Shown one piece after another: positions 1-64,000 of a stretch of DNA of 64,000 nt. Position numbers and translations under genes: made by a program. This DNA is from Thiocapsa marina 5811 (lineage in GTDB: Bacteria > Pseudomonadota > Gammaproteobacteria > Chromatiales > Chromatiaceae). Positions within the stretch are counted from its first letter, which is position 1; each line of letters begins with the position of its first letter. Location: positions 62,001 through 126,000 of the forward strand of contig NZ_AFWV01000015.1 in assembly GCF_000223985.1 (NCBI RefSeq), in the 5' to 3' direction. A model generated the notes under the pieces. It ran no database searches, was not told where the DNA came from, and saw nothing but the letters and a program-made list of their open reading frames with translations.

Positions 1-690
1 GGCGGTATCCCGATCTGCTGGCCCTGGTTCGGCGCGGATCCCGAGGCGAAGGGCCGATCCGCCCACGGGTTCGTGCGGGCCTGGCCCTGGCAGGTGCTCG
101 CGACCGAATCGCTTGCGGACGGCGCCACACGGGTGCAGCTCGGGATCGCCGACGACGCCGAGACGCGCGCCGTCTGGACACAGTATTTCAATCTCCTGGT
201 CGACATCCATGTGGGCACAACCCTCTCGGTCGACTTGAGCACCCTGAATGCGGGCGATCGGCCCTTCAATATCACCCAAGGTCTGCATGCCTATTTCAAG
301 GTCGGCGATGCGAGCCGGATTCGGGTCGACGGCCTCGACGGGTGCCGCTACATCGACAAGGCCGCCGACGGCGGGGATGCCGTGATCCGCCAAGAGGGAC
401 AGGTTGCGTTCGAACACGAGGTCAATCGCATTTACGAGGATGTGCCCCCGGTGCTGACCATCGTCGACCCGACCCTGGATCGGCGCATCCGCATCGAATC
501 CGAGTACAGCCGCACCGCCGTGGTCTGGAACCCCTGGGTCGAGACCGCGAAGGCGATGGACGATCTCGACGATCAGGATTACCGGCGCTTCGTCTGCGTC
601 GAGACGGTCAACACCGCCTCCGAGGTGATCGAGATCCCGCCCGGGGAGACCTATCGTCTCGCGGCGCGTTATTCCATCGAGCCGCTCTGA
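1..690 (+). CDS. yeaD: D-hexose-6-phosphate mutarotase (aldose 1-epimerase family), 5' partial
   Basis: Interconverts the alpha and beta anomers of hexose 6-phosphates in the cytoplasm. The frame is open from base 1, so the N-terminus lies upstream of the window; the visible protein is 229 residues. It begins with GGIPICWPWFG followed by HGFVR, the substrate-pocket signature of the YeaD-type mutarotases, and ends with the family-like VCVETVN and PGETYRL segments. The stop is 10 bp before the glnE ATG, so the two may be co-transcribed. Family assignment is firm; the exact sugar phosphate is inferred. Confidence 0.9.
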   Translation, partial: GGIPICWPWFGADPEAKGRSAHGFVRAWPWQVLATESLADGATRVQLGIADDAETRAVWTQYFNLLVDIHVGTTLSVDLSTLNAGDRPFNITQGLHAYFKVGDASRIRVDGLDGCRYIDKAADGGDAVIRQEGQVAFEHEVNRIYEDVPPVLTIVDPTLDRRIRIESEYSRTAVVWNPWVETAKAMDDLDDQDYRRFVCVETVNTASEVIEIPPGETYRLAARYSIEPL

Positions 691-700
691 TCGAGCCCTC

Positions 701-3565
701 ATGGATCGCTTTCGCAATCTCGACCCGGCGACCGAGGCACACTGGCAGACCTGGCTCGACTGGGCCGCAGCGCAGGGCGTGGAGGTGCCGGACGCCCCGG
801 CCTTCGCCGATGCGCGGGCGCGGGTCTGGGAGGCCAGCGATTATGTCGCCGTCTCGCTCGCCCGTCATCCGGAGGTCTTGGCCGACCTGATCGCACGCGG
901 CGAGCTCGAGCAGGCCCACGATGCCGCTTCACTGGCACGTGGTTTCGAGGCCGCGCTGGCGCCGGTCACGGACGAGCCCGGTCTGCACCGAGCCCTGCGT
1001 CTTTTTCGCCGACGCGAGATGATCCGCATCATCTGGCGCGACATCGCCGGTTGGGCCGAGCTGGCGGAGACCCTGGAGCATCTCACCGCTCTGGCCGACC
1101 TCTGCATCCAGGGCGCCCTGGATCGCCTCCACGCCTGGACCTGTGCGGAGCTCGGCACGCCGCGCGACGCGTCGGGTCGCGCGCTGCGGATGGCCGTGCT
1201 CGGCATGGGCAAGCTCGGCGCGCGCGAGCTCAACCTGAGCTCCGACATCGACCTCATTTTCGCCTTCGCCGCCAACGGCGAGACCGAGGGTGGCCCCCGG
1301 ACGCTCGACAACGCGCAGTTCTTCACCAAGCTCGGCCAGCGCTTGGCGCAGGCGCTGGGCAGCCAAACGGTCGACGGATTCGTCTTCCGCGTCGATACGC
1401 GTTTGCGTCCCTTCGGAGAGTCCGGCCCGCTCGCCATGAGCTTCAACGCGCTGGAGGACTATTACCAAACCCAGGCGCGCGAGTGGGAGCGCTACGCCAT
1501 GATCAAGGCGCGCGTCGTGGTCGGAGACCCGGACGACGCACGCGAGCTGATGGCGATGCTGCGTCCCTTCGTCTATCGGCGTTATCTGGATTTCGGCGCG
1601 ATCGAGTCCCTGCGCGACCTCAAGCGGATGATCGCCAAAGAGCTCTATCGCCGCGGCATGGATGCCAACATCAAGCTCGGTCCGGGCGGTATCCGCGAGA
1701 TCGAGTTCATCGGGCAGGCGTTCCAGCTCATCCGCGGCGGTCACGACGCGGACCTGCAGATCCGCCCCATCCGCGAGGTCCTCGCACTGCTGGCGCACAA
1801 GCAATTGATGCCCGAACCCGCCGTGCGGGGGCTCGACGACGCCTACTGTTTCCTTCGCCTGGTCGAGAACCGCATCCAGGCGTATCGCGACAAGCAGACC
1901 CATCTGCTGCCCGCCGACGCGCCGGGTCGGGCGCGTCTGGCGCGTTCGATGGGGTTTGCGGATTGGCCGGCCTTCGAAGCGGTCCTGGAGGCGCATCGCC
2001 GTCACGTTCAGGGCCAGTTCGACGAGGTGTTCGCCGCGCCCGAGACCGAGGAGGTGCTGCACGACCCGGGTCTGATCGCCCTCTGGCATGGCGAGGGCGA
2101 TGCGGCCGACGAGGTGTCGGCGCTCGCGGAGGCGGGGTTCGCCGAGCCCGAGGCGATCCAGGCGCGGCTGGTTCAGTTTCGCGATTCGATCGCGCGCAAG
2201 GGCTTGAGTCGGCGTGGGCACGAGCGCTTGGAGCGGCTGGTGCCGATGGTGCTGCGCGAGACGGCCTCGAGCGAGCAGCCCGACATTGCACTCGGGCGCG
2301 TGCTCAAGGTGCTCGAGGCCGTCGCACGCAGGACGTCGTATCTGGCGATGCTCAGCGAGCACCCGGTGATCCTCGCGCAGCTCGCGCGTCTGGCGAGCAT
2401 GAGCCCCTGGTTCACCGATCGGATCGCGCGTCATCCGCTGCTCCTGGACGAGATGATCGACACGCGTCGACTCTACGCACCCTTGCGCCGAGCGGATCTG
2501 GAGGCCGAGCTCGACGCGCTCCTGCTGCATGTCGACGCGGATGACTTGGAGCAGCAGATGGAGCGTCTGCGCCAGTTCGCGCAGGGCAACATGCTGCGTG
2601 TCGCGGCGGCCGATCTGACCGAGGTCATCCCGCTCATGGTGGTGAGCGACTATCTCACCGAGATCGCCGAGGTGTCGATCCGTCGTGTCCTGCGCTTGGC
2701 GTTCGATCATCTCGCGCAGCGGCACGGCCGCCCGACCGAGATCATCGGGGAGGAGAGCGGTTTTCTCGTGCTGGGCTACGGCAAGCTCGGCGGGATAGAG
2801 CTCGGCTACGGGTCGGATCTGGATCTCGTCTTCATCCACGGCACCGAGTCACAGACCGCCATGACCGACGGGCCGAAGGAGATCAGCAACGAGCAGTTCT
2901 TCGCACGTCTCGGCCAACGCATCATCCATTTGATGACCACCCAAACCCCCTCGGGCGTCCTCTACGAGATCGACATGCGTCTGCGCCCGGACGGGAATCG
3001 CGGGTTGCTGGTGCGCTCGTTTGCGGCCTTCGACGCCTATCAGGCGAACGATGCCTGGACCTGGGAGCATCAGGCCCTGATCCGCGCCCGCCCGGTCGCC
3101 GGCGATCCGCAGTTGGCCGCCCGTTTCGGCACGCTGCGGCGCGCGATCATCTGCCGCGAGCGCGAGCCCGAGCAGCTGCGCAAGGACGTGCGAGAGATGC
3201 GCGCGAAGATGCGCGCGAATCTCGACAAGAGCGGCGGCGGTCGGTTCGATCTCAAGCAAGGCGCGGGCGGTATTGCGGATATCGAGTTTATGGTTCAATA
3301 CGCGGTCTTACGCTGGGCGTCGGAGCATCCGGCGCTGGCCGACTGGACGGACAACATCCGCCTGCTCGAAACACTCGGACGGCTCGATCTGCTGCCCGGG
3401 CGAGCGGCCGAAGACCTGACTGCCACTTACAAAGCGCTACGTGCGGCCTATCACCGCAGCGCCCTGCAGGAGCAGCCCAAGACGGTCGCGGACGCGGATC
3501 TGCTGCCCGAGCGCGAGCGCGTCCAATCCTTGTGGCACGCCTTGATGGACGAGCCTGCGTCCTGA
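701..3565 (+). CDS. glnE: Bifunctional glutamine synthetase adenylyltransferase/deadenylylase
   Basis: Attaches and removes AMP on the regulatory tyrosine of glutamine synthetase, matching nitrogen assimilation to the PII signal. At 954 residues it has the usual family length. Both nucleotidyltransferase halves are visible: GMGKLGARELNLSSDIDLIF near residue 170 (deadenylylation half) and GYGKLGGIELGYGSDLDLVF near residue 690 (adenylylation half), each with the metal-binding DxD. The ATG at 701 follows the mutarotase stop by 10 bp. No GS or PII gene is in the window. Confidence 0.97.
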   Translation: MDRFRNLDPATEAHWQTWLDWAAAQGVEVPDAPAFADARARVWEASDYVAVSLARHPEVLADLIARGELEQAHDAASLARGFEAALAPVTDEPGLHRALRLFRRREMIRIIWRDIAGWAELAETLEHLTALADLCIQGALDRLHAWTCAELGTPRDASGRALRMAVLGMGKLGARELNLSSDIDLIFAFAANGETEGGPRTLDNAQFFTKLGQRLAQALGSQTVDGFVFRVDTRLRPFGESGPLAMSFNALEDYYQTQAREWERYAMIKARVVVGDPDDARELMAMLRPFVYRRYLDFGAIESLRDLKRMIAKELYRRGMDANIKLGPGGIREIEFIGQAFQLIRGGHDADLQIRPIREVLALLAHKQLMPEPAVRGLDDAYCFLRLVENRIQAYRDKQTHLLPADAPGRARLARSMGFADWPAFEAVLEAHRRHVQGQFDEVFAAPETEEVLHDPGLIALWHGEGDAADEVSALAEAGFAEPEAIQARLVQFRDSIARKGLSRRGHERLERLVPMVLRETASSEQPDIALGRVLKVLEAVARRTSYLAMLSEHPVILAQLARLASMSPWFTDRIARHPLLLDEMIDTRRLYAPLRRADLEAELDALLLHVDADDLEQQMERLRQFAQGNMLRVAAADLTEVIPLMVVSDYLTEIAEVSIRRVLRLAFDHLAQRHGRPTEIIGEESGFLVLGYGKLGGIELGYGSDLDLVFIHGTESQTAMTDGPKEISNEQFFARLGQRIIHLMTTQTPSGVLYEIDMRLRPDGNRGLLVRSFAAFDAYQANDAWTWEHQALIRARPVAGDPQLAARFGTLRRAIICREREPEQLRKDVREMRAKMRANLDKSGGGRFDLKQGAGGIADIEFMVQYAVLRWASEHPALADWTDNIRLLETLGRLDLLPGRAAEDLTATYKALRAAYHRSALQEQPKTVADADLLPERERVQSLWHALMDEPAS

Positions 3566-3624
3566 GGGCGGTCTCTCGAATCGAAACGGGATGCTGATCC
3601 CGATGCAACCGGAGTGAGTCGACG

Positions 3625-4548
3625 ATGGCAACGATGGAAGACCGTGATGGCCTGATCTGGCACAACGGCGAGATGGTGCCCTGGCGGGAGGCCAAGACGC
3701 ATGTCCTGACTCACACCTTCCATTACGGCATGGGTGTCTTTGAAGGCGTGCGCGCCTACCGCACCGAGCAGGGCCCGGCGATCTTTCGTCTGCGCGATCA
3801 CACCGATCGCCTCTTCGATTCGGCGCACATCCTCGGCATGAAGGCGCCGTTCGACCGCGAGACCATCGACGAGGCCCAGCGGATCGCCGTGCGCGAGAAC
3901 AATCTCGACTCGGCCTACATCCGTCCGATGTTCTTCTACGGCCCGGAAGGCATGGGTCTGCGTGCCGACAACCTCAAGGTGCACTGCATCGTCGCCGCTT
4001 GGGAGTGGGGCTCCTATCTCGGCGAAGAGAACATGACCAAAGGCATTCGGATTCGGGTGTCCTCCTATACGCGCCATCACGTGAACATCACCATGTGTCG
4101 CGCCAAGGCCAACGGCAATTACATGAACTCCATGATGGCCTTGCAGGAGGCCCTGCGCGACGGTTACGACGAGGCCCTCCTGCTGGATGCCTCCGGCTAC
4201 GTGATGGAAGGCAGCGGCGAGAACGTCTTCATCGTGCGCAAGGGCGTGCTCTATACGCCGGATCTGACCTCCGCCCTCGACGGCATCACCCGGCGTACCG
4301 TCATGACGCTGGCGCGCGACCTGGGAATCGAGGTGGTGGAGAAGCGGATCACGCGCGACGAGGTCTATATCGCGGACGAGGCCTTCTTCACCGGCACCGC
4401 CGCCGAGGTGACGCCGATTCGGGAGGTGGACGGTCGCGTGATCGGCAACGGCGGGCGCGGTCCGATTACCGAGCGACTCCAGAGCCTCTACTTCGATCTG
4501 GTGCACGGGCGTCTGCCGGCCTATCCGGAATGGCTCACGCCGGTTTAA
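3625..4548 (+). CDS. ilvE: Branched-chain amino acid aminotransferase
   Basis: PLP enzyme of fold type IV carrying out the last step of valine, leucine and isoleucine synthesis. The 307-aa protein has HYGMGVFEGVRAY near the N-terminus, the Lys-containing AKANGNYMNS, and the cofactor-phosphate segment DGITRRTVM followed by FFTGTAAEVTPI. A GGAGTGA ribosome site precedes the ATG. The gene ends in GTT TAA, and that TAA belongs to the complementary-end repeat that starts at 4544. The downstream zinc-finger gene is a common neighbour of ilvE in related bacteria. Confidence 0.96.
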   Translation: MATMEDRDGLIWHNGEMVPWREAKTHVLTHTFHYGMGVFEGVRAYRTEQGPAIFRLRDHTDRLFDSAHILGMKAPFDRETIDEAQRIAVRENNLDSAYIRPMFFYGPEGMGLRADNLKVHCIVAAWEWGSYLGEENMTKGIRIRVSSYTRHHVNITMCRAKANGNYMNSMMALQEALRDGYDEALLLDASGYVMEGSGENVFIVRKGVLYTPDLTSALDGITRRTVMTLARDLGIEVVEKRITRDEVYIADEAFFTGTAAEVTPIREVDGRVIGNGGRGPITERLQSLYFDLVHGRLPAYPEWLTPV

Positions 4549-4632
4549 ATCGCGTGCGGTGATGGTTTGGCCCGTTATCGGTTGGGTTGATGCCGGAGTC
4601 TTTCGTCACCGTCGGAGCTGACGCGATTTAAA
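4544..4632. repeat. TAAACCGCG-type repeat, variant copy A
   Basis: This 89-bp element begins TTTAAATCGCGT and ends ACGCGATTTAAA, a perfect 12-bp complement. Compared with the standard ends (TTTAAACCGCG and CGCGGTTTAAA), the C-to-T change on the left is matched by G-to-A on the right, so pairing is kept. The ilvE stop codon lies inside the left end. Confidence 0.8.
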
Positions 4633-4734
4633 GTGAAAGAACGACAAGAGGGGACCTCATCCGGTCTTTGCGGCACGGACCCGCACACGTTCGGTGATGT
4701 CCCGAAAAGAACGACCACGCCGGAGGGGCGGCTG

Positions 4735-4760
4735 TAGGGGCGACTTCAGTCGCCCTCTAC
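4735..4760. repeat. Short palindrome with GGGCGACTTCAGTCGCCC core
   Basis: A near-perfect inverted repeat (TAGGGGCGACTT/CAGTCGCCCTCTA) lies in the gap before the zinc-finger gene. It resembles short REP-like palindromes of GC-rich proteobacteria. Its function is unknown. Confidence 0.45.
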
Positions 4761-4831
4761 AACATTTGCAGCCATCCGCATTCGGGATGCTTCATTCCCG
4801 GCAATCGATTTATCCGATGGAGACTTTGCCG

Positions 4832-5026
4832 ATGTCCAACGCAGCCGTCGAGACGCGGACCGAGCATGAGCTGATCGAGGTCAGCCGCAAGGATCTGCCG
4901 CTGTCCTGTCCCTTGCCCGGTGCACCTGTGTGGAACATGCATCCGCGGGTCTATCTGCCGATCGAAGACGAGCCGAACCACGAGGCGACCTGTCCCTATT
5001 GCGGTGCGCGCTATCGGCTTGTCTAA
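4832..5026 (+). CDS. Small CHCC-type zinc-finger domain protein
   Basis: This 64-aa protein carries [18 protein letters not shown] followed by CPYCGARY, which gives the Cys-His-Cys-Cys ligand set of the zf-CHCC family. The same fold occurs in the NDUFS6 subunit of mitochondrial complex I; the bacterial role is not established. The ATG at 4832 is chosen because homology begins just after it; an in-frame ATG at 4817 would add five residues. Its stop is one base before the pyrC ATG at 5028, so the two genes are almost certainly translated as a pair. Confidence 0.85.
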
Positions 5027-5027
5027 G

Positions 5028-6071
5028 ATGGCCGAGGTCATGGAGCTTCGCATTAACCGGCCGGACGACTGGCATCTGCATCTGCGCGACGGGGATGTCC
5101 TGGCGGATGTGCTCGCCCACACCGCGCGTTGTTTCGGGCGCGCGATCGTGATGCCCAATCTCAAACCGCCGGTCGTGGATACCGCCGGGGCGCTTGCTTA
5201 CCGAACGCGCATCCTGGACGCACTGCCGCCCGGCAGCGATTTTCAGCCCTTGATGACGCTCTATCTCACGGACGAGACGAGCCCGGCCGAGATCGGCACG
5301 GCCAAGGCGAGCGGTCAGGTCTTCGCCTGCAAGCTCTATCCTGCCGGTGCGACCACCAACTCGGAGAACGGGGTCACGGATCTGCTCGGACGCTATCCGG
5401 TCTTCGAGGCGATGCAGCGCGCCGCTTTGCCGCTCTTGGTGCATGGCGAGGTGACGGACGATCAGGTCGACATCTTCGACCGCGAGCAGCGCTTCATCGA
5501 GGAGCGCTTGGAGCCGATCGTCCGTGCGTTTCCCGGGCTCAAGGTTGTCTTCGAGCATGTGACGACCGCCGAGGCAGTCGATTTCGTGCGCGACGGACCG
5601 CCGACGCTGGCTGCGACCATCACGCCGCATCACCTGCTCTACAATCGCAACGCCATGTTGGCCGGCGGGATTCGTCCGCACCTGTATTGCCTGCCGATCC
5701 TCAAGCGCGAGCGCCATCGGCTCGCGCTGGTCTCCGCCGCGACGGGCGGTCATCCGAGGTTCTTCCTCGGTACCGACAGCGCGCCGCATGCGATCGAGGG
5801 CAAGGAGAGCGCTTGTGGTTGTGCCGGGGCCTTCAGCGCACACGCCGCCATCGAGCTTTATGCCGAGGTGTTCGAGCAGGCCGGCGCCTTGGCGCGGCTG
5901 GAGGGATTCGCGAGTCACCATGGCGCGGATTTCTACGGCCTGCCCCGCAACGCCGAGACCATTCGTCTGAGCCGCGAGCCTTGGACCGTTCCGGCATCCT
6001 ATTCCTTCGGAGCCAGTCGAGTGGTGCCTTTACGTGCCGGTGAAGCCGTCGCCTGGCGTGTCGTGGCTTGA
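5028..6071 (+). CDS. pyrC: Dihydroorotase (class II, PyrC type)
   Basis: Zinc hydrolase closing carbamoyl-aspartate to dihydroorotate in pyrimidine synthesis. From the ATG at 5028 the protein is 347 aa, the E. coli PyrC length. The metal-binding WHLHLRD is near the start. [16 protein letters not shown] contains the lysine that becomes carboxylated, VFEHVTT and TPHHL supply histidines, and GTDSAPH holds the catalytic Asp. An alternative ATG is at 5040. Translation is probably coupled to the zinc-finger gene one base upstream. Confidence 0.95.
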
Positions 6072-6123
6072 GAGCCGCGCCGATCGGCCCTGCCCGTCAA
6101 CCGGGCTATGTCGCTGATGGGAG

Positions 6124-6201
6124 GTAGGGTGGACAAGCGCAGCGCAGTCCACCAGCGTCGGTGCGAGACTCGGTGGACTGCGCTGCGCTTGTCCACCCTA
6201 C
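6124..6201. repeat. 78-bp palindromic repeat, copy 1 (GTAGGGTGGAC family)
   Basis: The left arm GTAGGGTGGACAAGCGCAGC has its complement GCTGCGCTTGTCCACCCTAC at the right end, about 30 complementary bases per arm around a short centre. Similar elements occur at 9504-9579 and 28783-28860. It lies between the convergent ends of pyrC and mlaA, where a bidirectional terminator would be expected. Confidence 0.85.
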
Positions 6202-6236
6202 GGCAGTTGCCTTGCTCATCAACCCGCACCCCAGGG

Positions 6237-6282
6237 CCGATCCCATCCAAGGACATCGCATAAAGCGCCGGGCGCGGTTTAG
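6237..6282. repeat. Partial second-unit (type 2) TAAACCGCG repeat
   Basis: Matches only the right half of the type 2 units at 28540-28629 and 49076-49164: GATCCCATCCAA, CATCGCATA, then GGGCGCGGTTTAG. The left half is missing and the 78-bp palindrome lies in its place. Read on the - strand its end supplies the TAA stop of mlaA. Confidence 0.7.
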
Positions 6283-7058
6283 TCGAACTCCACCTCGTCC
6301 CAGAAGTCCTCTTCACCTTCGATGGCTGGCGGATTTCCGTCGTGCACCCGATAGTGGCGCCGTTGCAGATAGGCGTCGCGCAGTAGAATGTAGGGATCGA
6401 TCGCCGCGTCCTCGAGGATCTGGCTGGTCGCCAAATAGTTGGCCCGCCGGTCGATTGCCCTGAGTGCGACCAAGCCCCAATAGACCCCGTCTCGGTCGAC
6501 CTTGAAGAGGGGATCGAGGTTGAACAAGGGGTCGGTGAAGATATCGCCGACATCGCCGAAGACATCCCGGACACTGTTCGGCCCCAGGAAGGGCACCATG
6601 ACGAAGGCGCCGGAATCCAGCCCCCAGTAGCCGAGCGTCTGACCGAAATCCTCCTTGTAGCTGGGTAATCCCACGTTGGTGGCCACATCGACGAAGCCCA
6701 GCACGCCGACCGTCGAGTTGATGAAGAGCCGCCCGACGTCGCTGCCGGCACGCGACATCTTGAACTGCAACACGTTGTTGACGAATGAGGTGACGTCGGA
6801 GAGATTGCCGAAGAAATTGGTCACGCCTCGCTCGACGGGATCCGGCGTGATGGCCCGATACCCTTTCGCCACCGGCTGGAAAAACGCCTTGTCGAAGTCG
6901 GTGTTGAATCGGAAGACGGCCCGATTGAAGGGCTCGAGCGGATCGCGGGGCTCGGAGATCCGGCTCGGCGAAGACGTGCAACCCGTGCCGAGCAGCAGGA
7001 TTGCCAAGACCACCAGCCCGGTCAGTCGTCGACAGGCGCTCAAATCCCGGTCCTTCAT
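6279..7058 (-). CDS. mlaA: MlaA/VacJ family outer-membrane lipoprotein
   Basis: Outer-membrane component of the Mla system, which removes misplaced phospholipids from the outer leaflet and returns them towards the inner membrane. The 259-aa protein starts with a lipoprotein signal peptide whose lipobox is LLLGTGC, followed by DPLEPFNRAVFRFN, the VacJ signature, then conserved RLFINSTVGVLGFVDVA and DSGAFVMVPFLGP. The ATG at 7058 is chosen because it places the signal peptide at the N-terminus; the open frame runs further upstream without homology. No mlaBCDEF genes are nearby. The stop lies in a repeat end. Confidence 0.93.
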   Translation of the reverse strand: MKDRDLSACRRLTGLVVLAILLLGTGCTSSPSRISEPRDPLEPFNRAVFRFNTDFDKAFFQPVAKGYRAITPDPVERGVTNFFGNLSDVTSFVNNVLQFKMSRAGSDVGRLFINSTVGVLGFVDVATNVGLPSYKEDFGQTLGYWGLDSGAFVMVPFLGPNSVRDVFGDVGDIFTDPLFNLDPLFKVDRDGVYWGLVALRAIDRRANYLATSQILEDAAIDPYILLRDAYLQRRHYRVHDGNPPAIEGEEDFWDEVEFD

Positions 7059-7207
7059 GCGTTGCAGATCTCTCGCGACATGTTCGACAAATGCTATCAC
7101 AGCCCGTGCCTCGCTCGAGCCACGACCGTTGGTTCGTTGGTTCGTTGGTTCGGTGTGCTTCGTTGCCCCGGACGCCGATGAGCGCTGATCGCCTGACGAG
7201 GCGCGCT

Positions 7208-8113
7208 TCAGAACGCGACCGTCACCTGATAGTCGAGCCTTCGCAGCAGCTCGATGACACCCTGCTTGCCGGGAAGATGCAATGCGCCGATCGCGACGAA
7301 CCAGCCGCCCTCCGCCAGGAGGGGCGCCATGCGCTCGACCATTCGATGGTTGCGCGAATCGATGACCACGGTTTGGAAGAGCGCGGCAAGACGGGGGTCG
7401 GTGTCTGCGAGGTGGCGTTCGCTCAGCTGTTGCAGCGCCTCGACATCGCGCTCCGCGTAGGCGGCGATCAGTGCCTCGAACAGGCGCGGCAGATGTTCGC
7501 GCGACGCCAGGGTCTCGCGCAGCAGCGTGATCTGATCGGTCTCCGGCAGCGCGTCGAAGACGGCGAGCTGCTCGGTCATGGTTTCCAGACCCTCGACGCG
7601 TTTGCCGTCGGCGATCGCTCGACGGTAGAGCAGCATGTCGAGAAACTCGCCTGTTTCCGAGGGCGGGCTGCTCAGCAGGGTCACGACGGCCCATGGCTTG
7701 AGATCCTTGAACGCCTCCTCCGGCATCCCGATGTCGCCCAGCGCGGCGGCGGTCTCCAGATAGAGATCCGCGGGGAGGACGTCGCGCAGCAGCCGTCCAT
7801 CGGTGAATGCCATGGTAATCATCGCCCGGATGATGGCGGCTGCATCCGGGACCACCTCGAGGGCGACGTTCGGGCTCGCATCGAAGGCCTCGCGGACCGG
7901 CGCGGGCAGATCCACGACCCGAACATCCTCGCTGTGGATCGTGCCGAAGAGAAAGCTCGGCGGGGCGCCCGTCGGGGGCCGGATTTCGAAGAGGATGCCG
8001 TGCGTCTCGCCGGCCCCGGTCGACCCCGCAGGCGCGTCGGCGATGGCGGGTGGAGCAACCCAGGCGCAGGTGACGCCCGCAAGCAATCCGGCGTGCAGGA
8101 TTCGGGCAATCAT
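7208..8113 (-). CDS. TraB/GumN family protein, probably exported
   Basis: The 301-aa protein has an N-terminal signal peptide (hydrophobic stretch then AIADAPA) and the paired motifs of the TraB/GumN superfamily: FLFGTIHSED near residue 54 and IGALHLPGKQG near the C-terminus, with a conserved Glu in ALEV. Members of the fold (Tiki, PrgY) are proposed metalloproteases or peptide-processing proteins, but bacterial substrates are unknown. It lies about 150 bp upstream of mlaA on the same strand; an envelope role is inference. Three copies of TTCGTTGG occur in the gap. Confidence 0.85.
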   Translation of the reverse strand: MIARILHAGLLAGVTCAWVAPPAIADAPAGSTGAGETHGILFEIRPPTGAPPSFLFGTIHSEDVRVVDLPAPVREAFDASPNVALEVVPDAAAIIRAMITMAFTDGRLLRDVLPADLYLETAAALGDIGMPEEAFKDLKPWAVVTLLSSPPSETGEFLDMLLYRRAIADGKRVEGLETMTEQLAVFDALPETDQITLLRETLASREHLPRLFEALIAAYAERDVEALQQLSERHLADTDPRLAALFQTVVIDSRNHRMVERMAPLLAEGGWFVAIGALHLPGKQGVIELLRRLDYQVTVAF

Positions 8114-8268
8114 CGTGCGATGCGCCGGTTTCGGCCGACCGGACGATCGGCGCCGGGAGCCTCGGGAATCCAGGTGCGGTCAGGATCGGGCGAGACGACA
8201 GCCCGCGGCGGCGCTCTGCCGCGATCAGTTTGTTTGGCATTCATCCGTGCGCCACTTATGCTGTCGCC

Positions 8269-8922
8269 ATGAATCAAGAACCCAAAATGAGAGAAGGGAT
8301 CGCCGCGCGCTTTCGGGGTTTCCTGCCGGTGGTGGTCGATGTCGAAACGGCCGGTTTCGATGCCCAGCGGCATGCCCTGCTCGAGATCGCCGCTATTATT
8401 ATCCGAATGCTGCCCGACGGGCGACTCGAGCCGGCTGCGCCGATCGCCTGTCATGTCCTGCCCTTCGTCGGCTCGGAGATCGATCCGAGCGCACTGGCCT
8501 TCAACCGGATCGATCCGGACCACCCCTTCCGGGATGCCATTTCGGAATGGGATGCCTTGACCCGCATCCTCACGCCGATCCGCAAGGCGGTGAAATCGAC
8601 CGGATGCAATCGGGCGATTCTGGTCGGACACAACGCCCATTTCGATCTCGGATTCGTGAAGGCGGCCGTCGAGCGGACCGGATTCAAGCGCAACCCGTTC
8701 CACGCCTTCAGTGTCTTCGACACCGTAACCTTGTCGGGCTTAATGTTCGGTCAGACGGTGTTGGCGCGTGCGGCAAAGGAGGCGGGTCTCGGTTGGCAGA
8801 GCAGCGAGGCCCACTCGGCGATCTACGACGCCGAGCAGACCGCGCGTCTCTTTTGCACCGTCGTGAATCGCTGGCGCGAGCTCGACCCGGTGCGGGTTTG
8901 GGAAGATAAGGAACCGGTCTGA
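8269..8922 (+). CDS. rnt: Ribonuclease T
   Basis: DEDDh-family 3'-to-5' exoribonuclease that trims tRNA 3' ends and matures 5S and 23S rRNA. The 217-aa protein shows Exo I as VVDVETAGFD, Exo II around GHNAHFDLGF, and Exo III as AHSAIYDAEQTARLF with the catalytic His. FRGFLPVV, CNRAI and KRNPFHAF are characteristic of RNase T rather than other DnaQ-like exonucleases. The ATG at 8269 is favoured; an alternative ATG at 8287 also precedes all homology. It converges on grxD. Confidence 0.95.
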   Translation: MNQEPKMREGIAARFRGFLPVVVDVETAGFDAQRHALLEIAAIIIRMLPDGRLEPAAPIACHVLPFVGSEIDPSALAFNRIDPDHPFRDAISEWDALTRILTPIRKAVKSTGCNRAILVGHNAHFDLGFVKAAVERTGFKRNPFHAFSVFDTVTLSGLMFGQTVLARAAKEAGLGWQSSEAHSAIYDAEQTARLFCTVVNRWRELDPVRVWEDKEPV

Positions 8923-8977
8923 ATCCCGGCGAGGGCACACGGGAGGCGTGGCTTCCAAGATCCCCGCATTGGATCGC

Positions 8978-9304
8978 TCAGGCGGACTTGGATGCCGCCT
9001 CTTCCATCATGCTCTTGAGCTGCCCGCTCTCGTGAAGTTCCAGCGTGATGTCGCAGCCGCCGACGAGCTCGCCGTCGATGTAGATCTGGGGGAAGGTGGG
9101 CCAATCTGCATAACGCGGCAGATTCTCGAAGATCTCGGGATCCTGCAGGACGTTCACGTAGGCAAAGGGGACGCCGCACTCCTGCAGGGCGGCCGAGGCC
9201 CTCATCGAGAAGCCGCACTGAGGGAATTGAGGTGTGCCCTTCATGTAGATGACAACCGGATTCGTCTTGACCTGCTCGCCGATTCGCTCCAGAACATCCA
9301 TCAT
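8978..9304 (-). CDS. grxD: Monothiol glutaredoxin, Grx4 type
   Basis: Carries and transfers [2Fe-2S] clusters, usually as a dimer bridged by glutathione and with BolA partners. The 108-aa protein has the single-cysteine active site CGFS in PQCGFSMRA, preceded by KGTPQFP, and WPTFPQIYIDGELVGGCD for glutathione binding. These are diagnostic of the Grx4 class. Start is ATG ATG, so it may be one residue shorter. Both rnt and grxD end in a 55-bp convergent gap. Confidence 0.96.
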   Translation of the reverse strand: MMDVLERIGEQVKTNPVVIYMKGTPQFPQCGFSMRASAALQECGVPFAYVNVLQDPEIFENLPRYADWPTFPQIYIDGELVGGCDITLELHESGQLKSMMEEAASKSA

Positions 9305-9452
9305 TGACCTCTGTCTCGTGTTGTGACCGATCCGACAAGGTTCGGGACGCTAGCGGGCTTTTCAAGCTACCCCGAAAGGGGAGCGGGATCTATCCCGCTT
9401 GGGCGCCCTTGGCTTGCGCATACACTCGGCCACGTCGCCGATCGAAGCCGCA

Positions 9453-9523
9453 GGGTGGACAAGCGGGGCGGGGTGCGCAAGCGGGGTAGGGTGGGCAAGC
9501 GGGGTAGGATGGACAAGCGCAGC
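9453..9523. repeat. 18-bp tandem repeat running into a palindrome
   Basis: Four imperfect 18-bp units of the form GGGTGGACAAGCGGGGTA follow one another. The last becomes the left arm of the 78-bp palindrome at 9504. It looks like slippage-driven expansion of that arm. Confidence 0.75.
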
Positions 9524-9579
9524 GCAGTCCACCGTCGCCGACGCAGAAGGTGGACTTCGCTCTCGCTCGTCCACCCTAC
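9504..9579. repeat. 78-bp palindromic repeat, copy 2 (GTAGGGTGGAC family)
   Basis: Left arm GTAGGATGGACAAGCGCAGC, centre near CCGTCGCCGACGC, right arm GGTGGAC then GCTCGTCCACCCTAC. It is a slightly diverged copy of the elements at 6124 and 28783, lying 3' of the amidotransferase gene. Confidence 0.85.
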
Positions 9580-9628
9580 GGCCGGGAGAATAGACAACGC
9601 CGCCTGCATTCGCCGCGTGGCCGGTTTC

Positions 9629-11413
9629 TTAGCCGAGTGCGTCGACGTTGCGCTGCAACCAAAGCTCCAGCAGGGCGAGGTGCCAGAGTTTGTTGCCCTG
9701 GATGCGGGTGTGGTGCATGTCCGGTGCAGCGAGCAGCTGGTCCAGATAGGTCTGCCGGTAGAGACCGCGCTCGCGCCCGGCACGTGAGGCGAGAACATCG
9801 CGCATCAGCTCCAGGAAGGGGCCGCGGACGTATTTGAGCGCCGGCATCGGGAAATACCCCTTGGGGCGGTCGATGACGGCGTCCGGGAGGAGGCCGCGCG
9901 CCATCGCCTTCAACGGATATTTTCCGCCCTCGCGCAGTTTCAGCTCCGGCGGGCAGCGTGCGGCAAGCTCGACAAGCTGGTGATCGAGAAAGGGCACCCG
10001 TGCCTCCAGACCCCAGGCCATCGTCATGTTGTCGACCCGTTTGACCGGGTCGTCGACGATCAGGGTTGTTGCGTCCAGACGCAGGACCGCATCCAACAGC
10101 TCGTCCGCGTCGGGCTCGGCCAGGCGCTCGGCGATCAGCGCCGAGGTGTGGTCCTCGCCCGCATAGGCGTCGGTGATCATGCGCAGATATTCGTCGTGAT
10201 CGCGATCGAAGTAGTGCTTGGCGAAACGTTCGACCGGCGCGCCCTCGCGCTCGGCGGCGATGCGCGGATACCAGAAATAGCCGCCGAAGACCTCGTCCGC
10301 GCCCTGACCCGACTGCACCACCTTGACCTCGCGCGAGACCTGCTCGGCCAGGAGATAGAAGGCCACCGCGTCTTGACCGAACATGGGCTCGGTCATGGCG
10401 TCGATCGCCTCGGGCAGGCGCTGCAGGACCTGCGCGTTGGGGACCAGGAAGCGATGATGCCGGGTGCCGTAACGCTCGACGACCAGATCCGAGTATTGGA
10501 ACTCGCTCCCGGCCTCTTCGGGCGTGTCCTCGAAGCCGACCGAGAAGGTGCGTAGATCCGAAACGCCGGCCTCGGCAAGCAGGGCGACCAGCAGGCTTGA
10601 ATCCAGCCCGCCCGAAAGCAAGACGCCGACCGGCACATCGGCGACCTCGCTGCGGACCTTGACCGCTTGACGCAGCGCGACGTGGGTCGCCTCCAGCCAG
10701 TCCGCATCGCTGCGAGGCTCCGCCGGACGCGTGGCGTCCAGACGCCAATAGGTGCCTTCGGTCCGGCCGCCGCGCGCGTCGAAGCGCAGCCAGTGTCCGG
10801 GCGTGAGCTTGCGCACCCCGCGCAGGATGGTGCGCGGCGCGGGAACCACGGCATGCAGGGTGAAGAGATGATGCAGCGCGACCGGGTCGATGGCCGTATC
10901 CACCCCGCCGCCCGCCAAGAGCGCCTGCGTGCTCGAGGCGAAACGCAGCGTCCCGCCCTGCTCGGACCAATACAGCGGCTTGATCCCGAAGCGGTCGCGC
11001 GCGAGAAAGAGCACCTTCTGATTGGCATCCCAGACCGCGAAGGCGAACATGCCGTGCAGGCGCGCGCAGCAGTCGGTTCCCCAGGCGTGCCAGGCCTTGA
11101 GGATGACCTCGCTGTCGCCTTCGGAGAAGAAGCGGTAGCCGCGCCCTTCCAGCTCGCGACGCAGCGCCCGATAGTTGTAGATGGTCCCGTTGAAGACCAG
11201 CGCGAGTCCGAGCTCCGCGTCGACCATCGGCTGGTTGGAGCGTACCGAGAGATCGATGATGGAAAGCCGCCGATGCCCGAACCCGAGCGCACCGTCGCTG
11301 TAGCTCCCGCCATGATCCGGCCCGCGCCGCACCAGCTCGCCCATCATCGCCTGGATGGTCTCCAGGTCGGCCGGCGCGCCGTCGAGCCTCAATTCACCGC
11401 AGATACCGCACAT
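9629..11413 (-). CDS. asnO: N-acetylglutaminylglutamine-type amidotransferase (asparagine synthase family)
   Basis: The 594-aa protein has an N-terminal class II glutaminase domain starting at MCGICGELR (catalytic Cys2) and an ATP-pyrophosphatase synthetase domain with SGGLDSS near residue 260. The C-terminal part (VKRVDNMTMAWGLEARVPF, RPKGYFPMPALKYVRG, GNKLWHLALLELWLQ) matches the subgroup that amidates N-acetylglutaminylglutamine to the osmolyte NAGGN, rather than general AsnB. The usual partner, the ATP-grasp synthetase, is not adjacent: a HyuB gene lies upstream and a repeat downstream. The subgroup is assigned from remembered family features. Confidence 0.82.
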   Translation of the reverse strand: MCGICGELRLDGAPADLETIQAMMGELVRRGPDHGGSYSDGALGFGHRRLSIIDLSVRSNQPMVDAELGLALVFNGTIYNYRALRRELEGRGYRFFSEGDSEVILKAWHAWGTDCCARLHGMFAFAVWDANQKVLFLARDRFGIKPLYWSEQGGTLRFASSTQALLAGGGVDTAIDPVALHHLFTLHAVVPAPRTILRGVRKLTPGHWLRFDARGGRTEGTYWRLDATRPAEPRSDADWLEATHVALRQAVKVRSEVADVPVGVLLSGGLDSSLLVALLAEAGVSDLRTFSVGFEDTPEEAGSEFQYSDLVVERYGTRHHRFLVPNAQVLQRLPEAIDAMTEPMFGQDAVAFYLLAEQVSREVKVVQSGQGADEVFGGYFWYPRIAAEREGAPVERFAKHYFDRDHDEYLRMITDAYAGEDHTSALIAERLAEPDADELLDAVLRLDATTLIVDDPVKRVDNMTMAWGLEARVPFLDHQLVELAARCPPELKLREGGKYPLKAMARGLLPDAVIDRPKGYFPMPALKYVRGPFLELMRDVLASRAGRERGLYRQTYLDQLLAAPDMHHTRIQGNKLWHLALLELWLQRNVDALG

Positions 11414-11433
11414 CGAACCGCTCCCGTGAGGTC

Positions 11434-11501
11434 GGGATCGCTCCTCGGCGATCCCGTTTCATGATCCTGGATTTGAACCGCAAAGACGCGAAGGACGCAA
11501 A
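11434..11501. repeat. Hairpin and CGCAAAGACGCGAAGG direct repeat
   Basis: GGGATCGCTCCTCGGCGATCCC forms a short hairpin at 11434-11455, followed at about 11478-11501 by CGCAAAGACGCGAAGGACGC, a low-complexity repeat seen in many bacterial intergenic regions. It lies between the amidotransferase and HyuB genes. Confidence 0.4.
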
Positions 11502-11510
11502 GGAATTTAC

Positions 11511-13061
11511 TCATGCTTCACGCGCTGGTTCCGCCCCCCAGCCACCACCGCCAGGGGTCTCGATGATCAGGCGATCTCCGCTCTCGACACGAAGGCTGAC
11601 CTTAGGCGGCAATTCCTCGTCGTTCACCCGATTCCGACCGGAGCCGGCGGGGCCGCCGCCCGCGATCCCCCAAGGCGCGCCCCGACGTCGCTCGGTCAGC
11701 AGCGTCACCTCGGCCGGTGCGAGAAAGGTCAGCTCTCGGATCAGGCCCTCGCCGCCCGGGCGCGCGCCGTGCCCGCCCGATTCGGACCGCAAGGCATACC
11801 GCGACACCCGCAACGGGTAGCGAGCCTCCAGGACCTCGATCGGCGTATTGAGCGTGTTGGTCATGTGGGTCTGGACCCCCGACCACCCACCGCCGTTCGC
11901 GCCCGCACCCATGCCGCCGCCGATGGTCTCGTAGTAATCCCAGGCCGCGCCGGCCTCGGCACTGCCGAGGGCCAGGTTGTTCATGCTGCCCTGGCTGGCC
12001 GCCGGGATCCGATCCGGGATCGCTCGGGCGAGCGCGCCCAGCACGACATCCACCACACGGCTGCTGGTCTCGACGTTGCCCGCGGCCACCGCTGCGGGGC
12101 GCTGCGCGTTGAGCAGGCAGCCGAGCGGTGCGGAGAGCGCGATCGAGCGGAAGGTTCCTGCGCATGCGGGCGTCTGAGGCGGCATCAGACAGCGAAAGAC
12201 ATAGAAGACGGCAGCCGCGGCAACCGAAAGCGGACAGTTGATGTTGCCGGCGACTTGCCCGGCGGTTCCTGCGAAATCGACATTAATCCCCGCCGGCGTC
12301 ACATCGAGGGTCACCCGGATCGGGATCGCCTCGGTCCCCTGACCGTCGTCGTCCATCACGTCTTCGAAGCCGTAGCGTCCCGACGGGATCGTGCCGAGCG
12401 CCGCGCGGGCGAGTCGCTCGGCGTAGTCATCGAGCGCGCGAATCGCCTCCGCGTAGGCCGAGACGCCAAGACCGTCGATCAGCCCCCGCAGCCGAGTCAG
12501 CCCGGCACGATTCGCGCCGATCTGTGCGAAGAAATCTCCTCGAGCATCGTCCGGGTTGCGGGTCGCACCGAGGATCCGTGTCAGCAGCGGCCGGTCGATC
12601 TCGCCTTGCGCGACCAACCGGCAGGGCGGGATGATCAGTCCCTCCTCGTCGAGCGTGCGCGAGACCGGCATCGACCCGGGCACACTCGCCCCGATGTCGG
12701 CATGATGTGCGCGATTGGCGACGAAGGCGACCAGCCGGCCCTCCGCAAAGAGCGGCGCCACCAGTGTCACATCCGGCAGATGGGTCCCGCCCAGGAAGGG
12801 GTCGTTGAGCACCACCATGTCGCCCTCGGACCAGTCGAGCGCACCGACGATGTTCGCCATCGCGTAGGCCATGCTGCCGAGGTGGACCGGAATATGGGCG
12901 GCCTGAGCACTGAGGTTTCCGTCGCGATCGAAGACCGCGCACGAGAAGTCGAGCCGATCGCGGATGTTCGTCGAGAAGGCCGCTTGACGCAGCACCGCGC
13001 CCATCTCCTCGCACACCGACTCGAGTCGGCTGGCGAAAAGCCCGAGCTCGATGGCGTTCAT
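11511..13061 (-). CDS. hyuB: Hydantoinase B/oxoprolinase family protein
   Basis: The 516-aa protein is the HyuB half of the ATP-dependent N-methylhydantoinase/5-oxoprolinase family. FSCAVFDRDGNLSAQAAHIPVHLGSM and NDPFLGGTHLPDVTLVAPLF are conserved near the N-terminus, and SGGHGARPGGEGLIRELTFL near the C-terminus. The ATG at 13061 is chosen because AGGA lies just upstream and homology begins there; the open frame extends to 13187. The HyuA half that normally partners it is not in the window on either side, so the substrate cannot be stated. Confidence 0.88.
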   Translation of the reverse strand: MNAIELGLFASRLESVCEEMGAVLRQAAFSTNIRDRLDFSCAVFDRDGNLSAQAAHIPVHLGSMAYAMANIVGALDWSEGDMVVLNDPFLGGTHLPDVTLVAPLFAEGRLVAFVANRAHHADIGASVPGSMPVSRTLDEEGLIIPPCRLVAQGEIDRPLLTRILGATRNPDDARGDFFAQIGANRAGLTRLRGLIDGLGVSAYAEAIRALDDYAERLARAALGTIPSGRYGFEDVMDDDGQGTEAIPIRVTLDVTPAGINVDFAGTAGQVAGNINCPLSVAAAAVFYVFRCLMPPQTPACAGTFRSIALSAPLGCLLNAQRPAAVAAGNVETSSRVVDVVLGALARAIPDRIPAASQGSMNNLALGSAEAGAAWDYYETIGGGMGAGANGGGWSGVQTHMTNTLNTPIEVLEARYPLRVSRYALRSESGGHGARPGGEGLIRELTFLAPAEVTLLTERRRGAPWGIAGGGPAGSGRNRVNDEELPPKVSLRVESGDRLIIETPGGGGWGAEPAREA

Positions 13062-13238
13062 GCTCGCGGATCCTCCGGGCTCGGGTGCGCCGAAACACTG
13101 CGGCGACCGCAGGGTTCTCTGAAAGTTTCGCATCTCACGCTCGGGCACCGCGCCCACGGGTTGAGATACCCGAACACGGGCCAACATCTCGGGTGACCGT
13201 CGACCACTCCAGATCTCAACCTTAAAGGAGGCTTAACC

Positions 13239-13820
13239 ATGGCCCATGAACTCCCGGCGTTACCCTACGAAAAAAATGCGCTCGAGCCCGTGATCTCCGC
13301 TGAAACCATCGAGTATCACTACGGCAAGCATCACCAGACCTACGTCAACAACCTCAATAACCTGATCCCGGGCACCGAGTTCGAGACCATGAGTCTCGAA
13401 GAGATCATCATGAAATCCTCGGGCGGATTGTTCAACAACGCCGCCCAGGTCTGGAACCACACCTTCTACTGGAACTGTCTCGCCCCGACCGGCGGCGGTG
13501 CCCCGACCGGCGCTTTGGCCGACGCGATCAACGCCAAGTTCGGCTCGTTCGACGAGTTCAAAAAGCAGTTCTCTCAAGCCGCCGCCACCAACTTCGGCTC
13601 CGGCTGGACCTGGCTGGTGAAGAACGCCGACGGCTCCATCGAGATCTTCAACACCTCCAACGCAGGCACCCCCATGACCGAGGGCAAAACGGCGCTGATG
13701 ACCGTCGACGTCTGGGAGCATGCCTACTACGTCGACTATCGCAACGCCCGTCCGAAGTACCTGGAATCCATCTGGGAGAAGATCAATTGGGAGTTCGTCG
13801 CGGCGAACTACGGCGCGTGA
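13239..13820 (+). CDS. sodB: Superoxide dismutase [Fe]
   Basis: Dismutates superoxide in the cytoplasm. The 193-aa protein is standard for FeSOD. Metal ligands are visible as H27 in [12 protein letters not shown]74 in [10 protein letters not shown], and Asp/His in [25 protein letters not shown] and the Gln in [11 protein letters not shown] favour iron over manganese. A very strong ribosome site, AAAGGAGG at about 13223, precedes the ATG. A short palindrome (ACGGCATCATGCCGT, 13852-13866) and the hairpin at 13910 follow. Confidence 0.97.
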
Positions 13821-13909
13821 TGCCGGTTGGTTCCGCGTGAAGAGTTCCCGAACGGCATCATGCCGTCCGAAGCTTCAGCGACCCACTTGAAGACATGAAG
13901 ACCCGAAAT

Positions 13910-13930
13910 GGCCCGGCGCACCGTCGGGCC
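13910..13930. terminator. Hairpin downstream of sodB
   Basis: GGCCCG and CGGGCC flank an eight-base centre in the 300-bp gene-free stretch 13821-14123. No T-run follows, so it is at best a weak or Rho-assisted terminator. I see no gene in the rest of that stretch, only a short GCCGACTC/AAGTCGGC palindrome near 14030. Confidence 0.35.
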
Positions 13931-14123
13931 GTTAGGGATGTCGAACACACATCCTGATTGGAAGCGACCTTCGGCGACCATCCAACCGCGGCGTGTTTCC
14001 GGGATCGAGGATCGGGCGATCTAAAGAGCCGACTCAAGTCGGCGTACCGGGACGCCTGAAGCCGGCTGAACGGCCTTCGGGTTCGCCGGTTTGAACCGGC
14101 CCCATCAGGCACCTGCGATCCGA

Positions 14124-15492
14124 TCAGCTCGTCCACCCCGCCATCAAAAAGCGTTTGCGCTCATCCGTATCCAGCACCCGAGAGCAACTCTACCAATCCA
14201 CCTTCTCGACCCGGTGATACCGCAGCTCGAACGGATGCTGTTTGGGAACCGCGTCGATCGTCCGTTTCGCCCGGTCGATCTCGCCGAGTGCAATGTCGAT
14301 CCAGACGTCCTCCAGGATGTCCGGGATCTGTCCGAAAAGGTTGGCGATGTTCTCCAACCGCTCCGAAAGCAGCGGCCTTTGCGCTGCTCCAGTCGCGACG
14401 GATTCCAGGGCAGGTCCAGATTGATCAGGGTCCCGAGTCGCTGCAGATTGAGGCCCTCGGAGGCCACGTCGGTGCCGATCAGCACACGGATCTTGCCGGT
14501 GCGCACGCGCTCCTTGATCAGCTCTCGAGCAGCGCCCGTGAAGACGCCGTTGTGCATGATCCCCGAGCGCCGGGCGCCCGCATAGATGCCGATCTCTTCC
14601 TCGGGGATCTCTGCGGTGAGCCGGGTCGCGAGCCAGAGGACAGAATCGAAATACTGGCTGAAGATGATGCAGCCGAGCTCGCGCCAGCCTTCCTCCGTGC
14701 TGCCGACACGCCGCGGACACTTGCGGATGGACTCCGGGCCGGCGCTCGGATACTCGATGCCGTTCTCGTCCACCCAGCCGCGTCCGTCCCAGACCGCCGA
14801 GGGCATGTCGAGCAGGGTGTTCAGCTCACCCTGCCATTGCCAGATGAGTGGCTTGAGGGCCAGAATCAGCACGGGCTTATCGCCGGCACGGGCCATGAGT
14901 TGTGCGGCCATGGCGAGCTGGATGGTCTTGCCCAGGCCCACCTGGTCCGCTAGGACGAAGCGAGCCCCGTGCGGTCCCAGATGCATATCGAAGGCGATCT
15001 TCACGAAGTGCTTCTGATGCTCCCAAAGCCCGACCTCCCTGCGATAGACCGGCGACTCGATCACGGCGGCCGCCGGATCGGGCTGACCACGCCACTCGTC
15101 AAGGTGATCACGCCGGCCTTGCCATGGATCAGTCCGAAGATGGCGTCGGGCAACACCCTGACCTGCAGCTTACCGCTGGCGAGGAAGTCATAAAGACGCT
15201 GGAACCGCGGTTTCGCCGCGTCCGGCAGGCGTTCCGGCTGCGCATCGCACCACTCGCGGCGCATCGCGTCCTGGGCGGCCTTCTTCGCGGTCTCGATGTC
15301 CTTCGGATCGATGATCGAGTTGCAGACCAGGCGGACCGGGCCGGAGACGGACTCCAGCTCCTCGCCCGCAACCTCCATGATCGATGACGAAAAAAAGCCG
15401 GCGATGCGGTCGTAGCCCTGCGCGCCGCGCAGACGCTTTGCAAGAAAGCTGTGATCGAGCCGAATGCGGCGAGACGAGAAGCGGTTGATCAT
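14124..15492 (-). pseudogene. Decayed phospholipase D-like/SNF2 helicase fusion gene
   Basis: The N-terminal part (15061-15492) reads as a PLD-like domain ending at LPDAIFGLIHGKAGVI. A shift then leads to SNF2 helicase sequence from about 15064: ADQVGLGKTIQLAMAAQLMA (motif I), an in-frame internal deletion near 14720, then CIIFSQYFDS and IGTDVASEGLNLQRLG (motif V). After RLEQRKGR, motif VI and a following segment are gone and the frame changes to LLSERLENIANLFGQI. The last part is cut by TAG at 14190-14192; reading through it gives SCSRVLDTDERKRF to a TGA at 14124. Intact relatives are long proteins often found in anti-phage or restriction loci. At least four lesions make activity unlikely. 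Confidence 0.85.
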
Positions 15493-15525
15493 GGCCTCGG
15501 GTTAGCGCCGTTGCTGTCGCGGCCA

Positions 15526-16023
15526 TCAACCAGGATCGGATGAATTCGGATTGCCTGATCGGCTCGCAGCATCGTCCGCGCCGACGGCTTCATCAATGGG
15601 GCCCTCAGAGACATTCGTGTTCGCCAGATCGATCCAGAGCGGCGTCAGAAGCGAGAGTGACTTGAAGTGCGGATCAGTCGTGACGAATCTGCCGCAGCCA
15701 TAGTGGTGTGCGATCGCGATGTGCACCGCGTCCATCGCCTTGAGGCGCTCGGCCTCTGCGATCGAGAGGGCATCCGCGAAAATCGACTTGGGTGTTTTCA
15801 GGAGAGAATTAGTCTCCAGAATGGCGCGGTAGGCAGTGGCCAATGGTGCTTGCTTCCTTCTCAGAGGACCGATCAACACCTCCAATCGCACCGCGTCGGA
15901 TGTGCAGAACACCCAGTTGTTCAAGGCCAACCCCTTCAATGCACGACGGACCTTGGGCTGATACCTGTCGAGCCCCTCGACCATCGTGATCCAGGCGCAG
16001 GCGTCGACGTAAGCCAGTTTCAT
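15526..16023 (-). CDS. PIN-domain toxin (VapC-like)
   Basis: The 165-aa protein starts MKLAYVDACAW, placing the first PIN acidic residue at D7. It continues with RLEVLIGPL (Glu near 46), AMDAVHIAIAHHYG (central Asp) and FVTTDPHF (last Asp), the expected acidic set of a PIN ribonuclease. Its ATG overlaps the TGA of the upstream antitoxin by the ATGA arrangement (16020-16023). PIN proteins paired in this way generally cleave RNA and are held inactive by the antitoxin; the target here is unknown. The C-terminal 35 residues look unconserved. Confidence 0.85.
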   Translation of the reverse strand: MKLAYVDACAWITMVEGLDRYQPKVRRALKGLALNNWVFCTSDAVRLEVLIGPLRRKQAPLATAYRAILETNSLLKTPKSIFADALSIAEAERLKAMDAVHIAIAHHYGCGRFVTTDPHFKSLSLLTPLWIDLANTNVSEGPIDEAVGADDAASRSGNPNSSDPG

Positions 16024-16250
16024 GATCCTTCGCGAAAGCTTCGAAGCTCTTGGATGATTTGAAGATGGCTGCGACGGTGTGTGCCGAGCTGATCGAGCCC
16101 ATCTAAGACCTCGGAGAGATTGCTCCATTGCGCAGAGGTTCCCTGCTCGTCGGCTTCTTGAATGCTGACGCGGACGCGTTTGCCGCAATATCGCCTCGGG
16201 ACCTGAATCGTCACAGTACCGTCTTCTTCGACATCTGCCACGATATTCAT
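16020..16250 (-). CDS. Antitoxin partner of the PIN toxin
   Basis: The 76-aa protein begins MNIVADVEEDGTVTIQVP, which resembles the AbrB/VapB-like DNA-binding N-termini, and has a helical C-terminal half (LSEVLDGLDQL to IIQELRSFREGS) suited to holding the toxin. GAGGAG lies 8 bp before the ATG. It precedes the toxin with a 4-bp overlap, the standard antitoxin-first order. It probably represses its own promoter; TATACT on the - strand at 16284-16289 could be its -10 box. No close family can be named. Confidence 0.75.
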   Translation of the reverse strand: MNIVADVEEDGTVTIQVPRRYCGKRVRVSIQEADEQGTSAQWSNLSEVLDGLDQLGTHRRSHLQIIQELRSFREGS

Positions 16251-16604
16251 GAAGCGGCTCCTCAATGGTTGTCCGGTACGGCCAGTATATAGGCGTCTGG
16301 TGAATCCGGCGCGGCCAACCTTATCGCCCAAAAAGCCGACCCCGGATCGCGCGCCTTAGCCAAAATCCCACACCGCCCCTTGTGTCGGATAAGCGCAGCG
16401 CATCCACCGTCCCCGTTGGCCGGGAGCGCCGGTGACGAGACCGGAGCGACGCCGGCATCGACTGGGTTGGATCTCAAAAGCTCAAACCGATGCCGACGGC
16501 GTGGTCGGACCCGTACCGGTGATCCAAGAGCCGAGACGATTGCGGATTTGGTCTAACCGCGGGCCTCGCTCGTAAGACAGGCCACCTAGAACACCACTGG
16601 CTCG

Positions 16605-16650
16605 TGACACCCGCTCTGCGGTGTCACGCATGCCCCTGGCGCTCTGCGCC
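16605..16650. repeat. Paired-hairpin motif, copy 1
   Basis: TGACACCCGCTCTGCGGTGTCA (two halves, 16605-16626) and GGCGCTCTGCGCC (16638-16650) are two adjacent inverted repeats. The same pair at the same spacing occurs at 36887-36931. This copy abuts the 3' side of the group II intron. Confidence 0.7.
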
Positions 16651-16659
16651 ACGTGCCGC

Positions 16660-17605
16660 GATGGCACCGGGTGGCCGCGGGTGGTTTCCCACCCGCGGCT
16701 CCCACAGATCCGGACGTGCGGGACTACCGCATCCGGCTCCTCGATTGAGCGCTCGCTACACGACAACTGTCGCACACCCGTTGGACCATTCAGCCCATGC
16801 CGCGATCTCCTGTCGTTCTGTTCAGATGGTCAGGTGACTCGATGTTCACGCCATCGTCCCTTCAGAAGATGTCTCAACCGATCGGCTGCTTCCCTCCCGC
16901 GGGTCCGCTGGGGTGCGTTCCCCGCGCTCGGCGGTACTATCAGCCGACTCTGACTGCTCAGTCGCCATCGCGCCGTACTTCGTTGCCTTCGCTTGGCGCT
17001 ACCTGGCCGTCGGTCCTGTTCGCTCCCGCGAGCCGGACCACCGCTCGCGAGCCTGGGCGGCTTCTTCCGCGGCGCCCGCACCGCGTCACTGACAAGGAGC
17101 GACTGAGCTCTCCCAGGTTCCTGGACGACCCGTGCGTACATGCCCTGCTCTCAGACCCCGGCGGAGTCTCGACATCAGGCCGTTGCGATGCCGAAACTGT
17201 TGCCTTCCGGTCTTCCGAATACGTCGGCTCCGCCGAACTCAGTTACGGGGCTCTATCACATGGCCTGCACGCCCCCTGTGTACGCTTCGCAGGCGGGATC
17301 GCTCCCGCACCACGCAACACTCGGTTCCGGTGGATGGCCAATCCTTACCGGCTCGGGACTTGTACCCGGTGGGTCGCAAAAAGGAGTTTCCGATTGGCTT
17401 ATCCGTTCGCTATCTTCCCCTCCTTCCAGGCTTTGCCTGGCGCAACGGTCTTACGAGCGAGGCTCGTCGGCGCATCGGCGGCCTCTTGGCATTGATGATG
17501 AAACGGCCGCTGGACGGTTTTGGCGCCTCTTCTTGGCTGCGGTGGGCAAGCCGTTGGATAGAGAGCCTGACTGGATGCTTGTGTCGGTGACCATCAGTCC
17601 TACTT
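16660..17605 (-). mobile_element. Group II intron without reverse transcriptase gene
   Basis: Read on the - strand, the block contains long segments typical of bacterial group II intron RNA: GCGACCCACCGGG and GAGCCGGTAAGGATTGGCC (about 17330-17380), CCGGAACCGAGTGTTGCGTG, AGCCCCGTAACTGAGT (about 17235-17255), then a domain V hairpin at 16709-16741 and a GC-rich domain VI-like stem (CCGCGGGTGG/CCACCCGCGG) at about 16675-16700. No intron-encoded protein is present: domain IV is only about 100 bp (about 16745-16850). Splicing or movement would need a maturase from elsewhere. The limits are approximate; the 5' end is the less certain. Open frames on the + strand here are antisense shadows. Confidence 0.8.
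16709..16741 (-). ncRNA. Group II intron domain V catalytic hairpin
   Basis: On the - strand the hairpin runs GAGCCGGATGCGG, loop TAGT, then CCCGCACGTCCGGATC. It has the AGC catalytic triad at the base, the bulge opposite, and a four-base loop, in the 34-nt size expected for domain V. Confidence 0.85.
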
Positions 17606-17728
17606 AGAGCTGGGCAGAGACGAGAAGAAACGGCGTTGGATGGCTGGAGCAGGGAGAGGTTGATTGGCGTGCACGGAGCCTATCGCCACCGACGTGACTT
17701 ATCACATCAATGTCTTTCGGAGGATTGG

Positions 17729-18280
17729 ATGGAGACCCTTCGCTACAACTATGCTCATCGACTTCTGCATTGGCTGATTGCGCTGATGGTTCTGGGCTTG
17801 CTTGCCGTCGGTGCCTTGTTGGGTAACCTCGGTTTCGAGGGTCTGAAGGATCTGGTCGGATTGGAGATGACCAATCAGCTTTACGGATACCATAAGACGT
17901 TCGGGATCATTATCCTGGCCCTTATGGTTTTGCGTCTTGTGCTCAAGCGTCTTTTCCGGTCTCCGGCCTATCAGCCACCGCTGAGCGGATTCGAGCGCGC
18001 AGCCAGTCTGACCGTGCATAGTCTCTTTTACGTCGCGCTGATCCTGATGCCGGTCTTGGGCTGGATGGGCACGGCGGCCGGCGGTTTTCCGGTGCAGTTC
18101 TTCGATTTTACCTTGCCCGGGCTGATCCCCGAGAATAAGGAGCTGAGCGAGACGTTCTTCCAGCTTCACGGGATCGTCGGGTGGGTGATTCTGGGCTTGA
18201 TCCTGATTCACGTCGCCGCTGCGATCTATCACTGGCGGATCAAACGTGACGGTGTGATGACGCGCATGAGTCTATTATGA
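17729..18280 (+). CDS. Cytochrome b561 family membrane protein
   Basis: The 183-aa protein has four predicted membrane segments: HRLLHWLIALMVLGLLAVG, the HKTFGIIILALMVLRLV helix, a third starting HSLFYVALILMPVLGW, and HGIVGWVILGLILIHVAAA. The paired histidines (H13/H17, H53, H100 and H144/H156 region) fit two b-hemes as in the CybB family, which passes electrons between quinol and periplasmic acceptors; the partner is unknown. The start at 17729 is supported by CGGAGGA eight bases upstream. The gene is single, between the intron and a terminator. Confidence 0.9.
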   Translation: METLRYNYAHRLLHWLIALMVLGLLAVGALLGNLGFEGLKDLVGLEMTNQLYGYHKTFGIIILALMVLRLVLKRLFRSPAYQPPLSGFERAASLTVHSLFYVALILMPVLGWMGTAAGGFPVQFFDFTLPGLIPENKELSETFFQLHGIVGWVILGLILIHVAAAIYHWRIKRDGVMTRMSLL

Positions 18281-18456
18281 TGCTCCGCTCGGAGGGCGAC
18301 GTCGGTGCATTCGTCGATCGGCCGCGGATCGGGCCGGCTCGTCTCCCCCGCGGCTGAGCAGGTGTTTGCTCGGGACCGCCGAGGATCCGGTGTCTCGGGT
18401 TCTTGTCGCTGCGGTTCTTTTCGCGCTATATTCCCCGGCTTCGCCTTTGAGCAGAG

Positions 18457-18488
18457 GCGGTTTCCCTTGTGGAGGAACCGCCTTTTTT
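18457..18488 (+). terminator. Rho-independent terminator just upstream of argD
   Basis: GGCGGTT and AACCGCC form the stem around a 12-base centre, followed by TTTTTTGTTTTTT. It ends about 30 bp before the argD ATG, leaving little room for a promoter between them, so it might attenuate argD rather than simply end cytochrome b561 transcription. Confidence 0.85.
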
Positions 18489-18519
18489 GTTTTTTGGAGA
18501 CTGATCGGGGTCTGCCGCA

Positions 18520-19698
18520 ATGACCGAACCCTTGATGGCCACTTATAAACGTTTGCCCGTCGCCTTCGCGCGCGGCGAGGGCGTTTGGCTTTGGGATACG
18601 GAAGGCCGACGCTACCTCGACGCGCTCTCGGGTATCGCCGTGTGCGGCCTCGGGCATGCGCACCCGGCGGTTCGCGATGCGCTCTGCGAGCAGGCCGGCC
18701 TGTTGGTGCACACGTCCAATCTGTACCGGATCAGCGAGCAGGAGCGACTCGGCGCGATGCTGACCGAGATGTCCGGGATGGATCGGGTCTTTTTCGGCAA
18801 CTCAGGTGCGGAGGCGAACGAGGCCGCGATCAAGCTCGCGCGCCTGCATGCTCACCGGCGCGGGGTCGAGAATCCTGCGATCCTGGTCGCCGAGAACAGC
18901 TTCCACGGTCGCACGCTCGCGACCCTTTCGGCAACCGGCAACCGCAAGGTGCAAGCCGGTTTCGAGCCGCTCGTGCAGGGATTCGTTCGGGTTCCTTACG
19001 ACGACGTCGAGGCGATCGAGACCGCGGCGGCGAATCGTCCGAACATCGTGGCCATTCTGGTCGAGCCCATCCAGGGCGAGGGCGGGATCCGGATTCCGGC
19101 GGCGGATTATGGACGGCGTCTGCGCGCGCTTTGCGATCGACATGGCTGGTTGCTGATCTGCGACGAGATCCAGACCGGGATGGGCCGCACGGGGCGCTGG
19201 TTCGGGCATGAGCACGGCGGAACCCTTCCGGACGTGGTCACTTTGGCCAAAGGGCTTGCCAACGGCGTACCGATTGGTGCTTGTCTTGCCCGCGGGGCCG
19301 CGGCCGAGGTCTTCGGGCCGGGTTCGCATGGCTCGACATTCGGCGGCAATCCCTTGGTTTGCAGGGCAGCGCGCGCCGTGCTCGAGACGATGGTTGCCGA
19401 AGACCTGATCGCCAACGCGGCTGATCAAGGGGCCTATTTGCTCGGCGGTTTCCGCGCGGCCTTGAGCGACATACCGGGCGTGGTCGAGGTGCGTGGGCGT
19501 GGTCTGATGCTGGGAATCGAGCTGGAACGCCCTTGTGCCGACCTGGTCGGGCAGGCCCTCGAGGCCGGTCTGCTGATCAACGTCACGGCGGAGCGCGTCA
19601 TCCGGCTCCTGCCGCCTCTGATTCTGGCCCGTTCCGAGGCCGACCGACTTCTTGAAGGGCTGACTGCCCTGATCAAGCGCTGGCTGAGCGATGCCTGA
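18520..19698 (+). CDS. argD: Acetylornithine aminotransferase
   Basis: PLP enzyme of arginine synthesis converting N-acetylglutamate semialdehyde to N-acetylornithine; many ArgD proteins also serve lysine synthesis. The 392-aa protein shows [45 protein letters not shown] (PLP aspartate) and [13 protein letters not shown] with the Schiff-base lysine, followed by [10 protein letters not shown]. argF follows 28 bp after the stop, so the two form an arginine operon. A strong terminator-like hairpin ends 32 bp upstream. Confidence 0.95.
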
Positions 19699-19726
19699 GC
19701 AACGCTCCGCGGGAGAGACGAAGTTC

Positions 19727-20653
19727 ATGGATGCCGATCAAACCCCCTGCCGCCACTTTCTGTCCCTGCTCGATCTGAGTGCCGAGGAGGCGCGCAGGTT
19801 GATCGCGCGGGCGACCGAGCTCAAGCGGATGTTGAAATCCGGCGAGGACTATCGGCCGTTCCCGAACCGCACCTTGGCGATGATCTTCGAGAAGTCATCG
19901 ACCCGCACTCGAGTCTCTTTCGAAGTCGGTATGGTGCAGCTCGGCGGACACGCCTTGTTCCTCTCCCCGCGCGACACCCAGCTCGGACGCGGCGAGCCGA
20001 TCGAGGACAGTGCGCGGGTGCTCTCACGCATGGTCGATGCCGTCATGATCCGGACCTACGATCACGACATCGTCGAGCGTTTTGCGGCGAACTCGCGCGT
20101 GCCCGTGATAAACGGCCTGACCGACCGTCTGCATCCCTGCCAGTTGCTGGCCGACATGCAGACCTATCACGAGCATCGCGGCGATATCCGCGGTCGACGC
20201 GTGACCTGGATCGGCGACGGCAACAACATGTGCCACTCCTTCATGGAGGCTGCGCAGGTGTTCGATTTCGAGCTCAGGGTTGCCTGTCCGGAAGGCTTCG
20301 AGCCGGATGCGGATCTGCTCGCCGCGGTCCAAGGGCGTTGCAGCATCCTGCGCGATCCCGAGGAGGCTGCCGAGGGCGCCGATCTCGTCGTCACCGACGT
20401 CTGGGCCAGCATGGGCCAAGAAGAGGAGCAGGCGAAACGCGAGGCCCTGTTCGCGCCGTTCCAGGTGGATGATGCCGTCATGTCGCAGACTGCACCCGAC
20501 GCACTCTTCATGCACTGTCTGCCGGCGCATCGGGGCGAGGAGGTCTCCGCCTCCGTCATCGACGGTCCGCGCTCGGTCGTCTGGGACGAGGCCGAGAATC
20601 GGCTCCACGCCCAAAAGGCGCTGCTGGAGTTTCTCCTTCTGCGGCAGGCGTGA
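19727..20653 (+). CDS. argF: Ornithine carbamoyltransferase
   Basis: Joins ornithine and carbamoyl phosphate to citrulline. The 308-aa protein has [12 protein letters not shown] (carbamoyl phosphate binding), [23 protein letters not shown] (ornithine side) and [11 protein letters not shown] with the catalytic Cys. The ATG at 19727 is chosen by homology; an in-frame ATG at 19691 would overlap argD. It is the second gene of argDF. Confidence 0.96.
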
Positions 20654-20760
20654 CAGGCCGACAGCACTGGTGTAGCGTCCGAATTCCCTGACCGGCGTCG
20701 CCATCGGACGCCTCGGTCACGACTGCTCGCGTCAACCCTGCGCCTGGCCGAGGATGTCCC

Positions 20761-21444
20761 GTGAGACGATTCCTGCTCCTCTTCGCGTGTCTCTTGAGCA
20801 TCTACGCAGTGCCGATTGCTTCGGCGCTCGCCGAGACCCGCTATGTGACGGATTCGCTCGAGGTAACCCTGCGCACGGGGGAGAGCAACCGCTATCGGAT
20901 CATTCGCATGCTCCCGAGCGGCACGCCGCTCGAGGTCATCAGCGTCGACGAGGCGACCGAATATGCGCGCGTGCGCACCGAGGATGGCACTGTCGGCTAC
21001 GTGCTCGAGCGTGAGCTTCAGGACGAGCCGGCGGCGCGCACGCGTGTCATCGAGCTCGAGAAACGCCTTGCCGAGCTTCAAGGCGATCCGGACAGCTTGT
21101 CGGCGAGGCTCGCGGCCCTTCAAGCAACCTATGACCGCCTCGATACGGACTACCAGGCCCTGCAGCGCGACAAGGTCCGCTTGGAGCAGGAGCTGGCGAC
21201 TATTCGCCATGCCTCGACCAATATCCTCGATATCACCAGCGACCGAGAGCGTCTGCGCATTCAGGTCAGCGAGCTCACGCGCGAGCGCGCCGATCTCGAG
21301 CAAGCCAACCGCGATCTGGGCAACCGCACGAACCAGCGCTGGTTCATGATCGGCGCCGGCGTGATCCTCGCGGGTGTGTTGATCGGGCTCTTTCTGCCGC
21401 ATCTGAGCTTTCGTCGGCGGCGCGGGTCTTGGGGGTCCCTTTGA
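20761..21444 (+). CDS. SH3-domain, coiled-coil membrane protein (YgiM type)
   Basis: The 227-aa protein, read from a GTG at 20761, has an N-terminal signal sequence (FLLLFACLLSIYAVPIASALA) and a bacterial SH3 domain at about residues 25-95 (YVTDSLEVTLRTG, GTVGYVLEREL). A coiled coil follows at about 95-190 (VIELEKRLAELQG, then LTRERADLEQANRDL), then one membrane helix and the basic tail SFRRRRGSW. This is the TIGR04211/YgiM layout: periplasmic SH3 and coiled coil anchored at the C-terminus. Its role, probably at the cell wall, is not established. Confidence 0.88.
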   Translation: MRRFLLLFACLLSIYAVPIASALAETRYVTDSLEVTLRTGESNRYRIIRMLPSGTPLEVISVDEATEYARVRTEDGTVGYVLERELQDEPAARTRVIELEKRLAELQGDPDSLSARLAALQATYDRLDTDYQALQRDKVRLEQELATIRHASTNILDITSDRERLRIQVSELTRERADLEQANRDLGNRTNQRWFMIGAGVILAGVLIGLFLPHLSFRRRRGSWGSL

Positions 21445-21723
21445 GCCTCGATCCGGCGGTCGATCGCGTCGTTGTTCATGCAAGGGTTGCATGCAGCGGC
21501 GCGTTGCGGGTCTGGTCAGAGGTCAAGCCTGCCTGTGCTAGACTCGCGACGATGGCGAGCGCGTCGCCTTGATCCGCCTGTGGCGGTGCATCCGGTGTGC
21601 CGAGCGGCAGTCGGGCGGTGATTCGGCCTGGCGGTGAATGTCACGCTCGACCGGGGTACATCGAGCCGGCGACGTCGCTCGATCCAATCCCTGCGATACG
21701 CTTCCAACTCCGAAGGGGTCTTC

Positions 21724-22179
21724 ATGTTAAGAGAGTGGTCCGATATCTACAGCATCGGCATCGAGGAGATCGACCGACAGCATCAAGGCTTTTTCGCGGC
21801 GTCGCATCGGCTCTACGAAGCGATCTTGGATCGCGAGGCGAAGACCGCCGTGATCGACGCCGTCGCCTTCATGCGGGCCTACGCGGAGACACATTTCTCC
21901 ACCGAAGAAGATTTCATGCGCAGACATGACTATCCGGATCTCGATGTCCACGTCAGACAGCATGTCGCCTTCATGCGGCGGTTGGATGCGCTGGAAAACG
22001 ACCTTCGGACCTTCGGTCCCGGTCAGGAGCTCGCGGATCGGGCGTTGGAGATGACCCAGGATTGGTTGATCGATCATATTGCCGACGAGGATGTCCTCTA
22101 CGCCTTGCATGTGAAGGCGGGCGAGCTCGGCGATCATCCGGCCGGACATCGGGAACAACCGACGATCGGAGATCGGTAG
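21724..22179 (+). CDS. Bacteriohemerythrin
   Basis: The 151-aa protein is a single-domain hemerythrin that binds O2 at a di-iron site. Ligands are visible in order: H in EIDRQHQGFF, H and E in HFSTEEDFM, H in HDYPDLDVHVRQHVAF, and the HIADEDVLY motif near the end. Such proteins carry or sense oxygen; a microaerobic phototroph could use one to buffer O2. The ATG at 21724 is chosen because WSDIYSIGIEEID begins the fold. It stands alone; a second hemerythrin is at 55022-55522. Confidence 0.92.
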   Translation: MLREWSDIYSIGIEEIDRQHQGFFAASHRLYEAILDREAKTAVIDAVAFMRAYAETHFSTEEDFMRRHDYPDLDVHVRQHVAFMRRLDALENDLRTFGPGQELADRALEMTQDWLIDHIADEDVLYALHVKAGELGDHPAGHREQPTIGDR

Positions 22180-22319
22180 CTTCGGGGCCGGCTGGGACGG
22201 GGTGTTTCAGACCCGCCGATGCCTGTCGAGTCCTGTCTTACTGGGCCGGCCCGTTTCGATCGAGCCCCGATGGCCCCGCTCCGAAGGCGGTGCGCCTCCG
22301 GAGCCGACCGGGCGACGGG

Positions 22320-22601
22320 TCAGGATGCCTTATCGGTGCCCTCCGAGGCTGCGGCATCCGCGGCCGGCGCCTCGGGTGCTGCCGCTTTTGCTTTCCCCGT
22401 GCTGCGACAGTGGCTCGCGACCTCGACCCCATCCTTTCGTGTATAGCCGGCTTGCCAGCGGCAGGCCTCCGTCGTCCCGCATGCAGCCTCCTCTAGGCCC
22501 TTGCATGCGGAGGCGGCGAAGACCGAGCCGCTGAACGCAAAGGTCATGGTGACTGCGGAAAGAGCAAAGGCCGAGAGAGAGCGAGTCGTCGTGGGTCGCA
22601 T
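22320..22601 (-). CDS. Small secreted Cys-containing protein of unknown function
   Basis: The 93-aa protein has a clear signal peptide (LSAFALSAVTMTFAFSGSVFAAS) followed by CKGLEEAACGTTEACRW, then GYTRKDGVEVASHCRS and an Ala-rich acidic tail. Four cysteines in about 45 residues suggest two periplasmic disulfides. I recall similar small CKGL...C...CRW...K(D/N)G...C proteins in other sulfur-oxidising gammaproteobacteria, but no function is known. The ATG at 22601 places the signal peptide correctly. Confidence 0.75.
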   Translation of the reverse strand: MRPTTTRSLSAFALSAVTMTFAFSGSVFAASACKGLEEAACGTTEACRWQAGYTRKDGVEVASHCRSTGKAKAAAPEAPAADAAASEGTDKAS

Positions 22602-22810
22602 ATGGGCAGATCCTCGTTTGCGGTTTGGTGATGGCACGCCATGAGCGTAAACGCCGCGTGCTCGTGAACAATAGAACCGAAACGTACACAAATCAAGGAT
22701 GCTTGTGCGAAAACGAAGATGCTTCCAGGTCCAGCCCATTCCCGCCGGACCTCTCGGGCGGATGGCTGTCGGGCCCGGAAGAAGCTGGGCTCGGAGGGAG
22801 AAGATGTTGG

Positions 22811-23007
22811 TCTAAACCGCGCCCGGAGCGACATGCGTCGTCTTCATTTTGTGTCGGGCTCAAGGGTTTTTCAGGCCCTTGTGGAGACGCGGTTTAGAAG
22901 TTTATATTTTTTAATATCTTAAGCCGCGCCACCTCCGGCGGTTGTGGGAGATGGCGCGTCCGATCCAATCCGGAAAACGATGGATATCGCACCGGTCGCG
23001 GTTTAAG
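22811..23007. repeat. Composite TAAACCGCG repeat, copy C (type 1 + linker + type 2)
   Basis: Type 1 unit 22811-22898 has ends TCTAAACCGCG and CGCGGTTTAGA. An AT-rich linker follows (22899-22917, TATATTTTTTAATAT within it), then a type 2 unit 22918-23007 with ends CTTAAGCCGCG and CGCGGTTTAAG. The far end supplies the stop codon of the hydrogenase protease gene on the - strand. Confidence 0.88.
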
Positions 23008-23473
23008 TGTTCCAGCGATCCAGCAGCGAGCGGATCCGCGCGATGGCATCCGGGATCGCCGCCTCGACCGCGGGCGTCAGGCGGTCGCCCCAGCCGACGA
23101 ACGCGGGCTCGATGCCGACGAGGGCGCGTTGGCGGGGGAGCGTTTCGGTGAGACGTGCGATGTCCATCAGATCGGAGAGGCTGACCTCGTGGACGGTCTT
23201 GGCATTGACGCTGAGCTGGCGATCCATCGCCGCGTCCTCGAAGACGCGCACACTGCCGGGCGGTTCGCCCATCGTCGCGGCATCGACGACGATCAGGCGG
23301 GAACAGTCCCCGATGGGCAGGGCGAGCGTGAAGCTCAAGGTTCCGCCGTCGATGAACACCATGGATGCGTCCGGGCCGATCTCCTGTTCCATTCGACGGA
23401 CCACCTCGGCGCCGACCGCCTCGTCGGTCATGAGGACATTGCCGAGGCCGAGGATGAGGGTGGTTGGTTGCAC
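23003..23473 (-). CDS. hupD: [NiFe]-hydrogenase maturation protease (HyaD/HupD family)
   Basis: Cleaves the C-terminal extension of the large subunit once nickel is inserted. The 156-aa protein, read from a GTG at 23473, opens with LILGLGNVLMTDEAVGAEVV, holding the nickel-sensing Glu, followed by VVDAATMGEPPG (Asp) and VHEVSLSDLM (His), the three metal ligands of the HyaD/HupD family. GTG is chosen because family sequence starts immediately after it. hypC is divergent 120 bp away. Structural hydrogenase genes are not in the window. The TAA stop is inside a repeat. Confidence 0.9.
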   Translation of the reverse strand: MQPTTLILGLGNVLMTDEAVGAEVVRRMEQEIGPDASMVFIDGGTLSFTLALPIGDCSRLIVVDAATMGEPPGSVRVFEDAAMDRQLSVNAKTVHEVSLSDLMDIARLTETLPRQRALVGIEPAFVGWGDRLTPAVEAAIPDAIARIRSLLDRWNT

Positions 23474-23593
23474 GGCGCTGGACCTTCTGCCTATGGTGGG
23501 TGATTGGACGATCGTTTGATCTGAGTCCTTGCAGGTGTGCGCGGCGCGGCTTAGCCTGCGGTGCAATGATCGACTTCCCTTGGGGGCTTGTCC

Positions 23594-23839
23594 ATGTGTC
23601 TCGGTATCCCGATGCAGATCCAGTCCGTCGACGGCTTCGTGGCCCGGTGTACGGCGAAGGGGGCGGAGCGCGAGGTCAATCTCTTCATGCTCCAGGACGA
23701 GACCATCGGCGTCGGCGACTATGTCGTGGTCCATCTGGGCAACGCGATCAGCCGCATGAGCGAGGAGGAGGCGGCCGCCGCCTGGGAGATCTATGACGCC
23801 ATGTTGGCGGCGCAGGACGGCGGCCGGCTCGAGGTGTGA
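23594..23839 (+). CDS. hypC: HypC/HybG/HupF hydrogenase assembly chaperone
   Basis: The 81-aa protein starts MCLGIPMQIQ; Cys2 is the essential residue that carries the Fe(CN)2CO unit with HypD and hands it to the large subunit. Continuing VARCTAKGAEREVNLFML and DYVVVHLGNAISRMSEEEA fit the OB-fold of HypC. The start is fixed by the requirement for Cys at position 2, although TTG at 23588 is also in frame. It is divergent from the protease gene and converges on an unknown gene. Confidence 0.93.
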   Translation: MCLGIPMQIQSVDGFVARCTAKGAEREVNLFMLQDETIGVGDYVVVHLGNAISRMSEEEAAAAWEIYDAMLAAQDGGRLEV

Positions 23840-23888
23840 TCCGGCGGGCAGAGATGCCCGAGCGGGCAACCCCGTCCGCCGCGCGGGT

Positions 23889-24344
23889 TCAGCCCGGGAA
23901 TGCCTCGGTCAGTGCGTACTGATGCTCCACCTCGGAGGTCTCGGGTGCGTCGTCCTCCTCGATCAGGGTGCAGTTGACGGCCATTCGGGCCTGCATGGCG
24001 GCCTTCCATGCGCGGTTTTGCTTCTCGGTCAAGAGCGCGTCGGGCGTCAGGGCTGCCGCGGCGGCGGCCGCGACGAAATGGTCGGCCTGCGCCAGCCAAT
24101 CGGTGTCCTTGCCGCAGTCGGTGTAGGTCTTGGTGGCGTAGGCCTTGGCGGCCTTGAAGGCGTCCTCCAGCTCGCCGGGGGCGACGTCCTCGCGCATTCC
24201 GACCTCGATGGCGCGGTTGACCCGCTCGTCCTTGCTCAGATGAATGACGTGATGAGCGAAGCGGGAGCCTAGAATACGTTGCTGCTGCGGGTCGAGTCCG
24301 TTGAGGGCATCACGCAGTGCGCGGTCGTTGTTGATCTTGGGCAT
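23889..24344 (-). CDS. Conserved hypothetical protein next to hydrogenase maturation genes
   Basis: The 151-aa protein (ATG at 24344, GAGGAG 9 bp upstream) is soluble and mostly helical: MPKINNDRALRDALNGLD, a central VGMREDVAPGELEDAFKAA, an Ala-run (VAAAAAAAL), and an acidic end DDAPETSEVEHQYAL. I recognise no domain or metal motif; one Cys is in TDCGKD and one in NCTLIEED. It converges with hypC at a 49-bp gap. A link to hydrogenase is suggested only by position. Confidence 0.7.
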   Translation of the reverse strand: MPKINNDRALRDALNGLDPQQQRILGSRFAHHVIHLSKDERVNRAIEVGMREDVAPGELEDAFKAAKAYATKTYTDCGKDTDWLAQADHFVAAAAAAALTPDALLTEKQNRAWKAAMQARMAVNCTLIEEDDAPETSEVEHQYALTEAFPG

Positions 24345-24548
24345 CGGGAAGCTCCTCGGCCTGTGAATGGGCCGGCCGGGTGGCCTGCCGGCGCGGCGAA
24401 GATCGGCTGGTTTGCCGATCGAAATCGTTCTCGGATCGTCCGGTGCATCCGGCTGGGGTGGCGCGCCGGGGTTGCCGGGATCAGCGATTATCCATATCAC
24501 CAAATTCCAATATAGACTGCATTGACTTGCATCACTCCCTCGGAGCCT

Positions 24549-25364
24549 ATGAACCGCACCGTCTTCTTTGTCTCGGAGAGCACCGGCATCACCGCCGAGA
24601 CGCTCGGTCACAGCCTGCTGTCGCAGTTCGATACCATCGACTTCGAGCAGGTCTACATGCCTTACATCAACACCGACCTGCGCGCGAAGGCGCTGACGCA
24701 GCGGATGCAGGAGGCCGCAGATCGCGACGGGGTGCGCCCGATCGTGTTTGCGACCATGCTCAACAACGAGATCCGCGAGATCCTCGAGAGCGGCAACTGC
24801 TACTACGTCGAGCTCTTCGAGGGCTTCGTCGAGCCGCTCTCCAAAGAGCTCGGTGTGCCGCCGAGCCGCAAGTCCGGGCGAAGCCACGCCATTACCAAGC
24901 CGAGCTATTACACCAAGCGGATCGAGGCGATCAACTTCGCCATGGCCAACGACGACGGGATCCGGCCGGATAACTTTCATCGCGCCGACGTCGTCCTGAT
25001 CGGTGTCTCGCGCTCGGGCAAAACGCCGACCTGTCTCTACTTGGCCATGCACTATGGTCTTCGCTCGGCCAACTATCCGGTCACCGAGGAGGACTTCGAG
25101 CGCGGCGACGTCCCCCAGTTGGTTTGGGATTGTCGCCACAAGCTCTTCGCGCTCACCATCGATCCGCAGCGCCTGCAACTGATCCGCGAAGAGCGTCGCC
25201 CCGGCAGTGCTTACGCGTCTTTGGAGCGTTGTCAGGAGGATATCCGCATGGCGGCGCAGGTCTACAAGCGACTCCAGATCCCGGTGCTCAACACCACCAG
25301 TCAGTCGATCGAGGAGATCTCCTCGCACATCATCAAGGCGCTGCGCGGTAGCGGGGAGCGCTGA
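24549..25364 (+). CDS. ppsR: PEP synthase regulatory kinase/phosphorylase (DUF299)
   Basis: Switches phosphoenolpyruvate synthase off and on by ADP-dependent phosphorylation and Pi-dependent dephosphorylation of a threonine. The 271-aa protein begins FFVSESTGITAETLGHSLL, carries the P-loop-like GVSRSGKTPTCLYLA near residue 155 and NYPVTEEDFERGDVP, all hallmarks of the DUF299 family. The ATG at 24549 is set by homology. No pps gene is in the window; the pnt operon follows 138 bp downstream. Confidence 0.94.
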   Translation: MNRTVFFVSESTGITAETLGHSLLSQFDTIDFEQVYMPYINTDLRAKALTQRMQEAADRDGVRPIVFATMLNNEIREILESGNCYYVELFEGFVEPLSKELGVPPSRKSGRSHAITKPSYYTKRIEAINFAMANDDGIRPDNFHRADVVLIGVSRSGKTPTCLYLAMHYGLRSANYPVTEEDFERGDVPQLVWDCRHKLFALTIDPQRLQLIREERRPGSAYASLERCQEDIRMAAQVYKRLQIPVLNTTSQSIEEISSHIIKALRGSGER

Positions 25365-25502
25365 GGTTGCGCGGTCCGTCGCTCGGCCCGACCGTGCCTC
25401 GGCGCGGTGCGCGGGATGGTTGCGGCGACCGTTCCTCCCACCCATAATGCGGGGGTTTTTGCCGCTCGCGGGCGGCCGACCTGCGGATAGGACGATAGAG
25501 CG

Positions 25503-26600
25503 ATGAAGATCGGAATTCCCTTGGAGACCGCCCCCGGCGAGACCCGCGTGGCCTCGATCCCTGAAGTGGTCAAGAAGTTGATCGGTAAGGGTTTCGAGGT
25601 CATGGTGGAGGCGGGCGCCGGCGTGCATGCCGGCTATCCCGACGCGGAGTACGCCGCGGCGGGTGCGCAGCTGACCGACCGCGCGGGTGCCTTCGATGTC
25701 GACCTCCTGCTCAAGGTCCGGCGACCCGATGCAGCGGATGTCGAGGCGTTGCGCCCGGGCGGACTCTACATCGGTCTGTTGGAGAGTTGCGGAGAAGACG
25801 CGATCCTCTCCGCCATGCTCGCCAAAGGGGTCCGTGTCCTCGGAATGGAGCGGATGCCGCGCACCTCGCGTGCCCAATCCATGGATGCCCTGTCGTCCCA
25901 GAGCAACATCGCCGGATACCGTGCGACCCTCGAGGCGGCGGCCCGTTACGGGCGTTTCCTGCCCATGATGATGACCTCCGCGGGTTCAGCGAAGCCGGCG
26001 CGCCTGGTCGTCTTGGGCGTCGGCGTCGCGGGGCTTCAGGCGATTGCCACCGCGCGCCGACTCGGCGCCGATGTCTACGCCTACGACGTGCGCCCCGAGA
26101 CCCAAGAGCAGATCCGCTCCCTGGGTGCCAAGCCGATCGAGCTGGACCTGGGCGAAAGCGGCTCGGGCGAAGGCGGGTACGCCAAAGAGCTCTCCGAGGA
26201 GGCCAAGGCCAAGCAACAAGCCGCTTTGAGCGACCAGCTTGCCAAGGCCCACGTCATCGTCACCACCGCCTTGATCCCCTGTCGTCCGGCCCCGGTCCTG
26301 GTGACGGAAGAGGTCGTCAAACGCATGCGTCCGGGCTCCGTGATCGTCGATCTGGCCGCGGCCAACGGCGGCAACTGCCCCTTAACGGTGGCGGGCGAGA
26401 TCGTCGAGCGCCACGGCGTGACCATCGTCGGCCTGACCAACTTTCCGGCCTTGGTGCCTGCCGACGCGAGCGCCTTCTACGCGCGCAACCTCGCCAATCT
26501 GATCGAGATCATGTTCTCCCCGAGCGAGTCCGGCCCGGTTCTCAAGGACCTTGCCGAGGACGACATCACGGCGGCCATGCTCGTGAAGCCCGCGGCCTAA
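25503..26600 (+). CDS. pntAA: Proton-translocating NAD(P) transhydrogenase, alpha-1 subunit
   Basis: Cytoplasmic NAD(H)-binding domain (dI) of the enzyme that uses the proton gradient to reduce NADP+ with NADH. The 365-aa protein starts MKIGIPLETAPGETRVA and shows RAQSMDALSSQSNIAGYRA, the dinucleotide fold VLGVGVAGLQAIATARRLGA, and VIVDLAAANGGNCP, all typical. The alpha subunit is split here: domain I is this gene and the membrane part is pntAB, as in Rhodospirillum and other phototrophs. A tight hairpin lies between the two genes. Confidence 0.96.
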   Translation: MKIGIPLETAPGETRVASIPEVVKKLIGKGFEVMVEAGAGVHAGYPDAEYAAAGAQLTDRAGAFDVDLLLKVRRPDAADVEALRPGGLYIGLLESCGEDAILSAMLAKGVRVLGMERMPRTSRAQSMDALSSQSNIAGYRATLEAAARYGRFLPMMMTSAGSAKPARLVVLGVGVAGLQAIATARRLGADVYAYDVRPETQEQIRSLGAKPIELDLGESGSGEGGYAKELSEEAKAKQQAALSDQLAKAHVIVTTALIPCRPAPVLVTEEVVKRMRPGSVIVDLAAANGGNCPLTVAGEIVERHGVTIVGLTNFPALVPADASAFYARNLANLIEIMFSPSESGPVLKDLAEDDITAAMLVKPAA

Positions 26601-26619
26601 GCGCGGTCGGAGACCGCGA

Positions 26620-26641
26620 GCCGCAAAGGCGGCTTTGCGGC
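26620..26641. promoter_or_regulatory. Hairpin between pntAA and pntAB
   Basis: GCCGCAAAG and CTTTGCGGC pair perfectly (9 bp) around a four-base loop in the 120-bp gap. There is no T-run, so it is more likely an mRNA-stability or processing stem than a terminator; stoichiometry control is inference. Confidence 0.5.
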
Positions 26642-26720
26642 CCGATCGCCTGTTTTGCGATGACTGACCACGGATCATCGGCGACGCGCCCATGATCACC
26701 GTCCAACCGGAGTTACCCCT

Positions 26721-27017
26721 ATGCCCGAGGCACTCGATCCCTCGCTCGTTGCCCTCTATGTCTTTGTTCTGGCCTGCTTCATCGGCTACTGGGTGGTTTG
26801 GGGCGTCACGCCCTCGCTGCACACCCCGCTGGTGGCGCTCACCAACGCCATCTCGGGTATCGTCCTGGTCGGCGCCTTGCTCGTCGCCGGCGATCCCGAT
26901 GCGGGGCTCTTTACCCAGATCATCGGCTTCATCGCCGTGCTCCTGGCGTCCATCAATGTCTTCGGCGGCTTCCTGGTGACACACCGGATGCTCTCGATGT
27001 TCAAGAAGAAAAAGTAA
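26721..27017 (+). CDS. pntAB: NAD(P) transhydrogenase alpha-2 membrane subunit
   Basis: The 98-aa protein supplies part of the proton channel (domain II). Three hydrophobic helices are seen: [39 protein letters not shown], and [21 protein letters not shown]; the last stretch is the most conserved in the family, followed by LSMFKKKK. It follows pntAA by 120 bp and precedes pntB by 12 bp. Confidence 0.95.
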
Positions 27018-27029
27018 GGATTGGCCGTC

Positions 27030-28430
27030 ATGACGCTTTCAGTGAATCTCCAGGCGGTGGCCTATCTGGTCTCGGCCGTGCTCTTCATCCTGGCCCTCAA
27101 GGGCCTGACCCATCCGGCATCGGCCCGACGCGGCAACCTTTACGGCATGCTCGGTATGCTGATCGCCGTCGTCGCGACCCTGATGGGCGATCAGGTCCAA
27201 TCCTACGGATTCATCATCGTCGGCATGACGCTGGGCGCCATCATCGGCGTCATCGTGGCCCTGCGCATCCAGATGACGGCGATGCCGCAGTTGGTGGCGG
27301 CCCTGCACAGCTTCGTCGGTATGGCTGCGGTCATGGTCGCCATCGGGACCTTCCTCACCAAGCGCGGTGCAGGCGAGTTGAACGCGCTCTTGATGGGCGA
27401 GATCTCCGCGGGTGTGGTCATCGGCGCCATCACCTTCACCGGATCGGTCATCGCCTTCGGCAAGCTGCAAGGTCTACTCAGCGGCAGCCCGGTCAAGTTC
27501 AAGGGGCAGCATCTGCTCAATGCCCTGCTGGGGATCGCGACCCTCGCCTTGGCGGTGCACTTCGCCATGACCGGCAGCTTGATCTCGCTGACCCTCATGA
27601 CCCTGCTTGCCTTCACCCTCGGCGTGACCCTGATCATCCCGATCGGCGGGGCGGACATGCCGGTCATCATCTCGATGCTGAACAGCTATTCGGGTTGGGC
27701 CGCAGCGGCGACCGGATTCACGCTGCACAACAACCTGCTCATCATCGTCGGCGCACTGGTCGGCTGCTCGGGCGCGATCCTCTCCTACATCATGTGCAAG
27801 GCGATGAACCGCTCGATCCTCAACGTCGTCTTCGGCGGTTTCGGCTCGGACAGCGGCGGGGCGGAGAGCGCGGGTGCGGTCGCCGCCGAGAAGGGCGTGA
27901 AATCGGCTGCGGTCGAGGATGCCGTCTATTGGATGGAGGACGCCAACCGCGTCATCATCATCCCCGGCTACGGCATGGCCGTCGCCCAAGCGCAGCACGC
28001 GCTGAAGGAGCTGATGGAGCTGCTGGAAGCACGCGGCGTCGAGGTCAAGTTCGGCATTCATCCGGTCGCCGGCCGCATGCCCGGACACATGAACGTGCTG
28101 CTCGCCGAGGCCGACATCCCCTACGACCGCGTACTCGAGATGGACGAGATCAACCCCGATTTCCCGAGTACGGACGTGGTGCTGGTCGTCGGCGCGAACG
28201 ACGTCGTCAATCCCGCGGCCAAGGACGACAAGACCAGTCCCATCTACGGCATGCCCATCCTCGAGGCCGGGCGTGCCCGTCAGGTCTACTTCCTCAAGCG
28301 CTCGATGCGTCCGGGGTACTCGGGCGTCGACAATCTGCTCTTCTACCAGGAGAACACCTCGCTGGTCTTCGGCGACGCCAAGGACACCATCGAGGGGATG
28401 AACAGCGCGCTGAAGGGCGGCGGGCACTGA
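27030..28430 (+). CDS. pntB: NAD(P) transhydrogenase beta subunit
   Basis: Carries the remaining proton-channel helices and the NADP(H)-binding domain III. About 260 hydrophobic residues in up to nine helices (LVAALHSFVGMAAVMVAIG contains a conserved His) are followed by domain III with IIIPGYGMAVAQAQHALKEL, GIHPVAGRMPGHMNVLLAEA, EINPDFPSTDVVLVVGANDV and GYSGVDNLLFY. From the ATG at 27030 it is 466 aa; AAGGA at 27016-27020 suits this start better than the in-frame TTG at 27021. A composite repeat begins one base after its stop. Confidence 0.96.
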   Translation: MTLSVNLQAVAYLVSAVLFILALKGLTHPASARRGNLYGMLGMLIAVVATLMGDQVQSYGFIIVGMTLGAIIGVIVALRIQMTAMPQLVAALHSFVGMAAVMVAIGTFLTKRGAGELNALLMGEISAGVVIGAITFTGSVIAFGKLQGLLSGSPVKFKGQHLLNALLGIATLALAVHFAMTGSLISLTLMTLLAFTLGVTLIIPIGGADMPVIISMLNSYSGWAAAATGFTLHNNLLIIVGALVGCSGAILSYIMCKAMNRSILNVVFGGFGSDSGGAESAGAVAAEKGVKSAAVEDAVYWMEDANRVIIIPGYGMAVAQAQHALKELMELLEARGVEVKFGIHPVAGRMPGHMNVLLAEADIPYDRVLEMDEINPDFPSTDVVLVVGANDVVNPAAKDDKTSPIYGMPILEAGRARQVYFLKRSMRPGYSGVDNLLFYQENTSLVFGDAKDTIEGMNSALKGGGH

Positions 28431-28431
28431 G

Positions 28432-28629
28432 TCTAAACCGCGTCCGGAGCGAGATGCTCACTTTCGCGTGAGTTCGACGTTTGGTGCATCCTCGGCCCTT
28501 AGCGGGGGACGCGGTTTAGAATTTTATATTTCTTAACGCCTTAAACCGTGCCGCCTCTGAAAATAATCGGAGCCGGCGCGGCCAAGCCAATCCAACACAC
28601 GGTGCATACCGCGCTGGGCGCGGTTTAAG
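28432..28629. repeat. Composite TAAACCGCG repeat, copy D (type 1 + linker + type 2)
   Basis: Type 1 unit 28432-28520 has 14 perfectly complementary end bases (TCTAAACCGCGTCC / GGACGCGGTTTAGA). The AT-rich linker (28521-28539, ATTTTATATTTCTTAA) is followed by a type 2 unit 28540-28629 ending GGGCGCGGTTTAAG. The 150 bp after it (28630-28782) carry no recognisable gene, only a short - strand open frame without family resemblance. Confidence 0.9.
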
Positions 28630-28782
28630 CAACGCCCCACAGCGGACGCGGGGCCGGCGTTCGATGCCGTCGAGATCGATCTGGGTGATGTGTTCGGCAG
28701 CGCGCCCTGAGCCGACCTGCACGAACGCAATGCCGCTTCGGTCCTCGCGATACGCGAGCACTGATTCCCCCGGGATAGCGCT

Positions 28783-28860
28783 GTAGGGTGGACAAGCGCA
28801 GCGCAGTCCACCGGCGCCGGCGCCGAGCTCGGTGGACTTCGCTCTCGCTCGTCCACCCTA
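28783..28860. repeat. 78-bp palindromic repeat, copy 3 (GTAGGGTGGAC family)
   Basis: Left arm GTAGGGTGGACAAGCGCAGC, right arm GGTGGAC then GCTCGTCCACCCTAC, centre rich in GGCGCC. It lies 3' of the porin gene and is nearly the same as the copy at 9504-9579. Confidence 0.85.
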
Positions 28861-28936
28861 CGGACCTGCAGGGATTCTGCGCCGCTTCGGCTCCGGGGGC
28901 TCGCCGCTCGGCGATAACCTCCGGTATCGCCGACCC

Positions 28937-30328
28937 TTACCAGGTGAGATTCAACTCCGCACGGACGAAATAGGATTCGTCGCGCCGGTTCTCGGCGTAA
29001 TAGTCACCGGGCCAGAGGTATTCGGCGACCAGGTGTCCGGCGACGTGCTTGCTGAGCTTGGTCTTGAGCCAGACGGCGGCGAGATGTCCGCGGAAGCGGC
29101 TCTCTCCGCTGAGGTTGACCAGCTGCGCCGGGGTGCGGGTGGTCATCTCGTCGGCCCAGAGCGCGTGATAGTCGACCGTGACCAATGTGGTCGGATGGGC
29201 CTGGATGCCCCAGCCGAGATTCAGGCGACTGAGGTTGGTCGCTTCCCCGACGCGGCTCTCCAGCGGCCACTGATAGATCATGAGCTCGCTCCACTGCGGC
29301 CAGCGGCCCCAAAGCGGGTCGAAGGCTTGTGTGTCGTTGCTGTCGGGATCGTTGCCGGAGAGAAACTCGTAGCCGAGATGAAACCGGTTGGCGAGCGGAT
29401 CGTTCAGGCTGTAGGTGGCGCGTGCGTTGAACCCGAAGGCATCCAGGTCGGCATCGTTGCGGGTGCCCCATTGGTAGGCGCCCTCGGCGCGCAACGCCCA
29501 TTGCGGGGTTGGTTTGGCCTCGGCGCGCATGCCGAGCGTGTAGGCGACACCTGAATCGGGCGGGGACGGAAAGGGCGCGCCGTTGTTGACCCGAATATTG
29601 CCGGGTGTGTTCTCCGGCGTGCTGCTCTTGTAGATCAGATAAGCGTCGAGGTCGGTGGCCTGGACCAGGCTCTTGTTGCGGGCGTAGAGGATGGCGCCGG
29701 TCTCGTTTTGCTCGATCTGATCCTCGATCACGCCGTTCAGAGGGCTCGGGAAGCGGCCTGTATCGGCGTCCTGATTCAGATAGATGAAATCGAGCGTGGT
29801 CCCGATGGATTCGAGGTTGTAGGTCGCACGGGCCGCGTCGAAATAGATGGTCCGGGAGCCGTCGATCGGGGTGCCTTCGAGTACCAGCCAGCCGTTGCCG
29901 AGAATGATCTCCTGTCGGCCGAGCTTGACCGAGAGCGGCGAGCCGGCAATGTCGTTGAAGGTCACATCGAGTAGATCGAAGAAGAGTCCGCCGCTGTACC
30001 AGGTCTCGAAACCCGGCACCGGCCATTGATTCTCTTCGGGCTTGTTGTAGTGACGGCCTTCCCACATGAGGCGTGCCGTGCCGACGATATGGTCGGTCGG
30101 TGCGTAGATCCCCCAAAGACGCCCGCGGTATCGCTGGAAGGTCCGATCGGCGATCGGGCTCTGGTCGTTCAAGCCCACATTGCCGACGAAGACCTGGCGC
30201 AGACGCAGATCGGCCCCGGGTTTGAAGCTCGAGGTCGCGTCGGTCTCCTGCGTGCCGGCCGAGGCTCCTGTCGACACCAGCGCCGCGGCGAGTGCCGCCA
30301 GCCATGTCGATGCGTGTCTAGACATCAT
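28937..30328 (-). CDS. Outer-membrane porin, alginate-export family
   Basis: The 463-aa protein has a signal peptide (LAALAAALVSTGASAG) and a body of alternating aromatic/polar strands ending in ESYFVRAELNLTW, a terminal aromatic typical of outer-membrane beta barrels. LRLRQVFVGNVGL, KLGRQEIILGNGWLVLEG and TIYFDAARATYNLE fit the alginate_exp family. It overlaps the 56-aa accessory gene by 11 bp and follows a sodium/solute symporter gene, suggesting a joint uptake path across both membranes. The solute is unknown; alginate is not implied. Confidence 0.85.
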   Translation of the reverse strand: MMSRHASTWLAALAAALVSTGASAGTQETDATSSFKPGADLRLRQVFVGNVGLNDQSPIADRTFQRYRGRLWGIYAPTDHIVGTARLMWEGRHYNKPEENQWPVPGFETWYSGGLFFDLLDVTFNDIAGSPLSVKLGRQEIILGNGWLVLEGTPIDGSRTIYFDAARATYNLESIGTTLDFIYLNQDADTGRFPSPLNGVIEDQIEQNETGAILYARNKSLVQATDLDAYLIYKSSTPENTPGNIRVNNGAPFPSPPDSGVAYTLGMRAEAKPTPQWALRAEGAYQWGTRNDADLDAFGFNARATYSLNDPLANRFHLGYEFLSGNDPDSNDTQAFDPLWGRWPQWSELMIYQWPLESRVGEATNLSRLNLGWGIQAHPTTLVTVDYHALWADEMTTRTPAQLVNLSGESRFRGHLAAVWLKTKLSKHVAGHLVAEYLWPGDYYAENRRDESYFVRAELNLTW

Positions 30329-30488
30329 CGTCCACCTTTTTCTCGTCCAGCGCCCAAAGGCGGTCCTCCGGGGTCACCTCGTCGCGCGCCGCGTTGCGGC
30401 GGACCAGCCCGTAGATGATGCCGATCACGGCCATCGAGATGGCACCGAGATAGGCCATGAGGACATACGGATCATCGATACCCAGCAT
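30318..30488 (-). CDS. Small membrane accessory protein of a sodium/solute symporter
   Basis: The 56-aa protein has one helix (VLMAYLGAISMAVIGIIYGLV) followed by a charged tail, RRNAARDEVTPEDRLWAL and an acidic end. Its start LGIDDPYVLMAYLG and its place beside an SSS gene match the class named symporter small accessory proteins. The ATG at 30488 is the only one giving a short N-terminus before the helix. Its last 11 bp overlap the porin start, so the two are translated together. Confidence 0.82.
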   Translation of the reverse strand: MLGIDDPYVLMAYLGAISMAVIGIIYGLVRRNAARDEVTPEDRLWALDEKKVDDDV

Positions 30489-30521
30489 CCGATTCGCTCC
30501 TGAATTGAATTGCGTCCGAAA

Positions 30522-30608
30522 TTGAATTGCGTCCGAGGCTACGATTGATCCGAGATGCAAGGCCGCTCCCTCGCAGTCACCAAAGCAAACCTAGTCGACG
30601 CAATTCAA
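30522..30608. repeat. TAAACCGCG-type repeat, variant copy L
   Basis: Ends are TTGAATTGCGTC and GACGCAATTCAA, perfectly complementary over 12 bp yet differing from the standard ends at several positions on both sides. The left end is duplicated just upstream (TTGAATTGCGTCCG also at 30505). It lies before the small accessory gene. Confidence 0.8.
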
Positions 30609-30624
30609 ATAAGATTAAAAATAC

Positions 30625-30711
30625 TTAAACCGCGTCCGCGCCAAGATTCATTGATGGCGAGAACGCAGCAGCACTTCGAAATCTCTCATATCCCACCGAG
30701 ACGCGGTTTAA
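30625..30711. repeat. TAAACCGCG-type repeat, copy E
   Basis: Ends TTAAACCGCGTC and GACGCGGTTTAA pair over 12 bp in an 87-bp unit. It is only 16 bp from the variant copy L, so the symporter-accessory gap is filled by two diverged units in tandem. The symporter stop codon lies inside it. Confidence 0.88.
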
Positions 30712-32537
30712 TCGGGGAAACAGCGACGCAAATGCGCCTGATCCGGCGGTCGCGTCACCGCACTGACAAGGATCAAGGTCAGCAGCGATGCCGGAAGCGC
30801 GATGATGATCGGGTCTACGGACGGCCAATTGGGATACTCCGCAAGCAGGCTGGTCTTGCCGTCGGTGACCATCTGCACCAGCCCGATTGCGCTGGCCTCG
30901 CGAGCCTTGATGAAGGCCAGCCAGAAGAGCGAGACGCTCATGCCGACGGTCATGGAGGCGAGCGCGCCCGCGCGGGTGACGCGCTTGGAGACGAGTCCGC
31001 CGATGTAGGCCGGCAGGAAGCTCGCCGCACAGAGTCCGAAGAAGATCGCCGTGAAGCGGGCGATGACGTACTCCTGACGAACCGTATAGCTGATGGTCAC
31101 GGCGATGAGCAATCCGATCATGATGGCGAGGCGCATCACCAGGATGCTCGGCTCGCGTTGATGTCCCTTCTCCGCGATGCGCTCGTAGAGGTCGCGTCCC
31201 GCCGCCGTGCCGATGGTGTGGAATTGGCTCGACATGGTGCTCATGGCCGCGGCGAGCAGTGCGAGGAAGAAGATGACGCCGAACCAATGGGGCATTGCGG
31301 CCATGATGAAGGCCGGGATGATCTTGTCGGCGTCGCCCTTGGTGTAGGTCGCGGCGATGGAACGGCCGGCGACGAGCTCGAAGGTCGCGCCGTCGCCGTC
31401 TTGTGCCGAGGTACGCTCGCCGATGATCATGGGCGCGCGTGCGGGTGCCTGCGTCTTGGGGCTGATGATCGGGGTCCAGGTCCCCGATTCGCCCTTCTGC
31501 ATCAGCTCGACCAAGGCGCGATCCTTCTCGGCATCGATGACCTCGACGACCTTGCCTTGCAGGAGCGGTCCGTTCTGCGCGAACCAGGCGTTCGAGAGGC
31601 TGCCCACCACGAAGGGCGTCCCGACCATGAGCAGGATGAAGACGGCGCCGATCGGCACGGCCCGGTCGAGCTCGCGACGGCTGCGCACCGTCATGAAGCG
31701 CACCACCAGTTGGGGTTGGGCGAGCACGCCGATCCCCACGCCGAGCACCAGCGCGGTGATCACGGTCCACCACAGATCGTAGGTGGTCGCGCCCCAGCCG
31801 AAGGCAGGCATTGCGGTCCAACCTTGATGGCCCATCTGCGCGAGCGGTGCGGGGACCATATCCGCCATGTCGGTCAGGGTGCGGTGGGCCTCGGTGACGC
31901 CGCCGAGGCTCATGTAGGTAAAGATCAGCAGAAAGATCATGGCGAAGACCATGACGAAGCCCTGGAGTGTATCGGTATACATCACCGCCTTGATGCCGCC
32001 GGGGATGACATAGGCTGCGGTGATGAGCGCGAAGATCAGCAGCGCGACCTCGAAATCGATCCCGAACTGGGTGGCCGCGAAGATACTGCCCCCGGTCATG
32101 ACAGCGGCCGAGTAGAGCGGCATGAAGAGAAAGATCAGCGCGCCGGCGAAGATCTGGATGCCGCGACTCTGGTAGCGTTGACCCAGCAGCTCGGGAAAGG
32201 TGTGGGCCCCGAGATGATGACCGAGTCGCCGTGTGGGCTCGCCCAGGAAGATGAAGGCGATCAGGATCCCGACCCCGATGTTGAGCACGGTGAGCCACAG
32301 CAGACTCATGCCGAAGAGCCCGGCGACCCCGCCGAAGCCGACAATGGCCGCGGTCGAGATGAAGGTGGCCCCGTAGGAGACCGCCATGATGATCGGATGG
32401 GCCGAACGCCCGCCGACCAGGAAGTCCGCTGCCGAGCGGGTGCCGCGATAGCCGAGCCAGCCGAGATAGCCGGTGGCGAAGAGGTAGGCCAGAATGACGA
32501 CGATGTCGACCCAGCCTACGGAAGATTGTCCCGTCAT
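30708..32537 (-). CDS. Sodium:solute symporter (SSS family)
   Basis: The 609-aa inner-membrane protein shows the SSS core: YRGTRSAADFLVGGRSAHP, SYGATFISTAAIVGFGG (sodium-site region), and YVIPGGIKAVMYTDTLQGFVM. About 13 helices are interrupted by a long soluble loop at about residues 330-400 (VEVIDAEKDRALVELMQKGE, then ERTSAQDGDGATFEL), unusual for the family but also seen in symporters paired with small accessory proteins. Solute unknown. Its TAA stop is inside repeat E. Confidence 0.9.
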   Translation of the reverse strand: MTGQSSVGWVDIVVILAYLFATGYLGWLGYRGTRSAADFLVGGRSAHPIIMAVSYGATFISTAAIVGFGGVAGLFGMSLLWLTVLNIGVGILIAFIFLGEPTRRLGHHLGAHTFPELLGQRYQSRGIQIFAGALIFLFMPLYSAAVMTGGSIFAATQFGIDFEVALLIFALITAAYVIPGGIKAVMYTDTLQGFVMVFAMIFLLIFTYMSLGGVTEAHRTLTDMADMVPAPLAQMGHQGWTAMPAFGWGATTYDLWWTVITALVLGVGIGVLAQPQLVVRFMTVRSRRELDRAVPIGAVFILLMVGTPFVVGSLSNAWFAQNGPLLQGKVVEVIDAEKDRALVELMQKGESGTWTPIISPKTQAPARAPMIIGERTSAQDGDGATFELVAGRSIAATYTKGDADKIIPAFIMAAMPHWFGVIFFLALLAAAMSTMSSQFHTIGTAAGRDLYERIAEKGHQREPSILVMRLAIMIGLLIAVTISYTVRQEYVIARFTAIFFGLCAASFLPAYIGGLVSKRVTRAGALASMTVGMSVSLFWLAFIKAREASAIGLVQMVTDGKTSLLAEYPNWPSVDPIIIALPASLLTLILVSAVTRPPDQAHLRRCFPD

Positions 32538-32705
32538 GAGTCCCCCTCGGGATCCCGAAATAGTCGTTGTTGTCTTGTCAGGACGCGCGGGGGCGAAAAA
32601 TAACCTGGACGTTCGTGTCGTTATATAGATCCAGCGCAGTTAAACGACGGTTTTGGCCCCTCAACGACCAATTGTTGACCTTTCGATGACCAGGAGAGCC
32701 CGTTC

Positions 32706-33071
32706 GTGGAGAGTTTCAAAGTCGTTCGCCCTGAATTCCTGAACCACTACGGTTACCTGTTCGGGGGATTTTTGTTGAAGTGGGTCGACGAGATCGCCTG
32801 GATCGCGGCCAGTCGCGACCATCCGGGGTGCCGCTTCGTCACCATCGCGATGGATCGCGTGGAGTTTCACCGCAGCGTGCGTCAGGGCGCGGTGCTGCGC
32901 TTCGACGCGATCGAGAGCTGCCGCGGCAACACCTCGCTCAGCTACTCGGTGCACGTCTTCGCCGACGATCTGCAGACCGGGGACGAGGAGCCGATCTTCA
33001 CCACCTGCATCACCTTCGTGCGGGTCGACGAGGAGGGGCGGAAGATCCCCTTGTCGCCGCCCGGCAGCTGA
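32706..33071 (+). CDS. Acyl-CoA thioesterase, hotdog fold (YciA/ACOT type)
   Basis: The 121-aa protein has a single hotdog domain: FLNHYGYLFGGFLLKWVDEIAWIAA contains the central helix with the catalytic-type Asp, followed by VTIAMDRVEFHRSVRQGAVL and NTSLSYSVHVFADDL. It starts at GTG 32706; no ATG precedes the conserved region. It hydrolyses acyl-CoA thioesters, but chain preference cannot be read. It ends 24 bp from a second, convergent thioesterase gene. Confidence 0.85.
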   Translation: MESFKVVRPEFLNHYGYLFGGFLLKWVDEIAWIAASRDHPGCRFVTIAMDRVEFHRSVRQGAVLRFDAIESCRGNTSLSYSVHVFADDLQTGDEEPIFTTCITFVRVDEEGRKIPLSPPGS

Positions 33072-33095
33072 GAGTCTGCACGGGCGGTCGTTTCG

Positions 33096-33527
33096 TCACC
33101 GCGGGCGGTCCTCGTGGAGGTACGGCAGGATGGCGCCGCGAATCGCATCGTCCAGACCCGCAGCGGGTGAGCCGTCTCGATTGATCTGGAGGTGGACGGT
33201 TTTGGCCGTTGCGGCGAGCGTCCCGTCCTGCGTCTCGAAACGATAGCCGACGGCGAAGGAGCGGGTGCGGACCTCTTCGATCGCCAGCACGACCTCAACC
33301 CGATCACCCTGGCGGAGCGGTCGGTGATAGTCTGCCTCGGCGTGCACGAGCGGCAGCAGGATCTCGCCCTCGCGGATGAGGCGCTCGAGCGGGAGGCCGA
33401 CCTGCGTCATGAAGGTCTCGTAGGCATCGTGCGCATGACGGAAGAGGTGGCCGAAAAACAGCCGTCCGGCCGCGTCCGTGTCGTGAAGGCGGACGCTGAA
33501 GGCATAGGCGAAACGGTTTGGATCCAT
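33096..33527 (-). CDS. 4-Hydroxybenzoyl-CoA thioesterase family protein
   Basis: The 143-aa protein has the hotdog motif VRLHDTDAAGRLFFGHLFRHAHDAYETFM, with the Asp of the DxDxxGxxFF active site, then ADYHRPLRQGDRVEVVLAIEEV. The ATG at 33527 puts this motif near the N-terminus; the open frame extends upstream through the serine hydrolase gene but without homology. Closest by style to menaquinone-pathway (DHNA-CoA) thioesterases, though this cannot be settled by eye. Confidence 0.84.
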   Translation of the reverse strand: MDPNRFAYAFSVRLHDTDAAGRLFFGHLFRHAHDAYETFMTQVGLPLERLIREGEILLPLVHAEADYHRPLRQGDRVEVVLAIEEVRTRSFAVGYRFETQDGTLAATAKTVHLQINRDGSPAAGLDDAIRGAILPYLHEDRPR

Positions 33528-33551
33528 GTCTGACTCCGGAGGCTTGTGGCG

Positions 33552-35153
33552 ATGATCGATCTTAACGTGAAGCCGGTGAAGGCTCGTCCGTTCGTGATTT
33601 TGGCGCTGATGCTCCTCGTGCCGCTCGGCGTGCCGGCGAGCGAGACCCCGGGGGAGTCGGCCCCTCTCGACCCCTCCGCATTCTCGGACGTCATGATCCC
33701 CGAGGGGCGCGTCGAGGCCGCCGTGGGGCAGCTCGACGCCATGGCCGAGGCGGCGCTCGAGACGACCGGGGTCCCGGGCATGGCGATCGCGGTCGTGCAC
33801 CGTGATCGCGTCGTCTATCTGAAGGGCTTTGGTCTGCGTAGCCTCGACGGCGAGGCGCGCGTCGATGACGAGACGGTCTTTCAGCTGGCCTCCTTGTCGA
33901 AGCCGGTTGCGGCGACGGTGGTCGCGGCCGCGATCGATCGCACCCACGGCGAGCGAGCAGGTCTCGCCTGGGATGACCCGATCGTTCGCCATCTGCCGGA
34001 TTTCGCCTTGAACGATCCGGCGATCACGTCGCGGGTCACGATCGCGGATCTCTTCGCTCATCGCAGCGGACTGCCCGACCATGCCGGCGACCTCTTGGAG
34101 AGCATCGGCTACGGGCGCGCGGAGATCCTCTCGCGCCTGCGCTTTTACCCCCTGGCACCCTTCCGGGCCAGCTACGCCTACACCAACTTCGGCCTGACCG
34201 CCGCGGCGGAGGCTGTCGCGCGCGCGGAGGGCACCTCGTGGGAGCGCTTGAGCCAAGAGCTCCTCTACAGCCCGCTCGGCATGACCTCCACCAGCTCGCG
34301 TTTCGCGGACTTCATCTCGGCCCCTAATCATGCGATCGGACACGTCCGCCGAGACGGTGTCTGGGTGGTGACGCCCGAGGTTCGCGAACCCGATGCACAG
34401 TCGCCCGCGGGCGGCGTGAGCAGCTCGGCGTCCGATATGGCGCAGTGGCTACGGCTGGTTCTGGGCGAGGGGATGCTGGAGGGCAAGCCGGTCATCGGAG
34501 CGCAGGCATTGGCACGGATCCACGCGCCGAATCTGATGAGCTCCCCCTTGCACGGGCCGAGCAGCCGTCCGAGCTTCTACGGGCTGGGTCTCGGAGTGAG
34601 TGTGGATAGCGCCGGGCGCGTCCGCTGGTCGCATTCGGGCGCCTTTCTCTTGGGCGCGTCGACGACGCTTGCCATGCTGCCCTCGGAGTCCTTGGGGATC
34701 GTCATCCTGACCAACGGACAACCTGTCGGTGCGCCCGAGGGCGTCGCCGCCGGCTTCCTCGAGCTGGTGGAGACCGGCGAGATCCGGCACGACTGGCCGG
34801 CCCTCTTCGGCGGCGCGATCGCGAGACTCTACGCGGAGACCACCGCGTTCGCAGAGACCCCGAGCGCACCCGCCCCGGCACGGCCGTTGGATGTCTATGT
34901 CGGTCGATATGCCAACGACCTCTATGGACCGGCTGTCGTGGAAGCGACCGATGCCGGATTGGTCCTGAGGCTCGGCCCGAGTCCGATTGCGCTTCCGATG
35001 AGTCATTTCGACGGCGATGCCTTCACCTTCCGACCCATCGGCGAGGACGCGCTCGGGGTCAGCGGTGCGGTCTTTGGGTTCGATGACGAGCGCGCCGCGT
35101 CCCTGCAAATTGAGTATCTGGACGAGGAGGGGCTCGGGACGTTCAGGCGCTAA
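33552..35153 (+). CDS. Exported serine hydrolase, class C beta-lactamase family
   Basis: The 533-aa protein has a signal segment (FVILALMLLVPLGVPAS) and a beta-lactamase-like domain with LASLSKPVAATVV (SxxK) near residue 117 and YTNFG (YxN) near residue 215, followed by a C-terminal all-beta domain. GGAGG 9 bp before the ATG at 33552 supports this start over the GTG at 33546. Family members include D-aminopeptidases, esterases and penicillin-binding proteins; no choice can be made. The TAA stop begins a partly duplicated repeat end. Confidence 0.87.
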   Translation: MIDLNVKPVKARPFVILALMLLVPLGVPASETPGESAPLDPSAFSDVMIPEGRVEAAVGQLDAMAEAALETTGVPGMAIAVVHRDRVVYLKGFGLRSLDGEARVDDETVFQLASLSKPVAATVVAAAIDRTHGERAGLAWDDPIVRHLPDFALNDPAITSRVTIADLFAHRSGLPDHAGDLLESIGYGRAEILSRLRFYPLAPFRASYAYTNFGLTAAAEAVARAEGTSWERLSQELLYSPLGMTSTSSRFADFISAPNHAIGHVRRDGVWVVTPEVREPDAQSPAGGVSSSASDMAQWLRLVLGEGMLEGKPVIGAQALARIHAPNLMSSPLHGPSSRPSFYGLGLGVSVDSAGRVRWSHSGAFLLGASTTLAMLPSESLGIVILTNGQPVGAPEGVAAGFLELVETGEIRHDWPALFGGAIARLYAETTAFAETPSAPAPARPLDVYVGRYANDLYGPAVVEATDAGLVLRLGPSPIALPMSHFDGDAFTFRPIGEDALGVSGAVFGFDDERAASLQIEYLDEEGLGTFRR

Positions 35154-35157
35154 ACCG

Positions 35158-35242
35158 CTAAACCGCGTCCCGAGTGATTTGCCATGTCTTGGTGTCGGCT
35201 CGGTGTTGGCTCGACCCGGGAACCTTGTGAGACGCGGTTTAG
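35158..35242. repeat. TAAACCGCG-type repeat, copy F
   Basis: Ends CTAAACCGCGTC and GACGCGGTTTAG pair over 12 bp. An extra partial left end, TAAACCGC at 35151, lies directly before it, and that one provides the serine hydrolase stop codon. Confidence 0.88.
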
Positions 35243-35384
35243 GTGAAGAGTCGTCTTGCGGGTTCGGCATAAGCACGAGCGGTTTCGAGCGATGGCGACT
35301 TCAGCGCGGGCGCAAGACGGTCGACTTGCCCGGAGCCAATGGCCTGCGACATGATTGGGGAACGATCAAATTCGAGGAACCGCA

Positions 35385-36029
35385 GTGAGATTGCTCGCAA
35401 TTCAATCGCTCGTCGGGGTGGCCGGCTGTGTCGGGGTACTTTCGGCACCGGCCCTGTGGGCTCAAACCAAGGGCGATCCGGAGATCGGTGCGGGGATCGC
35501 CGCGCGGGTCTGTGTGGCCTGTCATGCCGAGGACGGGACCAGCCCGATGCCCAACACGCCTCGGCTGGCCAGCCAACACGCGACCTATCTCGTCAAGCAG
35601 ATGAAGGATTACCGCGCCGGTCGGCGTACCAGCGAGGTGATGGGCAACTACATCGGCGGACTGAGCGAGGAGGAGATCCCGCACGTGGCTGCATACTATG
35701 CCGCGCAGGAGGCGATCCCGGGGGTGGTCACGGATCCTTCGGTGCTCAAGCTCGGCCGACGGGTCTACGTCGACGGCAATCCCGGCAGCGGCATCCCGGC
35801 CTGCTCCGGGTGCCACGGCGACGAGGGCGAAGGCACGCGTCGGTTTCCGCGGCTCGCCGGTCAGGACGTCGGCTACACACTCGAGCAGATGCGCCTTTAT
35901 GCCGCCGGGGAGCGGACCAACGATCGAGGTCTCATGCAGACGGTGGCCGATCGCATGAGCGAGGCCGAGACCCTGGCCGTGGCCCAATACATCGCCAGCC
36001 TGATGGTCCTCGACGCGGAGGAGGAATGA
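35385..36029 (+). CDS. Diheme cytochrome c, c4-like
   Basis: The 214-aa protein, read from a GTG at 35385 with GAGGAA upstream, has a signal peptide (LVGVAGCVGVLSAPALWAQ) and two heme sites, CVACH and CSGCH, about 95 residues apart in a tandem two-domain c4 layout. PRLASQHATYLVKQMKDYRAG and PRLAGQDVGYTLEQMRLYAAG are matching segments carrying the distal Met regions. It probably passes electrons in the periplasm. Its TGA overlaps the next cytochrome ATG. Confidence 0.9.
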   Translation: MRLLAIQSLVGVAGCVGVLSAPALWAQTKGDPEIGAGIAARVCVACHAEDGTSPMPNTPRLASQHATYLVKQMKDYRAGRRTSEVMGNYIGGLSEEEIPHVAAYYAAQEAIPGVVTDPSVLKLGRRVYVDGNPGSGIPACSGCHGDEGEGTRRFPRLAGQDVGYTLEQMRLYAAGERTNDRGLMQTVADRMSEAETLAVAQYIASLMVLDAEEE

Positions 36030-36742
36030 ACGCCATGATGACCCGTCTCGCCTGTCTCGGATCGCTTGCCCTCGTGCTCGTGGCCGACATCGCCTCCGCG
36101 TCTCCGCCCGCGCAACCCTATGCGCCCGGCATCGAATCGCCCGGCTATGTCTGGAACGCGCCCAACGAGGAGCAGATGATCGCGCTGGCCCATCGCGCCG
36201 ACCCCGCGAACGGCGAGGAGGCCTATGCCGTCTGTCGCGGTTGCCATCAGGCGGATGGCTCGGGTCGCGGCGACGCCATCTATCCGCAGCTGGCCGGCCA
36301 ACACGCGAGTGTCTTGATCAAGCAGATGGTCGACGTGCGCGCGGGGCGGCGCGACAACCCCAAGATGCACCCCTTTGTGGCCGAGTGGGTCGTGTCGTCC
36401 GAGGAGGTCGCCGATATCGCCGCCTATCTGTCGCAGCTCCCGATCCCGCCGACCAATCTAAAAGGCGACGGCACGGCCCTCGCGCGCGGTCAGGCCCTCT
36501 ACGAGAAGGATTGTGCGGCCTGTCACGGCGCGCAGGGCGAGGGCGATGGCGCGGAGTTCTACCCCCGCGTCGCGCATCAGCACGTCAGCTATCTCGACCG
36601 TGAGTCCAAGCTCATTCGCGACGGCGGGCGGCGCAATGCGAATCCCGAGATGGTGAAGGCGATCAAGGGGTACAGCGACGCCGATATCGCGGCGGTGAGC
36701 GACTATATGTCCCGCTTACCGGTTGAATCCCGTCCGGAGTGA
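36026..36742 (+). CDS. Diheme cytochrome c, c4-like (second gene)
   Basis: The 238-aa protein has a signal peptide (LACLGSLALVLVADIASAS), and heme sites CRGCH and CAACH with the same spacing as its neighbour, plus PQLAGQHASVLIKQMVDVRAG. It starts in an ATGA overlap with the previous gene, so the two are co-translated and may act as an electron-transfer pair. The last five residues (ESRPE) and the stop are encoded by the left end of a diverged repeat. Confidence 0.9.
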   Translation: MNAMMTRLACLGSLALVLVADIASASPPAQPYAPGIESPGYVWNAPNEEQMIALAHRADPANGEEAYAVCRGCHQADGSGRGDAIYPQLAGQHASVLIKQMVDVRAGRRDNPKMHPFVAEWVVSSEEVADIAAYLSQLPIPPTNLKGDGTALARGQALYEKDCAACHGAQGEGDGAEFYPRVAHQHVSYLDRESKLIRDGGRRNANPEMVKAIKGYSDADIAAVSDYMSRLPVESRPE

Positions 36743-36810
36743 CGGCTTGTGTACAGCGGGTAAGCGTCGATTGTTGAACCCCAAGAGCTCGGCGCTGGAC
36801 GCGATTCAGA
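36723..36810. repeat. TAAACCGCG-type repeat, diverged copy J
   Basis: The 88-bp unit runs from TTGAATCCCGTCC, followed by CGGAGTGA as in other type 1 units, to GGACGCGATTCA. The ends still pair over most of their length. It codes for the end of the second cytochrome. Confidence 0.6.
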
Positions 36811-36886
36811 AAATGAACCCGCTTTGCTTTTTTCTGTCGCGCCGCGCGTTTCTCCGGTGATATTGCTCGCTCGCCGGGATTGCTCA

Positions 36887-36931
36887 TGACACCGCTCACG
36901 CGGTGTCACGCCTCTCTTGGCGCTCCGCGCC
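36887..36931. repeat. Paired-hairpin motif, copy 2
   Basis: TGACACCGCTC/ACGCGGTGTCA at 36887-36908 and GGCGCTCCGCGCC at 36919-36931. The arrangement and the following GTGCCGC match the copy beside the group II intron at 16605-16650. It lies upstream of the Aas fusion gene. Confidence 0.7.
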
Positions 36932-37037
36932 GGGTGCCGCTTCGGCCGGAGTGATGCACGAGGCCCGTCCGCGGCAATCACGCGGTCCACAGGTCAGAAC
37001 GACAACAATCTCGGTCGACGCCAGGGGGCGCATTCGC

Positions 37038-40000
37038 ATGGGTCAGCTCTTCCGCATCACCGGTTTCGTCGCCTATATCGGCATGATCTTTCTCAATGCC
37101 TTCGTGGACTTGGGTCACAAGATCATCATCCAGAATACGCTCTTCAAGACCTATGACGGCGATGCCCAGATCCTGCTGACGGCGATCGTCAATGCCCTGA
37201 TCCTGCTGCCCTTCGTCCTGCTGTTCACGCCGTCCGGCTACCTCGCGGACCGTTTCCCCAAGCATCTGGTGATGCGCGCGAGCGCTTGGGTGGCGGTCGC
37301 CGTCACGCTCGCCATTACGCTCTTCTATTATCTGGGCTGGTTCTGGGCGGCCTTCGCCATGACGTTCCTGTTGGCGGTGCAGAGCGCCTTCTATTCCCCG
37401 GCCAAGTACGGCTATATCAAGGAGCTGGTCGGCAAGGAGGCGCTCGCCTCGGCCAACGGCTGGGTCCAGGCGACGACCACCACGGCGATCCTGGCGGGGA
37501 TCTTCTTCTTCTCGATCCTCTTCGAGGGACGTCTGGCCGGCACGAGCTACACCACGCCGGACGAGGTGATGGGGATGATGGCGCCGATCGGCTGGGCACT
37601 GGTTGCCGGCGCCTTGATCGAGGTCGTGTTGGCCTACCGTCTGCCCGTGCGCGCGCCCGGCAGCGAGATGCGATTCGTCTGGCCGGATTACGCCACCGGT
37701 CGTTATCTGCGAAACAATCTGCACGCCGCTTGGGACAACCAGGTGATCTGGCTCTCCATCGTGGGGCTGGCGGTCTTCTGGTCGATTGCGCAGGTGATCC
37801 TCGCCGCCTTCCCGGCGTTCGCAAAGGAAACGCTCGGCGAGACCAACACAGTAGTGATTCAAGGCGTTCTCGCCTGCTCAGGGATCGGCATCATCCTGGG
37901 CTCGGTCGTCGCCGGGCGGGTCTCGCGCAATCACATCGAGACCGGTCTGATCCCGGTCGGTGCGCTCGGCGTGGCGGCGGCGCTCTTTGTCCTGCCGGGA
38001 CTGGGATCGGCTTGGGCGCACGGGCTGAACTTTCTGCTGCTCGGTTTCCTCGGCGGTGTCTTTCTGGTGCCGCTCAACGCCCTGATCCAGTTCAATGCCG
38101 GCGAGACAGGGCTCGGGCGCGTGCTCGCGGCCAACAACTTCATCCAGAACATCGTGATGCTGAGCTTCCTCGGACTCACGGTACTGGCGGCCTATCTGCA
38201 GATCGGCGGTTTGACGGTGATGCTCGCGCTCGCCGTCGTCGCGCTCTGCGGGGCCATCTACACCCTCTATCAGCTGCCGCAGTCGATGGTGCGCTTCCTG
38301 ATGATGCGCGCCATGTCGACCCATTATCGCCTCGACGTGATCGGCTTGAAGAACATGCCCGCCCAGGGCGGCGTCTTGATGCTCGGCAACCACATCAGTT
38401 GGGTCGACTGGGCGATGGTGCAGATGGCCAGCCCGCGGCCGGTGCGCTTCGTGATGGAGCGGGTGATCTACGAGCGCTGGTATCTGCGCTGGTTTCTGGA
38501 TTTCTTCGGTGTGGTGCCGATCTCGGGCGGGCGCAGCCGCGAGGCGATCGAGACCGTCTCTCGGTTGCTCGACGCCGGCGAGGTGGTCTGCATCTTCCCG
38601 GAAGGCACGATCAGCAAGAACGGGCAGCTCTCCGAGTTCAAGCGTGGCTTCGAGAAATCCGCCCGCGCGGCCACGTCCGGCATCATCCTGCCCTTCTACC
38701 TGCGTGGTCTGTGGGGGAGCCGCTTCTCCTATGCCAAGGAGAAGCTCAAGGCCAGTCGCAGCGAGGGCCGAACCCGCGACGTGCTGGTCGCCTTCGGCCG
38801 GCCGCTGTCACGCGAGGCGAGCGCGGAGCAGGTCAAGCAGGCGGTCTTCGAGCTCTCGGTGACCTCCTGGCAAACCCATATCGCGACCCTGCCGACGCTC
38901 CCCGCGGCCTGGCTCGCGGCCGCGAAACGGCGTCTCGGAGAAGTGGCCGTGATCGACTCGATCGGGACGCGCCTGACCAATCGGCGCCTGATCGCGGCGG
39001 TCCTCTTGTTCGCACGCCGGATCAAGCGTCTCGCCCCGGAGCCGGCCGTCGGCATCCTGTTGCCCGCGAGCAGTGCCGCGGCCATCGCCAATCTGGCCGC
39101 ACTGCTCGTCGGCAAGCAGGTAGTCAATCTGAACTACACCGCGAGCAGCGAGGCGCTCCTGGCCGGGATGCGCAACGCCGGCGTGCGCCATGTGATCACC
39201 TCGGATCGCTTCCTGGCCAAGCTGCAACAGCGCGGGATCGACCTGGACACGGTTTTCGCGGAGGCGACGCTGCATCCGATGGAAGGGCTGCGCGCCGAGA
39301 TCGGCAAGGCGGAGGCGCTGGCCTTCCTGGGTATAGGCATCCTACTGCCCGCAGGGCTCTTGCTCCGGCTCTTCGGACGGCCCGGTCGCCCAGACGACAC
39401 CGCGGCCATCCTCTTCTCCAGCGGCAGCGAGGGCACGCCCAAGGGGATCGAGCTCAGCCATCGCAACATCATGGCCAACGTGCGCCAGATCGCGGATGTG
39501 CTCAACACCGAGCCGGGCGATCTCATCCTCGCCAACCTGCCGCCCTTCCATGCGTTCGGGCTGACGGTCACCACCTTCTTGCCGCTGCTCGAAGGTATCC
39601 CGATGGTCTGCCATCCCGATCCCACGGACGCGGTCGGCACCGCCAAGGCGATTGCCCGTTATCGCGCGACCGTGTTGTGCAGCACCTCGACCTTCCTGCG
39701 ACTCTATATCCGCAATCAGCGTGTTCATCCCCTGATGCTCCAGTCCGTGCGTGTCGTGGTCGCCGGCGCGGAACGGCTCGCCCCGGAGGTGCGCGACGCC
39801 TTCGCGCTCAAGTTCAACAAGCCGATCTACGAGGGCTATGGTGCGACCGAGACCACGCCGGTCGCCAGCGTCAACGTCCCGGACGCACTCGAGACCGAGA
39901 CCTGGAAGATCCAATCCGGCTCGCGTCCCGGCACCGTGGGTCTGCCGCTGCCCGGCACCAGCTTCCGCATCGTCGACCCCGAGACCCTGGCGACCCTGCC

Positions 40001-40484
40001 GCCCGGCGAGGATGGGCTGATCCTCATCGGCGGTGTTCAGGTGATGAAGGGCTATCTCAACGACCCGGAGAGGACCGCGGACGCGGTGGTCGAGCTGGAC
40101 GGCCAGCGCTGGTACAAGACCGGAGACAAGGGCCATCTGGACCCGGACGGCTTCCTCACCATCGTCGATCGCTATTCGCGCTTCGCCAAGCTGGGCGGGG
40201 AGATGATCAGCCTGGGCGCGGTCGAGGATCAGATCCGCCGCATCCTCGCCCAACCCGAGCTGGAGCTGGCCGCCGTCAACCTCCCCGACGAGCGCAAGGG
40301 CGAGCGCATTCTGCTTTTGGTGGCCGGCGAGATCGATGCCGATGGCCTGCGCAAGCAGCTGCTCGAGGCCGGGATGAATCCGCTGAGCATCCCCGCCGAG
40401 GTGCTGCAGGTCGAGGGGATCCCCAAGCTCGGCAGCGGAAAGACCGACTTCGGCGCGGCCAAGCGGCTGGCGCTGGCCGCTTGA
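37038..40484 (+). CDS. aas: Lysophospholipid transporter/acyltransferase/acyl-ACP synthetase fusion
   Basis: The 1148-aa protein joins three activities that recycle lysophospholipid at the inner membrane. Residues about 1-410 form a 12-helix LplT-like MFS flippase (LADRFPKHLVMRAS). Residues about 420-620 are a PlsC-type acyltransferase with GNHISWVDWA (HX4D) and FPEGTISKNG. Residues about 650-1140 are an AMP-forming acyl-ACP synthetase with ILFSSGSEGTPKGIELSH, YGATETTP and KTGDKGHLD. In E. coli lplT and aas are separate. The ATG at 37038 is chosen because the first helix starts there. Confidence 0.94.
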   Translation: MGQLFRITGFVAYIGMIFLNAFVDLGHKIIIQNTLFKTYDGDAQILLTAIVNALILLPFVLLFTPSGYLADRFPKHLVMRASAWVAVAVTLAITLFYYLGWFWAAFAMTFLLAVQSAFYSPAKYGYIKELVGKEALASANGWVQATTTTAILAGIFFFSILFEGRLAGTSYTTPDEVMGMMAPIGWALVAGALIEVVLAYRLPVRAPGSEMRFVWPDYATGRYLRNNLHAAWDNQVIWLSIVGLAVFWSIAQVILAAFPAFAKETLGETNTVVIQGVLACSGIGIILGSVVAGRVSRNHIETGLIPVGALGVAAALFVLPGLGSAWAHGLNFLLLGFLGGVFLVPLNALIQFNAGETGLGRVLAANNFIQNIVMLSFLGLTVLAAYLQIGGLTVMLALAVVALCGAIYTLYQLPQSMVRFLMMRAMSTHYRLDVIGLKNMPAQGGVLMLGNHISWVDWAMVQMASPRPVRFVMERVIYERWYLRWFLDFFGVVPISGGRSREAIETVSRLLDAGEVVCIFPEGTISKNGQLSEFKRGFEKSARAATSGIILPFYLRGLWGSRFSYAKEKLKASRSEGRTRDVLVAFGRPLSREASAEQVKQAVFELSVTSWQTHIATLPTLPAAWLAAAKRRLGEVAVIDSIGTRLTNRRLIAAVLLFARRIKRLAPEPAVGILLPASSAAAIANLAALLVGKQVVNLNYTASSEALLAGMRNAGVRHVITSDRFLAKLQQRGIDLDTVFAEATLHPMEGLRAEIGKAEALAFLGIGILLPAGLLLRLFGRPGRPDDTAAILFSSGSEGTPKGIELSHRNIMANVRQIADVLNTEPGDLILANLPPFHAFGLTVTTFLPLLEGIPMVCHPDPTDAVGTAKAIARYRATVLCSTSTFLRLYIRNQRVHPLMLQSVRVVVAGAERLAPEVRDAFALKFNKPIYEGYGATETTPVASVNVPDALETETWKIQSGSRPGTVGLPLPGTSFRIVDPETLATLPPGEDGLILIGGVQVMKGYLNDPERTADAVVELDGQRWYKTGDKGHLDPDGFLTIVDRYSRFAKLGGEMISLGAVEDQIRRILAQPELELAAVNLPDERKGERILLLVAGEIDADGLRKQLLEAGMNPLSIPAEVLQVEGIPKLGSGKTDFGAAKRLALAA

Positions 40485-40628
40485 GGCGGCAGCCCCCGGG
40501 ATCGTCGACTTGCAGTCGACCTCTTCCGCCGATTTGAAGGCCAGCGGCCCAAGCCCGACGCCGGCACTGGTCGACTGCGCTGCGATTGTCCAGGGGCCGG
40601 TCCGATGAGCAGGTTCGGGCCTCTGAGC

Positions 40629-40634
40629 TATACT
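40629..40634 (+). promoter_or_regulatory. Candidate -10 box upstream of hsp20
   Basis: TATACT lies 32 bp before the hsp20 ATG. No good -35 for the housekeeping or heat-shock sigma factor is seen at the right distance, so this is tentative. Confidence 0.3.
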
Positions 40635-40665
40635 TTAAGTGGGAATAGAGGACAGGAGGACTGCC

Positions 40666-41172
40666 ATGAAAACCAAGAGCAAAGCGATTGGCGAAGCGGT
40701 CCCGCGTCGGGAGACGACACTCTTCGACGAGATGGATCGCGCCTTCGATGATCTGATGTTGGGCGGCACGCCGCGCGGCTGGCGCCATGGGTGGATGCAC
40801 CCGTTCCGGGAGATGTGGCCGGAGTGGGCGCGCCTCGAGCAGACGGTGGAGATGACCCCGCGGGTCGACTTGATCGATCGCGAAGATGAGGTCTTGGTGC
40901 GCGCCGAGGTGCCTGGCGTCGAGAAAAAGGACCTCGAAATCGAGCTGGTCGGCCAGGTGTTGACGCTCAAAGGCGAGCGCAAGCATGAGGAGACCGAAGA
41001 GAAGGGCACCTACTACCGGTCCGAGATCGCGCGCGGCAGTTTCGTGCGGTCGCTGCGACTGCCGGAGAACGTGGACCTGGAGAACGCCAAGGCCGAGTTC
41101 AAGGACGGCGTGCTCGAGGTCCATCTGCCGAAGACCGAAAAGACGGAGCGTCGGCGGATCGAGGTTGCGTAG
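40666..41172 (+). CDS. Small heat-shock protein, Hsp20/alpha-crystallin family
   Basis: The 168-aa protein is an ATP-independent holdase chaperone. The alpha-crystallin domain runs from about residue 60 to 155: PRVDLIDREDEVLVRAEVPGVEKKDLEIEL, LTLKGERKHEETEEKGTYYRSE, and FVRSLRLPENVDLENAKAEFKDGVLEVHLPK, ending with a short RRRIEVA tail in place of the classic IxI. AGGAGGA lies 6 bp before the ATG at 40666. A strong terminator follows 52 bp after the stop. Confidence 0.94.
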   Translation: MKTKSKAIGEAVPRRETTLFDEMDRAFDDLMLGGTPRGWRHGWMHPFREMWPEWARLEQTVEMTPRVDLIDREDEVLVRAEVPGVEKKDLEIELVGQVLTLKGERKHEETEEKGTYYRSEIARGSFVRSLRLPENVDLENAKAEFKDGVLEVHLPKTEKTERRRIEVA

Positions 41173-41223
41173 TCATAGACAAGGCGCCTGGAGCGCCCAT
41201 CGCACACCATCGCGTGTGCGCCG

Positions 41224-41271
41224 ACCGCCCCCGGTCATCCGCGAGAACGGATGTCGGGGGCGGTCTTTTTG
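41224..41271 (+). terminator. Rho-independent terminator after hsp20
   Basis: ACCGCCCCCG and CGGGGGCGGT form a 10-bp stem, followed by TCTTTTT. It separates hsp20 from folK. Confidence 0.92.
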
Positions 41272-41294
41272 CGGATGCGTTCGAGGCGCCCTTC

Positions 41295-41912
41295 ATGATC
41301 CCCACTGACCTCTCCTCCGGCCGGTTGACACTCGGTGTACCGGCGACCGTCTGGATCGGCCTCGGAAGCAATCTTCAGGAGCCGGAGCGACAGGTGAGGG
41401 CGGCCCTCGGCGAGCTGGCCGCGCTGCCCGAAACTTGTCTGCGAGCCGCCTCGCGCCTGTATCGAACCGCGCCCGTCGGCCCGCCCGGACAACCCGACTA
41501 CATCAACGCGGCGGCCCGTCTCAAGACCCGGCTGGCACCGCAGGCACTCCTGGCGGAGCTCCATCGGATCGAGCTGGCTCACGGCCGTCTGCGCGACGGC
41601 ACCCGCTGGGGGCCGCGTATCCTGGATCTCGACATCCTCGTCTACGGCGACGCACGCCTCGACGTCCCCGGCCTGACGATCCCGCATCCGGAGATTGCCC
41701 GACGCGCCTTCGTGCTCGTCCCGCTGGCCGATGTGGCGTCGCCCGATCTTGCGATTCCGGGTGTCGGGATCTTGGCCGAGCTGCTCGGGCGCTGCGGGCG
41801 CGACGGGGTGGAGCCTTTGGTTGACCAGGCGGCAAGCGTGGACCTGTCCCCGATCGGGTCGGGCGCCACCGGGCGCCTCGAGGAACGCAGTAAGACCAAC
41901 TGGGGCAAGTAG
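41295..41912 (+). CDS. folK: 2-Amino-4-hydroxy-6-hydroxymethyldihydropteridine pyrophosphokinase
   Basis: Transfers pyrophosphate from ATP to the pterin alcohol in folate synthesis. The 205-aa protein has VWIGLGSNLQEPERQV, the loop RTAPVGPPGQPDYINAA, and RWGPRILDLDILVYGD with the magnesium-binding DxD, then IPHPEIARRAFVLVPLADV. The start is uncertain; the ATG at 41295 is closest before homology. pabB, another folate gene, lies 1.6 kb on, with a methyltransferase gene in between. Confidence 0.95.
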   Translation: MIPTDLSSGRLTLGVPATVWIGLGSNLQEPERQVRAALGELAALPETCLRAASRLYRTAPVGPPGQPDYINAAARLKTRLAPQALLAELHRIELAHGRLRDGTRWGPRILDLDILVYGDARLDVPGLTIPHPEIARRAFVLVPLADVASPDLAIPGVGILAELLGRCGRDGVEPLVDQAASVDLSPIGSGATGRLEERSKTNWGK

Positions 41913-41956
41913 GGCGGGGCTCTCACGCTCACCGCACTGGTCTTGTCCGGTCTGCG

Positions 41957-43246
41957 CTACCCTTGCGCGACGAACGGGCCCTCTGCTGCGCATTCGGTTT
42001 CTCGGCGGTCGGGCCGGGGGAGGCTCGGCACCGGTTTGATGTCCTCGGCCCGGAGGCTTGTGCCGGGCAGCACGCAGTCCGCGACCTCGGGCTTCTCGCC
42101 CGTGAACATCCACTCGACGACATGAGCGAGCTGGTAAGAGATCAGCGGCGGGACCGCATCCCCGATGTGGCGGTACTGATTGGACAACGACACGCCGCCG
42201 AACCGGAATTGCTCAGGAAACCCTTGAAGGAGTGCGAGCTCCCGGAGGGTGCAGAGTCGATGCTGCTCCGGATGGCTGTAGCGTCCGTTGCCGACGTGTG
42301 CGCATTCGCGCTTGATCGTGACCGCCGGTCGGTTCCATGCCATGCGTCCGTAGACATCCGGGTGGGATCCGAAGTCTCGGGCTGCGACGCAGCGTTTCAT
42401 CGCGGGCGTCATGAGGCGGTCAGCGTCTCGATGGTCCCGAAGATCGATCCACGAGCCTCCGTCGACAGGGATCGCATGCAGGCGAGCGAGCGTTGCGTCG
42501 TTCATCCCGGGCGAGACGTGGAAGGGATCCTCCGGGTGGCGCGCTCCCGCGGTCACCGGCGGCAGGTGACCGATGCCTCGGCGCACGTGGGTGGCCGTGC
42601 GCTCGACCTCGTAGCCGTGCCAGAGGTCTTCGAGGCCCTTCGCGCCGATCGGGAGGCGTGTTGCGATCACCAAGGCGCGCTCCCGTCGCTGGGGGAGGCC
42701 GAATCTGTCCAGCATATGGATCGTCGCGCGCACATCGTAGCCCATCCGCTCGAGCTGGCGACGAAGCTCGCGGAAGTGATGCGCGAAGTTGCCCTTCAGG
42801 ATCTCTCGGGCGTTCTCCATGACGAGAACTCGCGGCCTGAGTGTGCGCACCCAGTGCGCCGTGCGCAGCACCAAGCTGTTGCGGTCGTCGTCATCCAGGT
42901 GATTGTTTGGATTTGCCCGAGAGAATCCGGTGCAGGGTGGGCACGCAGACAAGACGTCCAGATCCTGCCCGCCGATGAAGTCGCGCCTCGCCGCCTCGAT
43001 CAGGGTATCGTCGACCCGGCCGAGATCGATCGAGACCGGCGCAAGATCGAGATTGAGCCGAAACGTCTCGTTGCAGCCCGAGCGACCATTCCCGCTGCTT
43101 GGCTTGCCTCGTTCGCCGTCGAATGCGGCGACGACCCGAAACGACGGGTGCGCGTGGAAGCCGTAGCTCATGCCGCCTGCGCCCGAGAAGAGATCGATCA
43201 ATGTGCGGCGGCGATTTTTGCTCGGGCGGAGAAGGGGCATCGACAA
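41957..43246 (-). CDS. dcm: Orphan DNA (cytosine-5-)-methyltransferase
   Basis: The 429-aa protein has the C5-methyltransferase motifs: DLFSGAGGMSYGF (I), SACPPCTGFSRANP (IV, catalytic PC), MENAREIL (VI), RFGLPQRRERALVIA (VIII), and GDAVPPLISYQLA (X). The target-recognition region between VIII and IX is about 100 residues, so one short site is expected. No restriction endonuclease or Vsr gene is next to it. It lies on the - strand between folK and pabB, which suggests insertion. Confidence 0.92.
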   Translation of the reverse strand: MSMPLLRPSKNRRRTLIDLFSGAGGMSYGFHAHPSFRVVAAFDGERGKPSSGNGRSGCNETFRLNLDLAPVSIDLGRVDDTLIEAARRDFIGGQDLDVLSACPPCTGFSRANPNNHLDDDDRNSLVLRTAHWVRTLRPRVLVMENAREILKGNFAHHFRELRRQLERMGYDVRATIHMLDRFGLPQRRERALVIATRLPIGAKGLEDLWHGYEVERTATHVRRGIGHLPPVTAGARHPEDPFHVSPGMNDATLARLHAIPVDGGSWIDLRDHRDADRLMTPAMKRCVAARDFGSHPDVYGRMAWNRPAVTIKRECAHVGNGRYSHPEQHRLCTLRELALLQGFPEQFRFGGVSLSNQYRHIGDAVPPLISYQLAHVVEWMFTGEKPEVADCVLPGTSLRAEDIKPVPSLPRPDRRETECAAEGPFVAQG

Positions 43247-43401
43247 GACTTCCTGGTGGCGAACGAAAGAGCCCGAGTCAGGGCCGCAGGGCCTTGGGGT
43301 GGCGGCGGATGAGACGAGCGATCAGGATGTCACCGACGATCGCTGTTGCAAGCCTCCCGACCACGCGTGCCCGGACGATCTGCAGGGGATGTAGGTGCCA
43401 C

Positions 43402-43468
43402 TCAACCGCGTCCAGAGCGAGATGCCCGCTTTCCCGGGCATCCCTTAGTGCGTCCCGACACGGCTTAC
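43402..43468. repeat. TAAACCGCG-type repeat, degraded copy G
   Basis: TCAACCGCGTCCAGAGCGAGATGC resembles the type 1 left part (shown in two words: left end then CAGAGCGAGATGC), and GACACGGCTTA resembles the right end. The unit is about 20 bp shorter than others and pairs poorly. The gap 43247-43539 otherwise holds only a short - strand open frame with no recognisable family. Confidence 0.5.
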
Positions 43469-43539
43469 AACCATGCACGGCCGGGTGTCTTGGTTCCCGG
43501 AAGTTGTCCTAAAAATCTCCAATCGCCGGATTCCGATCG

Positions 43540-44919
43540 ATGCCCCCCAGCATACGCGAGTTTCCCTATCGGCCCGACAGCAGTCCATTCTTCGAAACCC
43601 TGCTCGGCCGCGCTTGGCCCGTCTTTCTCGATAGTGGCCGGCCCGCGAGCATGCTGGGGCGTCACGATATCCTGTGCGCGGACCCACGCGTCACCTTGGT
43701 CACGCGCGGGCATTGGACCGAGATTCGAGACGCGCACGGCGTGCGCACCTCCTCCGCGGATCCCTTCGCGTTGCTGGATGCGGCGCTTGGACCGCAGCGG
43801 CCCCGCGTTCCGGGTCTGCCCTTCCGGGGGGGCGCGATCGGCTACTTCGCCTATGATCTCGCCCGGCGACTGGAGCGCCTCCCGAGCTTGGCCGAAGACG
43901 CGGAGGGCATCCCGGACATGGCAGTCGGGATCTATGACTGGGCGCTTGTGGTGGATCACGCGCGCTGCCGTTCACGGCTCGTCGCGCAGGATCCGGCTTG
44001 CCTCGACGAGCTCTTCGAGCGGCTGATCCGCGGCCTGTCTGCCCCGGCCCCGGCTGCCGGTGTTTTCCGTGTCTTGGCGCCCGTTCGGTCCAACCTCAGC
44101 CGCGGGGCTTATCTGAGCGCATTCGACCGCATCCGGAGCTATTTGTACGAGGGTGACTGCTACCAGGTCAATTTCGCCCAACGCTTCGCTGCCCCTGCGC
44201 AAGGCGACGCCTGGCAGGCATACAAGGGTCTTCGGCGGCTGAATCCCGCGCCGTTCGGGGCCTATCTTGCGACACCCGACTGCCGAATCCTCTGCTCCTC
44301 GCCCGAGCGTTTCCTGCGGGTACGCGGCGACCGGGTCGAGACCAAGCCGATCAAAGGGACACGGCCGCGCGGGGTCCACCCCGCCGAGGACCGAGGGCTC
44401 GCGGAGTCACTGCACCGAAGCCCCAAGGATCGAGCCGAGAACCTCATGATCGTCGACCTGCTGCGCAACGATCTCGGCAAGGTCTGCGCCATCGGCAGCG
44501 TGCATGTCCCGGCGCTCTTCGAGGTGGAGAGCTATACGCGGGTTCATCATCTGGTCAGCACGGTCCGCGGGCGTCTCGCCGAGGGGCGAAACGCCGTGGA
44601 TCTTCTGCGTGCCTGTTTTCCGGGCGGATCCGTCACCGGTGCCCCCAAGCTCCGCGCCATGGAGATCATCGAGGAGTTGGAGCCGCACCGTCGCGGGGTT
44701 TATTGCGGCGCCATCGGCTATCTCGGCTACGACGGTGCGATGGACACCAACATCGCCATCCGCACCCTGGTCCATTCGGCCGGTGTCATCCGACTCTGGG
44801 CCGGCGGTGGCATCGTAGCCGACTCGGACCCCGAGGCCGAGTATCGCGAAACCTACGACAAGGCGGCCCCTTTGCTTGAACTTCTGGAAAGGCTACGTCG
44901 CCGGGAGATAGAGGTTTGA
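43540..44919 (+). CDS. pabB: Aminodeoxychorismate synthase component I
   Basis: Converts chorismate with ammonia from PabA into aminodeoxychorismate, the precursor of p-aminobenzoate and folate. The 459-aa protein has the chorismate-binding fold with CSSPERFLRV, the lysine-containing PIKGTRPRG that marks PabB rather than TrpE, RAENLMIVDLLRNDLGKV, and CFPGGSVTGAPKLRAMEII. IRTLVHSAGVIRLWAGGGIV and EYRETYDKA complete the active site. No pabA is nearby. Confidence 0.94.
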   Translation: MPPSIREFPYRPDSSPFFETLLGRAWPVFLDSGRPASMLGRHDILCADPRVTLVTRGHWTEIRDAHGVRTSSADPFALLDAALGPQRPRVPGLPFRGGAIGYFAYDLARRLERLPSLAEDAEGIPDMAVGIYDWALVVDHARCRSRLVAQDPACLDELFERLIRGLSAPAPAAGVFRVLAPVRSNLSRGAYLSAFDRIRSYLYEGDCYQVNFAQRFAAPAQGDAWQAYKGLRRLNPAPFGAYLATPDCRILCSSPERFLRVRGDRVETKPIKGTRPRGVHPAEDRGLAESLHRSPKDRAENLMIVDLLRNDLGKVCAIGSVHVPALFEVESYTRVHHLVSTVRGRLAEGRNAVDLLRACFPGGSVTGAPKLRAMEIIEELEPHRRGVYCGAIGYLGYDGAMDTNIAIRTLVHSAGVIRLWAGGGIVADSDPEAEYRETYDKAAPLLELLERLRRREIEV

Positions 44920-45028
44920 GTGCCGGGACGAGGCATCTCGATGAATCCACGCGAGGGTTGTCGAACGCGGTCAGTCTCCAACTACGGCGCCGGGGCATTC
45001 GACGAAGTCGAAACCCATCCGACACATT

Positions 45029-45403
45029 TCATCGGACGACATCGATACGGGAGGCGAAGCAATAGCCATTGTGGCGGCGACTGTCGTCAATGATGACCAA
45101 GACGCTCTTGTTCGTGGCGAGGGCGAGCTGTGCCTGGTCCAACATCCGAAACCCTCTGACCGCATCCGTGAAGTGACCGCTGCAGCTGAAGCTCACCCAG
45201 TCGGCGAGGCATGCCGGCAAGACGTCCTGGGGATCGGCACTGAGGGCGGCCATGCAGCCGCCGTAAGTGTTGTCGGCCGTGGTCAAAACCCGATTGACCT
45301 GGGCCGAAATCATGGCCTCCGCCGCGATAACCACATTGGTGGTTAAAATGGAAAGCAGGAACGCAGCGACGACCGCTTTCTTGGTGATCGAAACAAAATT
45401 CAT
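45029..45403 (-). CDS. Small exported protein of unknown function
   Basis: The 124-aa protein has a signal peptide (AVVAAFLLSILTTNVVIAAEA) followed by a compact domain with YGGCMAAL, CLADWVSFSCSGHFTD, ALATNKSVLVIIDDSRRHNG and YCFASRIDVVR. Five cysteines suggest disulfides in the periplasm. I recall similar C-terminal sequences in unannotated proteins of other gammaproteobacteria but no function. The start at ATG 45403 places the signal peptide properly. Confidence 0.75.
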   Translation of the reverse strand: MNFVSITKKAVVAAFLLSILTTNVVIAAEAMISAQVNRVLTTADNTYGGCMAALSADPQDVLPACLADWVSFSCSGHFTDAVRGFRMLDQAQLALATNKSVLVIIDDSRRHNGYCFASRIDVVR

Positions 45404-45539
45404 CGGTGCCCCCGGCATTTTTCCGCGTTTTACGTCATTGAAGAGCTGATGATGCTGAGCGTCTGGCCGCATACCCAGATAAAACTATAGGGTGACGATA
45501 GCAATCGGGGTTCGCGCTGAAACCCGCATGTCCAACTCC

Positions 45540-46133
45540 TCAATGCAAGGTTCCGAGTCCTTCGGTCTCGATTTGTGGCCCGACGTCCACGGGCTCCCGT
45601 TCCTGGTTTCGGTTCGGACATGGAGAATCGGCGTCGAGCTGGGCGCCGATCTCGATGACCTCGGCGGATGTCCGGGGAAGATACCAAACATCCGTTTCGT
45701 TCGCGTCTAGGGTCCAGCCGATCTGGATCGGCACTGGTTCCGAAGCATAGTAATACTCGGCGACGGGCGCATCGGCGTCGAGGGGATCCCCGATCTGCAC
45801 AACGTCGGGCCCGGTGGCTCGGCCTGTCTCTTCGGCCGGGATCGGATCACTGATGTCGTGACTGCGCTGCGGTTGTGCTAGCACTTCGATTCGAAAAGTC
45901 TCTACGCCCTGTGCACCCGCGCGGAATGCCGCTTCTGCCGCCAGTGGGGCGGGTATGACCGCGGCAGCGCGATCCGGCGTCGTCGCCTCGGCGTGCGCAG
46001 CGGCGTCGCCAGCCGACGCCATCGGCTGACGGTCGATCCCCGGCGAGGTCGGTCGCACCTGCTCGTCCGGCGTCATTACGAGAACAGCAGTCGCTGCGGC
46101 AACAAGAAAGAGGGCAAGATTTCGTCGAGTCAC
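45540..46133 (-). CDS. Anchored or exported protein with IGxxLDAD repeats
   Basis: The 197-aa protein, read from a GTG at 46133, begins with one hydrophobic segment (LALFLVAAATAVLVM) followed by an Ala/Pro-rich stretch. The C-terminal half has imperfect repeats of about 23 residues, each with a VQIGDPLDADAP, IQIGWTLDANE, IEIGAQLDADSP or VDVGPQIETEG core. No family is recognised. Its acidic, Ala-rich make-up and the repeats suggest a structural or binding role outside the cytoplasm, but this is inference. Confidence 0.6.
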   Translation of the reverse strand: MTRRNLALFLVAAATAVLVMTPDEQVRPTSPGIDRQPMASAGDAAAHAEATTPDRAAAVIPAPLAAEAAFRAGAQGVETFRIEVLAQPQRSHDISDPIPAEETGRATGPDVVQIGDPLDADAPVAEYYYASEPVPIQIGWTLDANETDVWYLPRTSAEVIEIGAQLDADSPCPNRNQEREPVDVGPQIETEGLGTLH

Positions 46134-46229
46134 GTTTCGGGTATCGAGGTGGTATCCGGTGAATGCTGTTCGCGTTCGTGAGTGTGGTTCGATGAGCGGG
46201 AAGCAAAACAGTGCCGACGCACACCGCTC

Positions 46230-46730
46230 TCATTTCAAAATCGCACGCCAGCCCCCGTGGCTCGGCAAGCACGCCCAACAGGGCTCTACCGGCGTCACCT
46301 CCCCGTCTAGCCCGATGGCGGCAATCACTTCATTCGAGAATTCACTGCATACAAGGCCGTCTCGCGTGCATGCGCGAACAGCGAGATAGTGCAGCTGTCC
46401 GGGTGTGAGTCCACTGATGACGGCGGTCGTATGGATTGTATCCACCGAGCCTACGTATACCCGGCTCGTTTGCCCGAAATGGACCTGGTATCTCGACGCT
46501 CTAGGGTCCTCTACGGGGTTCCATGTGATTCGCACATCCGCGCTGGAGCAGTCTCCGGCAAACGCAAAGCCAAAAACCGCCGTTGCAAACCACCCGAGCT
46601 TCCGCGATGTGAAGCAGCGCTCTCCACCGAATAAATCGGTATTTTCTCGATCCGCGCACGGAGACTCGAGGCGGGGTCCAAAGGCTGGCGTGATCAATCG
46701 CGGTTCCGGGGTTGTGGCACGCTCGAGCAT
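46230..46730 (-). CDS. Probable fibronectin type III domain protein
   Basis: The 166-aa protein has a hydrophobic segment at about residues 45-63 (LGWFATAVFGFAFAGDCSSA), possibly a late signal sequence, and then one FN3-like domain: VRITWNPVEDPRASRYQVHFG, TTAVISGLTPGQLHYLAVRAC and SEFSNEVIAA. The C-terminal tail has a Cys pair (EPCWACLPS). No start codon lies between the upstream ATG and the hydrophobic segment, so the N-terminus is uncertain. It lies with two other exported proteins in the same direction. Confidence 0.65.
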   Translation of the reverse strand: MLERATTPEPRLITPAFGPRLESPCADRENTDLFGGERCFTSRKLGWFATAVFGFAFAGDCSSADVRITWNPVEDPRASRYQVHFGQTSRVYVGSVDTIHTTAVISGLTPGQLHYLAVRACTRDGLVCSEFSNEVIAAIGLDGEVTPVEPCWACLPSHGGWRAILK

Positions 46731-47242
46731 TGTCTCGATTCCGGTCGGCTGCGCGATGGATGACTCGGCTGCAAAACTGACCGGTTGTGTCGTCGTCTTC
46801 TTGAAGACGGAAGGTTTTTAGGGTCTTGCAGCGTTAAAAGAGGCCGATTAGGCACGCGAGCACATTTCGGTGCCTGACCCTTACAGCTGTGAAATGTGCA
46901 GCAGTCGGGCCAGCATTTCAAGTCTCTGGCGCTGTGGGATCCATCGGATCGGCTGTGTAACCGACAGGCGGCGATTCCCTCGCTGCTGTTGCGGCACGGC
47001 CAGGATGCCGCTATCGAGCTGAGTCGGCGCCCGCCCGCGCGATAGGAACGTCGTCCAGCCGCCGGACAGGCACGCCCTTTCGGCGCGAGCAACCCGCACC
47101 GCGATCGCCTCGGTGGCGATGGCGAGATACGCGTCGCCTGCCAGGATAATGTCCGTATCTATTGTGAGCCCCGGCGCGCGCAGGGACAGACCAATCGAGC
47201 GGTCCCTATCGAGTGCCGGTCACCATGCATGCCATCGGCCTC
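46731..47242. other. Gene-free stretch with a degenerate open frame
   Basis: No gene is supported in these 511 bp. A - strand frame from about 47215 to 46881 reads GLTIDTDIILAGDAYLAIA and later QRQRLEMLARLLHISQL without a usable early start codon. It could be a gene remnant, but I do not recognise a family. Confidence 0.5.
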
Positions 47243-48817
47243 TCAACGCTCCCGCCAAACGGTCGTATAGAGATCGTGCCGGCGGTCCTTCAGGTTCTGG
47301 ACCGTCCCCGAGTTGCGCGCGGCCCGCAGTGCCTCGAGACGCAGATCCGCGAAGGCGACGGTCTCGACGTTCGGCGTGGTATCGGCTGCGACACCGTCGC
47401 GTGCGAAGGGGAAGTCACAGGGAGTGAGGATGCAGCTTTGGGCATACTGGATGTCCATGTTGTGGACCTTCGGCAGGTTGCCGACGTTGCCGGACATGAC
47501 GACATAGCACTGGTTCTCGATCGCGCGGGCCTGGGCGCAGTAGCGCACCCGCAGATACGACTGACGCTCGTCGGTGCAGAAGGGTACAAAGACGATGTTG
47601 GCGCCCTGATCCACCAGATGACGGCCGAGCTCCGGGAACTCGGCGTCGTAGCAGATCAGGACACCGATGGGGCCGCAGTCGGTGTCGATCGCGTTCAGGG
47701 AGTGGCCACCCTCGATGTTCCACCAATAGACCTCGTTCGGGGTCGGGTGGACCTTGGGCTGCTCGTGCACCTCGCCGCTGCGCAGACAGACGTAGCAGAC
47801 GTTCTCGACCCGACCGTTGGGCATCCGCGTGGGGTGCGAGCCGCCGATGATGTTGATGTTGTAGCGCACCGCCATGTCGCGCAACGCCTCTTTGAGCGGG
47901 TCGGTGTACTTGGTCAGGGCCTCGATCGACTCGGCGGGCGAGAGTTCCTGATCCTCCATCGAGAGCAGCTGCAGGGTAAAGAGCTCGGGGAAGACGACGA
48001 AGTCCGCCCGATAGTCGGCGGTGACGTCGACGAAGTAGCGCACCAGATCGGTGAACTCCTCGAACGAGCCGACCCGTCGCTGCATATATTGCACGGTCGC
48101 GACCCGCACGGTGTCGGGCAACCGGCCGCCGTAGCTCTTGGCGCGCTGCTCTTCCTTCTCGTCCGGTGCGTTGGGATTGCGCCAGACCAGATGAACCGCG
48201 TATCCCTCTGACTCTTTATCCTCCGGCAGGTAGCGCGGCAGCAGTCCCAAGACCTCGAAGCCGTTGCGCATCTGGAAGGTCAAGACCGGGTCGCGCAGTC
48301 GGTTCGCTTTGACCTCTTCGAGATAGGCATCGGGAGTCCCGTATCGACGCAGGCGCTTGGCGAGCGAGGGGATGCGACCGCCGAACACGATGCCCTTGAC
48401 GTCCCATGAGCGAGCCAGCTTCTTGCGCTCGTCGTAGAGGCGCTGGCCAAGCCGCAAACCGCGATAGTCCGGGTCCACGCAGACCTCCATACCGTAGAGA
48501 TAGTCCCCGTTCGGATCGTGACGCGAGGCGTATCCGCCCCCGGTGATCTCGTTCCAGGTGTGCGGCTTGAGCGCGACATCGCCGTTGATGAGGAAGGTGG
48601 CGCAGTAGCCGACGATGGTGCGTTCGTATTCGGCGACGAACTGTCCCTCGGGGAAGTTGTGGATCTGACCCAGAAGCATGGCTCGCGAATAGGTCCCCAT
48701 TCCGCTGGCCCGATAGACACGCGATACCAGGCTGCGGATGTGCGGGATGTCTTTGACGCGGGCGTTGCGCACGATCAAAGGCGGTTTCGGGTGCTTGGTC
48801 TTGGCCGTGCTGGACAT
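47243..48817 (-). CDS. GNAT acetyltransferase/carbon-nitrogen hydrolase fusion
   Basis: The 524-aa protein has an N-terminal GNAT domain (about residues 15-220; VCVDPDYRGLRLGQRLYDER binds acetyl-CoA) and a C-terminal nitrilase-superfamily amidase (about 230-520). The catalytic triad is visible as FVVFPELF (Glu), KVHPTPNEVYWW (Lys) and VLICYDAEFPEL (Cys). This fusion is widespread and conserved, and its substrate is not known. A composite repeat lies 150 bp upstream of its start, which the window shows as a divergent gap before the quinone oxidoreductase. Confidence 0.92.
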   Translation of the reverse strand: MSSTAKTKHPKPPLIVRNARVKDIPHIRSLVSRVYRASGMGTYSRAMLLGQIHNFPEGQFVAEYERTIVGYCATFLINGDVALKPHTWNEITGGGYASRHDPNGDYLYGMEVCVDPDYRGLRLGQRLYDERKKLARSWDVKGIVFGGRIPSLAKRLRRYGTPDAYLEEVKANRLRDPVLTFQMRNGFEVLGLLPRYLPEDKESEGYAVHLVWRNPNAPDEKEEQRAKSYGGRLPDTVRVATVQYMQRRVGSFEEFTDLVRYFVDVTADYRADFVVFPELFTLQLLSMEDQELSPAESIEALTKYTDPLKEALRDMAVRYNINIIGGSHPTRMPNGRVENVCYVCLRSGEVHEQPKVHPTPNEVYWWNIEGGHSLNAIDTDCGPIGVLICYDAEFPELGRHLVDQGANIVFVPFCTDERQSYLRVRYCAQARAIENQCYVVMSGNVGNLPKVHNMDIQYAQSCILTPCDFPFARDGVAADTTPNVETVAFADLRLEALRAARNSGTVQNLKDRRHDLYTTVWRER

Positions 48818-48967
48818 GCGGGATACTCCGATGTGGTTGCTGGGGATCGAGGCAGGGTTCTGCTCGGCTCCGGGTCGGGTTCTCGGCAGGGTTCTCGGAT
48901 TGTGTCGAACCAGTCGATGGGGCTAGCATGCCCCCCGAGCGTTCCCGTCGGTAGTGGATTCGGAAGA

Positions 48968-49164
48968 CTTAAGCCGCGTCCGGAGCGCGATGCTGACTTC
49001 CGAGTGAGCGCGTCGTTTGGTGCATCCACGGCCCTTGGCGGAGGATGCGGTTTAAAAGTCTATATTTTTTAAAATCTTAAACCGCGCCGGGTCTAACGGT
49101 CGTCAAGTCTGGCGGAGCCGATCCCATCCAAAAACATCGCATACCGCGCTGGGCGCGGTTTAAG
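48968..49164. repeat. Composite TAAACCGCG repeat, copy H (type 1 + linker + type 2)
   Basis: Type 1 unit 48968-49055 has ends CTTAAGCCGCGTCC and GGATGCGGTTTAAA, pairing with two G:T wobbles. The AT-rich linker (49056-49075) contains TATATTTTTTAAAAT. Type 2 unit 49076-49164 ends GGGCGCGGTTTAAG. This copy lies between divergent genes, 18 bp before the oxidoreductase ATG, so it can hardly act only as a terminator. Confidence 0.88.
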
Positions 49165-49182
49165 ACACGAGGTGAAACGTCC

Positions 49183-50181
49183 ATGAAGGCAATCGAGATG
49201 CGCGAGACCGGCGGGCCCGCCGTCCTGCAACTGGTCGATCGGCCTCGTCCCGAGATCGGCGGGCCGGACGACATCCTGGTCAGGCTCAAGGCCGCCGGTG
49301 TGAATCCGGTGGATACCAAGATCCGCAGCAACGGCACGTTGGTGCCGAACGGGTTGCCGGCGGTCTTGGGCTGCGACGGGGCCGGCGTGGTCGAGGCCGC
49401 GGGCGAAGCGGTCACGCGCTTCAAGCCGGGCGACGAGGTCTGGTTCTGCTGGGGCGGGATCGGCGGTCCGGTCGGGAACTATGCCGAGTATATCCTGCTC
49501 GACAATCATCTGGCGCAGGCCAAGCCGCGCGAGATCGGCTTCGTCGAGGCCGCCGCGGCGCCCTTGGTGCTGCTGACCGCCTGGGAGGCACTGCACGATC
49601 GGGCGCGTCTCGTCGAGGGACAGCGCGTTTTGATCCACGCCGGTGCAGGCGGGGTCGGGCATGTCGCCATTCAGCTCGCAAAGGCCGCGGGCGCGCGTGT
49701 CTGCACGACCGTGAGCAGCCCGGAGAAGGCCGACTTCGCCCATGCCCTCGGCGCCGAGTACTGCATCAACTACAAGGAAGAGGACCTTGTCGAATCCGTG
49801 ATGGCGTGGAGCGAAGGGCAGGGCGTGGATATCGCGCTGGATACCGTCGGCCCCGAGGTCTTCCGCAAGACCGTCCCGGCGATGGCCCACTACGGTGACC
49901 TGGTGACCATCCTGGATCCGGGGCCGGATCTGGATCTGAAGGAAGCACGGGTACGCAATTTGCGGATCAGCCTCGAGCTGATGCTGACCCCGATGCTTCG
50001 GGATCTGCCGCGGGCACGCACCCATCAGGGCGAGATCCTGCGTCGCTGCGCCAAGCTGATCGACCGAGGTGACCTGCGCATCCATGTTTCCGAAACCTTC
50101 CCGCTCGCGCAGGTTCAGGAGGCGCACAAGCGTCTCGAGACAGGGCATGTGACCGGCAAGCTTGCGCTGACGATGGATTAG
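49183..50181 (+). CDS. Quinone oxidoreductase-like medium-chain dehydrogenase
   Basis: The 332-aa protein has the MDR fold: the N-terminal GroES-like domain (AAGVNPVDTKIRSNG, LGCDGAGVVEAAG) and an NADPH-binding Rossmann domain (LIHAGAGGVGHVAIQLAKAAGA, then DIALDTVG). Zinc-binding cysteines of alcohol dehydrogenases are missing, so a quinone or enone reductase is more likely. The composite repeat ends 18 bp before its ATG. The phosphoesterase gene begins 5 bp after its stop. Confidence 0.88.
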   Translation: MKAIEMRETGGPAVLQLVDRPRPEIGGPDDILVRLKAAGVNPVDTKIRSNGTLVPNGLPAVLGCDGAGVVEAAGEAVTRFKPGDEVWFCWGGIGGPVGNYAEYILLDNHLAQAKPREIGFVEAAAAPLVLLTAWEALHDRARLVEGQRVLIHAGAGGVGHVAIQLAKAAGARVCTTVSSPEKADFAHALGAEYCINYKEEDLVESVMAWSEGQGVDIALDTVGPEVFRKTVPAMAHYGDLVTILDPGPDLDLKEARVRNLRISLELMLTPMLRDLPRARTHQGEILRRCAKLIDRGDLRIHVSETFPLAQVQEAHKRLETGHVTGKLALTMD

Positions 50182-50185
50182 GGCG

Positions 50186-50809
50186 ATGGGTTCCGGTGCT
50201 GCGGGGTTAGTTGCTCGGGTTCCCGGCCGCAGCCTGAGACTTGCGATCCTCTCCGACACGCACGGCGATCTCGATGCGCGCATCGAGCACCTGGTCACGA
50301 CCTGCGATCTGGCGATCCACGGCGGGGACATCGGCAATGCCGATATCCTCGCCCGGATGCAGCCCGGCCTCGGACGCGTCTTCGCCGTGTTCGGCAACAA
50401 CGATGTCTCGCGCCAATGGCCGGAGCGGGATCATGACCTCTTGCGTCAGCTCCCGGAATGGCTTGAGCTCGCGCTGCCGGGCGGGCGCCTGGTCGTGATC
50501 CACGGCCATCGGGGTCCTGCGCGCGACCGCCATGCGCGGCTGCGCGCCCGCTTCCCGACGGCACGGGCGATCGTCTACGGGCACAGCCATCGGCTTGTTC
50601 TGGACATGGAGACGGTGCCCTGGGTCTTGAATCCGGGTGCGGCCGGTCGGACCCGGACCTACGGCGGGCCCTCCTGTCTGCTCCTGACCGCCGGCGAAAC
50701 CGATTGGCAGGTCGAGGTCCATCGGTTCCCCTTTCTCTCGACGCGCCGCGCCAAGGCCCCGGTTTTGCCACGTCAAGCCGCACGGGCCGCGAAGACGACC
50801 CACGTATGA
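50186..50809 (+). CDS. Metallophosphoesterase, YfcE/MJ0936 family
   Basis: The 207-aa protein shows the calcineurin-like phosphoesterase metal motifs in order: LSDTHGDLD, IHGGDIGN, VFGNNDVS, VIHGHRG and YGHSH, followed by NPGAAGRTR. Enzymes of this type are phosphodiesterases on nucleotides in vitro. The first 15 residues are poorly conserved, so translation may start later. Its TGA overlaps the ttcA ATG, giving translational coupling. Confidence 0.9.
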   Translation: MGSGAAGLVARVPGRSLRLAILSDTHGDLDARIEHLVTTCDLAIHGGDIGNADILARMQPGLGRVFAVFGNNDVSRQWPERDHDLLRQLPEWLELALPGGRLVVIHGHRGPARDRHARLRARFPTARAIVYGHSHRLVLDMETVPWVLNPGAAGRTRTYGGPSCLLLTAGETDWQVEVHRFPFLSTRRAKAPVLPRQAARAAKTTHV

Positions 50810-51660
50810 GACACTCCGAGCGCAATCAACCCAAACCACCGAAGTCCCTGCTGCGGCTCGTCGGCCGCGCCATCGCGGATTTCCGTATGATCGGCGAGGG
50901 TGATCGGATCCTGCTCGGCGTCTCGGGCGGCAAGGATTCGCTCTCGCTTCTGCACATCCTCAAGCACCTGCAGACCTATGCCCCGGTGCGCTTCGAGCTG
51001 GCGGTACTGACCGTCGATCCGCAGGTGCCTGGATTCGATCCGGAGCACCTCAAGGGTTACTACGAAGACCTGGGCGTGACTTGGTTCTACGAGCAGCAGC
51101 CGCTGATGGATCAGGCCAAGGAGCACATGGACGGCGACTCCTTCTGCGCCTACTGCTCGCGCATGAAGCGCGGCATCATGTACCGCATCTGCCGCGAGCA
51201 GGGCTACGGCGTGCTTGCCCTGGCCCAGCATCTCGACGATCTGGCCGAGAGCCTGCTGATGTCGCTCTTCCACGGCGGCCAACTGCGGACCATGAAGGCC
51301 CACTATCTCAACAACGAAGGCGACGTGCGCATCATCCGCCCGCTGGTCTATTGCCGCGAGCGCCAGACCGCGGACTATGCCGAGCGTGCCGGCCTCCCGG
51401 TCGTCCTGGACTCATGCCCGGCCTGCTTTTCCATGCCCACCCGTCGCGAGCATATGAAGGCCCTGCTGGCCCGCGAAGAGGCCGATCACAGCCATCTCTT
51501 CGCCAACATCCTGCATGCGATCAAGCCGATCATGGTTGAAGGCGAGCTGCCCGGGGAGCCGCCAGCCGCCAGCCTCCGGCTGCCAGCCTCCAGCGGCAGT
51601 CGAAGGCGATCCGTCGCGTCGAGCATGGAGGGCGGCCGGAAGCCGACGTCTCACACCTAG
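50806..51660 (+). CDS. ttcA: tRNA 2-thiocytidine biosynthesis protein
   Basis: Thiolates cytidine 32 of certain tRNAs using ATP and an iron-sulfur cluster. The 284-aa protein has the PP-loop SGGKDS in ILLGVSGGKDSLSLLH, the cluster cysteines in FCAYCSRMKRG, and CPAC in a later loop, plus ALAQHLDDLAESLLMSLFHGG. The fold ends near HAIKPIMVEGEL; the last 37 residues come from a CCAGCCTCC-rich stretch and look like a non-homologous run-on to a later stop. Confidence 0.94.
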   Translation: MRHSERNQPKPPKSLLRLVGRAIADFRMIGEGDRILLGVSGGKDSLSLLHILKHLQTYAPVRFELAVLTVDPQVPGFDPEHLKGYYEDLGVTWFYEQQPLMDQAKEHMDGDSFCAYCSRMKRGIMYRICREQGYGVLALAQHLDDLAESLLMSLFHGGQLRTMKAHYLNNEGDVRIIRPLVYCRERQTADYAERAGLPVVLDSCPACFSMPTRREHMKALLAREEADHSHLFANILHAIKPIMVEGELPGEPPAASLRLPASSGSRRRSVASSMEGGRKPTSHT

Positions 51661-51776
51661 CGGTCGGCCGCATCAGTCTGTCCTACGGACCAACATCACG
51701 CCGGACTGAGCCCGATCAGATCTTCGACGACCCGATCCGGTTAAGCTGTCCCCTGATCCCTGCTGTCCGATCGCTC

Positions 51777-52409
51777 ATGTCCGCATCCATCGAGAATCCG
51801 CATTTTCTCCTGCGTCGTCTGCACTCCCTGCTTGGTCTGCTTCCGGTCGGCGCCTTTCTGATCTTCCACCTTTGGGAGAACTCTCAGTCGCGCTTCGGTG
51901 CGGAGCATTACAACGAGCATGTCGTTGCGGCGCTCAAGGGCATGAATTATCTGCCCTTGATGGAGATCTTCGTGATCGCGCTGCCGCTGCTCTTCCATGC
52001 CGGCTACGGGCTCGTGATCACGGCCCAGATGCGTGCGGAGCTCGCTCGGTACAGCTACGCGCGCAATCGGCTCTACTGGATGCAGCGAATCTCCGGCATC
52101 GGCATCCTGCTCTTTCTGCTGCAGCATGTGGGGATGACGCGGATTGCGGGGACCTGGGATCCGAGCGTGGGCGATGATCTGTTCGGCCATATGCAGGCGA
52201 TGTTGAGCCAGCCCTGGATGCTCGGACTCTATCTGGTCGGTCTGCTGCTCTCGGTCTTTCATCTGGCCAATGGGCTTGCCTCGATGGCGATCGTTTGGGG
52301 GGTCACGACCTCGGTCCGCGCCCAAACGCTGTTCGGTTGGGTCTGCGTCCTGATCGGGGTCTTGTTGGCGGCGATGGGCATCCATGGCCTGATGGGGTTC
52401 CTGTCATGA
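51777..52409 (+). CDS. sdhC: Succinate dehydrogenase/fumarate reductase cytochrome b subunit
   Basis: The 210-aa membrane protein has five helices with histidines in LRRLHSLLGLLP, FLIFHLWENS, LLFHAGYGL, LLQHVGMTR and SVFHLANGLA, matching the single-subunit, two-heme anchor of the Bacillus/Wolinella type rather than the SdhC+SdhD pair of E. coli. Such anchors often serve low-potential quinones. It overlaps sdhA by ATGA. Confidence 0.92.
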   Translation: MSASIENPHFLLRRLHSLLGLLPVGAFLIFHLWENSQSRFGAEHYNEHVVAALKGMNYLPLMEIFVIALPLLFHAGYGLVITAQMRAELARYSYARNRLYWMQRISGIGILLFLLQHVGMTRIAGTWDPSVGDDLFGHMQAMLSQPWMLGLYLVGLLLSVFHLANGLASMAIVWGVTTSVRAQTLFGWVCVLIGVLLAAMGIHGLMGFLS

Positions 52410-54295
52410 GCAAGCCGAACGTCATCGTGATCGGGGGCGGCCTGGGCGGGCTCTGGGCGACGCTGCGGATCGCGGATGCGGGTTTTCCGGTCACGCTCTT
52501 CTCCCTGTTCGAGGTCAAGCGCAGTCACTCGGTTTGTGCGCAGGGCGGCATCAATGCCGTGCTCGACACCAAGGGGCAGCACGACTCGATCGGCCAACAC
52601 ATCATCGACACCATCAAGGGCGGCGAGTATCTGGCGAATCAGCCGCCGGTGAAGGCCATGTGCGAGGATGCACCGGGTCTGATCCGCACCTTCGAGCGCA
52701 TGGGCGTGACCTTCTCGCGCACGCCCGAGGGTCTGCTCGATCAGCGTCTCTTCGGCGGCGTGAAGAACAAGCGGACCTGCTTCGCCGGCGCCAGCACGGG
52801 GCAGCAGCTCCTCTATGGCGTCGACCAGCAGGTCAGGCGATTCGAGTCCGAAGGCAAGGTCGTCAAGCACGAGTGGTGGGAGTTTCTGTCTCTGCTGCTG
52901 GATGCCGACGGCATCTGTCGCGGCATCGTGGCGATGGATCTGAAAAGCCTGGAGGTGCGTGCCTTCGCGGCCGACGCGGTCGTCGTGGCGAGCGGCGGCA
53001 TGGGCCAGCTCTATGCGCCCAAGAGCACGACCTCGACCAACTCGACCGGCGCCGCGGCGAGCCGCTGCTACCGACAGGGCGCCTGGATGGCCAACGCGGA
53101 GTTCTTCCAGTTCCATCCCACGGCCATGATGGGGCACGACAAGAACCGGCTGATGAGCGAGGCGGCGCGCGGGGAGGGCGGGCGCATCTGGGTGCCGAAG
53201 ACGCCCGGCGACCGGCGTCCGCCCAAGACCATCCCGGAGGCCGAGCGCTTCTATTTCCTCGAGGAGTTCTTCCCCGCCTACGGCAACACGGTCGCCCGAG
53301 ACGAGGCGGCGCGCGCCATCTGGACCGTGACGCGACAGATGGGGCTGGGCATCGGCGGTGACGGCGGCGACCGGGTCTATCTGGATCTCACGCACCTGGA
53401 TGCGGCATTCATCGGCGCGCGTCTGGGCGCCATCCTGGAGATCTATCGCAAGTTCGCCGGTGTCGACCCGATGACCGAGCCGATGGAGATCTTTCCGGCG
53501 GCCCATTACGGGATGGGCGGCCTTTGGGTCGATTTCGAGCGCTCGGCCGACGGCGGCATTCAACCCGACAGCCCACGCAATCACGCCACCAACATCCCCG
53601 GACTCTATGCCTGCGGGGAGTGCGACTACGCCTATCACGGGGCCAACCGACTCGGTGCCAACTCGCTCCTCTCGGCGAGCTACTCGGGACGCGTTGCCGG
53701 AGAATCGGTGGTGAGCTATCTCAAGGGGCTCGGCTCGGATCGCAGAGCGCTGGCCCCGGCGATCCCGCAGGCCGAGATCGCGCGCCAGCAGGCGATCAAC
53801 GCCGATCTCATGCGGGCCGAGGGGTCGGATACGCCTTATCGGATTCAGAAGGAGCTGGGTGCACTGATGACGGCCAAGGTTGGCGTGGTGCGCTCGAACC
53901 CGGAGCTTGAATCCGCCCTCGGCGAGCTTGCGGTGCTGCGCGAGCGCCTGCGCAACGCCCGCCTCGGGGAGTCGAGCACCTGGTCGAATCAGAGTCTGGC
54001 CTTCGCGCGCCAGCTCGGCGACATGATCGAGTTGGCCGCCGTGGTGACCAAGGGCGCGCTGGCACGCGACGAGTGTCGCGGTGCCCATTACAAGCCGGCC
54101 TTCCATATCCCGATCCCGGAGGGGAGGTTTGCGGGCGACCCCGAATTCGAGGCGTACCGCGATCGCTGGCATGCAAACAACGCGCAGTGGCTCAAGACGA
54201 CCATCGCCGAGCATACCGATGACGGACCTCGACTGAGCTACCAGGAGGTGGATCTGAGCGTCTATCCGCCGACCGAGCCGAGGGACTACCGATGA
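52406..54295 (+). CDS. sdhA: Succinate dehydrogenase/fumarate reductase flavoprotein subunit
   Basis: The 629-aa protein binds FAD and the dicarboxylate. VIGGGLGGLWATLRIADAG is the FAD fold and KRSHSVCAQGGINAVLD carries the histidine that bonds FAD covalently. FFQFHPTAM, HYGMGGLWVDF and CDYAYHGANRLGANSLL are active-site segments. Sequence style (HSVCAQGG) follows the Bacillus-type enzyme. Both ends overlap neighbours by ATGA, so sdhCAB is one tightly coupled unit. Confidence 0.95.
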   Translation: MSKPNVIVIGGGLGGLWATLRIADAGFPVTLFSLFEVKRSHSVCAQGGINAVLDTKGQHDSIGQHIIDTIKGGEYLANQPPVKAMCEDAPGLIRTFERMGVTFSRTPEGLLDQRLFGGVKNKRTCFAGASTGQQLLYGVDQQVRRFESEGKVVKHEWWEFLSLLLDADGICRGIVAMDLKSLEVRAFAADAVVVASGGMGQLYAPKSTTSTNSTGAAASRCYRQGAWMANAEFFQFHPTAMMGHDKNRLMSEAARGEGGRIWVPKTPGDRRPPKTIPEAERFYFLEEFFPAYGNTVARDEAARAIWTVTRQMGLGIGGDGGDRVYLDLTHLDAAFIGARLGAILEIYRKFAGVDPMTEPMEIFPAAHYGMGGLWVDFERSADGGIQPDSPRNHATNIPGLYACGECDYAYHGANRLGANSLLSASYSGRVAGESVVSYLKGLGSDRRALAPAIPQAEIARQQAINADLMRAEGSDTPYRIQKELGALMTAKVGVVRSNPELESALGELAVLRERLRNARLGESSTWSNQSLAFARQLGDMIELAAVVTKGALARDECRGAHYKPAFHIPIPEGRFAGDPEFEAYRDRWHANNAQWLKTTIAEHTDDGPRLSYQEVDLSVYPPTEPRDYR

Positions 54296-55047
54296 CCGAG
54301 CAGTCGATCCATCTGCGCATCCGCCGCCAGGACCGTCCCGACAGCACGCCCTATTGGCAGGAGTTTGTGATTTCGGGGCGTGCGGACCACAACATCGTCT
54401 CGCTGCTGATGGCGTTGCGCGAGAACCCGGTCACGATCTCGGGCCAGCGGGTCGATCCGGTCGTCTGGGAGCACAACTGCATGGAGGAGGTGTGCGGCGC
54501 CTGTGCCATGTTGATCAACGGCGTCCCGCGGCCCTCCTGCTCGGCACTCGTTGCCGAGTTGGATCAGCCGATCCGGCTGGAGCCGTTGCCGAAGTTTCCG
54601 GTCGTGCGCGATCTGCTGGTCGATCGCACTCGGATCGACCAGGGCCTTAAGCAGGTCAAGGCGTGGATCAAGATCGACGGCGTTTGGGATACGCACGAAG
54701 GCGCCCCGCGCATCGGACCGAGCGAGTGGGCGGCGAACTATCTCTACAGCCGCTGCATGTCGTGTGGCTGCTGCATGGCCGCCTGTCCGCAGTTCGGGGC
54801 ACACTCGGCCTTTCTCGGCCCGGCGCCGCTGGCTCAGGCGCGGCTGATGAACGCCCATCCGACCGGGCGTTACGATAAGACCGAACGTCTGCACGCCATC
54901 ATGGCCGAGGGCGGCTTGAGCGATTGCGGCAATGCGCAGAATTGCGTCCGGGTCTGCCCCAAGGAGATCCCCTTGACGACGGCGATCGGCGAGCTCGGGC
55001 GTCAGACCACGGTGCAATTGCTCAAGGATATCTTCGGGCCGCGTTGA
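54292..55047 (+). CDS. sdhB: Succinate dehydrogenase/fumarate reductase iron-sulfur subunit
   Basis: The 251-aa protein carries the electron wire. Cysteines for [2Fe-2S] are in HNCMEEVCGACAMLING and SCSALV. Those for [4Fe-4S] and [3Fe-4S] are in SRCMSCGCCMAACP and NCVRVCPKEIP. It starts in an ATGA overlap with sdhA. Its last 26 bp overlap the end of a hemerythrin gene on the other strand. Confidence 0.95.
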   Translation: MTEQSIHLRIRRQDRPDSTPYWQEFVISGRADHNIVSLLMALRENPVTISGQRVDPVVWEHNCMEEVCGACAMLINGVPRPSCSALVAELDQPIRLEPLPKFPVVRDLLVDRTRIDQGLKQVKAWIKIDGVWDTHEGAPRIGPSEWAANYLYSRCMSCGCCMAACPQFGAHSAFLGPAPLAQARLMNAHPTGRYDKTERLHAIMAEGGLSDCGNAQNCVRVCPKEIPLTTAIGELGRQTTVQLLKDIFGPR

Positions 55048-55522
55048 GGCGGGACCGCTCCTCGACGTCATGGGGGTGGTCCGGAGCGGGTAAGTGGTCT
55101 TCGATCTCGTGAAATGCCTTCGCGAAATCGCGATCCGCGCCCAGGATGTGGTCCAGGATCCAGTCGCGCGCGTTGTCCTGCGCCTCCTCGTCGAAGACGT
55201 CGATGCCCTCCGCGCGCCAGCGGCGGAGCTGATCGGTGTACTCGGCCATCAAGAGCGCATGCTCGGTACGGTGCTCGGCGATGTCCTCGTAGCCGACCGT
55301 CTGCATCAGTTCCTCTTCACGTTTGAAGTGCTCCCGCACGGCCTCGCCGAGATCGCTCAGGGCGTCGATCAGGGCGTAGGCGTCGCCGGAGCGTCGCGGC
55401 GATGCCTCGGGACCGAAACGGTGGCAGATGTCTGCGAGATGCTCGATCAGCCCTCGATGCTCGGCATCCAGGACATCGATATTGAGAGACCATTCGTCGT
55501 GCCAAGCCAAAAGCCTTGTCAT
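55022..55522 (-). CDS. Bacteriohemerythrin (second copy)
   Basis: The 166-aa protein has di-iron ligands in NIDVLDAEHRGLIEHLADI, REHFKREEELM, HRTEHALLMAEY and WILDHILGADRDF, the order expected for hemerythrin. W-D-E-WSLNIDVLD at the start is the usual opening. It ends inside the 3' end of sdhB on the opposite strand (26-bp overlap), so the two transcripts would be antisense at their ends. A role in O2 handling near respiration is inference. Confidence 0.88.
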   Translation of the reverse strand: MTRLLAWHDEWSLNIDVLDAEHRGLIEHLADICHRFGPEASPRRSGDAYALIDALSDLGEAVREHFKREEELMQTVGYEDIAEHRTEHALLMAEYTDQLRRWRAEGIDVFDEEAQDNARDWILDHILGADRDFAKAFHEIEDHLPAPDHPHDVEERSRLNAARRYP

Positions 55523-55690
55523 CGGGTCCTCCGTCGTCCAGTCGGCGCCGCGGTATCCGGGCGCCGAAGGGTCGCGCTCGCCTCAGGGACGGGCGCAGGG
55601 TCCGCTGTGTCGTCCAGACCGAGGGACGTCTTGTTGTTGTCGTGCTCTCTCCGGTTGCGGCCTATCCCCGGTCTCGGCCGCGCACCGGCT

Positions 55691-56146
55691 CTAAGCGGGG
55701 CGTTTTAGAGTCAACACCCGCGGGGTCTGTGTCGGTCCGTCCGTGTTTCGCCGGCGCTCGAGCATCTGCTTGATGACCGCTTGGATTTCTCCGATCAGCC
55801 GCGTCTGCGTCTCCCGTAGATCCCTAAAATAATAGACGATCTCGCAATCGACGGGGTTCGAAATGGACTCCCGTCCGACCGCCGGTCGCCAGGCGATCCG
55901 GATCAGGCGACCGCCCTCGCCGTCCTGGTAGGCATAACCGCCGTGGCTGTCGACGAAGACCACCTCCTCGCGATCGACGACGGCCTGATACTGCATGGAA
56001 CGTATCGGGATGAAGACGGCGCTCCCGGTGCTGCGTCGCAGAAGCAGCTGCAGCCCGTTGTAGAGCGTTGCCGGGATCCGCGTCTGCTCATGCGCGACCG
56101 CCTCGTCGGGTCGAAAGAAGGTCTCGCGCGTCAGATAGTCGGCCAT
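55691..56146 (-). CDS. Conserved hypothetical protein
   Basis: The 151-aa protein is soluble with no signal. It reads ETFFRPDEAVAHEQTRIPATL, then a beta-rich centre (FIPIRSMQYQAVVDREEVVFVDSHGGYAYQ) and IRIAWRPAVGRESISNPVDCEIVYYF, and a helical end (IGEIQAVIKQMLERRR). The compact conserved-looking core suggests a real gene. I recognise no family. The next gene on the same strand (56204-56506) ends 57 bp upstream and is also unknown. Confidence 0.65.
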   Translation of the reverse strand: MADYLTRETFFRPDEAVAHEQTRIPATLYNGLQLLLRRSTGSAVFIPIRSMQYQAVVDREEVVFVDSHGGYAYQDGEGGRLIRIAWRPAVGRESISNPVDCEIVYYFRDLRETQTRLIGEIQAVIKQMLERRRNTDGPTQTPRVLTLKRPA

Positions 56147-56203
56147 GTCGGAATGCCCCGCCGATCCGGATGTCGATCGCCCGCCCCGCGGAGCGGCATC
56201 TGC

Positions 56204-56506
56204 TCAGTCGCTGTCGCCGAGCTCGGGATCCCAGCCGGCTGCGCGTGCCTTTTCGATTGCTGCCGAATAGATCCGCTCATGCCGTTCGCGCAGCTCGGGG
56301 GGGAGCCTGGAGACGAGATGGCCGTAGGGGTGCCATGCCTCCGTGACCTTGTCGTAGAGATCCTCGATGCCTTGAACGGTCCAGCCCTCGCAGGTCTGAT
56401 CCTCCGGGAGGATACCGAAGACCCAGGCGTCTCGGATGATGTTGGCGGTCGGGGTCATGGCGCCGCCTTCCTGCTTGTCGATGCCTTCGTAGATCTTGCT
56501 CTTCAT
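56204..56506 (-). CDS. Small conserved hypothetical protein
   Basis: The 100-aa protein reads KSKIYEGIDKQEGGAMTPTA, IIRDAWVFGILPEDQTCEGW, GIEDLYDKVTEAWHPYGHLV, ending AIEKARAAGWDPELGD. It is soluble and strongly patterned. I recall near-identical small proteins in other sulfur-oxidising bacteria, still without function; that memory is not a database result. It may form a two-gene unit with 55691-56146. Confidence 0.7.
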   Translation of the reverse strand: MKSKIYEGIDKQEGGAMTPTANIIRDAWVFGILPEDQTCEGWTVQGIEDLYDKVTEAWHPYGHLVSRLPPELRERHERIYSAAIEKARAAGWDPELGDSD

Positions 56507-56697
56507 AAGGTCTGTCTCGGTTGAAATCCGCTACACTCTAGCGCCTTGCCTCTCCGACCGCTACGTCGGCCGGCGGCCGAACCGGCGGGCCGCATCCCGC
56601 GCGTTGCACCGTCGATACAGCGGCCGGTATCCGCGGGCGGTCGGTCGAACCTTTCGCGTCGGGCACAACCGACGCGATCCACCGAGCGAGTCTGCCC

Positions 56698-57294
56698 ATG
56701 TCCGAGATCCTGGTCGATCTGATCCGTCACGGCGAGCCCCTCGGCGGTGCGCGCTATCGCGGCAACGGGACCGACGATCCGCTGAGCCCGGTGGGCTGGT
56801 CGCAGATGAGCGATGCGCTCGGCGCGGCGGCGCCCTGGGATCAGGTCATCAGCTCGCCGATGTCGCGCTGCCGTGTCTTCGCCGGGGATCTCGCCGGTCG
56901 ACACGGATTGCCGCTGGTTGTCGATCCGAGCCTGATCGAGGTCGGCATGGGCGCCTGGGAAGGACGTGCCCGCAGCGCGGTTGCCGAGGAGGAGCCCGAA
57001 CGCTTTGCCGCCTTCTATCGCGACCCCGTCGCGGAGCGCCCGGCCGGTGCCGAGCCGCTCGAAGGTCTGCTCGAGCGCGTCTCGGATGCCTACGCGCGTC
57101 ATCTGGCCGCCTATCCGGGTCGCCGGCTGCTCATCGTCTGCCACGCCGGGGTGATGCGGGCGCTGGTCGGGCATCTGCTCGGTGCCGATGCGCGCCGCTG
57201 GTACCGCATCCGGATCGACTACGCCGGGCTGGTGCGGGTCCGCCACGGGCGTCTGGGTCCGAGCATCGAGTGGGTTAACGCGCGAAGGCTATGA
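56698..57294 (+). CDS. Histidine phosphatase family protein
   Basis: The 198-aa protein has the phosphoglycerate-mutase-like catalytic motif VDLIRHGEPLGG, the arginine-bearing SSPMSRCRVFA, the general-acid region LIEVGMGAWEGRARS, and the second catalytic histidine in VCHAGVMRALVGHLL. It is related to CobC/alpha-ribazole phosphatases, but no cobalamin gene is nearby to support that substrate. aroG begins 71 bp after its stop with a possible promoter between. Confidence 0.88.
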   Translation: MSEILVDLIRHGEPLGGARYRGNGTDDPLSPVGWSQMSDALGAAAPWDQVISSPMSRCRVFAGDLAGRHGLPLVVDPSLIEVGMGAWEGRARSAVAEEEPERFAAFYRDPVAERPAGAEPLEGLLERVSDAYARHLAAYPGRRLLIVCHAGVMRALVGHLLGADARRWYRIRIDYAGLVRVRHGRLGPSIEWVNARRL

Positions 57295-57326
57295 GCATCG
57301 AGACGAGGAGACCGGATCGATTGGGC

Positions 57327-57332
57327 TATACT
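57327..57332 (+). promoter_or_regulatory. Candidate -10 box upstream of aroG
   Basis: TATACT preceded by TTGGGC lies 33 bp before the aroG ATG. The -35 region is weak, so the call is tentative. Confidence 0.35.
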
Positions 57333-57365
57333 TAACGGCTTTCGACGCCGTTGTAATCCCAGACC

Positions 57366-58418
57366 ATGCAAAAGACCGACGATCTGCGCATCCGCGAAAT
57401 CAAAGAAGTCCGCTCCCCGAGCGCGTTGCACGAGGAATTCCCGATCTCGGAGGCGGCAGCGGAGACCGTCTATTCCACGCGCCACGCCATTCAGCAGATC
57501 CTCCACGGTCGGGACGATCGTCTGCTGGTCGTCGCGGGTCCCTGCTCGGTTCATGATCCCCGCGCCGCGCTCGAGTACGCCGAGCGTCTCAAGATCCTTC
57601 GCGACGAATTGAGCGATCGCCTGCTGATCGTCATGCGTGTCTATTTCGAGAAGCCGCGGACCACGGTCGGCTGGAAGGGTCTGATCAATGATCCGAATCT
57701 GGACGGCAGCTTCGAGATCAATCAGGGGCTCGGCATCGCCCGCAAGCTCCTGCTGGACCTCAACGGCATGCAGATCCCGGCCGGGACCGAGTTCCTCGAT
57801 CTCATCAGCCCGCAATACATCGCCGACCTGGTCAGTTGGGGTGCGATCGGTGCGCGCACGACCGAGAGCCAGGGCCATCGCGAGCTGGCCTCCGGCCTGT
57901 CCTGTCCCGTCGGCTTCAAGAACGCGACCAACGGGGACGTGAAGGTCGCCATCGACGCCATCCATGCCGCGGCGCGTCCGCATGTCTTCATGTCGGTCAC
58001 AAAGGAAGGCCAATCCGCGATCTTCAGCACCACCGGCAACGTCGACACCCACATCATCCTGCGCGGCGGCCAACGGCCGAACTACGATACCGAGAGCGTG
58101 AGCATCGCCGCGGAGCAGATCATCGAGTCCGGTCTGACCCCCAAGATCATGATCGACTTCAGCCACGCCAACAGCCGCAAGCGCCCGGAAAAGCAGATCC
58201 GGGTCTGCCAGGACGTGGCCGGCCAAATCGCCCGCGGGGATCGCGGCATCATGGGTGTCATGATCGAGAGCCACCTGGTCGGGGGGCGGCAGGACCTGGG
58301 CTCGAGCGACGGGATGGTCTTCGGTCAAAGCGTCACCGACGCCTGTATCGGCTGGGACGATACGGTTCCGATGCTGCATGAGCTCGCGGATGCCGTCATG
58401 CGCCGACGCGCACTCTAG
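57366..58418 (+). CDS. aroG: 3-Deoxy-7-phosphoheptulonate synthase (DAHP synthase, AroAI-alpha type)
   Basis: First enzyme of aromatic amino acid synthesis, condensing PEP and erythrose 4-phosphate. The 350-aa protein has VVAGPCSVHDPRAALEYAERL, MRVYFEKPRTTVGWKGLINDP, GARTTESQGHRELASGLSCPVGFKN and DFSHANSRKRPEKQ, all characteristic of the E. coli AroF/G/H group. Which aromatic amino acid inhibits it cannot be read here. A repeat follows 12 bp after its stop. Confidence 0.95.
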   Translation: MQKTDDLRIREIKEVRSPSALHEEFPISEAAAETVYSTRHAIQQILHGRDDRLLVVAGPCSVHDPRAALEYAERLKILRDELSDRLLIVMRVYFEKPRTTVGWKGLINDPNLDGSFEINQGLGIARKLLLDLNGMQIPAGTEFLDLISPQYIADLVSWGAIGARTTESQGHRELASGLSCPVGFKNATNGDVKVAIDAIHAAARPHVFMSVTKEGQSAIFSTTGNVDTHIILRGGQRPNYDTESVSIAAEQIIESGLTPKIMIDFSHANSRKRPEKQIRVCQDVAGQIARGDRGIMGVMIESHLVGGRQDLGSSDGMVFGQSVTDACIGWDDTVPMLHELADAVMRRRAL

Positions 58419-58430
58419 CCGGAAATCGCC

Positions 58431-58514
58431 TAAACCGCGTCAAGAGCGACATGCGTCATTTTCGTGTTGTGTTTGGCTTCGGAGATGTCCTCGATCTCGG
58501 TGAGACGCGGTTTA
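58431..58514. repeat. TAAACCGCG-type repeat, copy I
   Basis: Ends TAAACCGCGTC and GACGCGGTTTA pair over 11 bp in an 84-bp unit. It fills the gap between the convergent aroG and mtgA genes and supplies the mtgA stop codon. Confidence 0.88.
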
Positions 58515-59342
58515 AAGCCGGTCCAGGTACCGGGTTCCGCCGAGTCGGCTCGCCTGATCGCTGATCCAGGCCGCGCGTCGCTCCAACCGTTCCGATGGTT
58601 TGTCCAAACGGTAATGTCCCGGCGCGGGCAGCACGCCGATCAGGAGCGACGCCTCGCGCATGGTCAGCTCTCTCGCCGGTCGATCGAAATAGCGTAGGCT
58701 CGCCGCGCCGATGCCGTAGGTGTTGGGGCTGAACTGTACAATGTTCAAATAGACCTCGAGGATGCGTTCCTTCGGCCACAGGATCTCCATCAGCAGTGTG
58801 AACCAAGCCTCGAGGAGCTTGCGCGGCCAATCCGAGCCCGGCCAGAGGAAGAGGTTCTTTGCCGCCTGCTGGGTGATGGTGCTGGCCCCGCGCAGGCGTC
58901 CGCCCTTTTTGTAGTCGGCCCAAGCCAGGCGGATCTCGATCAGGTCGAACCCCGGGTGGCTCGGAAAGCGCTGGTCTTCGCCGGCGATGGCCGCCAGCCG
59001 CGTCGGTAGCGAGATCCGATCCCAGGGCACCCAGGTCTGATGATAATAGGGCGGCGACTGATCGAGCCGCCAGAGATTGTAGGCGTGCCGAAGCATGAAG
59101 GCGGATGCCGGCGGGTCGAGCCAGCGCAACGTCAAGACCAGCACCACCGAGAGCAGTACCAGATGGCCGAGCCCCTTGAGCAGGAACCGGCCCACGCGCT
59201 CGAGCGGGTGTCGGTCATGGCCGATGGGCTCGATGCGCAAGACACGGGGTTGCTGCGTCGGCTCGCGCGGCGTCGCCCGGGATCCACCCTCGACCCCGTC
59301 ATCCGCCCCGGCCGTCTCCGGCCCTTGTTTTTCGCCCTTCAT
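58512..59342 (-). CDS. mtgA: Monofunctional peptidoglycan glycosyltransferase
   Basis: Polymerises lipid II into glycan strands. The 276-aa protein has one N-terminal membrane helix (LGHLVLLSVVLVLTLRWL) after a charged start, and the GT51 motifs IAGEDQRFPSHPGFD (catalytic Glu), GRLRGASTITQQAAKNLFLW, KERILEVYLNIVQFSP and YGIGAASLRYF. The ATG at 59342 shares bases with the heme oxygenase TAA (TAATG), so translation is probably coupled; an in-frame ATG at 59396 would overlap that gene. The stop lies in repeat I. Confidence 0.93.
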   Translation of the reverse strand: MKGEKQGPETAGADDGVEGGSRATPREPTQQPRVLRIEPIGHDRHPLERVGRFLLKGLGHLVLLSVVLVLTLRWLDPPASAFMLRHAYNLWRLDQSPPYYHQTWVPWDRISLPTRLAAIAGEDQRFPSHPGFDLIEIRLAWADYKKGGRLRGASTITQQAAKNLFLWPGSDWPRKLLEAWFTLLMEILWPKERILEVYLNIVQFSPNTYGIGAASLRYFDRPARELTMREASLLIGVLPAPGHYRLDKPSERLERRAAWISDQASRLGGTRYLDRL

Positions 59343-60049
59343 TACTCTTCGGGGATGGGTGGGGCCGTTTCCGCCAAGTGTCTCCGCCCCGGGCATCGCG
59401 GACCGACGTGATCCGGATCGGCCCGGTCGGGCGCGCCCCGTGCGCCGGTGCCTTCGAGCATCCGATGAACCGCCGCGAAGCTCTCGCGGGCGCCCGAGAC
59501 CACCTCGGCCGGATCCATGCGACCGTGCGCCGGCAGGCTGTCGAGGATGCTCGCGAAGCGTTTCCAGGCCGCCGAGGAGTGCTCGCCGTGGAAGTCGAGG
59601 AAGGTCGCCGAGCCCAGCGTCGGGCCGAGACAGCGGCGCAGGTGTTTTGCGATCACCCGACCGCCGAGGGTTGCTCCCTCCAGGACATAGAGACCGCCCA
59701 GCGCGGCAGCTGCACCGCTCGGGGGGGGCTGCGCCGAGGAGCGCGGTTCGTGCGGCTGGCCCTGCTCGGCGAGATCCTCGAGGATCGCCGGGAGCTTGCG
59801 TCGAACCCCCAGGTCGTTGCGGATCTCCTCGTCCAGGGCGTCGAGCAGGCTGTCCTCCAGGGCCGCATAGACATCGGCCAAGGCATGCAGATAATCGAGA
59901 TAGTCGTTGCGGGTGACGGTCGGCGACGTGAGTCGGGTCATCAGGGGCAAGCGCTCGACCGCCTGGTGTGTCTCGGCCGTCGCGCGGCGCAGGACAACCG
60001 CCAATCGCTCGGAGGTCGCCGGTCGGGTCTTGTCTTGGCTGTCTTGCAT
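59342..60049 (-). CDS. Heme oxygenase, biliverdin-forming
   Basis: Opens heme to biliverdin, iron and CO. The 235-aa protein has ATAETHQAVERLPLM, holding the proximal heme histidine, and GGLYVLEGATLGGRVIAKHL, the distal-helix glycine-rich segment. The product could supply chromophore for a bacteriophytochrome, but no phytochrome gene is visible here, so iron recovery is an alternative. The ATG at 60049 is chosen over an upstream ATG at 60109. The C-terminal about 40 residues are low in conservation and lead straight into mtgA. Confidence 0.88.
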   Translation of the reverse strand: MQDSQDKTRPATSERLAVVLRRATAETHQAVERLPLMTRLTSPTVTRNDYLDYLHALADVYAALEDSLLDALDEEIRNDLGVRRKLPAILEDLAEQGQPHEPRSSAQPPPSGAAAALGGLYVLEGATLGGRVIAKHLRRCLGPTLGSATFLDFHGEHSSAAWKRFASILDSLPAHGRMDPAEVVSGARESFAAVHRMLEGTGARGAPDRADPDHVGPRCPGRRHLAETAPPIPEE

Positions 60050-60260
60050 GGGGTCTTCGGGCTCGTTGCGCTCTGCGCTCGCGGCAAGTCTAGCACCCGT
60101 CCTCGTCATCCCTGAAAAAGACCCATCCGCTCTACTGCACGATAGACCGACGGTGCTCGGCCGACGAACGGTCGAGGATCCGGGTCCGCGGGCTCACGTT
60201 TTGAGCCACCCCTCGCGGCATGCTGTGGTTCCGTCCAGTGCAAACCCCGCGGAGCCGACG

Positions 60261-60533
60261 ATGAACACCCTTTCCGATCTCTTCGTCATCCTGCTGTTCC
60301 TTTCCGGGATTTTTGTGATCCTGAGCCTTGTCTGCATGATCTTCGAGCACGTTCCCGACGAGGCCGATGCGCGGCCGCGGCGCACGCGTGTTCAGCCGCA
60401 ACGCCCGCGGCGTCGCTCCCGCGTGGCCCGGCCTCGACGTAAGCCCAAGCAACCTGTGACAGACGCGCCGAGTCCTTCGGTCTGCCCTGCGGTCGGTCGG
60501 CCGGGGCAGGGCGCCAGAGGGGTCCTGAGCTGA
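60261..60533 (+). CDS. Small membrane protein with basic tail
   Basis: The 90-aa open frame begins MNTLSDLFVILLFLSGIFVI with GGAG seven bases before its ATG. It has one membrane helix (to about residue 28) followed by a strongly basic Arg/Pro tail (RPRRTRVQPQRPRRRSRVA). No family is recognised. The ribosome site and clean helix suggest it is expressed, but the tail could be low-complexity run-on. Confidence 0.5.
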   Translation: MNTLSDLFVILLFLSGIFVILSLVCMIFEHVPDEADARPRRTRVQPQRPRRRSRVARPRRKPKQPVTDAPSPSVCPAVGRPGQGARGVLS

Positions 60534-60573
60534 TTCCCGATGATGGGGCTGCGGCGTTCCGGTGCGAGCAGTC

Positions 60574-61014
60574 TCACTCGGGGGGTAGCCAATCCACCTC
60601 GAGCACGTCGGTCAGGCGCCACGGACAGTTCTCCGGGAACGCCGAGAGTCCCGTTTCCCCGACGGCGTCGGCAACCGCGTCGGCCCAGATCTCGTCCAGC
60701 CAAGTCGCGTCGCGCAGCATCGCTTTGAGGCTGGGGGTTCGGTCGAGTCTGGCCTTGATGGCTCGGCGCTGCTCGCGGATCGTGCGCTGCCAACTGCTGC
60801 CGCGACGCTCCGGCTGGAATTGCCACTTGAGCAGGTGCGCAAGCAGGAGCGACAGGCGACTGGCCAGCTCGCGCTGTTCACTTTTGCCCACGTCTTCGAT
60901 CTCCTCTGCGAGATGCTCGAGGTCGAGCCGGTCCAATGCGCCGGCCCTCAGCCAGTGCGCCTGTTGTTCGGCCCAGGCGACGATGTCGGCGTCGTAAAGG
61001 TCGGTTTTTGGCAT
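60574..61014 (-). CDS. DUF29 domain protein
   Basis: The 146-aa protein has the DUF29 pattern: LYDADIVAWAEQQAHWLRAG, DLEHLAEEIEDVGKSEQRELASRL, LLAHLLKWQFQPERRGSSW and TIREQRRAIKARLDRTPSLK, ending in a WxP-like WRLTDVLEVDWLP. The family is common in phototrophs and cyanobacteria, all-helical, with no known function. The ATG at 61014 gives the usual N-terminus. It is 66 bp after uvrB on the same strand. Confidence 0.88.
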   Translation of the reverse strand: MPKTDLYDADIVAWAEQQAHWLRAGALDRLDLEHLAEEIEDVGKSEQRELASRLSLLLAHLLKWQFQPERRGSSWQRTIREQRRAIKARLDRTPSLKAMLRDATWLDEIWADAVADAVGETGLSAFPENCPWRLTDVLEVDWLPPE

Positions 61015-61080
61015 CGGTATCTCCCGATAAAATGACGGGGCCGGGCCGAGCGCCCGGTGCCTCGATTTCAACCCGAAACG

Positions 61081-63090
61081 TCAAGCTGCAAGCCCGCGCC
61101 CCTGCAACTCCTTGATCTTGTCCCGGACGGCGGCGGCCTGCTCGAACTCGAGATTCTTCGCGTGCTGGTACATGGTCTTTTCCAGCGTCTTGATCTTTTT
61201 GGCCATCTGCTGGGGTGTCAGGCCGGCGTATTCGATGATCTCCTCGGCGACCTTGGCGTAGTTGCGGGCCTTCATGGGCGCGCCCGGGATGGCGCCCTCC
61301 ATGATGTCGGCGACCGCCTTGCGGATGGTCTGAGGCGTGATGCCCTCGGTGGTGTTGTGCAGGATCTGCTTGGCGCGGCGCCGCTCGGTCTCGCCGATCG
61401 CTCGTTCCATGGAGCCGGTGATGCGATCGGCATAGAGGATCGCCTTGCCGTTGGCGTTGCGTGCGGCACGCCCGATGGTCTGGATCAAGGAGCCCTCCGA
61501 GCGCAGGAACCCCTCCTTGTCGGCGTCCAGGATGGCGACCAGCGAGACCTCCGGCATGTCGAGCCCTTCGCGCAGCAGATTGATCCCGACCAGGACGTCG
61601 AACTCGCCCAGGCGCAGATCCCGAATGATCTCGACACGCTCGACCGTGTCGATGTCCGAATGCAGATAGCGGACCTTGACGCCGTGCTCGTTGAGATACT
61701 CGGTCAGATCTTCGGCCATCCGCTTGGTCAGGGTGGTGACCAGCACGCGCTCGCCGGAGGCGACCCGCAGCCCGATCTCCGAGAGCAGATCGTCGACCTG
61801 TGTCAGGGCGGGGCGGACCTCGACCTCCGGGTCGACCAGGCCGGTCGGGCGCACCACCTGTTCGACGACGGCGCCCGAGTGCTGAATCTCGTAGTCGCGC
61901 GGGGTGGCCGAAACATAGATGGTCTGCGGCTGGCGGGCCTGGAACTCCTCGAAGCGCAGCGGGCGATTGTCGAGCGCCGAGGGCAACCGGAAGCCGTAGT
62001 CGACGAGGTTCTCCTTGCGCGAGCGGTCGCCCTTGTACATGCCGCCGAGCTGAGGAACGGTGACATGACTCTCGTCGATGACCACGATGGCATCCGCCGG
62101 CAGATAGTCATACAGGGTCGGCGGCGGCTCGCCGGGTCCGCGTCCGGAGAGATAGCGGCTGTAGTTCTCGACCCCGGAGCAGTAGCCGACCTCCAGCATC
62201 ATCTCCAGATCGAACAGGGTGCGTTGCTCCAGGCGTTGCGCCTCGACCAGCTTATCGTTGTCCCGCAGCCAGATCAGTCGGTCCTTCAGCTCCACCTTGA
62301 TCTGCTCGACCGCGTTCAGGATGGTCTCGCGCGGCGTGGCGTAGTGTGTCTTCGGGAAGACCGTGTAGCGCGGAACCTTGCGCAGCTGCTCCCCGGTCAG
62401 CGGGTCGAAGAGCGAGAGCGACTCGATCTCCTCGTCGAACAGCTCGACCCGCAGCGCCTCGTCGTCGGACTCGGCCGGGTAGATGTCGATCACGTCCCCG
62501 CGCACCCGGTAGGTGCCGCGCGAGAGCTCGATCTCGTTGCGCCGGTATTGCAGATCGGCGAGCCGGCGCAGCAGGGCGCGTTGATCGATCAGATCGCCGC
62601 GGTTCAGATGCAGCACCATCTTCAGATAGGCGTCCGGGTCACCCAAGCCGTAGATGGAGGAGACGCTCGCCACGATGATGACATCGGGCCGCTCCAGCAG
62701 CGCTTTGGTGGCCGAAAGACGCATCTGCTCGATGTGCTCGTTGATCGAGGAGTCCTTCTCGATATAGGTATCGGTCGAGGGGACGTAGGCCTCGGGCTGG
62801 TAGTAGTCGTAATAGGAGACGAAATATTCCACCGCATTGTGCGGGAAGAATTCCTTCATCTCGCCGTAGAGCTGGGCGGCGAGCGTCTTGTTCGGCGCCA
62901 AGACCAACGCCGGGCGCTGCACCCGGTCGATGACGTTCGCGATGGTGAAGGTCTTGCCCGAGCCCGTCACGCCGAGCAGGGTCATGGCCGACTCGCCGTC
63001 GTTCAGGCCCTCAACCAGGCGACGGATCGCCTCGGGCTGGTCGCCTGCGGGGGCGAACGGCGAAACCAGTTGAAAAGGACGTTCGGACAT
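61081..63090 (-). CDS. uvrB: Excinuclease ABC subunit B
   Basis: Damage-verifying helicase of nucleotide excision repair. The 669-aa protein has the Walker A motif [15 protein letters not shown], the beta-hairpin [20 protein letters not shown] that clamps [23 protein letters not shown], helicase motif [17 protein letters not shown], and a C-terminal UVR domain ([20 protein letters not shown]) that binds UvrA and UvrC. Length matches E. coli UvrB. It is divergent from the aminotransferase gene. Confidence 0.97.
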
Positions 63091-63199
63091 CGGAGTGCGT
63101 GCCGGGTGTTTGCGGTTTCGTTATGATTGGGAGCGAGACACCGCATGTCCAGTCACGACAACGACGACCCTCACCACAAGAGCCCAGAGAAGACACCCG

Positions 63200-64000
63200 A
63201 TGACCATCAAGCTTGCCGCGCGCGTCCAGGCCGTCAAACCCTCCGCCACCCTGGCCATCACGGCCCGCGCCAAGGCCCTGCGCGCCGCGGGCAAGGACGT
63301 TATCGGCCTCGGCGCCGGCGAGCCGGACTTCGACACGCCCGATCACATCAAGGAAGCGGCCATCGCCGCGATCCGCGCCGGCTTCACCAAATACACCGCG
63401 GTGGACGGCACCACCGAGCTCAAGCAGGCCGTCATCGACAAGTTCAAGCGCGAGAACGGGCTGGACTATGCCCACGACCAGATCCTGGTCTCCTGCGGCG
63501 GCAAGCAAAGCTTCTTCAATCTGGCCCAAGCGCTCCTGGATCCGGGCGACGAGGTGGTGATCCCGGCGCCCTACTGGGTCTCGTATCCGGACATGGTCCT
63601 GCTCGCCGGCGGCGCGCCCGTGCTCGTGCACGCCGGAGCCGATCAGCGCTTCAAGATCACCCCCGGACAGCTCAAGGGCGCACTCACCGACAAGACCCGT
63701 CTGGTCGTCATCAACAGCCCCTCGAACCCCACCGGCATGGGCTACAACCGCGAAGAGCTCGAAGCGCTCGGCGAGGTCCTGCGCGAGTTTCCGCGCACCC
63801 TCATCGCCACCGACGACATGTACGAGCACATCCGCTGGAGCCCCGAGCCCTTCGTCAACATCGTCAACGCCTGCCCGGAGCTCTACCCGCGGACCCTGGT
63901 CCTCAACGGCGTCTCCAAGGCCTACTCCATGACCGGTTGGCGCATCGGCTATGCCGGCGGCCCGGCCGAGATCATCAAGGCCATGAAGAAGGTGCAGGGA
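63200..64000 (+). CDS. aspC: Aspartate aminotransferase, class Ib (3' partial)
   Basis: PLP transaminase interconverting aspartate and oxaloacetate with glutamate; related enzymes also act on prephenate. The first 267 residues are seen, up to the window end: LAARVQAVKPSATLAITARA, GLGAGEPDFDTPDHIKEAA, NSPSNPTGMGY, and LNGVSKAYSMTGWRIGYAGG with the Schiff-base lysine. The start at ATG 63200 gives the standard N-terminus of the Thermus/Bacillus-type group. The rest of the gene is outside the window. Confidence 0.93.
   Translation, partial: MTIKLAARVQAVKPSATLAITARAKALRAAGKDVIGLGAGEPDFDTPDHIKEAAIAAIRAGFTKYTAVDGTTELKQAVIDKFKRENGLDYAHDQILVSCGGKQSFFNLAQALLDPGDEVVIPAPYWVSYPDMVLLAGGAPVLVHAGADQRFKITPGQLKGALTDKTRLVVINSPSNPTGMGYNREELEALGEVLREFPRTLIATDDMYEHIRWSPEPFVNIVNACPELYPRTLVLNGVSKAYSMTGWRIGYAGGPAEIIKAMKKVQG

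Follow-up and report, generated by a model that had tools for sequence, protein, structure and literature searches.

Hundreds of short mobile DNA repeats were found in purple sulfur bacteria. A complete unit measures about 193 bp and is dimeric: two halves of about 85 bp, each folding back on itself, face each other across an AT-rich spacer. Pairing lies within each half, not between partner halves. Because empty sites in relatives mostly point to a 2-bp (TA) target duplication and their outer ends resemble those of IS630-type elements, the repeats look like a new IS630-type MITE family, and we regard this identity, together with the mode of insertion described below, as very probable. The elements appear to be reduced versions of jumping genes of an already known class. 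At less than 200 bp (units of 83 to 87 bp, dimers of about 193 bp), they have no room for a transposase gene.

Copies in the window and their distribution

The end motif TTTAAACCGCGTC, allowing at most one mismatch, occurred 170 + 183 times genome-wide versus 0 + 1 times for the reversed control, and end-to-end lengths, scanned from 40 to 160, clustered at 83 to 87 bp. Together, these results rule out chance. Within the genus, which appears to be Thiocapsa, 8 of 11 genomes are rich in the repeats, as are at least two further genera. DNA and RNA folding of 14 units gave the terminal stem as the sole recurrent structure (12 of 14 DNA folds), with two B2 units adopting a different fold.

The window, i.e., the whole 64-kb stretch of DNA that was analysed, contains eight clusters with 12 recognisable units, plus a degraded copy at 43402 and a remnant at about 6236-6281. 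The earlier note had listed ten copies; an element is present at 10 of 10 places and starts within 1 to 2 nt of the position given, but four of the clusters are head-to-head pairs, which that list had missed. Unit coordinates below run from the first to the last base of the TA-type ends.

3634-4548: aminotransferase gene (Aminotran_4); its stop codon is the left TA plus A of unit 4546-4630
4546-4630, no strand assigned: single unit with ends TAAATCGCGTG/TAAATCGCGTC
about 6236-6281, no strand assigned: remnant of a type B half (outer end), absent from the earlier list
22813-23005, + strand: dimer of an A2 half (22813-22896), AT-rich spacer and B-type half (22920-23005)
23003-23869: HycI gene; stop codon from the right end of dimer 22813-23005
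PntB (PNTB) gene: stop 3 nt before the start of dimer 28434-28627
28434-28627, + strand: dimer of an A1 half (28434-28518), spacer and B2 half (28542-28627)
30523-30710, - strand: old dimer whose halves differ in end class, 30523-30607 (TGAATTGCGTC) and 30626-30710 (TAAACCGCGTC), each self-paired
30708-32537: SSF symporter gene; stop codon from dimer 30523-30710
35159-35241, no strand assigned: single unit, after a gene ending at 35153
36724-36808, no strand assigned: single old unit with ends TGAATCCCGTC/TGAATCGCGTC; ortholog in G004
43402-43469, no strand assigned: degraded type A unit
48970-49162, + strand: dimer of an A1 half (48970-49054), spacer and B1 half (49078-49162)
58431-58514, + strand: single A2 unit
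58512-59342: transglycosylase gene (Transgly); stop codon from unit 58431-58514

The repeats insert mostly at TA and have ends like those of IS630-type elements

Compared with empty orthologous sites, filled ones carry the element and 2 further bp; this dinucleotide is mostly TA and sits in a Y-TA-R context. Among 33 near-empty ortholog comparisons, which derive from 12 source elements, exactly 2 bp was present at the site in 25, reading TA in 14, TG in 6 and another dinucleotide in 5; TA was seen at least once for 9 of the 12 elements. The other 8 comparisons showed a gap other than 2 bp, and an occupant of some other size was found in 47 further comparisons. A wider synteny set yielded few extra empty sites. 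The site of dimer 48970-49162, for example, is empty and reads TA in genomes G001, G002, G004 and G010.

The unit of about 193 bp inserts whole. Whether a single unit or a dimer is present can vary between species at one site: the place of the single A2 unit 58431-58514 holds an A2-B dimer in G003 and an A1 unit in G002 and is empty in G001. Singles may be formed from dimers by deletion between the inner and outer copies of CGCGGTTTA. Far from being isolated or static, the repeats are mobile, often dimeric and often located at a stop codon, as very probable members of an IS630-type MITE family.

The outer ends are similar to those of IS630-type elements (DDE_3 + HTH_33) of other Chromatiaceae. 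The best match over 35 bases was 30/35, between A2 and an IS in genome G073, with other comparisons at 21 to 29. Genome G129 carries three IS copies of 1274 bp that end in TA. No fold-back was seen in the parent IS ends of the six copies examined (best, 6 to 8 of 11, at scattered lengths). Among the 11 genomes of the genus, a close intact transposase was present only in G006, which is repeat poor. A putative transposase of the matching IS630 type may have moved the repeats in trans. One bacterial family thus shows the matching IS type, empty sites, putative deletion products and old conserved copies, and since all of these stages occur in a single family, the element can be traced from insertion towards possible domestication.

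About half of the elements lie exactly on stop codons

In 56 of 116 elements, the target TA and the first A of the element constitute the stop codon (TAA) of a gene, as identified with a home-made gene caller; in this genome alone, the count was 39 of 79. Free noncoding YTAR sites coincided with a stop codon in 162 of 833 cases. For the elements, the excess over an expected fraction of 0.23 gave a p of about 2e-10, a value that ignores the relatedness of the elements. Gene 3′ ends facing elements were a median of 3 nt away, versus 93 nt for 5′ ends. When each gene was compared with orthologs that have no element at their stop, the C-terminus was the same within one residue in 40 of 45 comparisons, and a shift of at least 3 residues was seen in 0 of 45. 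This exact, frame-preserving placement provides a clean, countable target rule. The YPAL/RU-2 repeats of Yersinia also prefer sites just 3′ of stop codons.

Stop-codon placement was no more common in older copies (23/47) than in young ones (33/62). Retention at stop codons with age was therefore rejected, and the equal fractions indicate that placement was fixed at insertion or by early loss. Two other ideas were rejected as well. A-B dimers showed no preference for placing A or B at the stop (9 and 9), and TGA stop codons do not account for TGA ends, since 8 TGA ends of the old class are at a stop and 38 are not.

The two ends of a unit change together

Paired changes in the complementary ends had been claimed from the window copies alone. 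To follow them across the repeats, we used a free-position test in which the varying positions of 262 unique units were left unconstrained; this test was chosen because its alignment is not fitted to the structure, unlike that of a covariance model. Position 4 was A-T in 218 units, G-C in 37 and mismatched in 7. Position 7 was C-G in 227, T-A in 17, G-C in 3, A-T in 2 and mismatched in 13, while position 8 was C-G in 244, T-A in 9 and mismatched in 9. Position 12 was paired in 239 of the 262. The claim mostly holds, but one-sided mismatches occur in several copies of the window: those listed earlier at 22811 (position 12), 4544 (position 13) and 36723 (position 9), and also the one at 48968.

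The two self-complementary halves of a dimer provide a built-in control that separates within-half pairing from co-evolution of shared transposon ends. In 67 unique dimers with 90 varying end positions, ends of the same half agreed in 158 of 180 cases, versus 8 of 90 for outer-outer and 12 of 90 for inner-inner ends. Position 12 accounts for most of these, and there the related A-B dimers have a common history; with positions 4, 7 and 8 alone, the counts were 58/70, 6/35 and 6/35, respectively. These results support co-variation between the ends of one unit over and above that expected from common transposon ends.

The outermost base (TCTAAACC/CTTAAACC/TTTAAACC), which had been counted among the paired changes, lies outside the TA and so at outer ends is part of the target. 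Pooled, it was paired more often than independence predicts (51 of 77 singles versus 36.9 expected; 90 of 120 dimer units versus 61.8 expected). Within subfamily A1, in contrast, 27 of 68 were paired versus about 28 expected by our own estimate, and this base largely reflects the target.

Changes within families were mostly one-sided. The three large families contained 5 two-sided Watson-Crick changes and 19 one-sided changes, where by our own arithmetic about 0.16 two-sided changes would be expected under independence. One orthologous unit showed a paired switch, reading TGA..TCA in G001 and TAA..TTA in G010. On the gene sense strand, no strand-specific tolerance of G-U was seen (22 G-U versus 19 A-C; p = 0.76), and a strand-specific RNA reading based on wobble pairs was rejected on these counts.

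Stems diverge more slowly than loops

In 41 ortholog comparisons, many of which represent one locus or are reciprocal, stem divergence was 0.027 per site versus 0.174 for loops, a difference of about sixfold. Of 48 same-size occupants, 7 were excluded beforehand because they failed to align as one element, as were 127 stem positions opposite gaps, and stem conservation is biased upward because detection of elements relies on recognisable ends. The old dimer at 30523-30710, which is present at the same locus in six species, had 3 variable columns of 44 in the stem versus 51 of 126 in the loop (p = 1.2e-5). Selection on the stem or correction of the palindrome could each cause the pairing. The suggestion that paired changes reflect selection for a stem agrees with the co-change and with the slow stems, but most changes in the large families are one-sided, and the strand signature expected of RNA is absent.

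Explanations for the maintenance of paired ends

A purely selfish MITE, in which the fold-back serves transposition (e.g., through a cruciform or transposase-binding geometry) and has no host role, is a serious explanation that falls somewhat short of being probable. The bias toward stop codons would then be a target preference combined with loss of harmful insertions. Stop codons do fit the Y-TA-R target, their fraction is equal in young and older copies, unit and spacer lengths are narrow, and the strand-specific pairing signal is absent. Against this explanation, old copies that are unlike the young families keep paired, slow stems at one shared locus across several species, although one fixed copy gains nothing from transposition; the parent IS ends also lack a fold-back.

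Our leading idea, which is unproven and held tentatively, is that hosts may retain inserted copies for their hairpins, which are strand-symmetric and lie at the 3′ ends of genes. Such hairpins would serve in transcript-end protection or termination, and their retention would account for paired, slowly changing stems beside diverging loops. A basic scan for terminators over 15 kb, blind to 60-nt loops, showed no excess (8 found versus 7.1 expected). Nor do the G-U counts, the equal stop-codon fractions of older and young copies or the even split of A and B halves at the stop favour this idea. It is possible, if rather doubtful, that the full path runs from transposon to gene-end module: insertion at a stop codon that restores the stop, retention of the two self-pairing hairpins, and compensation of paired bases over species-level time. 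On this reading, the TAA/TGA difference in one orthologous pair would be a stop change compensated on the other arm.

Palindrome correction, in which template switching copies one arm onto the other and yields complementary ends in the absence of selection, appears on balance unlikely. It is consistent with the finding that, where both sides changed at positions 4, 7 and 8, 68 of 69 cases are Watson-Crick, with the lack of G-U versus A-C asymmetry, and with tandem end duplications and collapsed copies, which indicate that the palindromes rearrange. Alone, it predicts neutral drift of the paired sequence, whereas stems change several times more slowly than loops, and the large families still contain many mismatches on one side only.

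We consider it improbable that the repeats are a cis-regulatory RNA family (e.g., a terminator or mRNA 3′-end stabiliser) spread by duplication and not by transposition. Their location at gene 3′ ends would fit, as would a spacer that is T-rich in gene sense in non-A-B dimers (15 versus 5, with 6 rows from one locus), a tendency that in A-B dimers is only 6 versus 4. Empty sites with a TA difference, IS630-like outer ends and the absence of strand-specific wobble argue otherwise. In addition, no Rfam 15 family matched the repeats in the window at the gathering score, where the sole match was a group II intron at 17146-17362.

REP/REPIN-type repeats, which a Y1 (RAYT) transposase mobilises, are likewise palindromic doublets found at gene ends in hundreds of copies, and Y1 transposases occur in 11 of 11 genomes of the genus, but this origin is very improbable and was rejected: none of 20 Y1 loci examined, from a longer match list, had an element within about 1 kb (the nearest were about 1.0 to 1.3 kb off, at four of the 20), and the empty sites differ by TA and the ends are those of a DDE-type IS.

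Comparison with known repeats

Small hairpin MITEs are already known in bacteria. A close counterpart is RUP in Streptococcus pneumoniae, an intergenic element of about 107 bp that inserts at TA, has ends like those of IS630-Spn1 and is proposed to be mobilised in trans (PMC2229807). The present repeats share these features, but the inverted ends of RUP are 9 bp (table in PMC2229807), and the passages on RUP in that source do not mention a structure of two self-paired halves or a location at stop codons. In the relevant passages of the same review, an IS parent is proposed among small bacterial MITEs for RUP only; for Correia/NEMIS and ERIC/RU-1, a parent had either not been found or not been sought (PMC2229807).

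Correia/NEMIS and ERIC/RU-1 are also less than 200 bp, with a terminal TA, target duplication and an end-to-end stem-loop, and ERIC-like units can join gene 3′ ends (PMC2229807, PMC2759123). Theirs is a single end-to-end stem, in contrast with the two independent halves seen here, and RU-1 fusion is described as changing how the reading frame ends, with no stop restoration mentioned in the relevant passages (PMC2229807, PMC2759123). CIR of Caulobacter and Brucella, compared for layout only, has two inverted-repeat arms and a linker, a terminal TA and an intergenic location; it differs in its length of about 110 bp and its GANTC motifs, and its mobility mechanism is given as unknown (PMC2229807). 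YPAL/RU-2 is likewise palindromic and mobile, and empty sites are known for it, but it is about 168 bp long, contains internal inverted repeats, lacks a terminal TA and has target duplications of 3 to 26 bp (PMC2229807).

In the open-access literature searched, no report of such repeats in Thiocapsa or Chromatiaceae was found. One of the window dimers, used as a query, had no match in 72,556 plasmid records. Viral contigs gave one match (L276).

Abundance and anatomy of the repeat

The earlier note had described at least ten intergenic units of about 87 bp with complementary ends, and the element was present at all ten places it named. The window holds eight clusters comprising 12 recognizable units, together with a degraded copy and a remnant of an outer end. 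In the whole source genome (5.59 Mb), the end TTTAAACCGCGTC was matched 353 times when up to one mismatch was allowed; the reversed control gave 1 match. The 864 kb that was read contained 80 clusters (113 units), which extrapolates very roughly to 500 clusters per genome. Units are 83 to 87 bp long, with the layout TA-AACCGCGYC ... GRCGCGGTT-TA. Head-to-head pairing was common: 67 unique dimers were found, in 49 of which the halves are separated by 22 or 23 bp. Among the halves are a few young families (A1, A2, B1, and B2) and many old ones with mutually dissimilar interiors; clustering of interiors at a 66% threshold gave 55 clusters, 43 of them single sequences. In young-family dimers, the two outer ends are alike over about 24 bases, TAAACCGCGYCCRGMGCGRNATGC, and the inner (spacer-side) ends share only their terminal 11 to 13 bases.

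Some outer ends carry tandem duplications of the terminal sequence (window 30506-30533 and 35148-35169; a slice of genome G004 from 29192), as if ends had been copied repeatedly. Collapsed copies were also seen: a 23-nt palindrome made of two ends only (contig 61 of the source genome, 47519-47541), an A outer half fused to a B outer half (locus L079, 4414-4480), and a 27-nt miniature (locus L135, 1891-1917).

The repeat was dense in 8 of 11 genomes of the genus (apparently Thiocapsa) and close to background in G005, G006, and G009. The 24-base outer-end pattern occurred in 10 of 116 genomes of the family Chromatiaceae and was dense in 6, two of which lie outside the genus. In a separate scan, carriers among the matches listed include Thiocapsa sp. 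KS1, T. roseopersicina DSM 217, Thiobaca trueperi, Lamprocystis purpurea, Thiocystis minor, and Thiorhodococcus mannitoliphagus. A single match to the outer-end pattern lay in a 39.8-kb viral contig (L276). No description of this repeat family was found in the open-access literature searched.

Insertion and empty sites

Orthologous sites were compared among six genomes of the genus: 48 held an occupant of the same size, 33 were near-empty, and 47 held an occupant of another size. Exactly 2 bp remained in 25 of the 33 near-empty sites (TA in 14, TG in 6, TC in 3, and CG in 2). These 25 trace to 12 source elements, for 9 of which TA was seen at least once. The clear cases and the occupants of one informative site were as follows (G000 is the source genome; G001 to G010 are the others of the genus).

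Window dimer 48970-49162: empty site in G001, G002, G004, and G010
G001 dimer: empty site in G010
G010 dimer: empty site in G002
Window 58431 site, G000: single A2 unit
Window 58431 site, G002: single A1 unit
Window 58431 site, G003: dimer
Window 58431 site, G010: A2 unit continuing into spacer, then a larger insert
Window 58431 site, G007 and G008: short remnants
Window 58431 site, G001: empty, reading GCC-TA-AAGCC
Window 58431 site, G004, G006, and G009: other sequence

These comparisons indicate that dimers go in as whole units, and the 58431 site suggests that single units derive from dimers by deletion. At window position 49163, the base after the right TA is an A that pairs with the inner T of its own half; the four empty-site relatives have C.

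Candidate IS630-type parent

Of the DDE_3 (IS630-type) loci retrieved within the genus, one (in G006) was flanked by repeat-like ends, and its transposase has DDE_3 and HTH_33 domains. The 116 sampled family genomes include 5 with relatives of this transposase; where bounds were visible, the ends were of TAAACC type and ran on in sequence resembling the outer ends of the repeat. The A2 outer end was identical to that of an element in the family genome G073 at 30 of 35 bases, and the remaining end comparisons gave 21 to 29 of 35. No fold-back partner was found in the IS ends (best 6 to 8 of 11, at scattered lengths). Within the genus, G006 alone carries a close intact copy; the remaining matches were 26 to 40% identical, and one carries stops. 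Of the 13 IS loci examined, two (one a fragment) likewise lie where a long coding frame stops. In G006 locus L219, the stop of a frame encoding a type I restriction R-subunit domain coincides exactly with the IS630-type element, at position 1371.

Placement at stop codons

Genes were placed with a home-made caller in 1.26 Mb from six genomes, covering 116 clusters. Only 7 of these lay mostly within an ORF, though 86% of the DNA was called coding. In 56 clusters (57 ends), the outer TA and the following A formed the stop codon of the neighboring gene; in the source genome alone the figure was 39 of 79. This location at gene ends recalls that of YPAL. Window genes whose stop is supplied by an element are as follows.

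3634-4548
23003-23869
30708-32537
58512-59342

In ortholog comparisons without an element at the stop, some of which retain a broken element or share loci, the C-terminal end fell within one residue in 40 of 45 and never differed by 3 or more. The outer TA was preceded by Y in 112 and followed by R in 110 of the 116 clusters. Among free noncoding YTAR sites, 162 of 833 were stop codons. Elements outside ORFs were at stops in 56 of 109 cases, against an expected share of 0.23 (p about 2e-10, ignoring relatedness). The share was the same in young (33 of 62) and older (23 of 47) copies and therefore reflects insertion or early loss.

Co-variation of the two ends

Three tests bear on the claim that the ends vary in step. 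Among 288 unique units detected through interior homology only, nearly all stem changes within young families were one-sided, a pattern that speaks against strong covariation in those families. Among 262 unique units recognized through fixed end bases (positions 4, 7, 8, and 12 left free), positions 4, 7, and 8 showed 69 two-sided changes (68 Watson-Crick) against 28 one-sided. The three large families alone gave 5 two-sided against 19 one-sided changes, with about 0.16 two-sided expected arithmetically. At 90 end positions that vary within dimers, ends of the same half agreed in 77 and 81, outer ends with each other in 8, and inner ends with each other in 12. Restricted to positions 4, 7, and 8, the same-half values were 30 and 28 of 35 against 6 and 6 of 35 (outer and inner). 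Agreement thus runs within a half, where shared transposon-end evolution would instead give agreement between outer ends. On these tests, variation in step is partly borne out.

One pair of orthologs, at G001 65592 and G010 68720, shows a compensated G-C/A-T change, and its two stop codons read TGA and TAA. G-C at position 4 was present in 30 interior clusters, which were not counted as independent events because all may come from one older family. TGA replaces TAA at the ends of most old copies in all genomes read, even away from stop codons (46 of 86 old-class against 2 of 132 young ends).

At window 30523-30710, a locus occupied in six species, variation was seen in 3 of 44 columns of the stem and in 51 of 126 columns of the loop (Fisher p = 1.2e-5). 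In 41 ortholog comparisons, stems diverged by 0.027, loops by 0.174, and spacers by 0.217, a contrast somewhat inflated because many comparisons are of the 30523-30710 locus and some are reciprocal, 127 gap-facing stem positions were set aside, 7 of the 48 same-size occupants were dropped as not alignable as the same element, and one member per pair was picked for recognizable ends.

Possible mechanism and function

An IS630-type transposase probably worked on the outer ends and put dimers into YTAR sites. Such targets would often be stop codons, and the first base of the element probably gives the stop back. RUP and other TA-inserting MITEs move in the same way (PMC2229807), and the layout recalls the two arms and linker of CIR repeats (PMC2229807).

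The paired ends had been read in the earlier note as a sign of selection for a stem. The best fit appears to be a role at gene ends that is either DNA-level or strand-symmetric, or else a mix of selection and palindrome correction. If the inner end copy served transposition only, old fixed copies should lose it; those that could be compared kept it. A strand-specific RNA role would predict an excess of G-U over A-C pairs, which was not seen on the gene strand (22 against 19).

Other features of the window

17146-17362, minus strand: match to group II intron D1-D4-6 (157 bits)

A second palindromic repeat family, GTAGGGTGGACAAGCGCAGCGCAGTCCACC, occurs at 6121-6184, 9447-9564, and 28780-28843, with several more copies in contig 61.
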